DNA of 42,872 nucleotides from a virus: the IMG/VR virus record IMGVR_UViG_3300050821_001351, positions 1 to 42,872 of that record; one strand, given 5' to 3'. Position 1 is the first letter of the stretch; every line of letters begins with the position of its first letter. Below the pieces are notes generated by a model. It saw nothing but the letters and a program-made list of their open reading frames with translations. It was not told the DNA's origin and searched no databases. Below, piece after piece: positions 1 to 42,872 of the stretch. The position numbers were made by a program, and so were the translations under genes.

Positions 1-549
1 AATCCAACACATCCATGCTCACCCCATGTGAGGGTGGGTAGTGGGTCAACTGTTATAGTTTATAAAGTTAATTAGTTTAGTTGTGGTATATAGAACTAGT
101 TTAGTAGTTGGTGGTACGCACGCGTGCATACGCGCCGATGCGATAGCACAGACGAGTGTCGCGAGTACGCGACAAGACAAGACTCCCTAACTAAACAACT
201 AGTCGTGCACGTGTATACATATGCTGTTTAGTATGTGGTGGTGATAGAGAGGATGAGATACTAATTCTAATTGGTTAGTTCAATCACCACACATACATCA
301 CACATGCGCGGCATCCATGTAACTAAGCATCTAACAATCGACACACCTACACTGAGGTACCGGCACCCACCCTGTCATTCATATAGGGGTCAATTTTTTA
401 AAAAGTTATACTACTACTATCCAGTTTTTTGTATTCCCGTGCACATCCCAATCCCTCACAAGGTGTCGCGGTCTCAATTAGCGATTGACGTGTTACTTAG
501 TTTCAGGCATTCCATACAGTGAACCACTAACAATACAGACTGGAGTTAT
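1..549. other. Gene-free left end with inverted repeats
   Basis: No convincing gene lies here; the one longer open frame (271-522) has a TTG start, no ribosome site and low-complexity His/Thr/Pro content. The stretch is rich in ACTAGT/TTAGT words. It holds a perfect 7-bp hairpin at 157-174 (loop AGTA) and a long imperfect inverted repeat whose arms are 231-245 and 283-296 (GTATGTGG... against ...CCACACATAC, one bulged base). If the genome is circular, this is the divergent control region between terL and the rightward genes. I could not place a convincing sigma-70 promoter. Confidence 0.6.
157..174. repeat. Hairpin, loose member of dispersed TACT/AGTA family
   Basis: Perfect 7-bp stem TGTCGCG/CGCGACA around loop AGTA (TACT on the other strand). 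It has the stem and loop of the dispersed family but lacks the GA mismatch flanks found in the other copies. Confidence 0.5.
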
Positions 550-963
550 ATGGAATCTCAAGAGATACATAATCTAACGTTGGAACAGTTTTGCGATATA
601 CCGGAACTAGAACGGTCCCTGATGCATCTTAGTTTCAAGTCGTGTGCTGGAATTGAAACACTAAAGGACCTGAAACACCGCATCACTAACTTAGTATGTC
701 TCAATGCCTTTGAGGGATACGGAACTAAACTCCAGACACTGAATGTACTCTTTAGGCGCGGCGCGACTAAATGCGACACTACAGTAACAGCTGTAGTACA
801 TGACTTAGTGCGTGAACAGACCTTAGTGATCTTTCCTGAAAAGACAACGGTCCTAACAACGCCGCGATACGTTAGTGATCGTGATATAGATGCTGTAACC
901 GCCGGACTAACCGAGAATGACAAACATGTTGGTCATGCTAATTGGTTGAGAGCGGCACGCTAA
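550..963 (+). CDS. Hypothetical protein, first rightward gene
   Basis: A 137-residue protein of unknown function. The ATG at 550 is preceded by TGGAG. It has mixed charged and hydrophobic content, with no membrane segment, signal peptide or cysteine cluster. Its stop overlaps the next start as TAATG, so the two genes are likely co-translated. The opposite-strand frame 558-923 is a shadow. It is the first gene to the right of the gene-free left end and so a candidate early gene; I recognise no family. Confidence 0.7.
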   Translation: MESQEIHNLTLEQFCDIPELERSLMHLSFKSCAGIETLKDLKHRITNLVCLNAFEGYGTKLQTLNVLFRRGATKCDTTVTAVVHDLVREQTLVIFPEKTTVLTTPRYVSDRDIDAVTAGLTENDKHVGHANWLRAAR

Positions 964-1220
964 TGAATGAGACAGATGTATTAAAGACTTTTAAAACAGC
1001 GGTTGAGACTAACGACCTTTGGCCGTTGCTTGAGTTATTTAAAAGGGCACGCGCTAAACTAGAATTCAAAGCTAAGTATGGGAATATAACTATAGAGCAG
1101 ATACGATCTAAACTTGTAATATTCGGCCATGCTAAGTTTAAATTGAGTGATGCTGAATGTCTTAGGCGCTGGAACGAGATTTATAAAGACCTTGAGGATA
1201 CTGCCGGACTAGATTTATAG
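963..1220 (+). CDS. Hypothetical protein
   Basis: An 85-residue protein starting at the ATG of the TAATG overlap with the upstream gene. A longer reading from 942 has a non-ATG start and is less likely. It is Lys/Arg and Leu rich and probably helical, without recognisable motifs. It is followed by a hairpin at 1246-1271 before the leftward gene at 1366-1644. Confidence 0.7.
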   Translation: MNETDVLKTFKTAVETNDLWPLLELFKRARAKLEFKAKYGNITIEQIRSKLVIFGHAKFKLSDAECLRRWNEIYKDLEDTAGLDL

Positions 1221-1245
1221 CCCGGCACTAATTGAGACTAGTTAT

Positions 1246-1271
1246 TAGTGGTAGTAGACGTACCACCACTA
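1246..1271 (-). terminator. Hairpin between convergent genes
   Basis: Arms TAGTGGTAGTA and TACCACCACTA enclose loop GACG. On the plus strand one of the 11 pairs is an A-C mismatch. On the minus-strand RNA the same position is a G-U wobble, so the helix is continuous there. This fits a structure at the 3' end of the leftward gene 1366-1644. No U-tract follows. An alternative overlapping stem, CACTAAT (1226-1232) with ATTAGTG (1244-1250), could compete. Confidence 0.4.
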
Positions 1272-1365
1272 GATAGGCATAGCTGGAAAAATACAATGAG
1301 GCACCATCCCCATATGGGAATGTATATGCCGCCGAAATAGCTGATTAGTAGAGCGCTTATTAAGA

Positions 1366-1644
1366 TCATGACTGCACCGTGTCCAGTTCGTCTTGATCTA
1401 ATTCACGAAACGATACGTCCATGCGTGAAAACCCCTCGTCGTGCTGGTGTCCGAACACCATATGCGTCCATGTCGAACCATCCTCAATGTCCTGTACGTG
1501 TCCGTTGCCATGACTAAGGAATGCTCCACCGATACATTGAGACAATTCAGCGTATGTCATGGTTTGGCGGCGCTCCCCATGCGTGATAGGACCATCGCAA
1601 TCGCGTCCAGAACATTCCGTTATAACCTCGTATTTGAATTCCAT
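1366..1644 (-). CDS. Hypothetical protein, isolated leftward gene
   Basis: A 92-residue protein. The ATG at 1644 is chosen because GAGG lies 8 bases upstream; the longer GTG reading from 1656 would overlap that ribosome site. It is acidic, with Cys/His residues (ECSGRDCDGP near residue 11, later HGNGH and GHQHDEG) that could bind a metal, though no known finger is recognised. It has its own promoter-like motif (1761-1790) and leader hairpin (1664-1680), both shared with the next leftward gene. An independently regulated moron-like gene is an inference. Confidence 0.65.
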   Translation of the reverse strand: MEFKYEVITECSGRDCDGPITHGERRQTMTYAELSQCIGGAFLSHGNGHVQDIEDGSTWTHMVFGHQHDEGFSRMDVSFRELDQDELDTVQS

Positions 1645-1790
1645 TAGATACCTCACTAGTTATGGCCCGTTTGATAGGCCGGTTATGCCTTAATACAGTG
1701 CATTGTTTAGGCCAGGTCCATATGCTGTATATTCGATCTAAGAACTGATGTGGTGTTTAGAGTTTAGACAGTATGCCGTAGTTTGGCACC
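1642..1790 (-). promoter_or_regulatory. Promoter and leader module, copy 1
   Basis: Read leftward: GTGCCA (1784-1789), 17 bases, TAAACT (1761-1766), then about 115 bases of leader. The leader carries a small hairpin (GGCC 1664-1667 with GGCC 1677-1680, loop including TCAAAC) and then CATAAC and GAGGTATC before the ATG. The same elements in the same order and spacing precede the gene at 1913-3343. The shared core is GGTGCC, 7 bases, GGCAT, 2 bases, TGTCTA. The -35 is far from consensus, so an activator or non-standard sigma use is possible (inference). Confidence 0.5.
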
Positions 1791-1808
1791 TATCGAACTA
1801 GGAAAGGC

Positions 1809-1914
1809 CGTAGCACACGTCCATGCTACGACCCTAGTCAATGCCTCAAGACGGGACGCCGTTCAAACCTTGAGGCGTACAAGCACCGATACAAGGTATC
1901 AGTGCATCGGTGCT
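1809..1914 (-). terminator. Three consecutive hairpins after the 1913-3343 gene
   Basis: Stem 1 is CGTAGCA/TGCTACG (1809-1815, 1824-1830). Stem 2 is GCCTCAAG/CTTGAGGC (1843-1850, 1869-1876), with an inner ACGG/CCGT. Stem 3 is AGCACCGAT/ATCGGTGCT (1882-1890, 1906-1914), which overlaps the stop codon of the leftward gene. They lie at its 3' end and probably stop or stabilise its transcript. None is followed by a clear U-run. Confidence 0.5.
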
Positions 1915-3343
1915 AATCAATGTCTCCAGTTATAGTAAAGTTTGAGACTGTAGTGTTCGGAACCAATTGCCATAACTTGAATGTAGTTCTATCGCCATTG
2001 CCGGAACTAGTAACTTCCTCTTGACCTAAGTCTAAGTCGGCATGCTCACGACCTTGATGCGACACTGTACCACATACCAATTGATCTAAGTCTCCAAAGC
2101 CTATAGGCTTGTACAAGTTATTAGGACGTCCCTTGCCGTGAGCTACAGCACGTTTCAAAACGTATTGAGGATTAGCGTCGTGAGTGAAACTAGATGCATC
2201 CCGTGGCCAATTCAAAACATAATCGGAACGTACCTCTATACTCTTGTCCGTAGCTATAAAGAACCACTCCCCTTGACGCTTCACTTCAGTTCCCGCTAAT
2301 TCAGCATCCCGTACCGCTTGAGGCTTCATGGACTCATACGCTTCAGCTATAGACTTGACATCCGGCGATACCTCTACAAAAAACGCATTGAACAGTTTGT
2401 GTTCAATCTCAACGCGATCAATGTCCATTAAAAACTTGCGTCCCTTATTCTCAAGCAATAGAGCGCCCGTAAAGTGTCTCTCAACTAGTGAACCATACCG
2501 TCCACCGTCCTTAATTTGATGCGTAGACTCTGGACCTTGCTCCAATACACGTGTCTCACTCAATTTGAGATTAGCCGATGCAAGTACATTGAACGGAATA
2601 CTATATTTCGCTATAGCTCTAATCTCTGATTGAATCATGGATTGGTTCCCCATGAAGTTACGTTCAAACCTAGACACGTCTAAGACTTGACTGTTCATGA
2701 ACACTTGACCTGTAGCATCTCGAAATGCAACTACAGTCTCGCCTTGCTTCACTACATCTTTACTAATGGAATACGTATCAATCTTAATAGGCTTGCCCTT
2801 GCCTTGAATAAAGACCTGTACAGCGGTCTCGTATCGACGAGCTACAGCTATAACGTCTTGTCCCTTTAAAGTCGTATCGGCGCGTCCATACCGACCTAAT
2901 CTAGTTACCTTATAAGTCTCAATGGGATTCAATTCCGTTTCAGCATCTTTACGGTTCAAGCGTTTCGCAATCTCGTTATGCTGTTTGATTAGCTTGTTAT
3001 TAGTCTCAATGGCACGATTCACTTCGGCTAATTCCTTAGGCGTGAGCCATGCCTTGCTGTTTAGTTCAAGTACAGTTCCGCCTATAGCATCCACTAGTTC
3101 CCGTGCATTGCTAATTAGATAGTGTCCCTCGGCATTCCCAGTTGAACCGGAACCCCAACCGCCTTGATGATAGTACGATTTTTGCAATACGACCCAACCT
3201 TGTCCGGCACTATAGATACCTAAGATGTTGGACGGGTCGGCATATTGATAGATTAGACCGGAATCGTAACAGAGTACGACTCGGCGTGAGCCATTGCCCT
3301 TAGTCAAGACACCGTGATTCAGTAACAGTTTATTAGTAGACAT
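1913..3343 (-). CDS. Large protein of unknown function, lone leftward gene
   Basis: A 476-residue soluble protein with no signal peptide or membrane helix. The start is ATG 3343 with AGAGG 8 bases upstream. The N-terminal ~90 residues are Gly/Tyr rich; a helical Asn/Lys/Glu segment follows at about 95-140. The C-terminal third contains RQGEWFFIA, HGKGRPNNLY and GTVSHQGREHADLDLG followed by WQLVPN. I remember this motif set from uncharacterised proteins on phages and large plasmids, which is unverified. It stands alone in the rightward half with its own promoter, leader and 3' hairpins, suggesting separate control. Structural, regulatory or anti-host roles are all open. Confidence 0.75.
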   Translation of the reverse strand: MSTNKLLLNHGVLTKGNGSRRVVLCYDSGLIYQYADPSNILGIYSAGQGWVVLQKSYYHQGGWGSGSTGNAEGHYLISNARELVDAIGGTVLELNSKAWLTPKELAEVNRAIETNNKLIKQHNEIAKRLNRKDAETELNPIETYKVTRLGRYGRADTTLKGQDVIAVARRYETAVQVFIQGKGKPIKIDTYSISKDVVKQGETVVAFRDATGQVFMNSQVLDVSRFERNFMGNQSMIQSEIRAIAKYSIPFNVLASANLKLSETRVLEQGPESTHQIKDGGRYGSLVERHFTGALLLENKGRKFLMDIDRVEIEHKLFNAFFVEVSPDVKSIAEAYESMKPQAVRDAELAGTEVKRQGEWFFIATDKSIEVRSDYVLNWPRDASSFTHDANPQYVLKRAVAHGKGRPNNLYKPIGFGDLDQLVCGTVSHQGREHADLDLGQEEVTSSGNGDRTTFKLWQLVPNTTVSNFTITGDID

Positions 3344-3492
3344 ATGATACCTCTTTGTTATGGCGAGTTTGAATCGCCGTTATAGTTGATTTAATAGGAT
3401 TGCAATCGCCGGGCCTATCGCCGGCCTAATACATTGGACTAGAGCCATGCCATACCGTCGAACTTATAGACACCATGCCACTATACGGCACC
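3341..3492 (-). promoter_or_regulatory. Promoter and leader module, copy 2
   Basis: Read leftward: GTGCCG (3486-3491), 17 bases, TATAAG (3463-3468), then a leader ending in a hairpin GGCGA/TCGCC (3362-3366, 3374-3378; TCAAAC in the loop), then CATAAC, GAGGTATC and the ATG. The start codon lies about 120 bases from the -10, against about 117 in copy 1. The parallel order, spacing and sequence indicate duplication or shared regulation of the two leftward genes. Confidence 0.55.
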
Positions 3493-3508
3493 ATGTAAAC
3501 TCTCCGTA

Positions 3509-3537
3509 TTGAGACTATATATAGACTAGTTTAGTAT
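3509..3537 (+). promoter_or_regulatory. Sigma-70-like rightward promoter
   Basis: TTGAGA (3509-3514), 17-base spacer, TAGTAT (3532-3537). It is back-to-back with the leftward promoter at 3463-3492. Expected transcription would begin near 3544, placing the hairpin at 3556-3571 at the very start of the transcript leading to the small gene ending at 3877. Confidence 0.5.
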
Positions 3538-3551
3538 GCCTCGACACTAGT

Positions 3552-3575
3552 GGGAGCGGCGTACTCGCCGCGACC
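3552..3575 (+). repeat. Dispersed tandem-GA hairpin, copy 1
   Basis: GGGA, stem GCGGCG (3556-3561), loop TACT, stem CGCCGC (3566-3571), GACC. The outer GG/CC can pair; between outer and inner stems lies a G-A/A-G tandem mismatch. Intergenic, just downstream of the promoter at 3509-3537. Confidence 0.7.
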
Positions 3576-3679
3576 TTAGTAAGCGTATGTAGCACGTACT
3601 AAACATTAGGAGTTTATAAATCAAAACATCACTATATAAATGGATTAAGTCTCAACTAAACATCTACGGCGAACTACAT

Positions 3680-3877
3680 TTGAATCAGACACAGGTCTCT
3701 GTGCTACTACTTGAGGTAACGGCAGACGAGTCGCTATTAGTCGACTTTGCACGTTACTTTCTACAGCACTGTGTAGAGACTCCTGCCGACGATCTTATTG
3801 ATTTGATTGATCGTAAGACTGCGCCCGCGCTTAGTCTAAACACGCCCGCGCTCACTACAGGAGGCGGGGACGCCTAA
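3680..3877 (+). CDS. Hypothetical small protein; start uncertain
   Basis: Read from TTG 3680 this is 65 residues, but the TTG has no ribosome site. The frame stays open and coding-like upstream to 3620, where an ATC codon sits 7 bases after AGGAG (3608-3612). The true start may therefore be a non-canonical or mutated ATG at 3620, giving 85 residues with a basic, aromatic N-terminus (SLYKWIKSQLNIYGEL). The body is acidic and helical (FARYFLQHC, DLIDLIDR). The last ~15 codons run into the GC-rich stretch. Function unknown. Confidence 0.5.
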   Translation: MNQTQVSVLLLEVTADESLLVDFARYFLQHCVETPADDLIDLIDRKTAPALSLNTPALTTGGGDA

Positions 3878-4110
3878 GCCGGGAACAAAGAGCGACCAAA
3901 GGGAAGGTTTCGCCCGCACGCGGCTCAGTGGAGCGCGGGAGCACGTGCTAAACACGGAGATACGGGAGCCGGGGAAGGGGGAGTGCCGAAGCCGGGGGCG
4001 GGGAGCTAACCATTCCCGCTGGCGCGGGAATTAGGACGGGGAAGGGGAAGGGGACACGCCCGCGACTGCCAGCTTGGCCCGCATACTCGCGGGCACCCCT
4101 TCGATAGCTA
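3878..4110. other. GC/G-rich gene-free island with G-quadruplex-like runs
   Basis: About 230 bases of strikingly GC-rich sequence in an otherwise balanced genome, with no open frame of note. On the plus strand, G-runs at 3963-4003 (GGG, GGGG, GGGGG, GGGGG, GGGG) and at 4026-4053 (GGG, then GGGG three times separated by AA) could form quadruplexes. Hairpins are ATTCCCGC/GCGGGAAT (4012-4019, 4024-4031) and GCCCGC/GCGGGC (4077-4082, 4089-4094). A palindrome AGCACGTGCT lies at 3940-3949. An origin, a packaging-associated site or acquired host DNA are all possible. Confidence 0.6.
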
Positions 4111-4293
4111 GATGCGTCCGCGTATATACAGTATTAACGCGCACATACGACGATTTACGCTAAATTGTTACATTCCTAGTTGACACAATTTGCAGTACTG
4201 TCTAAATGTTACACCAGCGAACACGCATCAACTACAAGTTAATAGCAACTGGGGCCGGCACGAATTGTGAATCGTGTCGTATAGGAGGTATTT
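4111..4293 (+). promoter_or_regulatory. Promoter and leader of the 4294 operon
   Basis: A consensus -35 TTGACA (4180-4185) is followed, 17 bases on, by a weak -10 TAAATG (4203-4208). The -10 sits in TACTGTCTAAA, which also appears in the leftward promoter at 1761-1774. The leader has a small hairpin CACGA/TCGTG near 4260-4277 and a strong ribosome site GGAGGTAT before ATG 4294. GAATCGTGTC in this leader recurs in the leader of the gene at 7405. Confidence 0.55.
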
Positions 4294-4536
4294 ATGAAGA
4301 AAGAAACTAAACAGATATTGGCCCGTGTTCTTGAGTTGACCAAAGAACTCGAAATTAGGAAGGCACTTTACGATGAGGTAAATATGCTAACCATGCAATT
4401 GCAAGCAGATGGTTTCGAGAATGCTGAGCTAAATGGATTTACCCTTGAGCTAGTGGATAACTTCAGTAAATCGAACGTGTCGTGGCGCGTGGCCGCTGTC
4501 CAACACTACGAAATAAAGATTAAAGCAGTTAAATAA
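4294..4536 (+). CDS. Hypothetical protein sharing its C-terminal tail with the next gene
   Basis: An 80-residue protein with a strong GGAGG ribosome site. The N-terminal half is Lys/Glu/Leu-rich and probably coiled-coil. The last ~17 residues, RVAAVQHYEIKIKAVK, closely match the tail of the following protein (RVAGVKHYEVKIKAAK). Stop and next start overlap as TAATG. The function is unknown, but the shared tail suggests a common binding partner or a past partial duplication. Confidence 0.8.
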   Translation: MKKETKQILARVLELTKELEIRKALYDEVNMLTMQLQADGFENAELNGFTLELVDNFSKSNVSWRVAAVQHYEIKIKAVK

Positions 4537-5111
4537 TGAACTTTATTTGTAGCGCGTGTCGCCAGCCTAAGCAACGCATTAGAACTGCTAGAAAGAATCC
4601 AGCTAATCGTAGTTGGGTCTATGTTGATGAGCACAACAGAGTATGGCGCCAAGCCCATTGTCCAGAATGTAAACGTGCTGATGATGTCATGCGCGGAAGG
4701 CGTAATGGCCGTAAATCAATAGATGATTGCACAGCTAAACATTTGATCAAAGGTCGTGAGGCTGAACATTTTGCAGCGTGGTGGTTAAAGGAAATTGGAT
4801 ATATAGACTTGCGATTAGGCAATAGCAAAGGCCCGGACATTATTGCTAGGCGTCCAGCAAATAAGTTTGAAACCTTCGAAGTTAAGTCAGTAGTTAAGCA
4901 ATCGGTTAGCGATGGATTATTTGTACACGCTATCGCACCGACCAGACGTAAAGATGATTACGTAATTTGTGTACATGAAGGAGATTGTATTATGTTTGCA
5001 ATGAAAGAACATCTTAAGGAATGTTGGAAACATGGAGCGCGCAACGTTACTAATTTATTCCGCGTCGCTGGCGTGAAACATTATGAAGTTAAGATTAAGG
5101 CGGCCAAATGA
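4536..5111 (+). CDS. PD-(D/E)XK nuclease-like protein with N-terminal zinc finger
   Basis: 191 residues. Two CxxC pairs (Cys5/8 and Cys42/45) form a likely zinc site. Residues 73-117 carry a restriction-endonuclease-like core: GREAE (73-77), then GPD (Asp101), then FEVK (Glu115, Lys117). This is the Glu...Asp...ExK order of PD-(D/E)XK metal-dependent nucleases. The C-terminal tail matches that of the upstream gene. It overlaps its neighbours as TAATG and ATGA. A role in cutting host DNA or resolving phage DNA is possible; the substrate cannot be inferred. Confidence 0.7.
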   Translation: MNFICSACRQPKQRIRTARKNPANRSWVYVDEHNRVWRQAHCPECKRADDVMRGRRNGRKSIDDCTAKHLIKGREAEHFAAWWLKEIGYIDLRLGNSKGPDIIARRPANKFETFEVKSVVKQSVSDGLFVHAIAPTRRKDDYVICVHEGDCIMFAMKEHLKECWKHGARNVTNLFRVAGVKHYEVKIKAAK

Positions 5112-5335
5112 GCGACACAGAAGTAACCTCACTAGTCTCATTGGGCATGAATGATAAGCACCTAGTATTGCGCAATGAGTTTCTACGTAAGCTACATTCC
5201 ATTATACAAGAGCAAGATATCAGAATGAAGTCCTATGCAATTGCTGAGGACTATAGTGGCTGTATGCAAGAGACTGTGTCTCTGACTACGCCGTCCTTTA
5301 GTATTCAGTTACAGGTAACTGCGAGGAACAAATGA
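5108..5335 (+). CDS. Hypothetical protein
   Basis: 75 residues, starting in an ATGA overlap with the nuclease gene and ending in an ATGA overlap with the next. Acidic, with no recognised motif. Confidence 0.75.
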   Translation: MSDTEVTSLVSLGMNDKHLVLRNEFLRKLHSIIQEQDIRMKSYAIAEDYSGCMQETVSLTTPSFSIQLQVTARNK

Positions 5336-5670
5336 CCAAAGCATTCACAACATTCGTATACCAAGGCGAGGTTAAGGTCACAGTAGCAATCGAGTGCAGA
5401 GATAGGTCAGGCTGCGATGCTGAGTACGACATTGAGTCAGTGGAGCTATTAGGTGGCATTAGTCCATTAGGACGTCCGGACCCCAACAAGGAGCTGGACT
5501 GGTCAGAGCTATCTGGTGAGGACCAGTTAAAGATTAATCGTAGGGCTGAGGAGTTTGCAGACGAGTGGGCTTGTGAGGCGTACCAAAGTTATGCAGAAGG
5601 CATGGCTGACCAAGCATATGACTCTTATAAGGACATGCAAATGGAGATGGCCAATGAAAAAGAAGCCTAA
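5332..5670 (+). CDS. Hypothetical acidic protein
   Basis: 112 residues. The N-terminal half is beta-rich (FTTFVYQGEVKVTVAIEC); the C-terminal half is an acidic helix rich in Glu, Asp, Ala and Tyr (AEEFADEWACEAYQSYAEG). It is translationally coupled to its neighbours and has no known family. The overall acidity could suit a DNA-mimic or an adaptor, which is speculation. Confidence 0.75.
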   Translation: MTKAFTTFVYQGEVKVTVAIECRDRSGCDAEYDIESVELLGGISPLGRPDPNKELDWSELSGEDQLKINRRAEEFADEWACEAYQSYAEGMADQAYDSYKDMQMEMANEKEA

Positions 5671-5830
5671 GGAACAGCTAATGGTCGTAGTAGTAACCCC
5701 GCGTGAACTGACAGAGGATGATGAATGCGACGCCTACGGCAAGGACGACCCTAAGCATCCGACATATACAGAGCGAATGCTGGATAATGCAGACTATGAG
5801 CGGAAGCGTAGACGCGAGGAAGGTAAATGA
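5654..5830 (+). CDS. Hypothetical small protein
   Basis: 58 residues starting at ATG 5654, with GGAG about 8 bases upstream. It overlaps the end of the previous gene by 17 bases. Both ends are charged (MKKKPKEQ... and KRRREEGK). It ends in an ATGA overlap with the next gene. Confidence 0.65.
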   Translation: MKKKPKEQLMVVVVTPRELTEDDECDAYGKDDPKHPTYTERMLDNADYERKRRREEGK

Positions 5831-6171
5831 GTGTGACTAACAATGGGAGCGGCGGTACTACGCCGCGACCTTTCACAGAGATTGGACCTAAGCACTTAAC
5901 ACCAGAGACTACTGAGAAGGTGTTGGCATACGAGCGGGTGATGTGTAGGCAGCTTCCAATCCACCACATAAAGATAATGCAAGAGATGTTTAGGGCATTG
6001 CTACGGATGGTGGAGTGCGACGCTCAACTAGCTCAACAGAGCGTAGACCATGCGCAGGTTAAATTCCTGCTTGGCGATATTAAGGGAATACTGGCCGGAG
6101 ACAATGGAACTATGCAGTCTACAACAGTACTTGCGCCTGTAGATTTAGTAACAACTAATAAGAAATGGTAG
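5827..6171 (+). CDS. Hypothetical protein carrying a hairpin element near its 5' end
   Basis: 114 residues starting in an ATGA overlap. Residues ~8-14 (SGGTTPR) are encoded by a copy of the dispersed hairpin (5845-5870), so the repeat has been accepted in frame. The rest is helical (QEMFRALLRMVECDAQLAQQ), with a Thr/Val-rich end. No family recognised. Confidence 0.75.
   Translation: MSVTNNGSGGTTPRPFTEIGPKHLTPETTEKVLAYERVMCRQLPIHHIKIMQEMFRALLRMVECDAQLAQQSVDHAQVKFLLGDIKGILAGDNGTMQSTTVLAPVDLVTTNKKW
5845..5870 (+). repeat. Dispersed tandem-GA hairpin, copy 2 (in a gene)
   Basis: GGGA, stem GCGGCG (5849-5854), loop GTACTA, stem CGCCGC (5861-5866), GACC. The flanks are identical to copy 1. It lies 18 bases downstream of the ATG of the 5827 gene. 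Confidence 0.7.
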
Positions 6172-6180
6172 GGGTTGAGT

Positions 6181-6549
6181 ATGCAAAATAATTTTAAACC
6201 TGAGACTTTGGAAAAGGTGGCTAGAGTAGCCGAACGTGTAAAGAATGGCGAATTAATTACGGCGGCCTGCAGAAGTGAAGGTATGCCACAATCTCAATTA
6301 CATGCCATGCGTATGGCTGGTAAGGTGCCTGCAATACTTAAGATCGGCAAGACTAAGCCTAAGCCTAAGCCTAAGCCCAAGGCTAAGAAGTCTAAGCCTA
6401 AGTTTGTAGACTTAGTTAATCCGCACACTGGTAGTGACGTAGCCGTACTAACTACGGGGAGCGCCGAAGGCGCGACCGCTGTAGGCAGCGTAGTCCTAGT
6501 TGTGTGCACACCAGACCAATTGAAGTATGTGATAGCGAGTTTACGATGA
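6181..6549 (+). CDS. IS66 TnpA-like DNA-binding protein
   Basis: 122 residues from ATG 6181, 6 bases after GGGG (a TTG at 6175 is less likely). Residues ~8-45 form a helix-turn-helix-like segment (VKNGELITAACRSEGM). A Lys-Pro repeat linker (about 58-74) follows, then a short beta/alpha domain ending TPDQLKYVIASLR. This order and the C-terminal LxxVIxxL pattern resemble IS66-family TnpA. The next gene overlaps as ATGA and resembles TnpB, as in IS66 operons. A hairpin repeat is embedded at 6457-6477 (residues GSAEGAT). A generic HTH regulator or terminase small subunit is the alternative. Confidence 0.5.
   Translation: MQNNFKPETLEKVARVAERVKNGELITAACRSEGMPQSQLHAMRMAGKVPAILKIGKTKPKPKPKPKAKKSKPKFVDLVNPHTGSDVAVLTTGSAEGATAVGSVVLVVCTPDQLKYVIASLR
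6457..6477 (+). repeat. Dispersed tandem-GA hairpin, copy 3 (diverged loop, in a gene)
   Basis: GGGA, stem GCGCC (6461-6465), loop GAA, stem GGCGC (6469-6473), GACC. It keeps the outer flanks of the family but has a shorter stem and has lost the TACT loop. It lies in frame inside the TnpA-like gene. Confidence 0.55.
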
Positions 6550-6860
6550 GAATAACTCGTGTGTACTTTGACATTGATATGCGCCAGTCCTTTGAGGGGC
6601 TGCGCGAGGTAGCCAAGAGCACTAAGGCTGAGATTGGTAATACGGCTCTAAATACCACCATCGTATTTATTAATACGAAACGTACCATGTTTAAGGTGTT
6701 GCAGAATAATACGTTAATTGTATTTTATAAGTCGCCGTCTGGACGTATACCAATTGATGTACTGGTGTACTTGCCACAGAACTTTGGTGGCAGTGATATG
6801 GAAATGAATGATGCTATACGGAAGTCGCTGTATGCGAAGTTGCAGGATAAGGGTAAGTGA
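6546..6860 (+). CDS. IS66 Orf2/TnpB-like protein
   Basis: 104 residues starting at the ATGA overlap. IS66 TnpB proteins (PF05717) carry DMRxxFDGL near the N-terminus, then FVFxxxRxxxxKLL and LxxxYKxLxxGR. Here DMRQSFEGL is at 11-19, IVFINTKRTMFKVL at 39-52 and LIVFYKSPSGR at 57-67. The length and position after a TnpA-like gene also fit. The usual WDG motif and the downstream transposase TnpC are missing, so this is not a complete insertion sequence. A domesticated pair is inferred; the family match is by eye. Confidence 0.55.
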   Translation: MRITRVYFDIDMRQSFEGLREVAKSTKAEIGNTALNTTIVFINTKRTMFKVLQNNTLIVFYKSPSGRIPIDVLVYLPQNFGGSDMEMNDAIRKSLYAKLQDKGK

Positions 6861-7085
6861 TTAAGTTTCCTTATCCTGGAGTGCATCCCACTGCTCACTC
6901 TTAGTAGCCTTATTAGCACGGTACTGAATGGCCTTTTTTAAAAACTCACGACGGGGGTTAGTTACGCTCCCGTCAATAGGCGAAGTAGTAAGGTTAGTAG
7001 GCTTACCAGCAGCACGCATTTGGTCAGCCATAGTCAAGGTATCTGCACCTTTAAGTCCACCGACTTCGCTACCGTGTCCTGCCAT
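6861..7085 (-). CDS. Hypothetical small protein, leftward
   Basis: 74 residues. ATG 7085 is preceded by AGGGGG. Its stop abuts the stop of the rightward gene at 6860 with no gap. The N-terminal half is Gly/Ala/Thr rich and the C-terminal half basic and helical (RREFLKKAIQYRANKA). It could be a small virion or regulatory protein; no family is recognised. Confidence 0.65.
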   Translation of the reverse strand: MAGHGSEVGGLKGADTLTMADQMRAAGKPTNLTTSPIDGSVTNPRREFLKKAIQYRANKATKSEQWDALQDKET

Positions 7086-7404
7086 ATTATGCCCCCTAGT
7101 ATTAATCTAGTATGCACTAATTTAAACACTGCGCAAGTCCTGTACATGGCGAGGTGCGTACTCGCACCGAGCTATAGGTAAGCTATGTAACTTCAACGTT
7201 GACAGAAAATGTAACATTATTAGAGTATGTGCTTGAACGTAAGATGTGGAAACTGAGTTGCGAACAGACTTCGGGTGGATGCCCAAGTAGCTGCTGGCTC
7301 TAGAACACATACTCAGCAAGAGTAAACTTGTGCACACTCGACTGCTGGGGGCACTATAGTCGGAATCGTGTCCGGCCCGTTCACTAACACTAACAGGAGG
7401 AACT
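7086..7404. promoter_or_regulatory. Divergent control region with promoter and hairpin
   Basis: This 319-base gap separates the leftward 6861-7085 gene from the long rightward operon. It holds a hairpin repeat at 7149-7172 and a rightward promoter TTGACA (7199-7204), 16 bases, TAGAGT (7221-7226). A small stem CGGA/TCCG surrounds ATCGTG in the leader, and GGAGGA precedes ATG 7405. The word GAATCGTGTC is shared with the leader of the gene at 4294. I see no gene in it. Confidence 0.55.
7149..7172 (+). repeat. Dispersed tandem-GA hairpin, copy 4
   Basis: GCGA, stem GGTGCG (7153-7158), loop TACT, stem CGCACC (7163-7168), GAGC. Both the inner stem and the outer pair (GC/GC instead of GG/CC) differ from copy 1 yet remain complementary. 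The helix extends outward through G48-U73, T47-A74 and A46-T75 (last two digits of 71xx). Confidence 0.7.
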
Positions 7405-7617
7405 ATGAAACTAAAACTATTCCAGGTCGTAACTCTGTTACATCCTAAGTTAAATAAGGATGGCGAGTCTGATGAGGAGATTACAATTATCAGTGATGGT
7501 ATTGAAACATTGCTGGCTGCTGACGATAAGCAGGCTGGTTTGCTAGCTGCTCGCAAAATATCGGAAGCAGATATTAAGAATCTATCTCGCATTGAAGTAA
7601 TCGTGCGGCCTTTTTAG
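7405..7617 (+). CDS. Hypothetical small protein, first of the long rightward operon
   Basis: 70 residues with a strong AGGAGG ribosome site and a consensus-like promoter upstream. The layout is beta then alpha (MKLKLFQVVTLLH..., then an Ala/Leu helix). It resembles small phage proteins with a single beta-alpha-beta fold, but no family is recognised. Confidence 0.75.
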   Translation: MKLKLFQVVTLLHPKLNKDGESDEEITIISDGIETLLAADDKQAGLLAARKISEADIKNLSRIEVIVRPF

Positions 7618-7619
7618 TA

Positions 7620-7808
7620 GTGCCGATGCCTTTATTGCAAACTGATTTGGCTGCGGCGGCACGGTTAGTAAATTCTGGAATTATGGGTAGTGCATTAGGA
7701 GCAATGGGTGGTGGCGCTGGAATGGTTGGGAGTACTAATACATTTACTTTAAGTAACAACGCCTCGATGTCTAATTCATTTAATGCAGCACAATTGCTGC
7801 AAAGGTAG
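7620..7808 (+). CDS. Hypothetical Gly/Ala/Met/Asn-rich protein
   Basis: 62 residues from GTG 7620, or 60 from ATG 7626. There is no strong ribosome site, so coupling to the upstream stop is likely. The low-complexity middle (GSALGAMGGGAGMVGS) resembles the composition of the ejection proteins in the late operon. Function unknown. Confidence 0.6.
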   Translation: MPMPLLQTDLAAAARLVNSGIMGSALGAMGGGAGMVGSTNTFTLSNNASMSNSFNAAQLLQR

Positions 7809-7811
7809 TAT

Positions 7812-8171
7812 ATGAGCGATAAACGAGACCATGATTTTATAAAATTCAATACCCAGATTGGTGTAGATGCTACGGTTCAACGTAAGACTGTTAGCAAAGA
7901 AATTGCCAGTGAGCCAAATAGAGTACTAGCTAAGTTAGGATTAGCCTGTCATCCCGCTCCGTTAAGTGAGGGTACACAGTACATGGGGAGTGCCGCCGTA
8001 CACATCTATTGGCATGAACCATTGGCACAGATATTCTTTGTGAGCCAAGTTGATGGGTTGAATATGTACAAGTGCCCAGAGGCTCTGGCCAGCAAAGGAA
8101 TGGATGACCTGCGCACAGCTATGAAAGTGCTATTCGACCGTAGGCCCGGTCGTTTACGTTCGGGGTTCTAA
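7812..8171 (+). CDS. Hypothetical protein
   Basis: 119 residues in a stop-start overlapping run. It has a compact alpha/beta look with aromatic patches (AAVHIYWHEPLAQIFFVS) and a basic tail (RRPGRLRSGF). The 3' end contains a perfect hairpin CGACCG/CGGTCG at 8136-8153. No family is recognised. Confidence 0.75.
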   Translation: MSDKRDHDFIKFNTQIGVDATVQRKTVSKEIASEPNRVLAKLGLACHPAPLSEGTQYMGSAAVHIYWHEPLAQIFFVSQVDGLNMYKCPEALASKGMDDLRTAMKVLFDRRPGRLRSGF

Positions 8172-8347
8172 TGATATTATTCTGTGCAGAACTAAATGAG
8201 ATTCTAGTATTGGTTGGACTATGCTACGACGGCAAAGACCTTGACTGTAGGTACTGTATGAGTGCCGATGAGTTTGGTTATCCAAGATATTCAAACATTA
8301 ATGATTTACAAGACAATTATGAATGGACTTTCGTTGGGCATTTATGA
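8171..8347 (+). CDS. Hypothetical small protein
   Basis: 58 residues, starting in a TAATG overlap and ending in an ATGA overlap with the next gene, which supports translation. Cys-rich for its size (LCYDGKDLDCRYCM), so a small metal site is possible. Confidence 0.65.
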   Translation: MILFCAELNEILVLVGLCYDGKDLDCRYCMSADEFGYPRYSNINDLQDNYEWTFVGHL

Positions 8348-8697
8348 GTGAACGAAAACTTAAATCTCGTAAACGCAAATTCAGCAAAGGTAAACGTATA
8401 GCTATAAGCGATCTAGTCTATGCGCAGTTAGATAGTGCAAGGCGTACAGGTCGCCCACGTCCACTATCCTGGGACGCCTACCTACGCCGTATATGTGGCT
8501 TCCCCAATCGTAAAGGCCAATCCCAAGCATTGGTAGAGGGAATGCTAGAGACTACGACTGGGCTATTCGTACTGCGTTTAAATGGTACTACATGGTCTGA
8601 TGTGGAGGAGGTAGCTTTTAAACTGGCTACTGAGATGGCTCGTAAGAATAACCGCAGGACTATTTCGCAACCACTAAAGATGCGCGAGTTACGATGA
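8344..8697 (+). CDS. Hypothetical basic protein
   Basis: 117 residues from ATG 8344 (ATGA overlap with the upstream small gene). The first ~40 residues are very basic (RKLKSRKRKFSKGKR), with RRTGRPRPLSWDAYLRR after them, suggesting nucleic-acid binding. The rest is mixed alpha/beta. No family recognised. Confidence 0.7.
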   Translation: MSERKLKSRKRKFSKGKRIAISDLVYAQLDSARRTGRPRPLSWDAYLRRICGFPNRKGQSQALVEGMLETTTGLFVLRLNGTTWSDVEEVAFKLATEMARKNNRRTISQPLKMRELR

Positions 8698-8921
8698 GCG
8701 AGCCCCTACGTAATAGGCAAGCAGAGGTAGAACGTGAGTTTAGGAAACTAGCTAGACGCGAAGCCTGGGAAACCTGGCTTGGTCCATTGTGCGTAGGACT
8801 AGTGGTAATACCTTTCGTACTTGCAGGCTGCTATACATTCCCAGTTACTGCCAGAATTATAGGAGCCACTGTTTCGGCAATAGGAATTCCAATAATGATG
8901 TGGATGGATCGTAGGAAGTGA
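8694..8921 (+). CDS. Small membrane protein with two transmembrane helices
   Basis: 75 residues with a charged N-terminal helix (EREFRKLARREAWE). Two hydrophobic spans follow at about 29-48 (LGPLCVGLVVIPFVLAGCY) and 52-70 (ARIIGATVSAIGIPIMMW), then MDRRK. The size and topology would fit a class II holin, but it lies far from the endolysin at 15886-16512, so holin is only one option. Confidence 0.7.
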   Translation: MSEPLRNRQAEVEREFRKLARREAWETWLGPLCVGLVVIPFVLAGCYTFPVTARIIGATVSAIGIPIMMWMDRRK

Positions 8922-9097
8922 TTTGTATAGGCTGTAAACGGCATATGTCTAGCGACACTAGGACTGGTCTATGCAAGGACTGTAGAACTGTTAAATGCTC
9001 ATATGATGGCTGTGACAAGATCATAGTATGGCAATTGACTCCGCAAGGGTTTTGTAATGCGCATGGAAAATATAAGAAGAAGGTGTATGGTGAATGA
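8918..9097 (+). CDS. Double zinc-ribbon small protein
   Basis: 59 residues starting at a GTG that overlaps the previous stop (GTGA) and ending in an ATGA overlap with the HNH gene. Cysteines and histidine are placed as CxxC (3/6), CxxC (19/22), CxxxxC (27/32) and CxxH (46/49), so two metal sites are likely. This could be a nucleic-acid or protein adaptor. Confidence 0.65.
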   Translation: MICIGCKRHMSSDTRTGLCKDCRTVKCSYDGCDKIIVWQLTPQGFCNAHGKYKKKVYGE

Positions 9098-9627
9098 CAA
9101 TCCAATCTAAGTTAGCCGAACGATGGTTGCCAATAAAAGGGTTCGGAGGTTTTTATGAAATATCTGATTTTGGCAATGTTCGCTCTTATGCTAGATCAGG
9201 AAGGCAGTTTTTGCGCAATGGTAGCCGAGGTCGGTGCGCGACTCCTAAGAACTTAAAGCCCAAAAAAAATCCTTGTGGGTATAGAATTGTTAGCCTTGGG
9301 TCTGGCAAAGGAATTGCCAAGACGTGTCTAATTCACAGGTTAGTCCTTGAAGCCTTTATAGGTCCTTCTCCAAAAGGATTTGTTTGCGCTCACCTAAATG
9401 GTGACCCGTGGGATGCACGATTGGCTAACTTAAAATGGGTAACATATGCAGAAAATGATAGTCACAAAGATTTGCACGGAACTAGATTCACTAAACTTAC
9501 GGCTCTCTCTGTAAAAGAGATTCGCTCCTCGCAACAAATTGGCACCAGAGAATTGTCGCTAAAATACGGCGTTTCTATGTCAACGATTTATTGCATTTTA
9601 AAGAAAGAAACATGGAAACGCCTATAA
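9094..9627 (+). CDS. HNH homing endonuclease (NUMOD4-HNH)
   Basis: 177 residues. Residues 10-32 (ERWLPIKGFGGFYEISDFGN) are a NUMOD4 DNA-binding motif. An HNH_3-type nuclease core follows: HRLVLEAFIG at 81-90, His100 in CAHLNGDP, then ANLKWVTYAEN to 121. The C-terminus is a helix-turn-helix (VKEIRSSQQIGTRELSLKYG) close to that of the HNH gene at 13305. It is free-standing, not inside an intron or intein that I can see, and overlaps the upstream gene as ATGA. Confidence 0.9.
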   Translation: MTIQSKLAERWLPIKGFGGFYEISDFGNVRSYARSGRQFLRNGSRGRCATPKNLKPKKNPCGYRIVSLGSGKGIAKTCLIHRLVLEAFIGPSPKGFVCAHLNGDPWDARLANLKWVTYAENDSHKDLHGTRFTKLTALSVKEIRSSQQIGTRELSLKYGVSMSTIYCILKKETWKRL

Positions 9628-10091
9628 ATAAAGCCTTAGCCGAGATCAAAGAGCGTGCGGATAAGGCGACTGAGGGGCCGTGGTTTAACGGCTATTGGTC
9701 CGGCCAATGTCTGTTACATCATGAGAAGGACACTCCATGGCATCCCGGTCCACCAGAATGCGTCTATACATACAGAAAGATTACGGATAACGAGCACTTT
9801 AAAGCCTGTGTTTCAGCAGCAGAGGAAAATGTAAACGTAATTAGCAATGATCAGGTTAGTTTGCGTAATGCTGTTTTCATAGCCCACGCCCGGCAAGACA
9901 TCCCAATGCTCCTCTCAGCCCTTGAGATCGCGATTGAGGCGCTGAGAAATATTGAAGCTCATAAGGGCATGACAATTATGAATTACTCACAAGAGTTTAT
10001 GGAAGGCGCACATCAAGCCAATTGTGACCGCACAACAGATGCTTGTGTTGCCCTCACCACCATCGAGCGAACCTTGAGCGGGGAGGAATGA
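9612..10091 (+). CDS. Ead/Ea22-like hypothetical protein
   Basis: 159 residues from ATG 9612, overlapping the 3' end of the HNH gene by 16 bases. It starts with a helix (NKALAEIKERADKATEGPW) and contains the conserved stretch AVFIAHARQDIPMLLSALE near 100-118. That stretch is typical of a widespread phage accessory family loosely called Ead/Ea22-like. The biochemical role is unknown. It is translationally coupled to the repressor-like gene downstream. Confidence 0.65.
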   Translation: METPINKALAEIKERADKATEGPWFNGYWSGQCLLHHEKDTPWHPGPPECVYTYRKITDNEHFKACVSAAEENVNVISNDQVSLRNAVFIAHARQDIPMLLSALEIAIEALRNIEAHKGMTIMNYSQEFMEGAHQANCDRTTDACVALTTIERTLSGEE

Positions 10092-10294
10092 TGGCAACGA
10101 AACCAAAGAAGCTAGAGCGTGAGTTCGGCATTCGTGTTTCTGAGAAACGCCGTAAGGTAGGATTAACTCAAGAACAATTGGCAAAGAAAATGAAGTTTAG
10201 TCGCGCGACGTTGGCAAATATTGAGGCCGGGCACCAAAGAACGATGCTCTGGCATGCCTTACGATTGCGTGAATTGATTGGGGTTAAGATATGA
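10088..10294 (+). CDS. Cro/CI-like XRE-family regulator
   Basis: 68 residues with GGAGG before ATGATG at 10088. Residues ~14-64 form a typical five-helix XRE domain: FGIRVSEKRRKVGLTQEQLA, then KMKFSRATLANIEAG, then a hydrophobic helix. There is no C-terminal dimerisation or autocleavage domain, so it is Cro-sized. With no integrase in the window, it more likely times early transcription than maintains lysogeny (inference). Confidence 0.85.
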   Translation: MMATKPKKLEREFGIRVSEKRRKVGLTQEQLAKKMKFSRATLANIEAGHQRTMLWHALRLRELIGVKI

Positions 10295-10641
10295 CTCAAG
10301 ACCTTAAGGCTAGGATAATGAAGTGGGCGGAATTTGATTTGGAACCTACTCCATACAGCGGCGGAGATGTTGAGTTTGAAGCTAGATTTCACGCTGGAGA
10401 ATTAGGGCGTGGCCGTGAAAACACTCGCCTACAACCTCTCATAGAGGCTTTGGCTGATTGTCAGAAGGCTTTTACATTTGGTGAACCTGATTATAACTCA
10501 GCATGGTCTATGATTTGCTTAATGGCTGAAGGCGAAGGAAGTAACGCCGAAGTTTACCAAACTATGGCCAAAGAAATTCATCGGCGCCTTAAACCTTCGC
10601 TCGATAACCTCGAGCACCTACTTGGCGGGGGTGAGGGGTGA
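10291..10641 (+). CDS. Hypothetical protein
   Basis: 116 residues, ATGA overlap with the repressor-like gene. Soluble and helical, rich in Glu, Leu and Ala, ending HLLGGGEG. No recognised family. Confidence 0.75.
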   Translation: MTQDLKARIMKWAEFDLEPTPYSGGDVEFEARFHAGELGRGRENTRLQPLIEALADCQKAFTFGEPDYNSAWSMICLMAEGEGSNAEVYQTMAKEIHRRLKPSLDNLEHLLGGGEG

Positions 10642-10757
10642 CGTTACCAGAAATTTGGCGCTCACTAATTTGCTTTATCCGTGGTCACAAATGGAAGGGC
10701 TTTAATCTTAATGACCTGTGCTCGCGATGTGGTTGTGAGAGAAGGGGCAGAAAATGA
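10638..10757 (+). CDS. Small zinc-ribbon protein (DUF1660-like pattern)
   Basis: 39 residues from GTG 10638, which overlaps the previous stop (GTGA) and has GGGG just upstream. The pattern C-x4-GHKW (C12, H17) then LCSRCGC (C28, C31) matches the small phage and prophage zinc proteins known as DUF1660-like. It overlaps the next gene as ATGA. Confidence 0.6.
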   Translation: MTLPEIWRSLICFIRGHKWKGFNLNDLCSRCGCERRGRK

Positions 10758-10999
10758 GTTCAAGTGATCTTATCAAGCAGTTGCGGGCTCAAGTTAAAAA
10801 GCAGGAAGATTTAGATTATGGAAGCATTGAGCTATTTGAGGACATGCTCAAGGTGGTGGAGGCGGCTGAGGAAACCTCACGCACAATCTGCAAGCCAATT
10901 TCAATGACCGATGCGCTTATCCAGTTATCAGAAATTGAAACTCGCATAGACAAAGCACTCGCCGCTTTACGCGAGATTGTGGGGAAACATGAAGCCTAA
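10754..10999 (+). CDS. Hypothetical coiled-coil protein
   Basis: 81 residues, almost entirely helical heptad-like sequence (LIKQLRAQVKKQEDLD; LIQLSEIETRIDKALAALRE). Probably an oligomerising accessory protein; no family is recognised. Confidence 0.7.
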   Translation: MSSSDLIKQLRAQVKKQEDLDYGSIELFEDMLKVVEAAEETSRTICKPISMTDALIQLSEIETRIDKALAALREIVGKHEA

Positions 11000-11225
11000 A
11001 GTATTCTATGTAGGAATTTGCGATACAACGCGAGAATGGCATATCTCTGATGAAATGCGAACTTGTGCAGATCAGGTATTTGTTGAGAGGTTCGCCTATG
11101 ACGCCCTGATGGCTGAGGCTAAGAAGTTGAGGCGGTCATTCGATTACAGCATTCATAACTGCGAAGATATTGTGTTAGATTTCGATCAATTCCTTAAAGG
11201 ACTGGATAATGAACTGGTGGAGTGA
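10989..11225 (+). CDS. Hypothetical protein
   Basis: 78 residues from ATG 10989 (GGGG 5 bases upstream), overlapping the previous gene by 11 bases. It starts KPKVFYVGICD, with acidic helices after. It overlaps the next gene by 17 bases. No family recognised. Confidence 0.65.
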   Translation: MKPKVFYVGICDTTREWHISDEMRTCADQVFVERFAYDALMAEAKKLRRSFDYSIHNCEDIVLDFDQFLKGLDNELVE

Positions 11226-11430
11226 TTGGTGCGAACGTAGATTAATAGCTGACGACCCATACCAATACGAGGATTACACGGTAGATCAACTAGCTGAATG
11301 GGCAAGACGGCGACCTACCTCACAGAAAGTCCTAATCAATGAGATATTAAAGAGACTGCTTGACCCGAACCTATCAACAGATGATCGTGAAATACTCTCT
11401 AAGGCTCTATATGTGCAGAGTAAGAAATGA
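11209..11430 (+). CDS. Hypothetical protein
   Basis: 73 residues. Tryptophan-rich N-terminus (NWWSDWCERR) followed by helical segments (LAEWARRRP; INEILKRLLD). ATGA overlap with the phosphatase gene downstream. Confidence 0.7.
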   Translation: MNWWSDWCERRLIADDPYQYEDYTVDQLAEWARRRPTSQKVLINEILKRLLDPNLSTDDREILSKALYVQSKK

Positions 11431-11885
11431 GTATACAAATGATTTTAGTAGACACTGTTAATGGTAACAAGTTGTATCGGGGTCCTAGGCCAGCGGTACA
11501 AGGTGATTTGCTTGGTATTAATACAGACATTAACCTTGAGACAGGATGGTTTGAGTTCCTGCATGGTGAGTGTAAGGAAGAGATGGGCTGGTGCAAGGCT
11601 CTTAATGTGACCTACCTGTTTAGACCACAGTCGGACATTACGCCGCCATCGCTATTTACACTTAAGAATATTGTAGATCAGATTAATATCTCGGTAAAAG
11701 CAGGTAATGTACTTGTACATTGCCTGCACGGTGAGGACCGAACGGGTATGGTTATGGCGGCATACCGTATGATTATGCAGAACTGGTCCTTTGAGAAAGC
11801 TAAGACAGAAATGCTCGGATATGGCTTCCATACCTTTCCATATGGCTGGTGGATTAATACTCTGCAAGGATTAGATAAGTCCTAA
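11427..11885 (+). CDS. Tyrosine/dual-specificity protein phosphatase
   Basis: 152 residues. The signature HCLHGEDRTG (98-107) is the HCx5R phosphate-binding loop, with nucleophile Cys99 and Arg105, preceded by a beta strand (NVLVHC). The helix after it (MVMAAYRMIMQNWS) fits the family. Phosphatases of this class hydrolyse phospho-Tyr/Ser/Thr; small members also act on nucleotides or RNA 5' ends. A plausible but unproven role is altering host signalling or defence. Coupled by ATGA upstream and TAATG downstream. Confidence 0.85.
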   Translation: MSIQMILVDTVNGNKLYRGPRPAVQGDLLGINTDINLETGWFEFLHGECKEEMGWCKALNVTYLFRPQSDITPPSLFTLKNIVDQINISVKAGNVLVHCLHGEDRTGMVMAAYRMIMQNWSFEKAKTEMLGYGFHTFPYGWWINTLQGLDKS

Positions 11886-12103
11886 TGCGTAAGGCTGACT
11901 GGGCACACTTCATGTACAAGCCGGTTATTGTGACTAGGCCAGATGGTACTGAGACTGAGTACATGAGCATGAGGCATGCTACGGATGGTGAGGGTATACC
12001 CCAGGGCTATGTCTCTAAGTTGTGCAATGGCCGTACGCCGCAATGGCGTGGCTTTAGAGTGAGGTATAAAATTCCACCTTGCAAAGTAACAACTGATACC
12101 TAA
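11885..12103 (+). CDS. Stand-alone NUMOD1-like DNA-binding protein
   Basis: 72 residues. Residues ~27-60 (YMSMRHATDGEGIPQGYVSK, then LCNGRTPQWRGFRVRYK) match the shape of NUMOD repeats from homing endonucleases: a short HTH, then a cNGxxxxxxGFxxxY pattern. No nuclease domain is attached. It may be a remnant of a homing endonuclease or a small regulator. Confidence 0.55.
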   Translation: MRKADWAHFMYKPVIVTRPDGTETEYMSMRHATDGEGIPQGYVSKLCNGRTPQWRGFRVRYKIPPCKVTTDT

Positions 12104-12107
12104 CACT

Positions 12108-12119
12108 ATGTAATTACAT
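12108..12119. promoter_or_regulatory. Perfect 12-bp palindrome ATGTAATTACAT
   Basis: It lies in the 27-base gap immediately before the GGGGG ribosome site of the Lys-rich peptide gene. An operator-like dyad, or chance; no second copy was noticed. Confidence 0.3.
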
Positions 12120-12130
12120 GGGGGTATTTA

Positions 12131-12271
12131 ATGAGCAAAATGAAGAAGTCGAAACCGGCTTACAAAGAAACGTCTAAAAGTAAGGTTAAGGGGCAGACTG
12201 GTAAGCAGGGTAAGGATAAGGCTGCTAAGGCTACGGCTACTAAGCACAGCAAGAAGAATACTAATAAGTAA
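12131..12271 (+). CDS. Lysine-rich 46-residue peptide
   Basis: ATG 12131 follows GGGGG by 6 bases. The product is highly basic: over a third of residues are lysine, interspersed with Ser, Thr, Gly and Ala, with no hydrophobic core. It resembles histone-tail-like or DNA-condensing peptides. It could also be an acceptor for the glycosyltransferase-like gene that follows 18 bases later (speculation). Confidence 0.6.
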   Translation: MSKMKKSKPAYKETSKSKVKGQTGKQGKDKAAKATATKHSKKNTNK

Positions 12272-12289
12272 CTAGTAGTGGGGGATATA

Positions 12290-13303
12290 GTGAATAGGGC
12301 TGAGCGACGAGCGACTGGTACTAAACAAACGTTGATTATGTGCAATTTAGTATACGGTAATTTATATCCGCAACTTTTCGTAGAAAACCATCTCAAGAGT
12401 TTACTAGACCCCACTAACTTACCTGCACTTAAGGATAAGTATAACCTCGAATTTGCGATTCTTACTGATGATGCGACATTAATGCAGATTAGTCGCCATC
12501 CCAACTTCATGCAGTTAAGTGCCATTGCAGAGATTCACATTATTAAAATGAACTGGCCACCCGAGACAGATCAATTCCAATCTCGCTATGGACTATTGGT
12601 CCAGATGTTCCACCAAATACTGCCTGTGGCTCTAGAGAAGGATGCCTGGATGGGTAGTTGGGTTGCAGACTTAGTATTTGCTAAGCACGCACTACCGCGC
12701 ATGCTTAAACGCCTGGAGGCTGGTCACGATGCTGTTTTCAATGTTCCTATCCGTAGTGCTGCTGACTCAATTAATCATGTATTGGCGCAGTTGCCAGGCG
12801 CACCTACGGACCTTGAATTGTTTGAACTTGCTTATAGAAATCTACACCACCTCTGGGTTGCCAGCCACTGGGACTCTCCCCTATTCTCAAAGTTCCCTTA
12901 CAGCATGGTGTGGAACTCTGGGTCCGGACTACTCGCGCACAACTTTGGCATCACACCCATTCTTTTTAAACCGAGCGAGGAACTCAAAGCCGTCAAAGGA
13001 GTAATTGATGCTGATGTGCCATCGTTCTTTAAAAACCCATATTGGGCTACGGACTGGACGGATGCTCCAGTAGCCGGAGTGGAGCCACTTAGTAATGGGC
13101 ACTACCCGCCATTCCTACAGCACAGAGCCTCTAAGGAGTTTGTAGCAGACTGGGCCATTAATGGGACCATGCCATGCCAGGCTGAGTACATTGAGCATCC
13201 TTTGTACTATCCAAGCAAGGCTACGTTCAATGCACCAGCACTAGCTAAGCAAGCTTTAGAGACCGTGCAAACTATTAAGCAGCGTATTACAGAGGCTAAG
13301 TGA
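12290..13303 (+). CDS. Glycosyltransferase-like protein
   Basis: 337 residues from GTG 12290, placed by GGGGGA 4 bases upstream. The N-terminal region has alternating strands and helices (TLIMCNLVYGNLYPQLF; LEFAILTDDATLMQ), with an acidic DD where GT-A enzymes bind metal-sugar nucleotide. Later come DAWMGSWVADLVFAKHALPR and SMVWNSGSGLL. It resembles uncharacterised nucleotide-sugar transferase relatives but lacks a decisive motif. With the GT9-like gene at 14168 it suggests glycan or modified-base decoration. An HNH gene sits between the two. Confidence 0.5.
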   Translation: MNRAERRATGTKQTLIMCNLVYGNLYPQLFVENHLKSLLDPTNLPALKDKYNLEFAILTDDATLMQISRHPNFMQLSAIAEIHIIKMNWPPETDQFQSRYGLLVQMFHQILPVALEKDAWMGSWVADLVFAKHALPRMLKRLEAGHDAVFNVPIRSAADSINHVLAQLPGAPTDLELFELAYRNLHHLWVASHWDSPLFSKFPYSMVWNSGSGLLAHNFGITPILFKPSEELKAVKGVIDADVPSFFKNPYWATDWTDAPVAGVEPLSNGHYPPFLQHRASKEFVADWAINGTMPCQAEYIEHPLYYPSKATFNAPALAKQALETVQTIKQRITEAK

Positions 13304-13304
13304 T

Positions 13305-13811
13305 ATGTTCAAAGGACTATCGCAGCAGACTGTAACGAAAAAACCTGGCTCATTACGCAGGCCACTTGCGGAAAGATTTTGGGAAAAGATTAATAAACTT
13401 GACGAATGTTGGGAATGGACCGGCTCGCTGACTAAGTCAGGATATGGCAAAATTAGCCTTGGCGGACGCGCTTCCAAATTTGAGGATACTCATCGTGTCG
13501 CATGGAGGCTTACGCATGGGGAAATAGCTGTTGGACTATGTGTTTGCCACAAGTGCGACAACAAAAAATGCGTTAACCCAGATCATCTTTTTCTGGGAAC
13601 ACAAAAAGAAAATATAGCTGATATGGTTAGAAAGGGTCGCGCTAATAAAAGAAAAGGCACTAAGGTACATACTTGTAAATTAAACGAAGAGCTGGTTAGA
13701 GAGATAAGGGCTAGCGACCTGTCAAATACTGAGCTCGCAAATAAATATGGTGTGCGCCAACCAACAATTTGTAACATTCGCAATTATAAATATTGGAAGC
13801 ATGTTAAATGA
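13305..13811 (+). CDS. HNH homing endonuclease
   Basis: 168 residues. CWEWTGSLTKSGYGKI (35-50) and CHKCDNKKCVNPDHLFLG (81-98) form a typical HNH_3 nuclease with two zinc-binding pairs, followed by QKENIADMVRKGR. The C-terminal helix-turn-helix (EIRASDLSNTELANKYGV) parallels the 9094 gene. It sits between the two glycosyltransferase-like genes and starts one base after the upstream stop. Confidence 0.9.
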   Translation: MFKGLSQQTVTKKPGSLRRPLAERFWEKINKLDECWEWTGSLTKSGYGKISLGGRASKFEDTHRVAWRLTHGEIAVGLCVCHKCDNKKCVNPDHLFLGTQKENIADMVRKGRANKRKGTKVHTCKLNEELVREIRASDLSNTELANKYGVRQPTICNIRNYKYWKHVK

Positions 13812-14038
13812 AATATCAATGGTTGACTCGACTTATTGTGCTTGGAACACCGATCATTTGGATAATCTATGACTTATGGACCTATTACTATAACGGTAAT
13901 GCATCCACAGAGTCCGCTACGATATTCAGATATTCAGTACACTTTCCAGGTTTCGTATTCCTGATCGGCGTATTGTGTGGCCATTGGTTTTTTCAAATGC
14001 GTGAGCCTACAGCCTATCCTATTGAGCCCAAACAATGA
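13808..14038 (+). CDS. Small membrane protein, two spans
   Basis: 76 residues. Hydrophobic segments at about 5-25 (WLTRLIVLGTPIIWIIYDLW) and 47-63 (FPGFVFLIGVLCGHWFF), with a short Pro-rich tail. ATGA overlap with the HNH gene before it and with the next membrane gene. Confidence 0.7.
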   Translation: MKYQWLTRLIVLGTPIIWIIYDLWTYYYNGNASTESATIFRYSVHFPGFVFLIGVLCGHWFFQMREPTAYPIEPKQ

Positions 14039-14196
14039 TGGATGCCGTTAAGCAGGGTCTTCTATATGGAGTAATAGCAGGCTGTAGCGTAGCTAGTTTC
14101 GTAGCTGTAATATCCGTCATGTACCTCACCATACAATTAATTGATCGCATCTCTGGGGGAGACAACTTTGAGCACGACCGTAGCAAGCCAGAATAA
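14035..14196 (+). CDS. Small single-span membrane protein
   Basis: 53 residues from ATG 14035 (or the ATG at 14038). One hydrophobic span at about 9-36, then a charged tail (RISGGDNFEHDRSKPE). The last 29 bases overlap the start of the GT9-like gene in another frame. Paired with the preceding two-span protein; holin, spanin or anti-host roles are possible. Confidence 0.6.
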   Translation: MMDAVKQGLLYGVIAGCSVASFVAVISVMYLTIQLIDRISGGDNFEHDRSKPE

Positions 14197-15253
14197 ACAA
14201 GTTACGTTTGAACAGGTAAAGACTGAATATTTTCCTGAATGGTGCTTTAGGCCAAAAACTATAATGGCCCCATTCCGTATGAACTTTATATTCCTTAACG
14301 GCGGCATGGGCGATTACGCGGCGTGGCAAAGAAGTATAGAATGGCTGTGTGAGAAGGCGACTTGGATACACGGCGCGTTAATTGTGCCTACATATTTTGT
14401 CGAGTTTGCAGAACACTTCATTGGTAAACATAAGCATTGGACCGTATGTGACTATAAAAGTCTAGAACAAATACCAAAGGTAAATGAGCTACCGTTTCGT
14501 GGCCCAGTTGAGTTGCAACGCGAATCATTGAATGCTACCGGAGCACATCTAGCAACTTGTGGCTGGGTTTACTTTACAAACAAAGAAAAAGCGCCACCTG
14601 GTTACGAATACTATTCTCAGTTCGAACAGTCATATTTAGATGGGATGGAATTACCAGATGAGGCTAAGGGATTAGAACAAGGTAAATACGCAATATTTAC
14701 AACAGGGATGACTACCGATAGCCGTAAAGTTCCACCGGGTGGATGGGTTCCCATTATCCAGCATGTTATTGATAAGGGATTGACGCCTGTATTCTTAGGC
14801 AAGGATACAATGATTACTGGCAATGCACTTAACATTCACACTAGTTTCGACCCATCAATTGACTTCACTAAAGGTATTGACCTGCGTAATAAAACTTCAA
14901 TGTTACAGGCGGCATCCATCATGAGTCGTGCTGCCTTTGTAATTGGTCACGACAACGGCTTACTCCATTTAGCTGGATGCACTGAAGTACCAATTATTTT
15001 CGGATATAACATCGCGCTCCCCGAACACCGAGAACCATTGCGCAAGGTTAAGAAAACCTATAACGTGGTTTTAAATCAAAAAGAATTGGCCTGTTATGGA
15101 TGTCAAAGTGAATTTAACTTTTTGATAAACTTTAACTTCCGCAAGTGCCTGTACGATGATCTTGCGTGTATGTCTAAGTTGTTTAGTAATGGTGGGGATA
15201 AATGGAAACAAAAGATAGATCTAGTTTTAGCAGGAAAACCGGACGTTCGCTAG
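14168..15253 (+). CDS. Glycosyltransferase family 9-like protein
   Basis: 361 residues from TTG 14168, chosen because GGGGGAG lies 6 bases upstream. NFIFLNGGMGDYAAW (39-53) is the N-terminal loop of GT-B enzymes. FVIGHDNGLLHLAGC (257-271) is the donor-binding motif of heptosyltransferase-type GT9 proteins. Four C-terminal cysteines (CYGC near 315, then two more) may bind metal. Roles could be modification of phage DNA, virion or host surface sugars. The HNH gene at 15202 overlaps its 3' end by 52 bases. Confidence 0.7.
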   Translation: MSTTVASQNKQVTFEQVKTEYFPEWCFRPKTIMAPFRMNFIFLNGGMGDYAAWQRSIEWLCEKATWIHGALIVPTYFVEFAEHFIGKHKHWTVCDYKSLEQIPKVNELPFRGPVELQRESLNATGAHLATCGWVYFTNKEKAPPGYEYYSQFEQSYLDGMELPDEAKGLEQGKYAIFTTGMTTDSRKVPPGGWVPIIQHVIDKGLTPVFLGKDTMITGNALNIHTSFDPSIDFTKGIDLRNKTSMLQAASIMSRAAFVIGHDNGLLHLAGCTEVPIIFGYNIALPEHREPLRKVKKTYNVVLNQKELACYGCQSEFNFLINFNFRKCLYDDLACMSKLFSNGGDKWKQKIDLVLAGKPDVR

Positions 15254-15735
15254 AAGAAAAGTTCTTTGAGCGCGTAAAGAGCCGCCCAGCTAATAAATGC
15301 CATGAATGGCAAGGTGCCTTCTATTTAAATGGCTATGGCTGTATCTGGTGGAAGTTTGGTAAAGAGCGCAAGAAAATAGGTGCTCATCAAGCCGCATGGA
15401 TTTTAGAGAATGGTCCAATACCAAAACGTAAAGTGCGAATATGTGTTTGCCACAAGTGCGACAACCGCTCATGTGTTAATCCAAAACACCTTTTCCTAGG
15501 TACAAACAAAGAAAACACTCAAGACTGCATACGCAAAGGCCGTATGACTGGGCCCCCAATTAAGCCGAACTGTCCTTTAGGGCATCGCAAAGAACTTCGC
15601 AATGGAGTGATGGTCTGTCGTCCATGTGAATATTTACGCAGTGTCATTCGTAAATCTGACCCTGAGTATAGAAAGCAACGAATAATCTGGGCAAAACGTA
15701 GAAAGCAGGAGCGATGCGCGAAATCCATGAATTAG
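15202..15735 (+). CDS. HNH endonuclease with C-terminal zinc ribbon
   Basis: 177 residues. CHEWQGAFYLNGYG (33-46) and CHKCDNRSCVNPKHLFLG (83-100) form the HNH_3 core, then NKENTQDCIRKGR. Unlike the other two HNH proteins, the C-terminus is CPLGH...CRPCEY, a zinc ribbon, followed by a very basic helix. It starts inside the 3' end of the GT9-like gene (52-base overlap), an unusual position that suggests insertion with replacement of the host gene's end. Confidence 0.88.
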   Translation: METKDRSSFSRKTGRSLEEKFFERVKSRPANKCHEWQGAFYLNGYGCIWWKFGKERKKIGAHQAAWILENGPIPKRKVRICVCHKCDNRSCVNPKHLFLGTNKENTQDCIRKGRMTGPPIKPNCPLGHRKELRNGVMVCRPCEYLRSVIRKSDPEYRKQRIIWAKRRKQERCAKSMN

Positions 15736-15917
15736 CAGATAGTGAACTCGTAAACTCGGCCCTAGATTTGTTTTACGATCTTAATGACAAGAGCCAACAG
15801 AGCAAATTGAAGGCTCAGGAAAACATGGACAAGCTTGGTGATATCTTGCAGGAATTGCATGAGCGCCTGAATATCAGGCCGGTACTTAAACCGCACCAGA
15901 GATTAATGGTCCCGTAG
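15714..15917 (+). CDS. Hypothetical helical protein
   Basis: 67 residues, AGGAG 3-4 bases before ATG 15714. It overlaps the HNH gene by 22 bases and, convergently, the endolysin 3' end by 32 bases. Sequence is helical (QENMDKLGDILQELHERLN). No family. Confidence 0.65.
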   Translation: MREIHELADSELVNSALDLFYDLNDKSQQSKLKAQENMDKLGDILQELHERLNIRPVLKPHQRLMVP

Positions 15918-16512
15918 CTAGTTCCTTAAGCTGGTCTAGCGTTCCATTAAACAAGTTATTATCTGTGCCAGTGCCATTCCATTGCCAGAATTCCCATGAA
16001 TGCCATGGGAGCGGTACGAGTGGGCACTTAGGTCCGTAGTGAGCTACCCATAATCCAAAGCGCATAAACTGTGGGTCTAGAGCCAATGCAGTTAAGAAAT
16101 AGGGACCACCGTAAATCAATGGCGTCTTACCAGTTAATGCCTCAACGGAGTGTAGAAACTGTAATCCATTCTCACGGTCTAACTGAGTTGCAGTACCATC
16201 TGTAACCTCCCAGTCCATTACACAAGGCAAGTCCTCTGGACCTAACTTCCCAACCTTGTCTGCAAAGGTACGGGCCTGTTCCAATGGATTAACTGCTGCT
16301 CTAAAGAAGTGATAGGCTCCAGTAATAAGCCCGGCTTTCTTAGCATTAGGCCAGTGGCTATCAAACGAGATATCAGTACCCACACCTTCGCTAGCCTTTA
16401 TAAAGCAGAACGCATTACCGGCTGCCTTGAGACCTGTAAAATCAACGGTAGGTTGCCAGTGCGAAATATCAAATCCCTTAATTGTAGTTCCAGTTGCGCA
16501 TACTGTAATCAT
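15886..16512 (-). CDS. Endolysin, GH25 lysozyme (muramidase)
   Basis: 208 residues from ATG 16512, with AAAGGTGG upstream; a longer reading to 16584 is unsupported. GFDISHWQ (13-20), FIKASEG (37-43), GAYHFF (65-70) and CVMDWEV (97-103, catalytic Asp100/Glu102) are the ordered GH25 motifs. It cleaves the MurNAc-GlcNAc bond of peptidoglycan. There is no signal peptide or cell-wall-binding repeat, so export needs a holin. It is the last gene of a leftward cassette and overlaps the lipoprotein gene as ATGA. Confidence 0.93.
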   Translation of the reverse strand: MITVCATGTTIKGFDISHWQPTVDFTGLKAAGNAFCFIKASEGVGTDISFDSHWPNAKKAGLITGAYHFFRAAVNPLEQARTFADKVGKLGPEDLPCVMDWEVTDGTATQLDRENGLQFLHSVEALTGKTPLIYGGPYFLTALALDPQFMRFGLWVAHYGPKCPLVPLPWHSWEFWQWNGTGTDNNLFNGTLDQLKELATGPLISGAV

Positions 16513-16880
16513 GGTGCCACCTTTATAGCTGCGATGTTTGCAAAGAGTGTGTTGAGTGCTGCCTTCGTATTGTAGGAGCAACAATTACATACACTACACA
16601 ATTGTTCTATGGCAATTTTATAGTCTCCAAATGAGGAGACTGAAGTGCAAATTAATGGCTGCGTAAGTAGTAAGTGCTGCCATTGTGCAGGCGTAAGGTC
16701 TACAGTTGTAACTGCTGCCAGCGTGTGAAATTCTGCTGCGCCAACTGCTCCCTTATTTCCATATATAATCTGATCTGTGATTGTGACTTTGTTACAGGAA
16801 CTAAGGACTAGCACTGCCATCGTAATTAATGAGACCAGCATAGGCACTATCAAGAGCTGTAGATGCTGCGCTGATTGCAT
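16509..16880 (-). CDS. Phage lipoprotein (possible outer spanin)
   Basis: Read from ATG 16880 (GGAG upstream) it has 123 residues; ATG 16841 is an alternative start. A hydrophobic stretch ends in the lipobox LSSC (Cys29), predicting cleavage and lipidation. The mature part has four or five cysteines, including CSVCNCC. Its place directly before the endolysin suits an outer-membrane spanin subunit, but the proline-rich o-spanin look is absent, so this is tentative. It overlaps the upstream gene by 80 bases. Confidence 0.65.
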   Translation of the reverse strand: MQSAQHLQLLIVPMLVSLITMAVLVLSSCNKVTITDQIIYGNKGAVGAAEFHTLAAVTTVDLTPAQWQHLLLTQPLICTSVSSFGDYKIAIEQLCSVCNCCSYNTKAALNTLFANIAAIKVAP

Positions 16881-17184
16881 TGGGGTCTCCACTGGCTATT
16901 GCCGTTTGTAGATAGCTAAAAGTCTGACTGGCTACTGACTCCTCTGAATTAACCTGGATATCAATTACCAATTTCGTAACTGCATCTGCAGTGTAAGTAT
17001 AGAAATAGCCCTCAACATAGCTAAGGGCCCATCCAAATACGGTACTGATAATTGGTAATCCTAAGAACGGCACCTCTGCAGTAATGGCGGCCTGTATCGC
17101 AACCTCGCCACCTTGTAGAGCAGCAGAGATTGCCGAGTTAACAATGGTGGAGATTGGATTAACGGTAACAGGTGTAGTTGCCAT
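16801..17184 (-). CDS. Lysis-cassette protein of unknown role
   Basis: 127 residues. Long Ala/Ile/Val-rich helices with one moderately hydrophobic span (FLGLPIISTVFGWALSYVEG, about 40-59). It starts in a TAATG overlap with the upstream gene. The position suggests a holin or other lysis helper; the sequence does not decide. Confidence 0.65.
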   Translation of the reverse strand: MATTPVTVNPISTIVNSAISAALQGGEVAIQAAITAEVPFLGLPIISTVFGWALSYVEGYFYTYTADAVTKLVIDIQVNSEESVASQTFSYLQTAIASGDPNAISAASTALDSAYAGLINYDGSASP

Positions 17185-17435
17185 TATGCGGGCAGTACGC
17201 CAAGAAGCGCTGCGAGTTCCGTTAACCCAGCTTTAACAGCTGCATTGGTAGAGGCTGCTGCCCATGCATTCACAAGTACAATGGTGGACAGATTAGCTTG
17301 CATAGTGCCGGCAATGCTAAGGCCTGCGATGGGTGCGAATTGCACAGTCAGTGGAAAACTAAGAACACCAGCAGACTCAGTTACTTTTAAATCTGCAACA
17401 GTACCCATCGGGACATCAATGATAGTAGTAGACAC
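17184..17435 (-). CDS. Lysis-cassette hypothetical protein
   Basis: 83 residues from GTG 17435, AAGGAG upstream. Ala/Val/Leu-rich and weakly hydrophobic, ending LTELAALLGVLPA, with beta-like segments (LSFPLTVQFAPIAG). No clear membrane helix. Coupled to the next gene by TAATG. Confidence 0.65.
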   Translation of the reverse strand: MSTTIIDVPMGTVADLKVTESAGVLSFPLTVQFAPIAGLSIAGTMQANLSTIVLVNAWAAASTNAAVKAGLTELAALLGVLPA

Positions 17436-17436
17436 G

Positions 17437-17700
17437 TTATTTCTCCTTAGTAATTGTTAAAAGCACATTCTCAATCTTATCAACACGAGTGACTACACTG
17501 GCAAGCATAGATCGTGTTGCGCTTAAGTCCTCTTTCAATACCGACACTAGCTCTGCAATCTGAGACTTAATCTCTTTGCGGACTTGCGATGCGTGGATGT
17601 AAGACGCAACAGCAAATATTGTGCAGGTCCTGGTAAAGTCCGATGATGCGGCGTCGCTCATGAAACTTTTTAGAGCATCTGTATTCAATAATTCCAACAC
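17437..17700 (-). CDS. Lysis-cassette coiled-coil protein
   Basis: 87 residues from GTG 17700 with GGAG 7 bases upstream. A weak hydrophobic segment (CTIFAVASYIHA) is followed by a long coiled coil (VRKEIKSQIAELVSVLKEDL; SVVTRVDKIENVLLTI). This membrane-then-coil order is that of inner spanins, but the hydrophobic part is weak. First gene of the leftward cassette. Confidence 0.6.
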   Translation of the reverse strand: MLELLNTDALKSFMSDAASSDFTRTCTIFAVASYIHASQVRKEIKSQIAELVSVLKEDLSATRSMLASVVTRVDKIENVLLTITKEK

Positions 17701-17829
17701 GATGTCTCCAGTTTGTTAAAGTTAATTGCGCAAAGCGCACTACTTTAATTGAAACTTTTAATTGCACGTTTGTACAGTCCGGTTTAACCATATCTACGCG
17801 AACACAACTTAGGGGATGGGGAATCAACT
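17701..17829. promoter_or_regulatory. Divergent control region with three TTAATTG boxes
   Basis: It lies between the leftward lysis cassette and the rightward DNA-metabolism block. TTAATTG occurs at 17722-17728, 17745-17751 and 17758-17764, and a small GCGC-AAA-GCGC dyad sits at 17728-17738. This looks like an operator cluster. No clear sigma-70 promoter was placed. Confidence 0.4.
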
Positions 17830-18864
17830 TTGAACAATCGAATACTTCCGGACTTTAGCCAAAGTCCTAGGGCAGTCATTACTGACGCGCCTGCTAAGCA
17901 AATGCTAACTGTAGAGCGTGACGGTAACCAAACGCTGGTCCGAATAAACAGCAGCTCGCTATCACTGCTACAGACATGCGCTCGTAAGTCCTTCTACACT
18001 TTGAAGCAGGGCTGGCGGGCTAAGTCTAGCTCACCACCATTAATCTTTGGGACTGCGGTTCACAAGGCGCTAGAGGTATTCTATTCGCACCCTAAAGCTG
18101 AGCGCACCATACCTGATAATTTTGAGAAATACGCTGACCTTATGGCTCACGGGCATGAAGCGCCTGAGCCACATTTCTTATACGATGCGATTGCGGCCTT
18201 TATTACTACAGCCCAGCCACTTGCAATGCTTCCAGATACTGACAAGCGCAGCATCGCATCAGGGGTCTGGATGCTTGGGCACTACTTCAAAATATACCTT
18301 CACGATGCCTATGTAATTTATTCGGATGAACAGGGCCCATTTACTGAGCGTACGTTCTCGGTGCCATTGATAGAAGGCACAGGCCTTAAGATCGAGCTAT
18401 TCGGGACCATAGACGTAATCCTGCGCAATGAAGTAACGGGAGACTTGCTCCCCGGAGACCATAAAACTTCATCACAGATGGGAAACGACTTCTTGAGTCG
18501 TATTAAGCCCAACCATCAGATTAGCGGGTATTTATTCGGCGCTCGCAAAGCCTATGGAATGGACACCAGTAACTTTCTAATTAACGGATTAATGGTGAAA
18601 GCTAAACCGCTTACTGCGCGTGGCGGACCGCCTACCTTTACACGTCAAATTACTAATCGCACTGAGCAGGATTTCGAAGAGTTTGCAGATGCTGTGGACT
18701 GGGCTGTGCGCAGCTACTTGGCTTGGGATAAGGCTGATACTTGGCCAATTGGTAATGTAGATGCATGCTCGCAATGGGGTGGTTGTTCGTACCTTGATGT
18801 GTGTGGACAGCCTAATGAATTGCGCGAAAATATTTTAGACGGCAAATACACGAGAGGAAACTAA
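17830..18864 (+). CDS. Cas4/RecB-like PD-(D/E)XK exonuclease with Fe-S cysteines
   Basis: 344 residues from TTG 17830, GGGG upstream. Cys50 (SLLQTCARK) and C-terminal Cys313, 319 and 325 (CSQWGGCSYLDVC) match the four-cysteine iron-sulphur clasp of Cas4/AddB nucleases. GTAVHKALE (74-82, His78), Asp195 in GTIDVIL and GDHK (210-212) form the nuclease core. It probably trims DNA ends for recombination or replication. It overlaps the Sak4-like gene by one base (TAATG). Confidence 0.88.
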   Translation: MNNRILPDFSQSPRAVITDAPAKQMLTVERDGNQTLVRINSSSLSLLQTCARKSFYTLKQGWRAKSSSPPLIFGTAVHKALEVFYSHPKAERTIPDNFEKYADLMAHGHEAPEPHFLYDAIAAFITTAQPLAMLPDTDKRSIASGVWMLGHYFKIYLHDAYVIYSDEQGPFTERTFSVPLIEGTGLKIELFGTIDVILRNEVTGDLLPGDHKTSSQMGNDFLSRIKPNHQISGYLFGARKAYGMDTSNFLINGLMVKAKPLTARGGPPTFTRQITNRTEQDFEEFADAVDWAVRSYLAWDKADTWPIGNVDACSQWGGCSYLDVCGQPNELRENILDGKYTRGN

Positions 18865-19598
18865 TGGCTAAGTTAAGTGATCTACGCTCTGAGGGAAATC
18901 TTAAACTACTGCTATACGGAGATAGTGGTGCAGGCAAGACCAGCTTCCTGGCTGGAATGCCCGGCCCTGTTCACGTTGCGGACTTTGATGGTAAGATGCT
19001 GAGTGCTGCTGAGTTTCTACGGCATACTAATGCTGCGCAATTAGTTAACGTTAGTTATGAGAACTATAGCGCTATGTCTGGACCACGCATGGCCGCTGAT
19101 CAGTTTAACTTTGATATGGGCCAAGCCAAGAAGACTAAACCATTTCCATATAAGACACTATGTCTTGACTCGTTAACTACGTTTAATGATGCTTCCATGC
19201 AGTATTTGATTAAGGCTAACCCTGGTGTGATTAAGAGGGTTAGTACGCAAGGTGTGCAACTGCCGGTGCTCCAGGACTTTGGCATGGCTCGCATCTGGTT
19301 CAAGGCTGTGATTGGTGAGCTATTGTCGTTGCCATGTAATGTTGTAGTGACGGCGCATATTCAGGTTGAGAAGGATGAGGCTACGGGTCGCATACTTCGC
19401 ACTCCAATGATGACTGGTAAGTTAGCTAAGGAATTGCCAATATATTTTGGAGAAGTATGGCGCTGCTACCGGGATGATAAGGGTGAGCATTGGGCACAGA
19501 CACAGACTGATTCACAATATACGTGTCGTAGTCAGATACCTGGGTTACCTAACCCTGTTAAATTAGATTGGGCTGAGATTAACAAATACATTAAATAG
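18864..19598 (+). CDS. Sak4-like RecA-fold ATPase
   Basis: 244 residues. Walker A GDSGAGKT (19-26), Walker B TLCLDS (97-102), and a later strand VVVTAHIQ with the sensor-like position of AAA_24/Sak4 proteins. Such proteins promote single-strand annealing or strand exchange in phage recombination. Next to a Cas4-like nuclease and a DUF669-like protein it forms a recombination module. Confidence 0.85.
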   Translation: MAKLSDLRSEGNLKLLLYGDSGAGKTSFLAGMPGPVHVADFDGKMLSAAEFLRHTNAAQLVNVSYENYSAMSGPRMAADQFNFDMGQAKKTKPFPYKTLCLDSLTTFNDASMQYLIKANPGVIKRVSTQGVQLPVLQDFGMARIWFKAVIGELLSLPCNVVVTAHIQVEKDEATGRILRTPMMTGKLAKELPIYFGEVWRCYRDDKGEHWAQTQTDSQYTCRSQIPGLPNPVKLDWAEINKYIK

Positions 19599-19607
19599 GA
19601 GATGTAT

Positions 19608-19817
19608 ATGAGACCATTTGAACGAATAACTTATACTGAGGATGAGCGCGATAAGTCTAAATGGATGTGGACTGAGTTTTCAGTGTTCTGGGATAAGATA
19701 CGAGACGATGTGCCGGAAGGTCCTGAGAAAACATTGTGTTTGCGCAAATTGCAAGAAGCACTTTATTATTTTGAAATAGCACATACTAATCATTGTAAAC
19801 AAGAAAGGTCTAAATAA
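19608..19817 (+). CDS. Acb2/Tad1-hairpin-like small protein (candidate anti-defence)
   Basis: 69 residues from ATG 19608, with AGGAG 6 bases upstream (ATG 19602 abuts the ribosome site). Residues 22-62 form a helical hairpin whose turn and second helix read VPEGPEKTLCLRKLQEAL. This matches the P-x-G/S-x-E-x-S/T-x-A/C-L-x-x-L-x-E-A pattern of Acb2/Tad1 hairpin proteins. Characterised members sequester cyclic-nucleotide or ADP-ribose signals of CBASS and Thoeris. The match is by eye; ligand residues were not verified. Confidence 0.6.
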   Translation: MRPFERITYTEDERDKSKWMWTEFSVFWDKIRDDVPEGPEKTLCLRKLQEALYYFEIAHTNHCKQERSK

Positions 19818-19818
19818 T

Positions 19819-20091
19819 ATGACAGCGACTAGAATTTATAAGGTGACTGAGACCGTAGAAACTGTATTGACTCGTGGAGCACAGTTTAAGGTGCATCTTG
19901 TTGATGCTAGCTCTGCTGCGCAGGCTATTAGATATTGTGCGCGCAATGCATATACCGCTAAGGCTGCGACGCCTAAGGACATCGCAGAACTTATGAAAGC
20001 TGGGTATTCAGTTGCCTCAGCTATTGAGCCAGAGATTGAGGCCAATGTGGCCACAACTAAACAACAAACACATACAACACATACAAACTAA
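19819..20091 (+). CDS. Hypothetical protein
   Basis: 90 residues, AAAGG upstream. The beta-strand-rich start (IYKVTETVETVLTR, FKVHLVDA) and the Ala-rich helices after it resemble small phage proteins of unknown role that appear near recombination genes. It ends in a Thr/His-rich tail. Confidence 0.75.
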   Translation: MTATRIYKVTETVETVLTRGAQFKVHLVDASSAAQAIRYCARNAYTAKAATPKDIAELMKAGYSVASAIEPEIEANVATTKQQTHTTHTN

Positions 20092-20103
20092 TAAGGAGTA
20101 CGT

Positions 20104-20505
20104 ATGCAACAAGATACCGGATGTTTGGTTACCCCAAACTTTAGCGAAGTAACAGACAAGGTAGGTCCTGGCATTTACAAGGCCCGCATTATTGATTCTA
20201 AGGTAGATACTTGGGCTGGTCGTGATGGTAAGCCGAACACTACCTATATTGGCTGGACGCTTGAGACGTTTGGAGAGACTGAGGACAAGAATAATGGACG
20301 GCGCATATTCCACAATACACCTATTGAGGGCAAGGGAGCATTCCGGCTACAGGACTTCTACCGGGCCGCTACTGGATTGGAATGCACTGGTGAGTTTGAC
20401 CGCACTATGCTTCATGGTACTGAGGTTGAGTTAACAATAGCTCCACAAGCCGCAAAACCCGAATACAATGAAGTAAAGGCTGTTAAGCCAATTCGTAATC
20501 ACTAA
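20104..20505 (+). CDS. DUF669-like protein (probable recombination or ssDNA-binding factor)
   Basis: 133 residues with AAGGAG upstream. The layout matches DUF669-type phage proteins: PGIYKARIIDSKVDTW, GRDGKPNTTYIGWTLE, RRIFHNTP and GTEVELTI at the end. These proteins regularly accompany Sak-type annealing or ATPase genes and are thought to bind DNA. It sits four genes from the Cas4-like nuclease and directly before the structured RNA. Confidence 0.7.
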   Translation: MQQDTGCLVTPNFSEVTDKVGPGIYKARIIDSKVDTWAGRDGKPNTTYIGWTLETFGETEDKNNGRRIFHNTPIEGKGAFRLQDFYRAATGLECTGEFDRTMLHGTEVELTIAPQAAKPEYNEVKAVKPIRNH

Positions 20506-20516
20506 GACACCGCAAC

Positions 20517-20589
20517 CCGCCTAGGACTATGTAAAGCTAAACCTCATCTCGTGTTCGCACATCTTGACTGGTTTAGTAGTTCTAGGCGG
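20517..20589 (+). ncRNA. Long intergenic RNA hairpin structure
   Basis: Arms 20517-20529 (CCGCCTAGGACTA) and 20577-20589 (TAGTTCTAGGCGG) pair over 13 bp, with one G-U wobble that is valid only on the plus strand. A 7-base bulge (20530-20536) follows, then CTAAACC/GGTTTAG (20537-20543, 20570-20576). An inner GTG-TTCG-CAC stem-loop sits at 20551-20560. It lies in the gap between the DUF669-like gene and the gene at 20642. A riboregulator, processing site or attenuator is possible; no known class is recognised. Confidence 0.6.
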
Positions 20590-20641
20590 TTCCCTACAAT
20601 ACAACTTGATTTATCATTACGGCTCGGGGGAGCATTTAACG

Positions 20642-21028
20642 ATGGAGCAACATCCTATTCTAAGTATGGAATATAGTTCTAAGGCAGTGAAGCCTGAGAG
20701 GCAGCTATGGGCTGCAGTTATACTAACTGCGCTTGAGGAGTATGAGAGCTGGTGTAGGTCTAGTGAGAAGCACTGGCGAGAGTGGAACCAACCGGCTCCG
20801 CGCTCCTACTGGATGGAAATCTTAGACATTAGAAGGCACTGTACACACCGTTGGTTTGGTGTGGTATGTGCTCTTGCCGATATTGAGCATGAGTGGATTA
20901 TAGACCGGCTACAAGAGATAGACCGTGAGTACTGCATTAATTCTATCCCGTTTGATCAGGGTGGCGAAATTCTATCCATATGGCAGAAGCGCGCTCTAAA
21001 CAAGAAACAACTGAAGGTCATAAATTAA
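20642..21028 (+). CDS. Hypothetical protein
   Basis: 128 residues from ATG 20642, GGGGGAG about 10 bases upstream. A reading from TTG 20564 would run through the structured RNA and is unlikely. It is rich in Trp, Glu and Arg (ESWCRSSEKHWREWNQPAP), with an EIxxxH-like pattern but no clear motif. It ends one base before the RusA gene. Confidence 0.75.
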   Translation: MEQHPILSMEYSSKAVKPERQLWAAVILTALEEYESWCRSSEKHWREWNQPAPRSYWMEILDIRRHCTHRWFGVVCALADIEHEWIIDRLQEIDREYCINSIPFDQGGEILSIWQKRALNKKQLKVIN

Positions 21029-21478
21029 ATGGACCGACTACAATCGTTTACTATTAATGGGTTTCCTATGCCTCCGTCTGTTAACCAACTGTATGCATGG
21101 TCTCCGCGTGCTGGGCGTATGGTTAAGTCTAAACTGTGCGGGGCCTACGAGCGCACAGTTGGTAAGTGGATACTTACTAATGGTAGCCAGCTAGAACAAC
21201 TGCGCTTGTTTACTAAGGACCTTGGAGCATATGTGTTTGATGTGGACGCTATGTTCTATATGGAGCGCAAGGCCATCATATGTAAGGACGGTAAGCCTAA
21301 GAAGAATGATACGAGCAATAGGATTAAGGCACTGCACGATGTGCTGAGTAGCATTGTGGGAGTGGATGATAGCTACTTCTGGTCGCTGTCTGCAGATAAG
21401 CAGGTACTACCACTTACGTATACTAAGCCGTATGTGGATATAACATTTAAACTACGCAACATTGAGGAGTTAGTATGA
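21029..21478 (+). CDS. rusA: RusA-family Holliday junction resolvase
   Basis: 149 residues. The RusA signature is present as NDTSNRIKALHDVL (93-106; Asp94, Asn97, Lys100, Asp104), followed by the metal-binding pair VDDSYFW (Asp113/114). The N-terminal PMPPSVNQLY fits the substrate loop. It resolves branched DNA before packaging. It overlaps the next gene as ATGA. Confidence 0.9.
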   Translation: MDRLQSFTINGFPMPPSVNQLYAWSPRAGRMVKSKLCGAYERTVGKWILTNGSQLEQLRLFTKDLGAYVFDVDAMFYMERKAIICKDGKPKKNDTSNRIKALHDVLSSIVGVDDSYFWSLSADKQVLPLTYTKPYVDITFKLRNIEELV

Positions 21479-21663
21479 GTGACGAGGCTAAGGTTGAACC
21501 TACTGAAAATGATAAGCTGACTATCTTAAAATCTACGGCAGTACGCCAAGCTATGTGCGAAGTTATATCTGAGCAGCGTGATGAGATACTGACTAGGGCG
21601 CGGGCTAAGTTGACTGCCATGGGCGTGAGTATCCAGGACTCTGATATTGAGCCTACACTATGA
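21475..21663 (+). CDS. Hypothetical small protein
   Basis: 62 residues, ATGA overlaps at both ends. Helical and charged (EQRDEILTRARAKLTAMG). Possibly an accessory subunit of the ATPase that follows. Confidence 0.7.
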   Translation: MSDEAKVEPTENDKLTILKSTAVRQAMCEVISEQRDEILTRARAKLTAMGVSIQDSDIEPTL

Positions 21664-22928
21664 GTAGGAATTTTAAAGATTTTTTAACTGCGTATGAATC
21701 TTATGGTCAGGACGGATTTTGTCCTCCACAATTTTTGCGGTGGTCGGGCTTATCAATTCTAGCAGGCGCACTAGAGCGCAGGATATGGCTACCATGGGGT
21801 GAGACGTATGCCTTCTACCCAAACATATACGTACTACTAGTTAGTAATCCAGGAACCGGCAAGTCAGTGTCCCTAGACAAGGCCTTTGACCTATTGTCGG
21901 ATGCCAATGCTAAGACCAGCATGCTTAACATTATGCCTAACCAAGTTACTGAGTCTAAGTTCATAGAGCTGATGGGACAGGGTCGTAGCTTTGTGTACCA
22001 TACTAGGACTGAGGCTGGGGCTCTTAAAGAGAACATTGTGCTCCAGAACTCTGGCTACTTCTATGGCTCTGAGGGGAGTGCGACTCTCAAGAATGTGTAT
22101 GGCGAGTTTATAGACTGTCTAACTGCGTTCTACGACTGTCCACGTAAGTTTAGTAGGGCGACTAAGAAGGACGGCGTAATCACACTTAAGAACGTGTGCA
22201 TGAATATTATGGTGGCCTGTACCTTTGATTATCTGGGCAAGCTGGTTAATGATGCGAATATTCAGGGTGGTTTCGCGTCTCGTATTATCTATGTACAGAA
22301 CCGCGAAAAGATTATTAAGGAGCAGGAGTTCCAGAACGGTATTTCGCCTGATGAGCAGAAGTTGCGAGACAAGTACCGGCTCGCACTAATTGAGGACCTA
22401 GCTCAGATTACTAAGCTGGTGGGTAAGGTAACGGCTACTCCAGAGGTTGCAGCTGCCTGGAAGGCATGGTGGCCTAAGTTTGAGAAGTACAGACAGGACC
22501 TGCCATCGCTCAAGCTACAGAGCATCCTGGCGCGTACAAACACTAGTGTACTTAAGATCGCGATGCTACTTAGTGTGGCAGAGTCCAATGACCTGGTAAT
22601 TAAGATGCCTCACTTTGAAAAGGCGGTGGAACTTGTGGAAGGAATTAACGCTACGATACCTGGGATATTCGAGGAGGCTAAGGCTTCGCAGGCTCCGGGT
22701 ACAGCGGGCTCTAGTCTTACCTCTGCTATCATTAGTACCGTAAGAGGTAGACCAAACATTAGTCAGACCATGCTAGAGTCTAAGCTAGTTGCCTTAGGAC
22801 ACAGCAAGACTAAGGTCACAGAGACTATCAAGGCACTAATTGATGGACACACACTAGGCTCAAACGGGGCTAAGGCTGGTATCGGGGTTGGCCTTGTAGT
22901 GGTAGGTGACACGAATCAACACCTCTGA
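21660..22928 (+). CDS. DUF3987-type ATPase (primase/helicase-like)
   Basis: 422 residues. FLRWSGLSILAGALERRIWL (25-44), then Walker A NPGTGKS (63-69) and later strand-loop segments typical of DUF3987/helicase-related phage ATPases. The C-terminal ~80 residues look like a winged helix (ISQTMLESKLVALGHSKTKV). It is the likeliest replication ATPase, as no polymerase or classic helicase is visible. Its last 69 bases overlap the convergent gene at 22860-23072. Confidence 0.75.
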   Translation: MSRNFKDFLTAYESYGQDGFCPPQFLRWSGLSILAGALERRIWLPWGETYAFYPNIYVLLVSNPGTGKSVSLDKAFDLLSDANAKTSMLNIMPNQVTESKFIELMGQGRSFVYHTRTEAGALKENIVLQNSGYFYGSEGSATLKNVYGEFIDCLTAFYDCPRKFSRATKKDGVITLKNVCMNIMVACTFDYLGKLVNDANIQGGFASRIIYVQNREKIIKEQEFQNGISPDEQKLRDKYRLALIEDLAQITKLVGKVTATPEVAAAWKAWWPKFEKYRQDLPSLKLQSILARTNTSVLKIAMLLSVAESNDLVIKMPHFEKAVELVEGINATIPGIFEEAKASQAPGTAGSSLTSAIISTVRGRPNISQTMLESKLVALGHSKTKVTETIKALIDGHTLGSNGAKAGIGVGLVVVGDTNQHL

Positions 22929-23072
22929 GACTCCTCCATAAGTCATGACGCCATCAATGTGCAACAGTTGGGACCAGCCTGCTAGTCTATGTTCCATGTC
23001 TGAGTATTGGACTTGTAGCTCCGTTGGGAGCTGGTGGAATAGGAAACGTACTGTGTCACTAGCGAACGTCAT
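22860..23072 (-). CDS. Hypothetical protein, last gene of the late operon
   Basis: 70 residues, ATGA overlap with the upstream ejection-protein gene. Compact sequence (FLFHQLPTELQVQYSDMEHR, LLHIDGVMTYGGVSEVLIRV) that looks truly coding despite overlapping the early ATPase gene by 69 bases. No family is recognised. Confidence 0.7.
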   Translation of the reverse strand: MTFASDTVRFLFHQLPTELQVQYSDMEHRLAGWSQLLHIDGVMTYGGVSEVLIRVTYHYKANPDTSLSPV

Positions 23073-24844
23073 GGCTGCTTCTGTACTGGCATTGTAGCAC
23101 CTACAGCAGCGCCAACAGTTGGCAAGACCTTGGGAGCAATACCACTTTCGATACCAGACCTAGTAATCTCACCAATACGAGCCATGCCAAGTGCAATCTT
23201 ATTTGCAACGCTCTGATGCTCACTTCTAATTAGGTCAAGGCGCGGATTATTGGCTACTTCTAACATGGTCTTGCGCTCTGGTGCCGTAAGCAATAATGAG
23301 CTAGTGCTGCCAGGCAGTGCTTCTACTTCCTTAGCTATACCACCGTAGTTTATATCGCCACCAATATTAGTATGCTTAGCTACAATATTGCTCATCTTGT
23401 TCTGCATTACAGATTGGAATACTTCTGGATGCTCATCCTTAAGTAGGCGCAAAGTTGCTGCATTCTTAGGTTGGAACATCCTGTCAGCTAATTGCTCAGA
23501 CGGTACTTCCTGAATGTCTTGCAAGAATTGCATTGGGCCACGTCCCATAGGACTAACCTTAGTCTGCTCACCCACCTCATCAAGTAGGCCACGAAACTTA
23601 GCGTAATTAGCCTTTACAGTATCTTTGTTTTTAAGATAGTCGGATGCTACCTGCCTCATATCTTGACCAGAGTCTACCGCTTGTCTAGTGCGAGCAAATT
23701 GGCCAGTACTTTCTGTAAGAGATAGTCCTAGATTACCTTCTTGCCCAGCCTGACTTACTAGATCGTTAAAGGCGCTAAGTTCGCCTGGCTTTGCCGTACC
23801 CTTAATAACTCGTGTTGCTAGATTGTGAACACGGTCCTCAAAAAAACCATCAGTGCGGCTCATCAGGTCTTTAAGAAAGTTACCCCTATCATAACCGTCT
23901 ACACGATAAGCTTCGTTGGCTTCGCTACGCAATTGCTTAGTAATACTATCAATGCCGGAGTTAACACTTACACCGTCAAGATCATCAGCTAACTTCATTA
24001 CGTAGCGCTTCTGATCACCACCAAGTGTCTCTGCATATGATTTTAAACCTGTTGTAAACTTAGTTAGTGCCTCATTGTCGACTGGAGTTTGGTTGGCAAC
24101 CTGCTTAATCTGTCCATACGATTTGGCGAATTCACCATACTTTTCCGTAAGACTGTTTACAAAGTTCTGCTTAACGGAATCTCCGATTTCCTCAGACGTC
24201 ATAGGAGTAACCTTGCTGGCCAGTATCTTTTCAAATGGCTCAGCTAACTTACTGATTGCAGCACTTGCGTTAGCCTTAATAGCATTGAGTGGGCCAGCAG
24301 TAATTGAGGTTAAGCCATCTAAAGCAGCAGTACCCATGCGCGTAGCAGCTAACTTTGCGGCACCAGCACTTACCCCAAGACCAGCCAGCTCGCCTACTCC
24401 AGCATTACCAGCCTCTTGTTTCATTTCATCTACGTCTTGAGATAGACTTTGAACTGGCTGTCTCTTTAATACGGCTTGGTTAATAAATTGTTTATAGGCG
24501 CTTCCAACGGCTGCGCCAGCCATACCCATAGCAATAGCTCCTGGTGGAGATGCAGTTCCTACAGCGCCTGCTATGCCGCCACCGATGGCTCCAATAGTTG
24601 GTGCAGCATCTGCACTCATGCCTAATAAACTAGCGCCAGGACCTGAGTAGCCTTGTGCTACCGGCGCAGGCGCTGCTTGCCCAGTTGGACCCGCTGCGAA
24701 TGCGTCCGCTGAGCCTTGGTCCGCTGCTGGAGTTGAGACTGTTGGTTGTGGCCCCGCTTCAAATGCGTCTTGCTGGGCGGCTCCAGGGACTGGCGAGACA
24801 ATGTCTTTAGGAGACGCAGTAGGCTGTCCTTGAATTCCGGCCAC
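23069..24844 (-). CDS. Probable ejection (internal virion) protein
   Basis: 591 residues from GTG 24844, GGGAG 6 bases upstream. The N-terminal ~80 residues are disordered Pro/Ala/Gln/Gly. Two Gly/Ala-rich hydrophobic stretches (about 78-112 and 150-185) follow, then long helices and coiled coil. This composition is typical of podovirus internal proteins that enter the cell with the DNA. No lytic transglycosylase motif is seen. Position at the end of the late operon agrees. Confidence 0.7.
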   Translation of the reverse strand: MAGIQGQPTASPKDIVSPVPGAAQQDAFEAGPQPTVSTPAADQGSADAFAAGPTGQAAPAPVAQGYSGPGASLLGMSADAAPTIGAIGGGIAGAVGTASPPGAIAMGMAGAAVGSAYKQFINQAVLKRQPVQSLSQDVDEMKQEAGNAGVGELAGLGVSAGAAKLAATRMGTAALDGLTSITAGPLNAIKANASAAISKLAEPFEKILASKVTPMTSEEIGDSVKQNFVNSLTEKYGEFAKSYGQIKQVANQTPVDNEALTKFTTGLKSYAETLGGDQKRYVMKLADDLDGVSVNSGIDSITKQLRSEANEAYRVDGYDRGNFLKDLMSRTDGFFEDRVHNLATRVIKGTAKPGELSAFNDLVSQAGQEGNLGLSLTESTGQFARTRQAVDSGQDMRQVASDYLKNKDTVKANYAKFRGLLDEVGEQTKVSPMGRGPMQFLQDIQEVPSEQLADRMFQPKNAATLRLLKDEHPEVFQSVMQNKMSNIVAKHTNIGGDINYGGIAKEVEALPGSTSSLLLTAPERKTMLEVANNPRLDLIRSEHQSVANKIALGMARIGEITRSGIESGIAPKVLPTVGAAVGATMPVQKQP

Positions 24845-24845
24845 A

Positions 24846-26069
24846 TTATACTCCCGCAGCAGTTAGAGCTGCCTTAGCTTTTATTGCATTAGGACTATTC
24901 GGGTTCTTAGTAATTGTGTCCCGCAATTGTTGCGGCGTCCAATCATGCCCCATAAAGTTAACTGTAGGTGCAGCTCCGGGACGTTCCCGGTACACAGGCT
25001 TAGCTAAATCAGGAAGCCCGCTTAACAGTGCATCCTTCTGCTCCTGAGTACGACCAGGTAAAGCATTAATAGACTTCTTGATACTATCGGCATGAGTCAT
25101 TACCTGCTGGTCGATGTTCTTAGCAGAGTCCTCTGCCCATTGCATAATGGCAGATGCAGCTTTAGGATTAACACCGCCGACCATCTTATCAGTAATTTGC
25201 TGCTGGGTCATTCCGGCGAGACCAGGCATGTTTAATACCTTATTAATCTCTACTTCATTAACGCGGCCTAAGGCTCCATGGAGTAAGGGAAATACCACTG
25301 CAGATAGGTCCTGTGGAGTTACGCTAGCCCCAGTAGGGTCCTTCTGTAGAGCTGTAGCAATACGGTCTCTAGCATCAAGCATAGGCGCAACCTCAGCCTG
25401 CTTCTTAGTCAATGGAGCTAATTGAGCAGCTTGATTCTTCTGCTCATCAATTACATCTTTAGGTTTAAAATTCTGACCAGCTCCAGCCTTAGTGGCTGCA
25501 ACCTTAAGTGCATTCTGCCTATTTAGCTCTGCCTCATTAGCTGCCTGCGACTGTTTAAGTGCGAACTCCTGTGACGCAGTTAAATCAGGTCTCTTGTTAA
25601 TCATCTCCAACGGAGTCTTAGCTACTTGCATAAACTTATCTTGTTTAAGTGGATTAGTAGATAAATCGATGGCATCAGCAGCCGACATCTGTCCATTGGT
25701 AACTAATGTATCAAGAGTTGCTACTCGCTGCATATTCTCATCAGTTCCTAAGCGTTTAACGCCGTCTGGATTTAACACTTCTGCGGGAAGTCCCATTGCC
25801 TGTCCAAAGCCCACGCCGCTATTCAAATAGTTTTGTCTATCAGAGGCGTTGGTAATTTTGGTAGCACCCATCTGCCAATCGTAGTACTTTTGAATCTTAG
25901 CTTGCTGTAGGCTCTGCATCTTCATTTGCATTTGTTGTGTCTGCATATCCAGCTCTTGCTGTTTCATAGCAAGTCCAGCGCCTGCTTGAGCGGATTGCGC
26001 TAAGCCAGCACCTTGTTCTTGTGCAGCATTCTGAGCAGTCCCATACATCATGTCCGCAAGCGATGCCAT
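24846..26069 (-). CDS. Probable ejection (internal virion) protein
   Basis: 407 residues, almost wholly helical. The N-terminus is Gln/Met/Ala-rich (DMQTQQMQMKMQSLQQAKIQ near 39-58), with a Lys/Gln/Asp-rich middle. It resembles podovirus DNA-transfer proteins in composition and position. It overlaps the upstream gene as TAATG. Confidence 0.7.
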   Translation of the reverse strand: MASLADMMYGTAQNAAQEQGAGLAQSAQAGAGLAMKQQELDMQTQQMQMKMQSLQQAKIQKYYDWQMGATKITNASDRQNYLNSGVGFGQAMGLPAEVLNPDGVKRLGTDENMQRVATLDTLVTNGQMSAADAIDLSTNPLKQDKFMQVAKTPLEMINKRPDLTASQEFALKQSQAANEAELNRQNALKVAATKAGAGQNFKPKDVIDEQKNQAAQLAPLTKKQAEVAPMLDARDRIATALQKDPTGASVTPQDLSAVVFPLLHGALGRVNEVEINKVLNMPGLAGMTQQQITDKMVGGVNPKAASAIMQWAEDSAKNIDQQVMTHADSIKKSINALPGRTQEQKDALLSGLPDLAKPVYRERPGAAPTVNFMGHDWTPQQLRDTITKNPNSPNAIKAKAALTAAGV

Positions 26070-26353
26070 TATTTACTCCTCTTAGGCTCGTATTTAATAG
26101 CCTTAATACGTGCTAACTTACGCTCAAACTCAATCTCACCATCAAACTGCTTCATAAGATCAGTAACGCCTGGTAGCGATCTAAAGTTAGGACCAAAGCG
26201 CTGTGCAAGTGCAGTTACTAGTCTATGCCTACCAACAGGATTACGAGGTAGCTCTGGGGTCTTCTCACCAAGTACCTCATGGAGCTTTGATAGCTGCATG
26301 CCTTGTGCTCCAGACGAGCCCATTAGTTCTGCTAGCGATAGCTTCTTACTCAC
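26069..26353 (-). CDS. Hypothetical small late protein
   Basis: 94 residues between two ejection-protein genes, stop-start overlaps on both sides. Basic C-terminus (FERKLARIKAIKYEPKRSK). Possibly a small virion component or a chaperone for the ejection proteins. Confidence 0.7.
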   Translation of the reverse strand: MSKKLSLAELMGSSGAQGMQLSKLHEVLGEKTPELPRNPVGRHRLVTALAQRFGPNFRSLPGVTDLMKQFDGEIEFERKLARIKAIKYEPKRSK

Positions 26354-27210
26354 ATTCCATACCCAGTCTGGCCAGCACCCTGCATTGGACTATATGACTG
26401 TCCAAGTTGTGGCTGGTTTAATTGTTGACCTTGAAATCCTGCTGCTGGGTTAGCGTAGCTTCCACCAGTAGGTGCAGCAGGCTTCATCCCATACATCATA
26501 CCTAAAGAGGTTCCAGTATTCATAACATTGTTTCCAAGAGAGGCCATACCCTGCCCACCCAGTGTTTGACCAACATACGGAGCGCCAGCCGTATTAACCA
26601 TGTTCTGTTGCGTACCAAGTGCTGCATTAACTTGTCTAGACTGAATGGCATTGTAACCACTACTAACTTGCGATAAGCTATTGATCGCATTATTAAGACC
26701 AGGTCCACCACCACTCTCTGCCATACCCATCATATTTCCAAGCTGACCCGTCTGCATGTTCTGAGTCTGCATATCAAACTGTTGAAGTGCCTGCTGCCCA
26801 ATAGCAGTTGACTCAGCACCAGGTCCATACTGGTTTTGTAGCGAGGTTACTAACTGTGCTCGCTGTTGATTGCGTAATGCAAACATAGGCTGTGTAGCAG
26901 CTCCAGACCCACCTTGCATTATGGCAAGTGCCTGCTTACTTGCTTCCATCAATGCCGGGTCAATGCTACTCATAAGCTGCTGCTGCTGGCTTAAGTTAGT
27001 ACTAGCTGCCTGGTACTGCTGGCCTAAGATATTTAATTCCTGTGGCGTAGCATTCGCATATCCCATTGCTTGGTTACGTGCTAACGAAGCCGCATTAGCC
27101 TGCATGTTTGCAGCTCCCATTGCTCCAGAGGCAGCTTGTTGGCTACCCATGTAGCTTACTGCACCGCCCACTACTGCTGCCCCACCAATACCGACAGCTA
27201 CCCAACTCAT
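26350..27210 (-). CDS. Probable ejection protein, Gln/Gly/Met-rich
   Basis: 286 residues. It starts with a hydrophobic Gly-rich segment (WVAVGIGGAAVVGGAVSYMG), then Ala/Gln/Met helices (LSQQQQLMSSIDPALMEASK), and ends in a Gly/Gln/Pro/Tyr-rich tail. This is the usual look of the smallest podovirus DNA-transfer protein, whose N-terminal helix can insert in membranes. Confidence 0.7.
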   Translation of the reverse strand: MSWVAVGIGGAAVVGGAVSYMGSQQAASGAMGAANMQANAASLARNQAMGYANATPQELNILGQQYQAASTNLSQQQQLMSSIDPALMEASKQALAIMQGGSGAATQPMFALRNQQRAQLVTSLQNQYGPGAESTAIGQQALQQFDMQTQNMQTGQLGNMMGMAESGGGPGLNNAINSLSQVSSGYNAIQSRQVNAALGTQQNMVNTAGAPYVGQTLGGQGMASLGNNVMNTGTSLGMMYGMKPAAPTGGSYANPAAGFQGQQLNQPQLGQSYSPMQGAGQTGYGM

Positions 27211-27644
27211 ACTGTTACCTCACTATAATCCTTGGCAATTAACTCATCCTCAAGCACAGCCATGTCTTGAATGTTAAACTCATTCTTGTGAATCGTAGTC
27301 CAAATCATATCCTCTAGTATAAGTAGAGCCCGCTTAACGCCAGGTGGTGACTTAAATACCGACGGCGCTACAATCTCCTTAGCGCCAAACTCCTCAGATA
27401 CGACACGCGCACGTCCTGCACTAACAATTACCAAATGCTCGTGCTTATGAATTTTACCTACAATTAAGTCACCAGCCTTCATGAGAACAGTTCTAGCATA
27501 AACACCATTAGTATAGTGGTGCATCACATCTATAGTGCTAATGGCACTAGGATTAGCTTTCATCTCAGTCTCAAGATTACTAATCTCAGCACGTATCTGA
27601 GCAGAGCTAATCTGGTTAGTTTCTTTAACTTCTAACTGTTCCAT
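27207..27644 (-). CDS. Cupin-fold protein
   Basis: 145 residues. A helical start is followed by a beta-barrel region with KIHKHEHLVIVSAGRARV (65-82; His66/68/70), which matches cupin motif 1, and a second conserved turn at SPPGVKRALLILED. Single-domain cupins of this kind recur beside tail genes in phages; the role is unknown and could be structural. It is coupled to both neighbours. Confidence 0.75.
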   Translation of the reverse strand: MEQLEVKETNQISSAQIRAEISNLETEMKANPSAISTIDVMHHYTNGVYARTVLMKAGDLIVGKIHKHEHLVIVSAGRARVVSEEFGAKEIVAPSVFKSPPGVKRALLILEDMIWTTIHKNEFNIQDMAVLEDELIAKDYSEVTV

Positions 27645-29653
27645 TATCTGGGAGTCCCATCTGCTACATCAATGCGCTCTGCCTTAATATGGTAACCTCT
27701 CGTAGCAATCTGCCCAGTAGCAACTGGAGCTAGTGCGCCCCACCATCCTTTTAAATAAACATTAGTAGGAGTATTATTTATGCGCATTAAATACCTGTTA
27801 ATGTATAGCGATTGCTCATAGGATGCCGCAAATACTACGTTCATAAAATTAGAGACGGCGTTCAATGAGGCTACCGAATCATTGAATGATGTTCCTTGGG
27901 CAGTAGATACGCCAAGTGTCCATTGTGAGCTAGATGCGGTTCCACTGACTACGTATACATCTGCACATGCAGATACTGCCCATAGGCCTGGCGTTAAAGA
28001 CATAGTAGCAAAGTCGAATAGAGTGTTAGACGCTGTACTTGGTAAGTTGGTATTACCAGCAACGATTACTGAGGCATAGTTAGTTGGATAAATATCATTA
28101 AACTGTGCCTCTACTTGGTTTAATCCTAAAGGAGCATACCCGGCATATAAGTTCTGTCCATAAAGATTGGAATTAACCATTAGCATATTGCTAACTGGGA
28201 CTCCTGTAAAGGACTTCACATAGGTTGTAAAGTTGGTATTGGAGTCAGTATCAGCAGAGCCGAGACAGCGCCACGTTTCGCGGGGATGGTACAAGCCCTT
28301 AAGATCTCCGCGCTTCAATGGATACTGATCAGAGATAACGGGTTGCCCAGTCTGTTCCATATACATGAAGTAAGTAGTGCTTGGAGACAGCGTAACGCCA
28401 GCGTCTAAGTTCGTAGAACTATTCCATGATGGACGCGTGGTCTGGAACTTATTGGTATTACCAAAGATAGCTACCTGGCTAAACACATCGTTAGCTTGTA
28501 TTACGGTGTTGGTAGCTTTGTTTAAACTAATGTTATTTAGACTATCTGAGCTAATATATGAGTCAAAGGTGCGAGTGGCTACACAAGCATTGGTGCTCTG
28601 CATAGAGACACCAATTAAAGTTGCCGCCGCAGTAGTCCACGTTACTGAGTTAAACGTCATCCAAGCCGTGTTGCTTAGGTTAAACCAGTAATCACCACCA
28701 GAGGCTCCAGTAGGAGCAATTGCGGCCACCGTAGGATTGTTGTAAGTTACTAATAACTGGCCACTGGTATTTATGAAAATCCATGCAGTATTTAGAAGCG
28801 TTATGGTGGACGTACCGGGGGTTGCTCCGCATACTAATCCAGTTGCTGGAGCCCACGCTGCGGCGTTGTTCCACATACAACCGCGCCATGCATCTCCTAA
28901 GGTATAAATACCACCTGAGCTAGTGGAATTCACTGAGGCTAAGAAATACTCAGTGCTTGCGCCAGTGGTAGAGAAGCCAGCTATCTTACCATTACCGGCT
29001 AGAGCTAGAATGTTAGAGCCTACGTTTCCTATTGGAATCTGAGTGCCATACATACCCCAGCCACGAGTAAACTGTTGAGCAGATACTGTAGTTCCGGAGT
29101 CTGCAGCAAACAGGAAACATTGCGAGGTAGTGCCTGTGCCACTAGATAGTCCAAGTCCTGATATGGTTACGTTAGAACTTACTTGGTAGGACGTGCCATT
29201 AATGTAGTAAACAAATGGAATCGTAGCTGCACTTAGGACTACGCCTGCTGCTGTGCCCGTACCGCCCGTAGGAAACAAAGCTACAACTTGTGAGCTGGTT
29301 CCAGTAGTAGCGCCGGATACGATGCGGTACGTTGGGAGCCCGCCACCAGATACAGTTGCAAGTGCACTGAGTGTCGTAGGTGGTGCCTGGTACCAGTACT
29401 GTACGTTAGGTCCAATCAACTGAGCAATTACATATCGTAGGCGCTCTAGCTCGCCACCTAGCGACGTAGCTAGTGATTCTGTACCCAAGCCACCAGGACT
29501 AGTCTGTAGCTTCATTTGAGCAACTGTAGTGCTGTAAGAGCCCACCCCAGTCGGGTCCAAGTTATTCAGTATGTTATTAAACTCAGCATTGATAGCCGAG
29601 GAGGTAAGAATCTCTGTAATCCAATTGTGAACCCGACTAAAGACTGCTGGCAT
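27644..29653 (-). CDS. Tail fibre / receptor-binding protein
   Basis: 669 residues. The N-terminal ~90 residues (FSRVHNWITEILTSSAINAE, then FNNILNNLDPTGVGSYS and LGGELERLRYVIAQLIGPN) are the conserved virion-attachment region of many phage fibres. The rest is Ser/Thr/Gly/Ala-rich beta structure, ending in a compact tip-like domain. It probably binds the host surface; the receptor is unknown. AGGGG before ATG 29653. Confidence 0.8.
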   Translation of the reverse strand: MPAVFSRVHNWITEILTSSAINAEFNNILNNLDPTGVGSYSTTVAQMKLQTSPGGLGTESLATSLGGELERLRYVIAQLIGPNVQYWYQAPPTTLSALATVSGGGLPTYRIVSGATTGTSSQVVALFPTGGTGTAAGVVLSAATIPFVYYINGTSYQVSSNVTISGLGLSSGTGTTSQCFLFAADSGTTVSAQQFTRGWGMYGTQIPIGNVGSNILALAGNGKIAGFSTTGASTEYFLASVNSTSSGGIYTLGDAWRGCMWNNAAAWAPATGLVCGATPGTSTITLLNTAWIFINTSGQLLVTYNNPTVAAIAPTGASGGDYWFNLSNTAWMTFNSVTWTTAAATLIGVSMQSTNACVATRTFDSYISSDSLNNISLNKATNTVIQANDVFSQVAIFGNTNKFQTTRPSWNSSTNLDAGVTLSPSTTYFMYMEQTGQPVISDQYPLKRGDLKGLYHPRETWRCLGSADTDSNTNFTTYVKSFTGVPVSNMLMVNSNLYGQNLYAGYAPLGLNQVEAQFNDIYPTNYASVIVAGNTNLPSTASNTLFDFATMSLTPGLWAVSACADVYVVSGTASSSQWTLGVSTAQGTSFNDSVASLNAVSNFMNVVFAASYEQSLYINRYLMRINNTPTNVYLKGWWGALAPVATGQIATRGYHIKAERIDVADGTPR

Positions 29654-29662
29654 CTAATCCCC

Positions 29663-31249
29663 CTAGACCTGTGTGGCCTTATCTCCGCCACCCCTAAAGT
29701 ATACGGTGATGGATGGTATTTGAAAACTTTGATTAAGGCCTGAGTTGTAAAAGTACATACTAAGTGTGCGGCCCGTTCCGTAGATCGGCATAATGGCCGT
29801 CTCTGTGTTTCCAGAGCCTAGTCGGTTTACATCTAGCTCTAATGTACCTAACTCAGGACTCATGACCTGGACCATTGTAAACGTAATAGTGTCAATATAG
29901 CGCCCGTCAATGTAGTAGTCGCAACTCAAGTTACCACTGGACGCTGGTACGTAGTGCACTGCAATGAAGTCAAAGGCCTTCTCTAGTGACGATAAAGTAG
30001 GGTCTACGAAACTAAAGTCCAGATGTTGAGTTTGGAAACCACCTAAGTAGGAGTTTGTACCCTCGCTGCGGTCGTCATAGTCCATCAGGTATAGAAACCC
30101 ATCGCCGCCGCCGTACATAGGCCGCTCTACCTTATTAATATCCTTCCACTTGGCTAGGCACTGTGGGCTACCCTTAATCCACATTGCAGCACGTGGCCTA
30201 CCATCACGCCCAAAGTCCACCATTAACATAGAGTCGTTAGTAGTGGCATACCCAGTCCTAGCAGTCATAAACAGCAACTTCTTTTCTGCGTAGTACATTA
30301 AGTGCTCGTATTGTACCGCAGACTTAGAAGTAGACCCGCGCATGTATATTTCAAAGCCAGCATTCTGAATAATATCAGCGGCCTCTACATTTCCGAGTGA
30401 CTGTGTGGCAGCGTAAGAAGTAATAGTGCCATAGCTATTACCAGCAAGCATATCATCTAGTACCTCTGCTACGGCATTAGGGGCAGCTAGTCCAAAGTTA
30501 GAAGCCACCTTAGTCCAATACCAATTAGTACTGGACGGGTCGGTATCTATAAGACTGTAGACGTATCCGCCGTCTTTAAAAGCAAAGAGACGGCCCTTAA
30601 ATACATAGGCACCCAGCAACTCACCACCCTCACCAGGGTACACAGGATTAACTAGTGCCGTAGTCACATTGTTAAAACTCTCGTGGTTTAACGAGTCACT
30701 AGCGTAGCTAATCTGGCCAGCAAAGGCCCATAGCTTTGACCTATGTACTACTCCAAACTTAGGATAAGTACCAGTTGCAGTCCAATCAGAACTAGGTCCC
30801 GCAATAACAGTGCATGCTGTTGCATCTCCACTAAATACATATGGTAGAGTTGCTCCTCCGGTAAATATGAATACCTTCTTAGGATTGAGTGCTTGCTCTG
30901 CGCCGCCATCTGCAAACACACAGTTAGGTGTTAGTACTGATGCGATGGTGGTATTAATGGGAGACCCAAAGTTACGGTCTCTACCCTTATAGATATTGCC
31001 GTCTGCAGTTAGTGCCAGGAAGCGCGGCTCTACTAAGTTTGGTTGGCAGAAGTGTGTACCTACGATACCGGCACTAAGGGCTGTTGCGTTCCATTGCAGT
31101 GAGCCTGGCGCCTTCTGTACTGCACCATTAAAATAACATACGTTAGTAGCTCTGATTAATGAGGATGGCGGTACCTTGTCGGCAGCTATGTCTGTCATCA
31201 GACCGTATTCACCTAGTAATATCTTAGCTTTGTTACCCGTAAATGGCAT
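29663..31249 (-). CDS. Tail protein with beta-propeller look (nozzle candidate)
   Basis: 528 residues from ATG 31249 (TAATG overlap with the upstream stop). Repeated strand-turn segments (FLALTADGNIYKGRD, KVFIFTGGATLPYVFSGD, SYASDSLNHESF) suggest a beta-propeller, as in tail nozzles of short-tailed phages. The N-terminal GEYGLMTDIAADKVPPSSLI resembles the start of such proteins. The function is inferred from fold impression and position after the connector gene. Confidence 0.55.
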   Translation of the reverse strand: MPFTGNKAKILLGEYGLMTDIAADKVPPSSLIRATNVCYFNGAVQKAPGSLQWNATALSAGIVGTHFCQPNLVEPRFLALTADGNIYKGRDRNFGSPINTTIASVLTPNCVFADGGAEQALNPKKVFIFTGGATLPYVFSGDATACTVIAGPSSDWTATGTYPKFGVVHRSKLWAFAGQISYASDSLNHESFNNVTTALVNPVYPGEGGELLGAYVFKGRLFAFKDGGYVYSLIDTDPSSTNWYWTKVASNFGLAAPNAVAEVLDDMLAGNSYGTITSYAATQSLGNVEAADIIQNAGFEIYMRGSTSKSAVQYEHLMYYAEKKLLFMTARTGYATTNDSMLMVDFGRDGRPRAAMWIKGSPQCLAKWKDINKVERPMYGGGDGFLYLMDYDDRSEGTNSYLGGFQTQHLDFSFVDPTLSSLEKAFDFIAVHYVPASSGNLSCDYYIDGRYIDTITFTMVQVMSPELGTLELDVNRLGSGNTETAIMPIYGTGRTLSMYFYNSGLNQSFQIPSITVYFRGGGDKATQV

Positions 31250-32808
31250 TATTCCACCCACTCAATATCAATCTCACCGGCACCACCACTGCCACCTAGT
31301 TGACCTACGGTAGCGCTGTTGCTTGCGCCGCCAGAGCCACCCTGGCCCGGTACTCCTTGTTGACCAGCACTTCCAGCCGGTACATAAGGACTGTTTCCAG
31401 ATAGTACTGTGCCGCCGCCGCCACCGCCAATGGCATTTGCAGATGTAAGGGCTATGCCATTATAACCAGGATTTCCAAAGTAATTATATGAGCACGTACC
31501 TGTGCCGCCTGCTGTCCCGCCACCGCCTCCTATGGAGGAATTTATAGTAGCTGTGACAGTAGAGCCAGTCCCTGGTGACCCGCCATATCCTATGTATGAT
31601 AAGCCAAGTAAACTGATTGTAGTGTTAACTCCGGCAGTGCCATTGGACCCAGCGGTAGTACCACCATTACCACCGTTACCTATGGTATAGGCATAGGTTG
31701 CACCAGCAGTAAAGCCAGCCTTGTATAGGACGCATGTGCCACCGCCACCACCGCCTGAGGCGGCTGCGAATAGACCTAGTGCGCCGCCGCCACCGCCGCT
31801 GCCACCAGTTATTAGAAATCTAAACAATGTACCGTTTGTAACTCCTGCTGGCACCGTCCATGTAGTAGAACCAGCAGCTAGAGCTGTGTGATTTAGATTG
31901 GTTATATTAGTCCAAGCTACGGTTCCACCAGAGTTAATTGTTAGATGTTGAAAGGTATTTCCTACTGCTAGGCGTGTTGGAGTCCCAGATGCGCCGCCAA
32001 CAATTAAATCTTGAGATGTTGTCATTGGGTTTGACAGTGCACCAGCTTGCCATGTCATGGGAGCCGTCCCACCGCCGCCACTAGTTAATACTTGGCCTGC
32101 AGTACCGACCGTAGTAGGTAGCACAAAGTTATACGTTCCAGATATTGCCGTAAGACTAATGGTACCGCTAGTCGAGCCAGGGATACCAAAAGTACCAGTT
32201 AAATTAGAATAGTTAACCTGTGAACAAGTTAGATTTCCCGTCGTGCTAATGCCAGATGCGTATTGACCTGCGCTACATGGGTTAGGAGTAGTTGCAAAGG
32301 CTGTAGTGATAGATGCTGTTCCGGCAAGTCCTGCAAAGGCTGCAGTGCCTGTGGTGCTAGCAGTACTAACTATGGAGCACGTTAGATTTCCTACTGTACT
32401 GATACCACTTGCATACTGGCTTGCTGAGCATGGAGTTGGTGTAGTTACAAATGCTGTAACTACGGACGCCGTGCCTGCAAAGCCTGAGGTTGCTGCGTAC
32501 GAAGCTGTTCCAGCAAATGATGCTGTACCAGAAACTCCAGCATACAATGCTGTACCTGAGGTTGCTGCATAGGCAGCAGTACCAGCTGTAACGCTAGAGC
32601 CTGCGTTGACCAGTGACCATATGTTTCCGATACCACATAACCACATATTGTATACCGAGCTATCAACTCTAATATCTCCGACATTGCAATATGCTGGTAG
32701 CGAGGTAGGCGTTAATCCTACATTCTGGGTAACGATGCTCTGGGCGTGGACCTTTCCATGCCATACCAGGAAACATGCAATAAGAAGTACTAACCGGCTT
32801 CTCGTCAT
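31249..32808 (-). CDS. Secreted-type fibre protein with Gly-rich C-terminus
   Basis: 519 residues. Residues 1-22 are a clear Sec signal peptide (basic start, LVLLIACFLVW core, cleavage after VHA), unusual for a virion gene. Next come GTASYA-type repeats (about 70-160) and a duplicated ~30-residue unit (CSASQYASGISTVGNLTCS and CSAGQYASGISTTGNLTCS). A glycine-rich domain (SGGSGGGGGALG; GGGGGGT) ends in EIDIEWVE, like Gly-rich adhesin tips. It overlaps the connector gene as ATGA. Confidence 0.7.
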   Translation of the reverse strand: MTRSRLVLLIACFLVWHGKVHAQSIVTQNVGLTPTSLPAYCNVGDIRVDSSVYNMWLCGIGNIWSLVNAGSSVTAGTAAYAATSGTALYAGVSGTASFAGTASYAATSGFAGTASVVTAFVTTPTPCSASQYASGISTVGNLTCSIVSTASTTGTAAFAGLAGTASITTAFATTPNPCSAGQYASGISTTGNLTCSQVNYSNLTGTFGIPGSTSGTISLTAISGTYNFVLPTTVGTAGQVLTSGGGGTAPMTWQAGALSNPMTTSQDLIVGGASGTPTRLAVGNTFQHLTINSGGTVAWTNITNLNHTALAAGSTTWTVPAGVTNGTLFRFLITGGSGGGGGALGLFAAASGGGGGGTCVLYKAGFTAGATYAYTIGNGGNGGTTAGSNGTAGVNTTISLLGLSYIGYGGSPGTGSTVTATINSSIGGGGGTAGGTGTCSYNYFGNPGYNGIALTSANAIGGGGGGTVLSGNSPYVPAGSAGQQGVPGQGGSGGASNSATVGQLGGSGGAGEIDIEWVE

Positions 32809-34547
32809 GGATTAACAGTCTCCTGAAAGAACATGTTGAGCGAGCCCTGTTTAAGTGCGTTGGTGTTTCCACCTACCGTTATAATCTGTACTTGGATGGG
32901 CGTACTGACTGCTGGGAAGTACATGCATAGTGTAGATGCTTGTGCACTAGCAGACGTACCCTGAGCAGGATTAAACCCGTTAATAAACTGCGTAGGATTA
33001 GCAGCCGTTCCTACATTCAACGTCATGCTTGCAATACCAGTTCCCGTAAACGAGGTGCCGAGTTGTATAAGGAGCGCGAACAGAGTGACGTTGTTTGGTA
33101 GTGTCGTTGCTACATACGTAGCAGTGGTACCTGACGATTGTAGGTTAAGGTAGCTTACAACTGCTGGTACGTTGGTAGTAATGCCTCCAGCTAATGTAGA
33201 CACAGCCGTACTTCCCCCATCTACTGTATAGCCATAGTCCATGTGCCGCATTGGTCTGTTAAGGTCTAAGCGTGGCACAATCTGACCAAAGTTAAGGCCA
33301 GTACGGAATAGCATGCCATGGTTCTTCTTCTTCATGGCGTCTAAGCCATCAGAGCAGAACTTAGCTACGCCGCTATACTTCGAATCACTCTTATCAAAGA
33401 GTACCATTGCACTGGCGCCGTGTATTAGCGTGTCCACATCGGCACGTGGCAGCTTTGTAAACGAAGCTGTGTTGTTTTGTAAGTCTATGGGCTGCGGTAT
33501 CCAATCACAGACCATCTTAGTGAGTTGTATTGGATAGGCATTAAACCTAACCCATATCACTCCATTATTATCCTCTGAGATGCGGCAGAACCTGTCTGGA
33601 AACCGTTGCGATATGCGGGATAGTGGAAAGTCCTCCTGCATTTTAATCGGGTCCGTACTGTAGCAGAAGTTCTCTTTGGTCCAGTTCTGCATGAACATCT
33701 TGAATGGCTCAATTAGGCGGCCCACCTGGTTTGGCATATAGGTGCCGGAGTAGGACATAGCCCCAGTCTGGTCCAGTACATCATAACCTAGCGAAGGTAG
33801 CGCAGACCGCTTGCCAGCATTGGGCCCTGAGGCGCCTAGTAGCCCAAATGTCTGATTAGCAGTTATAAAGAAGGTGTTGGCAACGGTGTCGTAGCTTGCG
33901 CCATAGGACGCCGTACCTGTGCTATTTAAAATAGCTGCTAGTGACGAGGCTAGGTTAACTGGAGTGTACGAGCCATGTTGCAGTACCCCAGTTAAATTAG
34001 ACGTTGTATTTCCAGCAGTTCCATTCTCTACGAAATCAAACTTATCATTAGAGCCGTCTACGTACATGTAGACAGGGAACACTGGATAGTCTATCTGGAA
34101 ACATCTAAAGCTAGCTTGTGCAATGGTGTCTACAAAGCTTGAATCTATCTGAGCAGATGTTGAGCCCGCTGTATGCTGCATGATCTTGTAGACTGTGGAT
34201 AGGCCGGATGCCTGGATATGCCATCCCTCTACAGAACTCGCCGAACCAGTGTATGGATTAGTGGGAGCCTGGCTAAACGAGATATTGTTGCTGCCAGTCT
34301 GTACGTTTAATGTACCCGTTGTAAAGGCGGGCTGTAACTCAAGGACAATGGGAAAGTGGGAGCGGGCCCACACCCAGGGCTCATCCACATTAATATTAAG
34401 GAAGCTGCCGCCACCAACAATTGCATGGTGGACCTTATTCGCATACGTAATTGCGCGGGTCGTGTACGGCGAGTTCCCATTAGTAGGCTCCCCAGACTTC
34501 TGTAGTATCTCATTTATGATGTCTGCCGTAGTCCGGAACTGAGCCAT
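32805..34547 (-). CDS. Head-tail connector or tail tubular protein candidate
   Basis: 580 residues, GGGGGA before ATG 34547. The N-terminus (FRTTADIINEILQKSGEPTN) is typical of phage adaptor/tubular proteins that start with a helix binding the portal ring. A beta-rich middle and a segment SRISQRFPDRFCRISEDNNG follow. Gene order (between small virion proteins and the nozzle-like gene) supports a neck role. No decisive motif. Confidence 0.6.
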   Translation of the reverse strand: MAQFRTTADIINEILQKSGEPTNGNSPYTTRAITYANKVHHAIVGGGSFLNINVDEPWVWARSHFPIVLELQPAFTTGTLNVQTGSNNISFSQAPTNPYTGSASSVEGWHIQASGLSTVYKIMQHTAGSTSAQIDSSFVDTIAQASFRCFQIDYPVFPVYMYVDGSNDKFDFVENGTAGNTTSNLTGVLQHGSYTPVNLASSLAAILNSTGTASYGASYDTVANTFFITANQTFGLLGASGPNAGKRSALPSLGYDVLDQTGAMSYSGTYMPNQVGRLIEPFKMFMQNWTKENFCYSTDPIKMQEDFPLSRISQRFPDRFCRISEDNNGVIWVRFNAYPIQLTKMVCDWIPQPIDLQNNTASFTKLPRADVDTLIHGASAMVLFDKSDSKYSGVAKFCSDGLDAMKKKNHGMLFRTGLNFGQIVPRLDLNRPMRHMDYGYTVDGGSTAVSTLAGGITTNVPAVVSYLNLQSSGTTATYVATTLPNNVTLFALLIQLGTSFTGTGIASMTLNVGTAANPTQFINGFNPAQGTSASAQASTLCMYFPAVSTPIQVQIITVGGNTNALKQGSLNMFFQETVNP

Positions 34548-34562
34548 TTAGAAATCCCCCGT

Positions 34563-34578
34563 GCTGGGAGTGCCCAGC
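34563..34578. terminator. Intergenic hairpin before the connector gene
   Basis: GCTGGG/CCCAGC with a 4-base loop, just upstream of the GGGGGA ribosome site of the 34547 gene. It could attenuate or protect the late transcript. It has no U-run. Confidence 0.35.
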
Positions 34579-34590
34579 TATCCAATCATA

Positions 34591-34929
34591 CTAGTACTTA
34601 TCCGCAGCATTCATGTAGCTTACCATTACTACTTGGCTATTAGCCGTGGCATCAAAGTAGATGTTAGCTACGGTTACAAGACCACCCCCTGGTCCACCCT
34701 CTAAGGATGTGGGCATTGCATTGATGCTAAAGCCTACGCCAGCAGGCAAACAAGCTGCGTAATTACCAAGACTTACTGTTGCATTTCCTACGAAAATAGA
34801 ACCACTGTTTGTGTTTAGTCCCTCAAGATACAAGCTAGAGACGTAGGCCGCTGTAATCTGAGTAGACAGGGCTACACGCGTTCCAGCAGTAGAAACTGTG
34901 ACTTGAGCTGTGATTGGTGCAATCCCCAT
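34591..34929 (-). CDS. Small virion protein candidate
   Basis: 112 residues, AGGAG upstream of ATG 34929. Thr/Val/Ala-rich beta sequence (ITAQVTVSTAGTRVALSTQI) resembling small head or fibre accessory proteins. No cysteine motif or membrane span. Confidence 0.7.
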   Translation of the reverse strand: MGIAPITAQVTVSTAGTRVALSTQITAAYVSSLYLEGLNTNSGSIFVGNATVSLGNYAACLPAGVGFSINAMPTSLEGGPGGGLVTVANIYFDATANSQVVMVSYMNAADKY

Positions 34930-34937
34930 ACTATCTC

Positions 34938-35708
34938 CTATACCAGTTGGTTTGGCGGGCCCAGTGCCGGGCGTCCACGTATTGTTAAGCCTGTACCGCC
35001 TACTGAATTAGCTACCTGTACAAATGCTGTACGCGCAGAACCATTAAGACCTGTACCACTGGTTAATGCTATTGTAGATGGAGTCATAATGGTATTCCAC
35101 ATTACAAACTCATTAAGGTAAAGCTGCGTTGTACTTTGACCAAATAAGTTTTGTGCTCCAAGAACTAATAATGAGCCGAGTGTAGGATTAATGGCGATTC
35201 GAGCAGCCCCGGTACTTGCTGTTGAAATTGCTGTATTATCCCGCCAAGTCAGAAAATTATTAGTAGTCTGTGAAAAATCACAGGTCCAGAAAAAATCATA
35301 GAACTGATTTTGTGCAGCAGCTACTGTCTGGTTCTGAGTTATTAATGTGTTACCAGCATTATCTAGACCAGTAAATGGGACCACGCCAGCCCCTCCCCAT
35401 CTAGCCTCATTGCCAAGCGCATTACAGGGCATTCCAAAGTAAAAGAATTGAGCTGCGCTTGCCGTATTAGACATTGCGCATCTCATTAGTACTGAGTACT
35501 GCTGTGTCGCTGGTAGATTTAAATGTCCATTGTAGGACAGCATGTGCTGCCCTAGCGCACCTTGGTCTAGATTAATATAAGAGCCACCAATTACACCAGC
35601 GGCTGTAGATGAGGTGATGGATACTGTGCCTATAGATGTAGGAGATGGAAATCCACCAGCAAAGTATGCTGTCGTACTAGTCCCTCTGACAGCGAATACT
35701 ATGCTCAT
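34938..35708 (-). CDS. Lectin-like (LamG/concanavalin fold) virion protein
   Basis: 256 residues. A jelly-roll pattern ends in LYLNEFVMWNTIMTPSTIAL (near 205-224), the typical closing strand of LamG/concanavalin-like domains. Aromatic strands (FFYFGMPCNALGNEARWGG, FYDFFWTCDF) precede it. It probably binds surface glycans or decorates the capsid. The start has no strong ribosome site and may depend on coupling to the upstream gene. Confidence 0.6.
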   Translation of the reverse strand: MSIVFAVRGTSTTAYFAGGFPSPTSIGTVSITSSTAAGVIGGSYINLDQGALGQHMLSYNGHLNLPATQQYSVLMRCAMSNTASAAQFFYFGMPCNALGNEARWGGAGVVPFTGLDNAGNTLITQNQTVAAAQNQFYDFFWTCDFSQTTNNFLTWRDNTAISTASTGAARIAINPTLGSLLVLGAQNLFGQSTTQLYLNEFVMWNTIMTPSTIALTSGTGLNGSARTAFVQVANSVGGTGLTIRGRPALGPPNQLV

Positions 35709-35711
35709 GGT

Positions 35712-36194
35712 TTAGTTGCCCTTACGTAATTGTGGTTCTGCCTTGTACTGTGGTTTTGCTTCTACATAGGCTTGTGCTAATGGTGCTGGCGCAGGCTTAG
35801 TTTCCTTAGGAGCCTGCTCAGCTTTAATGGCTGCAAGTTCTGCCTTAAGCCTAGCAGTCTCCTCGCGCTCATTCTCAAGCTGGTACATCAATGCCTCATC
35901 ACCAGTCAGTTCTGGTTTAAATTCCTTATGAGGTACCGTATAGTCAAAGGATTTGGTAAGAACTGTGCCTTTAGCAGAATATGTTTTTTCAACGCGACCT
36001 GCAGGCTGATTATCCTCAGTCCATAGATTACCTGAATTAATTGGGCGCTCAATGTAGCGATTTCCATCGCGTACATACTCAACGTAGAGTTGTGTCTTAA
36101 TAAGACGACCTTGCGAGTCCCAAATATGGGTACGCCGGTCAAACTTGTTCCCATCCATTTCCTGATCAATCATATTCTTAGCTTGTGCTGCCAT
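35712..36194 (-). CDS. Hypothetical late protein with C-terminal coiled coil
   Basis: 160 residues with AGGAGG upstream. The first ~100 residues are polar beta-like (YVEYVRDGNRYIERPINSGN). A Glu/Ala/Lys coiled coil (YQLENEREETARLKAELAAI) and a Pro/Lys/Ala-rich tail follow. Possibly an assembly or accessory head protein. Confidence 0.7.
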   Translation of the reverse strand: MAAQAKNMIDQEMDGNKFDRRTHIWDSQGRLIKTQLYVEYVRDGNRYIERPINSGNLWTEDNQPAGRVEKTYSAKGTVLTKSFDYTVPHKEFKPELTGDEALMYQLENEREETARLKAELAAIKAEQAPKETKPAPAPLAQAYVEAKPQYKAEPQLRKGN

Positions 36195-36203
36195 TTAATC
36201 CTC

Positions 36204-36578
36204 CTACCAGCCTGCTACTAAAACGCGCAAGGTGGTTGAGGCTACGGTAGCAGCAGTAGTCATCTCAATCAATGAGGTAGTGGTACTGGCTCCAGTAGTA
36301 TTCTGTGTTAGGTAGATGCGAATAGTATTCGCCAGTTGGTCCCACTTAGGGACATAGCCAGAGCTGGATGCTGCATCCTCAATAATGAACTTTCGTAGAG
36401 TGGCTGGTATACCTAACTTTCCAATGGAAAGTGGAATGCCGCCGCTCGTATACAGTACGTTAGTGCTGTTGGGGAAGGCTACCAAGAACTGATGTTCCTT
36501 CATGGGAACACTAGGGCTCGCAATAGAAGTACCTTCTACAACTGTATAGGTCACGTCCGCTGTTCCAAGTTGTGGCAT
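36204..36578 (-). CDS. Small virion protein candidate
   Basis: 124 residues, GGAGG upstream of ATG 36578. Thr/Ala/Ser-rich beta protein (TTSLIEMTTAATVASTTLRV). Located three genes after the scaffold; likely a head decoration or completion protein. The hairpin repeat at 36597-36622 lies in its leader. Confidence 0.7.
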   Translation of the reverse strand: MPQLGTADVTYTVVEGTSIASPSVPMKEHQFLVAFPNSTNVLYTSGGIPLSIGKLGIPATLRKFIIEDAASSSGYVPKWDQLANTIRIYLTQNTTGASTTTSLIEMTTAATVASTTLRVLVAGW

Positions 36579-36596
36579 AGATCAATCCTCCATACA

Positions 36597-36622
36597 GTTC
36601 GGCGCGGTACTCCGCGCCTCAC
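36597..36622 (-). repeat. Dispersed tandem-GA hairpin, copy 5
   Basis: Read on the minus strand: GTGA, stem GGCGCGG, loop AGTA, stem CCGCGCC, GAAC (inner stem 36601-36607 and 36612-36618). The second outer pair is U-A here, replacing G-C or C-G of other copies. It lies between two small virion genes just after the capsid gene. Confidence 0.7.
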
Positions 36623-36630
36623 AATGCTAA

Positions 36631-37095
36631 TTAAGCAGTAACAAGAATAACAGTAGTCGCAGTCTCATTGGCTACAACCTCAGGAGACAGCGTTCCGTAG
36701 TATCCAAAGTATCCGGCTCCAGCAGGAGTACCACCCTGTCCACCCTGAGTCTTGATTCCAATTTGAAGTTGGCAACCAACTGGAATAAGTGTTGGAGTGC
36801 AGGTATTCCAAAATACAGAACCAGCCGTTGCACCATTAGGGATAGTCATAGTACAGATCGCCGCCGTAGTAGGAGTTGCATTCTGCAATCCCTTTACTAC
36901 GTTTGCTACTAATACAGCAGACGTCAGGTTATTAACTGCAGTTGCAACTTTAAAACTTAAGCGCTGCATAACGAATGGTACGTGAGCTGTGTATACGCCA
37001 AATACACAAGCTGCTGATGTGATGACTTGTGAAGTGTAGGCAAAAGAACCTTCCGGTACAATACCGCCTACTGTAATCTCTTGTGCATATGCCAT
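36631..37095 (-). CDS. Small virion protein candidate next to capsid
   Basis: 154 residues, AGGAG upstream of ATG 37095. Val/Thr/Ala/Gly-rich beta sequence (ALVANVVKGLQNATPTTAAI; GGQGGTPAGAGYFGYYG). Directly after the major capsid gene, so a decoration or cement protein is a fair guess. Confidence 0.7.
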   Translation of the reverse strand: MAYAQEITVGGIVPEGSFAYTSQVITSAACVFGVYTAHVPFVMQRLSFKVATAVNNLTSAVLVANVVKGLQNATPTTAAICTMTIPNGATAGSVFWNTCTPTLIPVGCQLQIGIKTQGGQGGTPAGAGYFGYYGTLSPEVVANETATTVILVTA

Positions 37096-37123
37096 GTTTA
37101 AACTCCTATTAAATAACTAATGT

Positions 37124-38074
37124 TTATGTCGAACTGATATGGATAACTCGGGCCTCGCCATCGTTGGCGCTATCCTTCCAAATCTGATCAAAGCCATAGA
37201 TGCCGTACCATGCAACACCCTTACTGCGACCATAGTCAGCAGATTCCTTAGCACGCAGTTCAGGGTCCATTACTGAAGCCATTGCAATCGGGTCATCACC
37301 AAAGAATACTGCTTCTCCAAGTACGCTTCCTGTACCGAGCGAACCCGATAGCGCATTGGTGTTGTTCGATTCGATAAAGCGGACGCCTTCAATACGGCCA
37401 ATCTCACCTTTAAATTTGGCTTCGGGGTCTGCATATGTTTTCCACTTTTCCCAGTTCGGGTCACGAATGATGGAGCGGCGTCCTTTGGTAGATACCAAGC
37501 ACATGTAGTCATCACCTTCGTAAGGCATCATGTGGTAGGTGGTGTACATCTGGTCGCGCACTTGCTCAATATGATATACGTTCAAGTTTACAGAGGCTGC
37601 TTCGCCAGCAGTACCGTTAGTGTAGAACGTAATGGATGCGATACCATCGGGTACACCAACTACTTGGCCAACTTTGAATGCCGTAGCACACAATTGGTCA
37701 AGGCGGAGTGCCAACTGGTCACGCAATTTGCGTTGAATCGCGTTTTCAATGTCAAAGTAAGATAGGTCCTTGGTGAGGGAGGTGTAAGGAATCGCACGTC
37801 CGCGCTCCGTTACAGAGATAGCTTGAGTCGAGAGAGAGAACGTGTCCTCAGGGATACGCTCTAACTCAACCAACGAGTCGTCACTAGGTACCGCTACGTT
37901 AGAGACGCGGGTAATGGTGACGTTAGAGCCCTGTTTGGACCCGTAGCCTTCAACAGGCTTAGAGAACTGCATGAACTTAGTCATTGAAATAGATGCGAAA
38001 CGAATCTCACTAGAAATTGCATGATTCTGGTATACGCCAGAAGGTGCGTTGTATGCCCATGACTGAGTTGCCAT
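37124..38074 (-). CDS. Major capsid protein, N4-gp56-like
   Basis: 316 residues, GGGGGAG upstream of ATG 38074. The sequence follows the N4-gp56 capsid family: an N-terminal arm, TERGRAIPYTSLTKDLSYFD (88-107), a spine helix (IQRKLRDQLALRLDQLCATA), then CLVSTKGRRSIIRDPNWEKW (187-206) and GRIEGVRFIESNNT. It is an HK97-fold shell protein. It follows the scaffold gene, as expected. Confidence 0.9.
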   Translation of the reverse strand: MATQSWAYNAPSGVYQNHAISSEIRFASISMTKFMQFSKPVEGYGSKQGSNVTITRVSNVAVPSDDSLVELERIPEDTFSLSTQAISVTERGRAIPYTSLTKDLSYFDIENAIQRKLRDQLALRLDQLCATAFKVGQVVGVPDGIASITFYTNGTAGEAASVNLNVYHIEQVRDQMYTTYHMMPYEGDDYMCLVSTKGRRSIIRDPNWEKWKTYADPEAKFKGEIGRIEGVRFIESNNTNALSGSLGTGSVLGEAVFFGDDPIAMASVMDPELRAKESADYGRSKGVAWYGIYGFDQIWKDSANDGEARVIHISST

Positions 38075-38094
38075 TATTTACTCCCCCTTGAGTA

Positions 38095-38118
38095 GGTCGG
38101 CGCGAGTACGCACCTCCC
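38095..38118 (-). repeat. Dispersed tandem-GA hairpin, copy 6
   Basis: Read on the minus strand: GGGA, stem GGTGCG, loop TACT, stem CGCGCC, GACC. One stem pair is a G-U wobble on this strand and would be an A-C mismatch on the other, pointing to the late transcript as the folded molecule. It lies between scaffold and capsid genes. Confidence 0.7.
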
Positions 38119-38146
38119 TTTACGGTCTTAGCATACAGATTAAGTG

Positions 38147-38953
38147 CTAAGTCCTTTTCCTTATGCTGCGTATTTGTTCACTAAAACTCAAGGCCTTTTT
38201 AGCTGCTGTTGGAGGTGTAACACTAGTTCCCTTAGCATTAGGAGTTGTAGTAGTAGTTGTGTTTGCTAGTTCACGTTTTGGCTTTACTGCATTAGCATAT
38301 GCCTCAAATCGTGACTTTAGCTTAGTAGCTATAAAATCGTAAGATGCTGGCCGTCCTTTAGTCTGTATTACTGAGCGTACAGTTGCTTGGTCACCTTGTA
38401 CATAGGCCTCAACCTCATTCCTAAACTCAGACATCTCCGGATGTCTTGCTGCGAATTCAGACCATATAGCATCAGACTGTTGCTTCATGCTCTGCTGCTG
38501 TTGCGTAGTACTCAGTACCTCAGCCTTGATATTGTCGCCGTACTTACGCAAAAACTCTTGTGGGTTAGTGTATAACTCTTCTGTGTTTAGTACTGGAGCC
38601 GGTGGTGGCGTAACTTGTGTTACACCTGGCGCAGTACCACCAGGATTAGCAATTGCATCGCGTATCCCTTGCCGGTATGCGTCTGCAACCTGTATCTCTG
38701 TACCTAGTGTACTAACTTGTGACTGTGCATAGGCTAAGGCTTCGTCTGCTGTGGCAAATTCTTGGTCTCCAATTCTAAACTTAGCTGCTGGAGCCGCTGC
38801 TTCTCGCGCAGCCTCTGCAACCGGGTCCGCCGTCTCCTCAATAGGTGCACTACCCTCTTCAGGCGCCTCCACAACCTCGACCGTTTGCCCATTCTCATCA
38901 AATACCACCTCTCTACGTGTCGCTGTCTGTTCTGTTGCTTGTGCTTGCGGCAT
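38147..38953 (-). CDS. Scaffold protein
   Basis: 268 residues, AAGGGAAG upstream of ATG 38953. Acidic N-terminus (EVVEAPEEGSAPIEETADP), helical coiled middle and a basic C-terminus (FSEQIRSIRKRT), which is the usual scaffold polarity with capsid-binding residues at the end. A poly-Thr run sits near 230. It lies immediately before the major capsid gene. It overlaps the 86-residue gene upstream by 41 bases. Confidence 0.8.
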   Translation of the reverse strand: MPQAQATEQTATRREVVFDENGQTVEVVEAPEEGSAPIEETADPVAEAAREAAAPAAKFRIGDQEFATADEALAYAQSQVSTLGTEIQVADAYRQGIRDAIANPGGTAPGVTQVTPPPAPVLNTEELYTNPQEFLRKYGDNIKAEVLSTTQQQQSMKQQSDAIWSEFAARHPEMSEFRNEVEAYVQGDQATVRSVIQTKGRPASYDFIATKLKSRFEAYANAVKPKRELANTTTTTTPNAKGTSVTPPTAAKKALSFSEQIRSIRKRT

Positions 38954-39173
38954 GTCGCTTCCCTTCTAGTTGTTCATGGGTGCGCAGTGCACTCCCAATA
39001 TCGTTAATTTGGTCTTGTACACAGCAGAATGCTGCTAGTTGCATCAAATTATCTTGTTTACCATTCTTAAACTCACCGTATATGCCTGCGAGGATGCGCT
39101 CCTTACGAGCTATTAGCATCTTAAGTAGTATCGGTGCGCTTAATCCTAGAATGTGTATTTCTTCTGGGCTCAT
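38913..39173 (-). CDS. Hypothetical small late protein
   Basis: 86 residues between portal and scaffold, ATGA overlap with the portal gene. Helical, with paired Cys (AAFCCVQDQINDIG). Position and size fit an assembly factor, but no family is recognised. Confidence 0.7.
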   Translation of the reverse strand: MSPEEIHILGLSAPILLKMLIARKERILAGIYGEFKNGKQDNLMQLAAFCCVQDQINDIGSALRTHEQLEGKRHAASTSNRTDSDT

Positions 39174-41107
39174 CTAATGGCCTGGGATGATGGAGACTGC
39201 ATTTGATTTGCAATCCCATGGTACGCAGCCGCAAGCCCACTATTAATAGGCACATTCCCGGCATTAGGTATCTGGCTCATGGTATTGGGACTAGCTCCAG
39301 GAGCACCACCAGGCTGGTGCATGGTATTGGGCTGTCCCGGTTGCTGGCCTGGCTGTGGCTGCCCCTGGGGAGGTGCGCCCTGGCCCTGACCAGTAACCGG
39401 GGAGTCCGCTTGTATTTTAGACTTATTCAAATCAATAGCCGTCATAATCTCGCCCAGTAGCTTCTCGAAGCTATACTTCTGTAGGAACGCCTCAGTCAGT
39501 GTCTGGCTACCACCAATTACTTGGAGCAATGTGGTCCACTTTCTAAAGTCGGCTTGGCGGCGCATGGTTAGACTAATACCAAATACCTCAAACTTCATTC
39601 CGTTAATGGTGTTTACAAATACGTCCTGTGGGTCGAGTGCAGCTAGCTCCTCGCCACGCTCCTTACCATATAAGCTAGTAAATACATCCTTATCAATTAG
39701 GTCCCAATTCTGGCATATTTCCCAGCAACCAAGTTCCAACTCAGGCTGTATCTTCTTTTCCTCAAAGTTCTTAGCAATACCTTGGAACTCAGATGTAATT
39801 GCGTTTTCAGATGCCACTACTTCCGTAGCCTTAGTCGCCCTCATGCTCTGGGCACCCATGCGCAGGTCATTAGTCTTCATAGCAGTCAGTGTCTCTTGGT
39901 TAAGTAGGTTAAACATATTAACCACCTCACCAGGAATCTCACCTGTAATGACAGGCTCTATAACATGTCCACCAATTGGTAGCGAATTATTAACCTTTAG
40001 ATTCATGCCCCATCGGATACCGTCTGTAATTTGAGTAGGGTCGTCCAGTACATCGGTACGTAGCTGGTTTACGCCCCATACAGCCTTCATAGCTGAGTCC
40101 AGCATCAAGTTGAATAGCTCAGTTAGACTGCGGTTGTGCTTCGTACCTGCATCCATTAGAGCGATACCCCATACGGTATGCGCAACCTCAATTAGAGCAG
40201 CATAGTTAATTGGACACTTCTGGTGCCACTTAGGATTGGGCGTAGGCTTACGTATCAACTCCGTACGATTGCCAAGTGTGCACACCACATTCTCGGCCAT
40301 TAACTCACCAGTAGTATTATCTAGGATATTGCCCCAGAACTCAGTGATCTTATAGCGAGGCCTAATTAACGGAAGGTACTGGTTCTGTCCAGTCTCACGA
40401 GACTTCTTAAACTCCTGCTCATCATCTTGTCCCCACGGTGCTAGCTTATCTACAGCTTCCATATCATAAATAGCATCATCGCCAGTAGCAAGTGCTCGCA
40501 CAATATGGGCATCAACCATGTACTCCTTAATAAAGTATAGATCATTGCAGTTAGGGTCCGGATAGGCATCCTCTTGGCGTATAGTTTCAAATCGCAACTC
40601 CCATGCCTTATCATCAGTCACCACCACATTCTTCTTAAACGCACGGCCCTTACCTTCGCTCTTAACCTTGAACTTAGGCTTAGGCACCATCTTGCCACAC
40701 ACCTCACTGATTGCGAGGGAGCCTAGTAAACCTAATTGAGTTAGGTATCCTACATGCGAGAAGTAGTCTGCCTGTTTTAACATGTACTTCATCATGGTCT
40801 GCATTTCGTCTGGAGTTATGATCATTCCAGTGCCATCACCACCACCACGAGATACTACTCTAAACCAATCATCTAGATCACTTAGTGCCTGTTGAAAGAA
40901 GGACTTGCTAGATTCGGTGGCATTGCGCACCTTACTGAGCACTTCCTTACTCTGGCCTTTTACTTTATGGCTAAAATTATGCTCTAGCTGATACATGCTA
41001 AAGTTATCGCGATTAAGTAGCATGCGATTACGCTTACTAAAATAGCTTTCTTGGCGGCATGCAAGGACCCAGGTCCTTACGTATTCGGCATCTAATTCTC
41101 TAGACAT
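39170..41107 (-). CDS. Portal (head-tail connector) protein
   Basis: 645 residues, AGAAGG upstream of ATG 41107. The large helical protein is sized like podovirus portals; the core includes LTELFNLMLDSAMKAVWGVN and RATKATEVVASENAITSEFQ, the long-helix and crown regions. The C-terminal ~75 residues are Gln/Pro/Gly-rich and disordered. It forms the dodecameric DNA gate. It overlaps terL by 8 bases. Confidence 0.85.
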   Translation of the reverse strand: MSRELDAEYVRTWVLACRQESYFSKRNRMLLNRDNFSMYQLEHNFSHKVKGQSKEVLSKVRNATESSKSFFQQALSDLDDWFRVVSRGGGDGTGMIITPDEMQTMMKYMLKQADYFSHVGYLTQLGLLGSLAISEVCGKMVPKPKFKVKSEGKGRAFKKNVVVTDDKAWELRFETIRQEDAYPDPNCNDLYFIKEYMVDAHIVRALATGDDAIYDMEAVDKLAPWGQDDEQEFKKSRETGQNQYLPLIRPRYKITEFWGNILDNTTGELMAENVVCTLGNRTELIRKPTPNPKWHQKCPINYAALIEVAHTVWGIALMDAGTKHNRSLTELFNLMLDSAMKAVWGVNQLRTDVLDDPTQITDGIRWGMNLKVNNSLPIGGHVIEPVITGEIPGEVVNMFNLLNQETLTAMKTNDLRMGAQSMRATKATEVVASENAITSEFQGIAKNFEEKKIQPELELGCWEICQNWDLIDKDVFTSLYGKERGEELAALDPQDVFVNTINGMKFEVFGISLTMRRQADFRKWTTLLQVIGGSQTLTEAFLQKYSFEKLLGEIMTAIDLNKSKIQADSPVTGQGQGAPPQGQPQPGQQPGQPNTMHQPGGAPGASPNTMSQIPNAGNVPINSGLAAAYHGIANQMQSPSSQAIR

Positions 41108-42752
41108 TATAACCTTCTCTCTTTAACCGTTCTTGCGCTTGGTCAGGTACGCTGTTTCCAAAGTTGTAAGACGGTGTTGCGATATTTATTGTGTGTACTC
41201 TACGAAGTGTAGTTGCTCCGGATGCCACCATTTGTAGGGCATCGTGGATGTGCGAGTACTTGTCTTTAACTGGAGTAATCTTAGTAGGCTCTATCTCGAT
41301 AGCCTTTTCTGGGTATCTGTAGCCGCCGCCAAAACCTTCGACTAGTAATGGACACTCCTCTTCACATATTTCTAGGCCAGGACCCTCACCGTATGTTTTA
41401 ATTAAGTAGTCCTCTACTCCCTTGCGCCTTACTTCCCATCCAATGGGGCCGGGCCGTATATTCTTAAAACCTATCTTGTGTAATACGTCTATGCATGTGC
41501 GGGAGTCTGCTTGTGAGCGCTGGAATCCAGCCGGGTCTACAAACACATAAATCATATCGTCAATGTGGTGTATCCAATTAAGGAAGTTTACCTCTAGGTA
41601 GCGCCATACCACACTACCTAACTTATCAATGCTACCGTCCGACTCTATAAACTCCTTATGTAGTTTTAATCTGCGGCCTATCATCTGAGTCATTAGCATT
41701 GCTGGGGATAGACCAAAGTCTACTCCGAATAGTAGTGGGGATCCAGGCTCAATATCCATCTTACCTTTACGTAGGTGGATGTTCTTATTGTAGTCGCCAT
41801 ACACAGGTTTTCCATCATATGTGGACCAGGAAGACTCGTATTCTTGTTCGAAGTCCTTGCGTGGCATCGACTGCTTAATGGCTTCGCGCCAGGCATCGCC
41901 GCGCTTCTCTGGATTAGCTGTGTAGTGCAGGTCTACAACTACAAACTTATTGCGTGGATTGCGCCATACCTTAACGCCTTCCATTGGGTTCTTAACTGGT
42001 ACAGGTGGAACTTCCTTAAAGGACAGGTCTTGTGCATCAAGCTGGTCGAATACAATCTTTTTAAAGAAGCCTGGACTACGCGACGAGATTAGTGTCATGC
42101 GACCGCCGCCGTCCAGTGTTGGCTTACTGGCTGAGTAGAAGTTCTGAGCGTCATCCCAGAATGCGGCTTCATCTCCTAATATACCGGACAATGTAAACTG
42201 TCGGAGCTGATCACCTCCAGACGGAATCCCCTGCAGTTTACTATTAATCTCCTCGAACTCCATAAGCGGCGGTTGTTTACTCATCTTGCCGTTCTTAAGT
42301 GTAGGTAGGAGTGCCTTTGGTATTTGCCAGGTGGGGATATTTCTAAAGATAAACTCCGCACGTCCAATTAAATCACCGGCATCGTCTTCTTTCTTAGATA
42401 CGAATGCATTGAAGCGACCTTCTCTAAAGATGGTGTCGTGAAGGTACAGGCTTATAAAGTTCCAAGAGCAGAACATGCGTCTGCTTTTGGCCGTACATAC
42501 CAAGGTCTCTGATAGCCACAGCTCTGTTAGGAACTTGAGGTAGTCGAGGTAGCTGGGGAATGGCTGTACAGCGTTCTCTTGGGCAATCTGGTTTAGTGTA
42601 AATACGCAGTTAGTTTGGAATAGCCATGGGTCATTGGCATATGCATTACGCATACGCAGCTGGTATCTAGCCTTCTCTGGCTCAGTCAGTAGCATGAAGG
42701 CATGCTTCTGCTCATCTTGAGTAGAGCGTAATTTCTCTAATTCACTTAACAA
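41100..42752 (-). CDS. terL: Terminase large subunit
   Basis: 550 residues from TTG 42752 (weak ribosome site; no better in-frame start). A degenerate Walker A, CTAKSRRMFCSW (86-97), and Walker B LGDEAAF (192-198) form the motor. FGVDFG (Asp345), FVDPAG (Asp406) and HIHDAL (Asp504) form the RNase H-fold nuclease that cuts concatemers. No small terminase is recognised next to it; if the genome is circular the neighbouring stretch is the gene-free left end. First gene of the late operon. Confidence 0.92.
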   Translation of the reverse strand: MLSELEKLRSTQDEQKHAFMLLTEPEKARYQLRMRNAYANDPWLFQTNCVFTLNQIAQENAVQPFPSYLDYLKFLTELWLSETLVCTAKSRRMFCSWNFISLYLHDTIFREGRFNAFVSKKEDDAGDLIGRAEFIFRNIPTWQIPKALLPTLKNGKMSKQPPLMEFEEINSKLQGIPSGGDQLRQFTLSGILGDEAAFWDDAQNFYSASKPTLDGGGRMTLISSRSPGFFKKIVFDQLDAQDLSFKEVPPVPVKNPMEGVKVWRNPRNKFVVVDLHYTANPEKRGDAWREAIKQSMPRKDFEQEYESSWSTYDGKPVYGDYNKNIHLRKGKMDIEPGSPLLFGVDFGLSPAMLMTQMIGRRLKLHKEFIESDGSIDKLGSVVWRYLEVNFLNWIHHIDDMIYVFVDPAGFQRSQADSRTCIDVLHKIGFKNIRPGPIGWEVRRKGVEDYLIKTYGEGPGLEICEEECPLLVEGFGGGYRYPEKAIEIEPTKITPVKDKYSHIHDALQMVASGATTLRRVHTINIATPSYNFGNSVPDQAQERLKREGYNV

Positions 42753-42872
42753 TGTTACACCATGGTAGTAAATGCACGTTGCATTCTTAGGATGCAGCGT
42801 TAGGTGTAATTAAGTCAATGTGGTTAGACGTTAGCCTTAATCCAGTTGGACCATTGTGGTTGTGGTGTCGCA
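42753..42872. other. Gene-free right end upstream of terL
   Basis: 120 bases with no gene. A TTGACT lies on the minus strand near 42812-42817, but no -10 is suitably spaced. It does not visibly repeat the left end of the window. Confidence 0.5.

Follow-up and report, generated by a model that had tools for sequence, protein, structure and literature searches.

Six short hairpins are scattered through the viral record IMGVR_UViG_3300050821_001351, all 42,872 nucleotides of which were analysed (hereafter the window), and they raise the question of whether this phage has an RNA element of its own or carries repeats taken from a bacterium. On re-reading, all six are present with the sequences, strands, and positions given in the original prediction (Table 1; copy 1 had been placed at 3552–3575, and is listed here from the first base of its tag). 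For the 5845 copy the location stands, but the fold is better drawn with a 6-bp stem and a GTACTA loop. The copies are 21 to 26 nt long and six occur in the 42.9 kb window, so they have the form of short, repeated palindromic hairpins that is typical of REPs. All six show unpaired GA between the tag position and the stem, and GA on the opposite side. Copies 2 and 3 do lie in frame within predicted ORFs, as had been claimed, and the remaining four are intergenic; intragenic REPs are also on record (PMC3733652). We propose that the hairpins are probably REP-type palindromes of the GTGG/GA class (5′-GTRG-GA-stem-loop-stem-GA-3′), captured by the phage lineage from a REP-bearing host.

We scanned the window for hairpins with a perfect, GC-rich stem of 5 bp or more and a loop of 3–6, leaving the outer pairs and the loop sequence unconstrained. 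Of 28 such stems, five are flanked by GA/GA, or six if the 38095 copy with its G·U pair is included. In 60 first-order Markov shuffles, GA/GA-flanked hairpins average 0.17 and never exceed one. The scan imposed nothing on the outer pairs, and all 12 are nonetheless Watson-Crick. The covarying inner stems that were originally offered as evidence prove nothing by themselves, since covariation is a by-product of selecting hairpins and is found in every hairpin set. Rather, the family signal is the combination of GA/GA, outer pairs, and loop. Copy 3 is the weakest member, with its 5-bp stem, GAA loop, intragenic location, and a score of 23.8 bits under a covariance model built from phage copies (R1), compared with 30–38 bits for the other copies. 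Two more hairpins, at 157–174 and 4077–4094, have the TACT/AGTA loop without GA/GA.

Table 1. Hairpins and associated gene in the window. Bases in parentheses occupy the tag position.
Feature	Position	Strand	Sequence layout and context
Copy 1	3550–3575	+	GTGG-GA-GCGGCG-TACT-CGCCGC-GA-CC; GTGG tag intact; within noncoding 3344–4293
Copy 2	5845–5870	+	(ATGG)-GA-GCGGCG-GTACTA-CGCCGC-GA-CC; in frame right behind the start codon of ORF 5827–6171; encodes NGSGGTTPR
Copy 3	6457–6477	+	GG-GA-GCGCC-GAA-GGCGC-GA-CC; in frame within ORF 6175–6549; encodes GSAEGAT
Copy 4	7149–7172	+	(ATGG)C-GA-GGTGCG-TACT-CGCACC-GA-GC; intergenic, between divergent ORFs 6861–7085 (-) and 7405–7617 (+)
Copy 5	36597–36622	-	GT-GA-GGCGCGG-AGTA-CCGCGCC-GA-AC; stop codon of ORF 36631–37095 before, ribosome-binding site of ORF 36204–36578 after
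Copy 6	38095–38118	-	GG-GA-GGTGCG-TACT-CGCGCC-GA-CC; one G·U pair; ~20 nt upstream of major capsid protein start codon
Major capsid protein gene	37124–38074	-	phrog_1357, E=4e-14; downstream of copy 6
Possible diverged relative	157–174	-	TGTCGCG-TACT-CGCGACA hairpin; same loop, without GA/GA; R1 E=1.8

Kinship with bacterial REPs was assessed with a second covariance model (R2), built from 24 host REPs of the layout GTGG-GA-stem-loop-stem-GA and containing no phage copy. R2 recovers all six hairpins in the window, at ranks 1, 2, 3, 4, 6, and 7, which shows kinship in sequence with established REP families. Only copies 1 (E=2.8e-6) and 2 (E=0.006) are individually significant, and copy 1 agrees with the host REP consensus at 25 of 26 bases. 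Copy 6 (E=0.12) takes rank 3 and copy 3 (E=0.37) rank 4, followed by copy 4 at rank 6 and copy 5 at rank 7. In the reciprocal search, R1 finds 28–126 copies per genome (at E up to 1) in Verrucomicrobiia bin 23R, Lamprocystis, Thiocystis, and Thiohalocapsa. Methyloversatilis has at least 67, often arranged as inverted doublets. These family sizes represent a biased sample, because the genomes studied closely were initially chosen by a pattern derived from copies 1 and 2. Random genomes yield near-zero REP matches. The GTGG-class REPs of Verrucomicrobiia bin 23R, Chromatiaceae, and Methyloversatilis are the same as copy 1 save for one loop base, with TCCC, TCCT, CCT, or CCC where the phage has TACT. 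They number from tens to more than 100 copies, lack strand bias (crude counts of 42:39 and 6:6), and use alternative complementary stems, including the GCGGCG and GCGCCG of copies 1–3.

Y1_Tnp genes are present in four of the five REP-bearing genomes, and in Thiohalocapsa one sits amid four REP copies. No Y1 transposase or RAYT gene was found in the phage genome. A host-derived REP-like repeat, previously named only as a fallback, becomes the best-supported reading: a model made solely from REPs recovers every copy, and multicopy GA/GA families reside in a Verrucomicrobiia genome and in Chromatiaceae, mostly together with Y1/RAYT-type transposase genes. The mention in the original prediction of similar palindromes in Verrucomicrobia-type genomes also proves accurate, as there is a multicopy GA/GA family in the Verrucomicrobiia genome and a published account for Opitutus terrae (PMC3733652).

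The same architecture is found in published systems. RAYT-linked REPs with this layout include TGTGGGAGCGGGC..GCCCGCGAA of P. putida and GTAGGAGCGCGCTCGCGCGCGA of X. campestris (PMC2817692), and the dinucleotide between tag and stem is unpaired in GTAG-1 REPs (PMC3733652). Like the phage hairpins, these GTAG-1-type REPs of Pseudomonas and Xanthomonas (Nunvar 2010, PMC2817692; Di Nocera 2013, PMC3733652) run tag-GA-stem-loop-stem-GA, with a stem of ∼6 bp, G·U pairs, alternative complementary stems, and a short loop shared across the family. P. fluorescens also has variants in which a C or T separates GTGG from GA, similar to copies 4 and 5. However, a GTAG or GTGG tag occurs in >90% of members in most of these families and hardly varies across the host families examined here, whereas the exact GTGG is present in just one of six phage copies (3550–3553), the others having ATGG, CGGG, ATGG plus C, ATTG plus T, and AAGG (copies 2–6, respectively). 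This counts against REP membership, and because the tag is not conserved in the other five, only copy 1 is classed as a GTRG-tagged (GTAG-1-like) REP.

Known REPs are chromosomal and often form inverted doublets, as in REPINs, whose hairpins are spread by RAYT in trans (Bertels and Rainey 2011, PMC3116915). In contrast, all six phage copies are singlets lying >500 bp from their nearest neighbor, which argues against a mobile REP, because mobile REPs are usually such doublets. The same work regards single REPs as decayed remnants, which fits the loss of the tag in the phage. Also counting against REP capture, none of the ∼1,200 bacterial genomes searched yielded a TACT-loop REP. Searches for a TACT-loop donor by pattern and R1 in Verrucomicrobiota, Pseudomonadota, Chromatiales, the order of Methyloversatilis, and the phylum of CSMAG_2321 returned isolated single matches only, apart from the non-TACT REP families in Chromatiales.

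Related phages were located with the major capsid protein as query, and none of their loci searched contains a copy of the hairpin; R2 likewise gives nothing with E <0.2 in them, and a full-length relative with the same gene order lacks hairpin copies. This absence points to a host as the probable source of the hairpins. At the 36597 site, the gap between stop and start codons is 9–18 nt in relatives versus 52 in the window. Copy 5 is therefore an insertion or has been lost repeatedly, and the site exists in occupied and empty forms, as it would for a mobile REP. For the sites of copies 1–4, IMG/VR contains no homologues of the two early proteins tried. In a search for other phages with the TACT-loop form, the pattern GAGNNGCGTACTCGCNNCGA matches eight viral stretches, most of which lack complementary stems.

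Most likely, lone REP hairpins would have inserted in one-off events during the phage's time in a REP-bearing host, through the action in trans of a host RAYT (HUH/Y1) enzyme or by template switching. The mobility tag would then have decayed in five of six copies, with the stem, the GA/GA internal loop, and the outer pairs retained. Because the stems differ, the six copies do not represent one recent burst. The hairpins are probably tolerated or used as intergenic RNA hairpins, which might form, for example, a boundary for mRNA decay or translation beside the capsid-gene ribosome-binding sites.

The leading proposal of the original prediction was that the hairpins are RNA elements of the phage to which a single factor binds. 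In its present form, a tandem-GA hairpin with a UACU/AGUA loop, recognized by one phage or host protein, would control decay or translation of the early, capsid, and next-gene transcripts, and its likeness to REPs would be convergent. All six copies are on the sense (coding) strand of their transcription unit, unlike the unbiased host REPs, and copies 5 and 6 stop 18–20 nt short of a start codon and ∼6 nt short of the ribosome-binding site that serves it. Outer pairs in the phage vary in a compensatory manner (G-C, C-G, T-A), and those of the host REPs aligned here do not; this difference suggests that structure, not a site for a transposase, has been under selection, and counts against plain REP capture. 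An unrelated hairpin in the capsid-gene leader of several relatives (z below −2 in L127, L128, L171, and L173), absent in others, is suggestive. Nonetheless, conservation lends this proposal no support, as relatives keep the 36597 locus without the stem, an outcome that the original prediction had itself named as a refutation, and as the related phage loci searched contain no copy. Moreover, the likeness of copies 1 and 2 to the host REP consensus extends beyond plan to sequence, two copies are intragenic, and a bias seen in six copies has a two-sided p of ∼0.03. We therefore consider a phage-encoded element unlikely.

The kink-turn analogy drawn earlier also fails. Tandem sheared G·A pairs characterize kink-turn RNA and are predicted in the phage hairpins, but a kink-turn has a 3-nt bulge that separates the tandem G·A pairs from a canonical stem. 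The predicted phage folds have no bulge, and their tandem GA makes a symmetric internal loop with closing pairs at either end. No Rfam family was matched, and no tandem-GA phage RNA hairpins were found in the literature searched. A T-run of the kind that follows an intrinsic terminator hairpin is absent after all six copies; terminator-like sites number zero at 36400–38400 and one, away from any copy, at 3300–7500. A promoter role was considered as well, since GTATGC lies upstream at equal distance in the 3552 and 38095 copies and GGGAG is reminiscent of T7-type initiation, but the other copies lack GTATGC. The promoter scan returned no sigma-70 sites at 36400–38400, and at 3300–7500 their number equals that in shuffles.

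The uniform sense orientation and preserved outer pairs may instead reflect an RNA role acquired following capture. In its fullest version, which we judge quite unlikely, the captured REP hairpins would have been domesticated into a small RNA regulon, losing the tag while keeping the outer helix and GA/GA by compensation, and a protein of the host or the phage would read the sense copies at the ribosome-binding sites that serve the capsid gene and neighboring genes.

The strand bias cannot discriminate between an RNA and a DNA cause, because transcription and presumed fork direction agree on both arms by GC skew. No copy is farther than ∼7.2 kb from the point where the record's two ends join. 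Each points away from a probable origin at 3.3–4.3 kb, and all have one orientation relative to the cumulative GC skew minimum (∼3–4 kb, coinciding with noncoding 3344–4293; the maximum is at ∼23 kb). A hairpin strand extruded or exposed at forks could thus act in replication or primosome assembly. We regard such a DNA-level signal as very improbable, given that the origin is placed by skew alone, that the full-length relative does without the hairpins, and that HUH transposases, if they insert preferentially into the lagging-strand template, would produce the same orientation. Least probable of all is that unrelated GC-rich hairpins acquired GA flanks by accident, which would account for the inner-stem covariation but not for the preservation of every outer pair or a loop common to five of six copies, and which the shuffles and the REP-only model refute for the whole set, leaving copy 3 as the one hairpin that, at 0.17 expected per genome, could have arisen by chance.

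REP capture by phages, the reading we favor, has parallels elsewhere. Tagged REPs occur in unrelated viral contigs that also contain capsid, portal, or internal virion genes, and relatives ∼70% identical have them at different sites. IMGVR_UViG_3300037524_000495, 3300037458_000140, and 3300017527_000830 resemble our phage in having several dispersed REP-class hairpins alongside structural genes, but differ from it in their intact tags, TCCC or TCC loops, and both orientations relative to genes. Among annotated phages, the host-type REP consensus gives weak partial matches only, and the Pseudomonas REP consensus matches 3 of 50,697 records: DVM-2008 (a P. fluorescens record with a Mu-like tail gene) and two unannotated fecal contigs. 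No report of REPs in phages was found in the open-access literature searched. REP hairpins in a phage are unusual, yet a variant of a known repeat type.

REPs and RAYTs have been described as vertically inherited residents of chromosomes; transfer of REPINs between cells is judged unlikely on the ground that RAYT genes have not been seen on plasmids (PMC8049555). That REP-class hairpins occupy lineage-specific sites in this phage and in other viral contigs suggests one way in which REPs could pass from host to host. Genomes this small allow the steps of capture and tag decay, and any reuse as RNA, to be traced site by site. If the RNA regulon reading were true, phages would both carry REPs between bacteria and use them.

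All six hairpins are present with exactly the sequences originally predicted. Each comprises outer pairs, a GA, an inner stem closed by a loop, and a second GA. Among the 28 GC-rich perfect stems of at least 5 bp in the window, five carry GA on both flanks, and the 38095 copy joins this set once one G·U pair is permitted. GA/GA-flanked stems average 0.17 in 60 shuffles, with a maximum of 1. The outer pairs, which were no criterion of the stem scan, are Watson-Crick in 12 of 12 cases. The weakest of the six, the 6457 copy, could be of chance origin. Two further GC-rich hairpins with TACT-containing loops lack GA/GA and may be diverged members of the set.

Positions of hairpins and other features in the window
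Feature	Position	Strand	Setting or remark
Copy 1	3550-3575	+	inside noncoding 3344-4293, at cumulative GC skew minimum
Copy 2	5845-5870	+	within small gene, in frame
Copy 3	6457-6477	+	within small gene, in frame
Copy 4	7149-7172	+	between divergent genes
Copy 5	36597-36622	-	between stop codon and next ribosome-binding site; 18-20 nt ahead of start codon of ORF 36204-36578
Copy 6	38095-38118	-	between stop codon and next ribosome-binding site; 18-20 nt ahead of capsid gene start codon
TACT-loop hairpins	157-174, 4077-4094		no GA/GA
Largely noncoding region	3344-4293		950 bases, in part very G-rich
HNH homing-endonuclease-type genes	9094-9627, 13305-13811, 15202-15735		three genes, one with NUMOD4
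Dual-specificity phosphatase-like gene	11427-11885
Glycosyltransferase family 9 (heptosyltransferase-like) gene	14141-15253
GH25 lysozyme gene	15886-16584
Large terminase, portal, major capsid genes	37-42.8 kb	-
Recombination and primase genes		+	Sak4-like, RusA, DUF3987 primase-like

The hairpins resemble bacterial REPs. When bacterial genomes were scanned for an exact pattern, dispersed families with the sequence TGTGGGAGCGGCG-TCCC-CGCCGCGACC emerged, alongside many chance matches in GC-rich genes. A covariance model built from the six phage copies (R1) likewise recovered multicopy families from bacterial genomes, with 28-126 copies in each genome (E up to 1) for Verrucomicrobiia bin 23R, Lamprocystis, Thiocystis and Thiohalocapsa, and at least 67 matches, frequently in inverted doublets, in Methyloversatilis. 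Pseudomonadota and other groups, sampled at random, yielded isolated matches only. The bacterial families have an almost invariant GTGG tag before the first GA and alternative complementary stem versions, GCGGCG and GCGCCG among them. Y1-type transposases, the class to which the REP-linked RAYTs belong, are encoded in four of five REP-bearing genomes tested; one such gene in Thiohalocapsa lies amid four REPs. Nunvar 2010 (PMC2817692) tabulates RAYT-linked REPs with the same layout as the phage hairpins, and GTAG-1 REPs have an unpaired dinucleotide between tag and stem (Di Nocera 2013, PMC3733652).

Decisive evidence came from a second model (R2), trained on 24 host REPs and zero phage copies. 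Under R2 the six hairpins rank 1, 2, 3, 4, 6 and 7 in the window, with E=2.8e-6 for copy 1 and E=0.006 for copy 2. This agreement in rank carries more weight than the scores that copies 4-6 reach individually.

The phage set nonetheless differs from host REPs. Because the tag, a defining REP feature, is kept in copy 1 only and fails in five of six copies, copy 1 alone is classed as a REP and the set as a whole as REP-like. In host REPs the outer positions are set by the tag, pairing fails in 11 of 48 cells and a compensated change is never seen, whereas in the phage copies outer pairs always form, as G-C, C-G or T-A. With six sequences, this suggests, short of proof, that constraint has shifted from the sequence of the tag to the helix. 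Alternatively, copies 4 and 5 may descend from REP variants in which an additional C or T separates the tag from GA, as described in P. fluorescens (Nunvar 2010, PMC2817692). The TACT loop was not found in any bacterial REP family.

The window represents a tailed phage of 42,872 bases, in which no Y1 transposase gene was found. RNA of the noncoding region around copy 1 is better folded than its 20 shuffled versions (z -2.4), and the region is a possible replication origin. The HNH-type genes at 13305 and 15202 have a 79-nt stretch in common at 80% identity.

Of the two ideas in the original prediction, the fallback, a REP-like repeat, is supported and the favored one, a conserved phage RNA element, is not. 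Capsid-protein searches gave 24 related loci, the closer ones 47-88% identical across the capsid protein and one on a 42.7-kb contig with gene order as in the window. R1 found no clear copy in any of the 24 (top score 16.9 bits), and the best R2 match in related phages has only E=0.26. At the 36597 site, the stop-to-start distance is 52 nt in the window versus 9-18 nt in relatives, in which the gene ends at the matching codon with the ribosome-binding site directly after; thus copy 5 is an insertion, or else was lost repeatedly in relatives. The GA/GA hairpin upstream of the capsid gene is also absent from relatives. Several of these (L127, L128, L171, L173) carry other stable, unrelated hairpins in the capsid-gene leader (z below -2), as if a hairpin were useful there regardless of sequence. 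The closest capsid relative, L125, has at 11483-11503 a hairpin without GA/GA, GGTGCGTACTCTCGACGCACC, which has GGTGCGTACTC in common with copies 4 and 6.

Scanning viral contigs for the tagged form gave 16 stretches on 11 contigs, viral status being that of the IMG/VR classification, with structural genes checked in two groups. In one group, six tagged copies lie on a 61.7-kb contig that encodes an internal virion protein and two, at different sites, on a ∼70%-identical relative, their alignment revealing occupied and empty sites both ways; in the other, three lie on a contig bearing portal and capsid genes. Phages have thus acquired REP-class hairpins on more than one occasion. Such hairpins seem rare in annotated phage genomes. 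In a phage group distinct from that of the window, tagged REPs occupy non-orthologous sites in ∼70%-identical relatives (L250, 5299-5324; L253, 4501-4526), the L250 copy lying antisense to a gene and directly 5′ of its ribosome-binding site and start codon.

Most likely, the phage gained REP hairpins in a REP-rich host, either by template switching or through the action in trans of that host's RAYT on phage DNA that is single-stranded at forks. Most copies would now be immobile, since the tag has decayed and doublets are absent. The GA strand is the coding strand at six of six copies, and a T-run after the hairpin is absent at all six. Their sense-strand position beside ribosome-binding sites, together with good pairing, suggests that the hairpins are used or tolerated as RNA hairpins.
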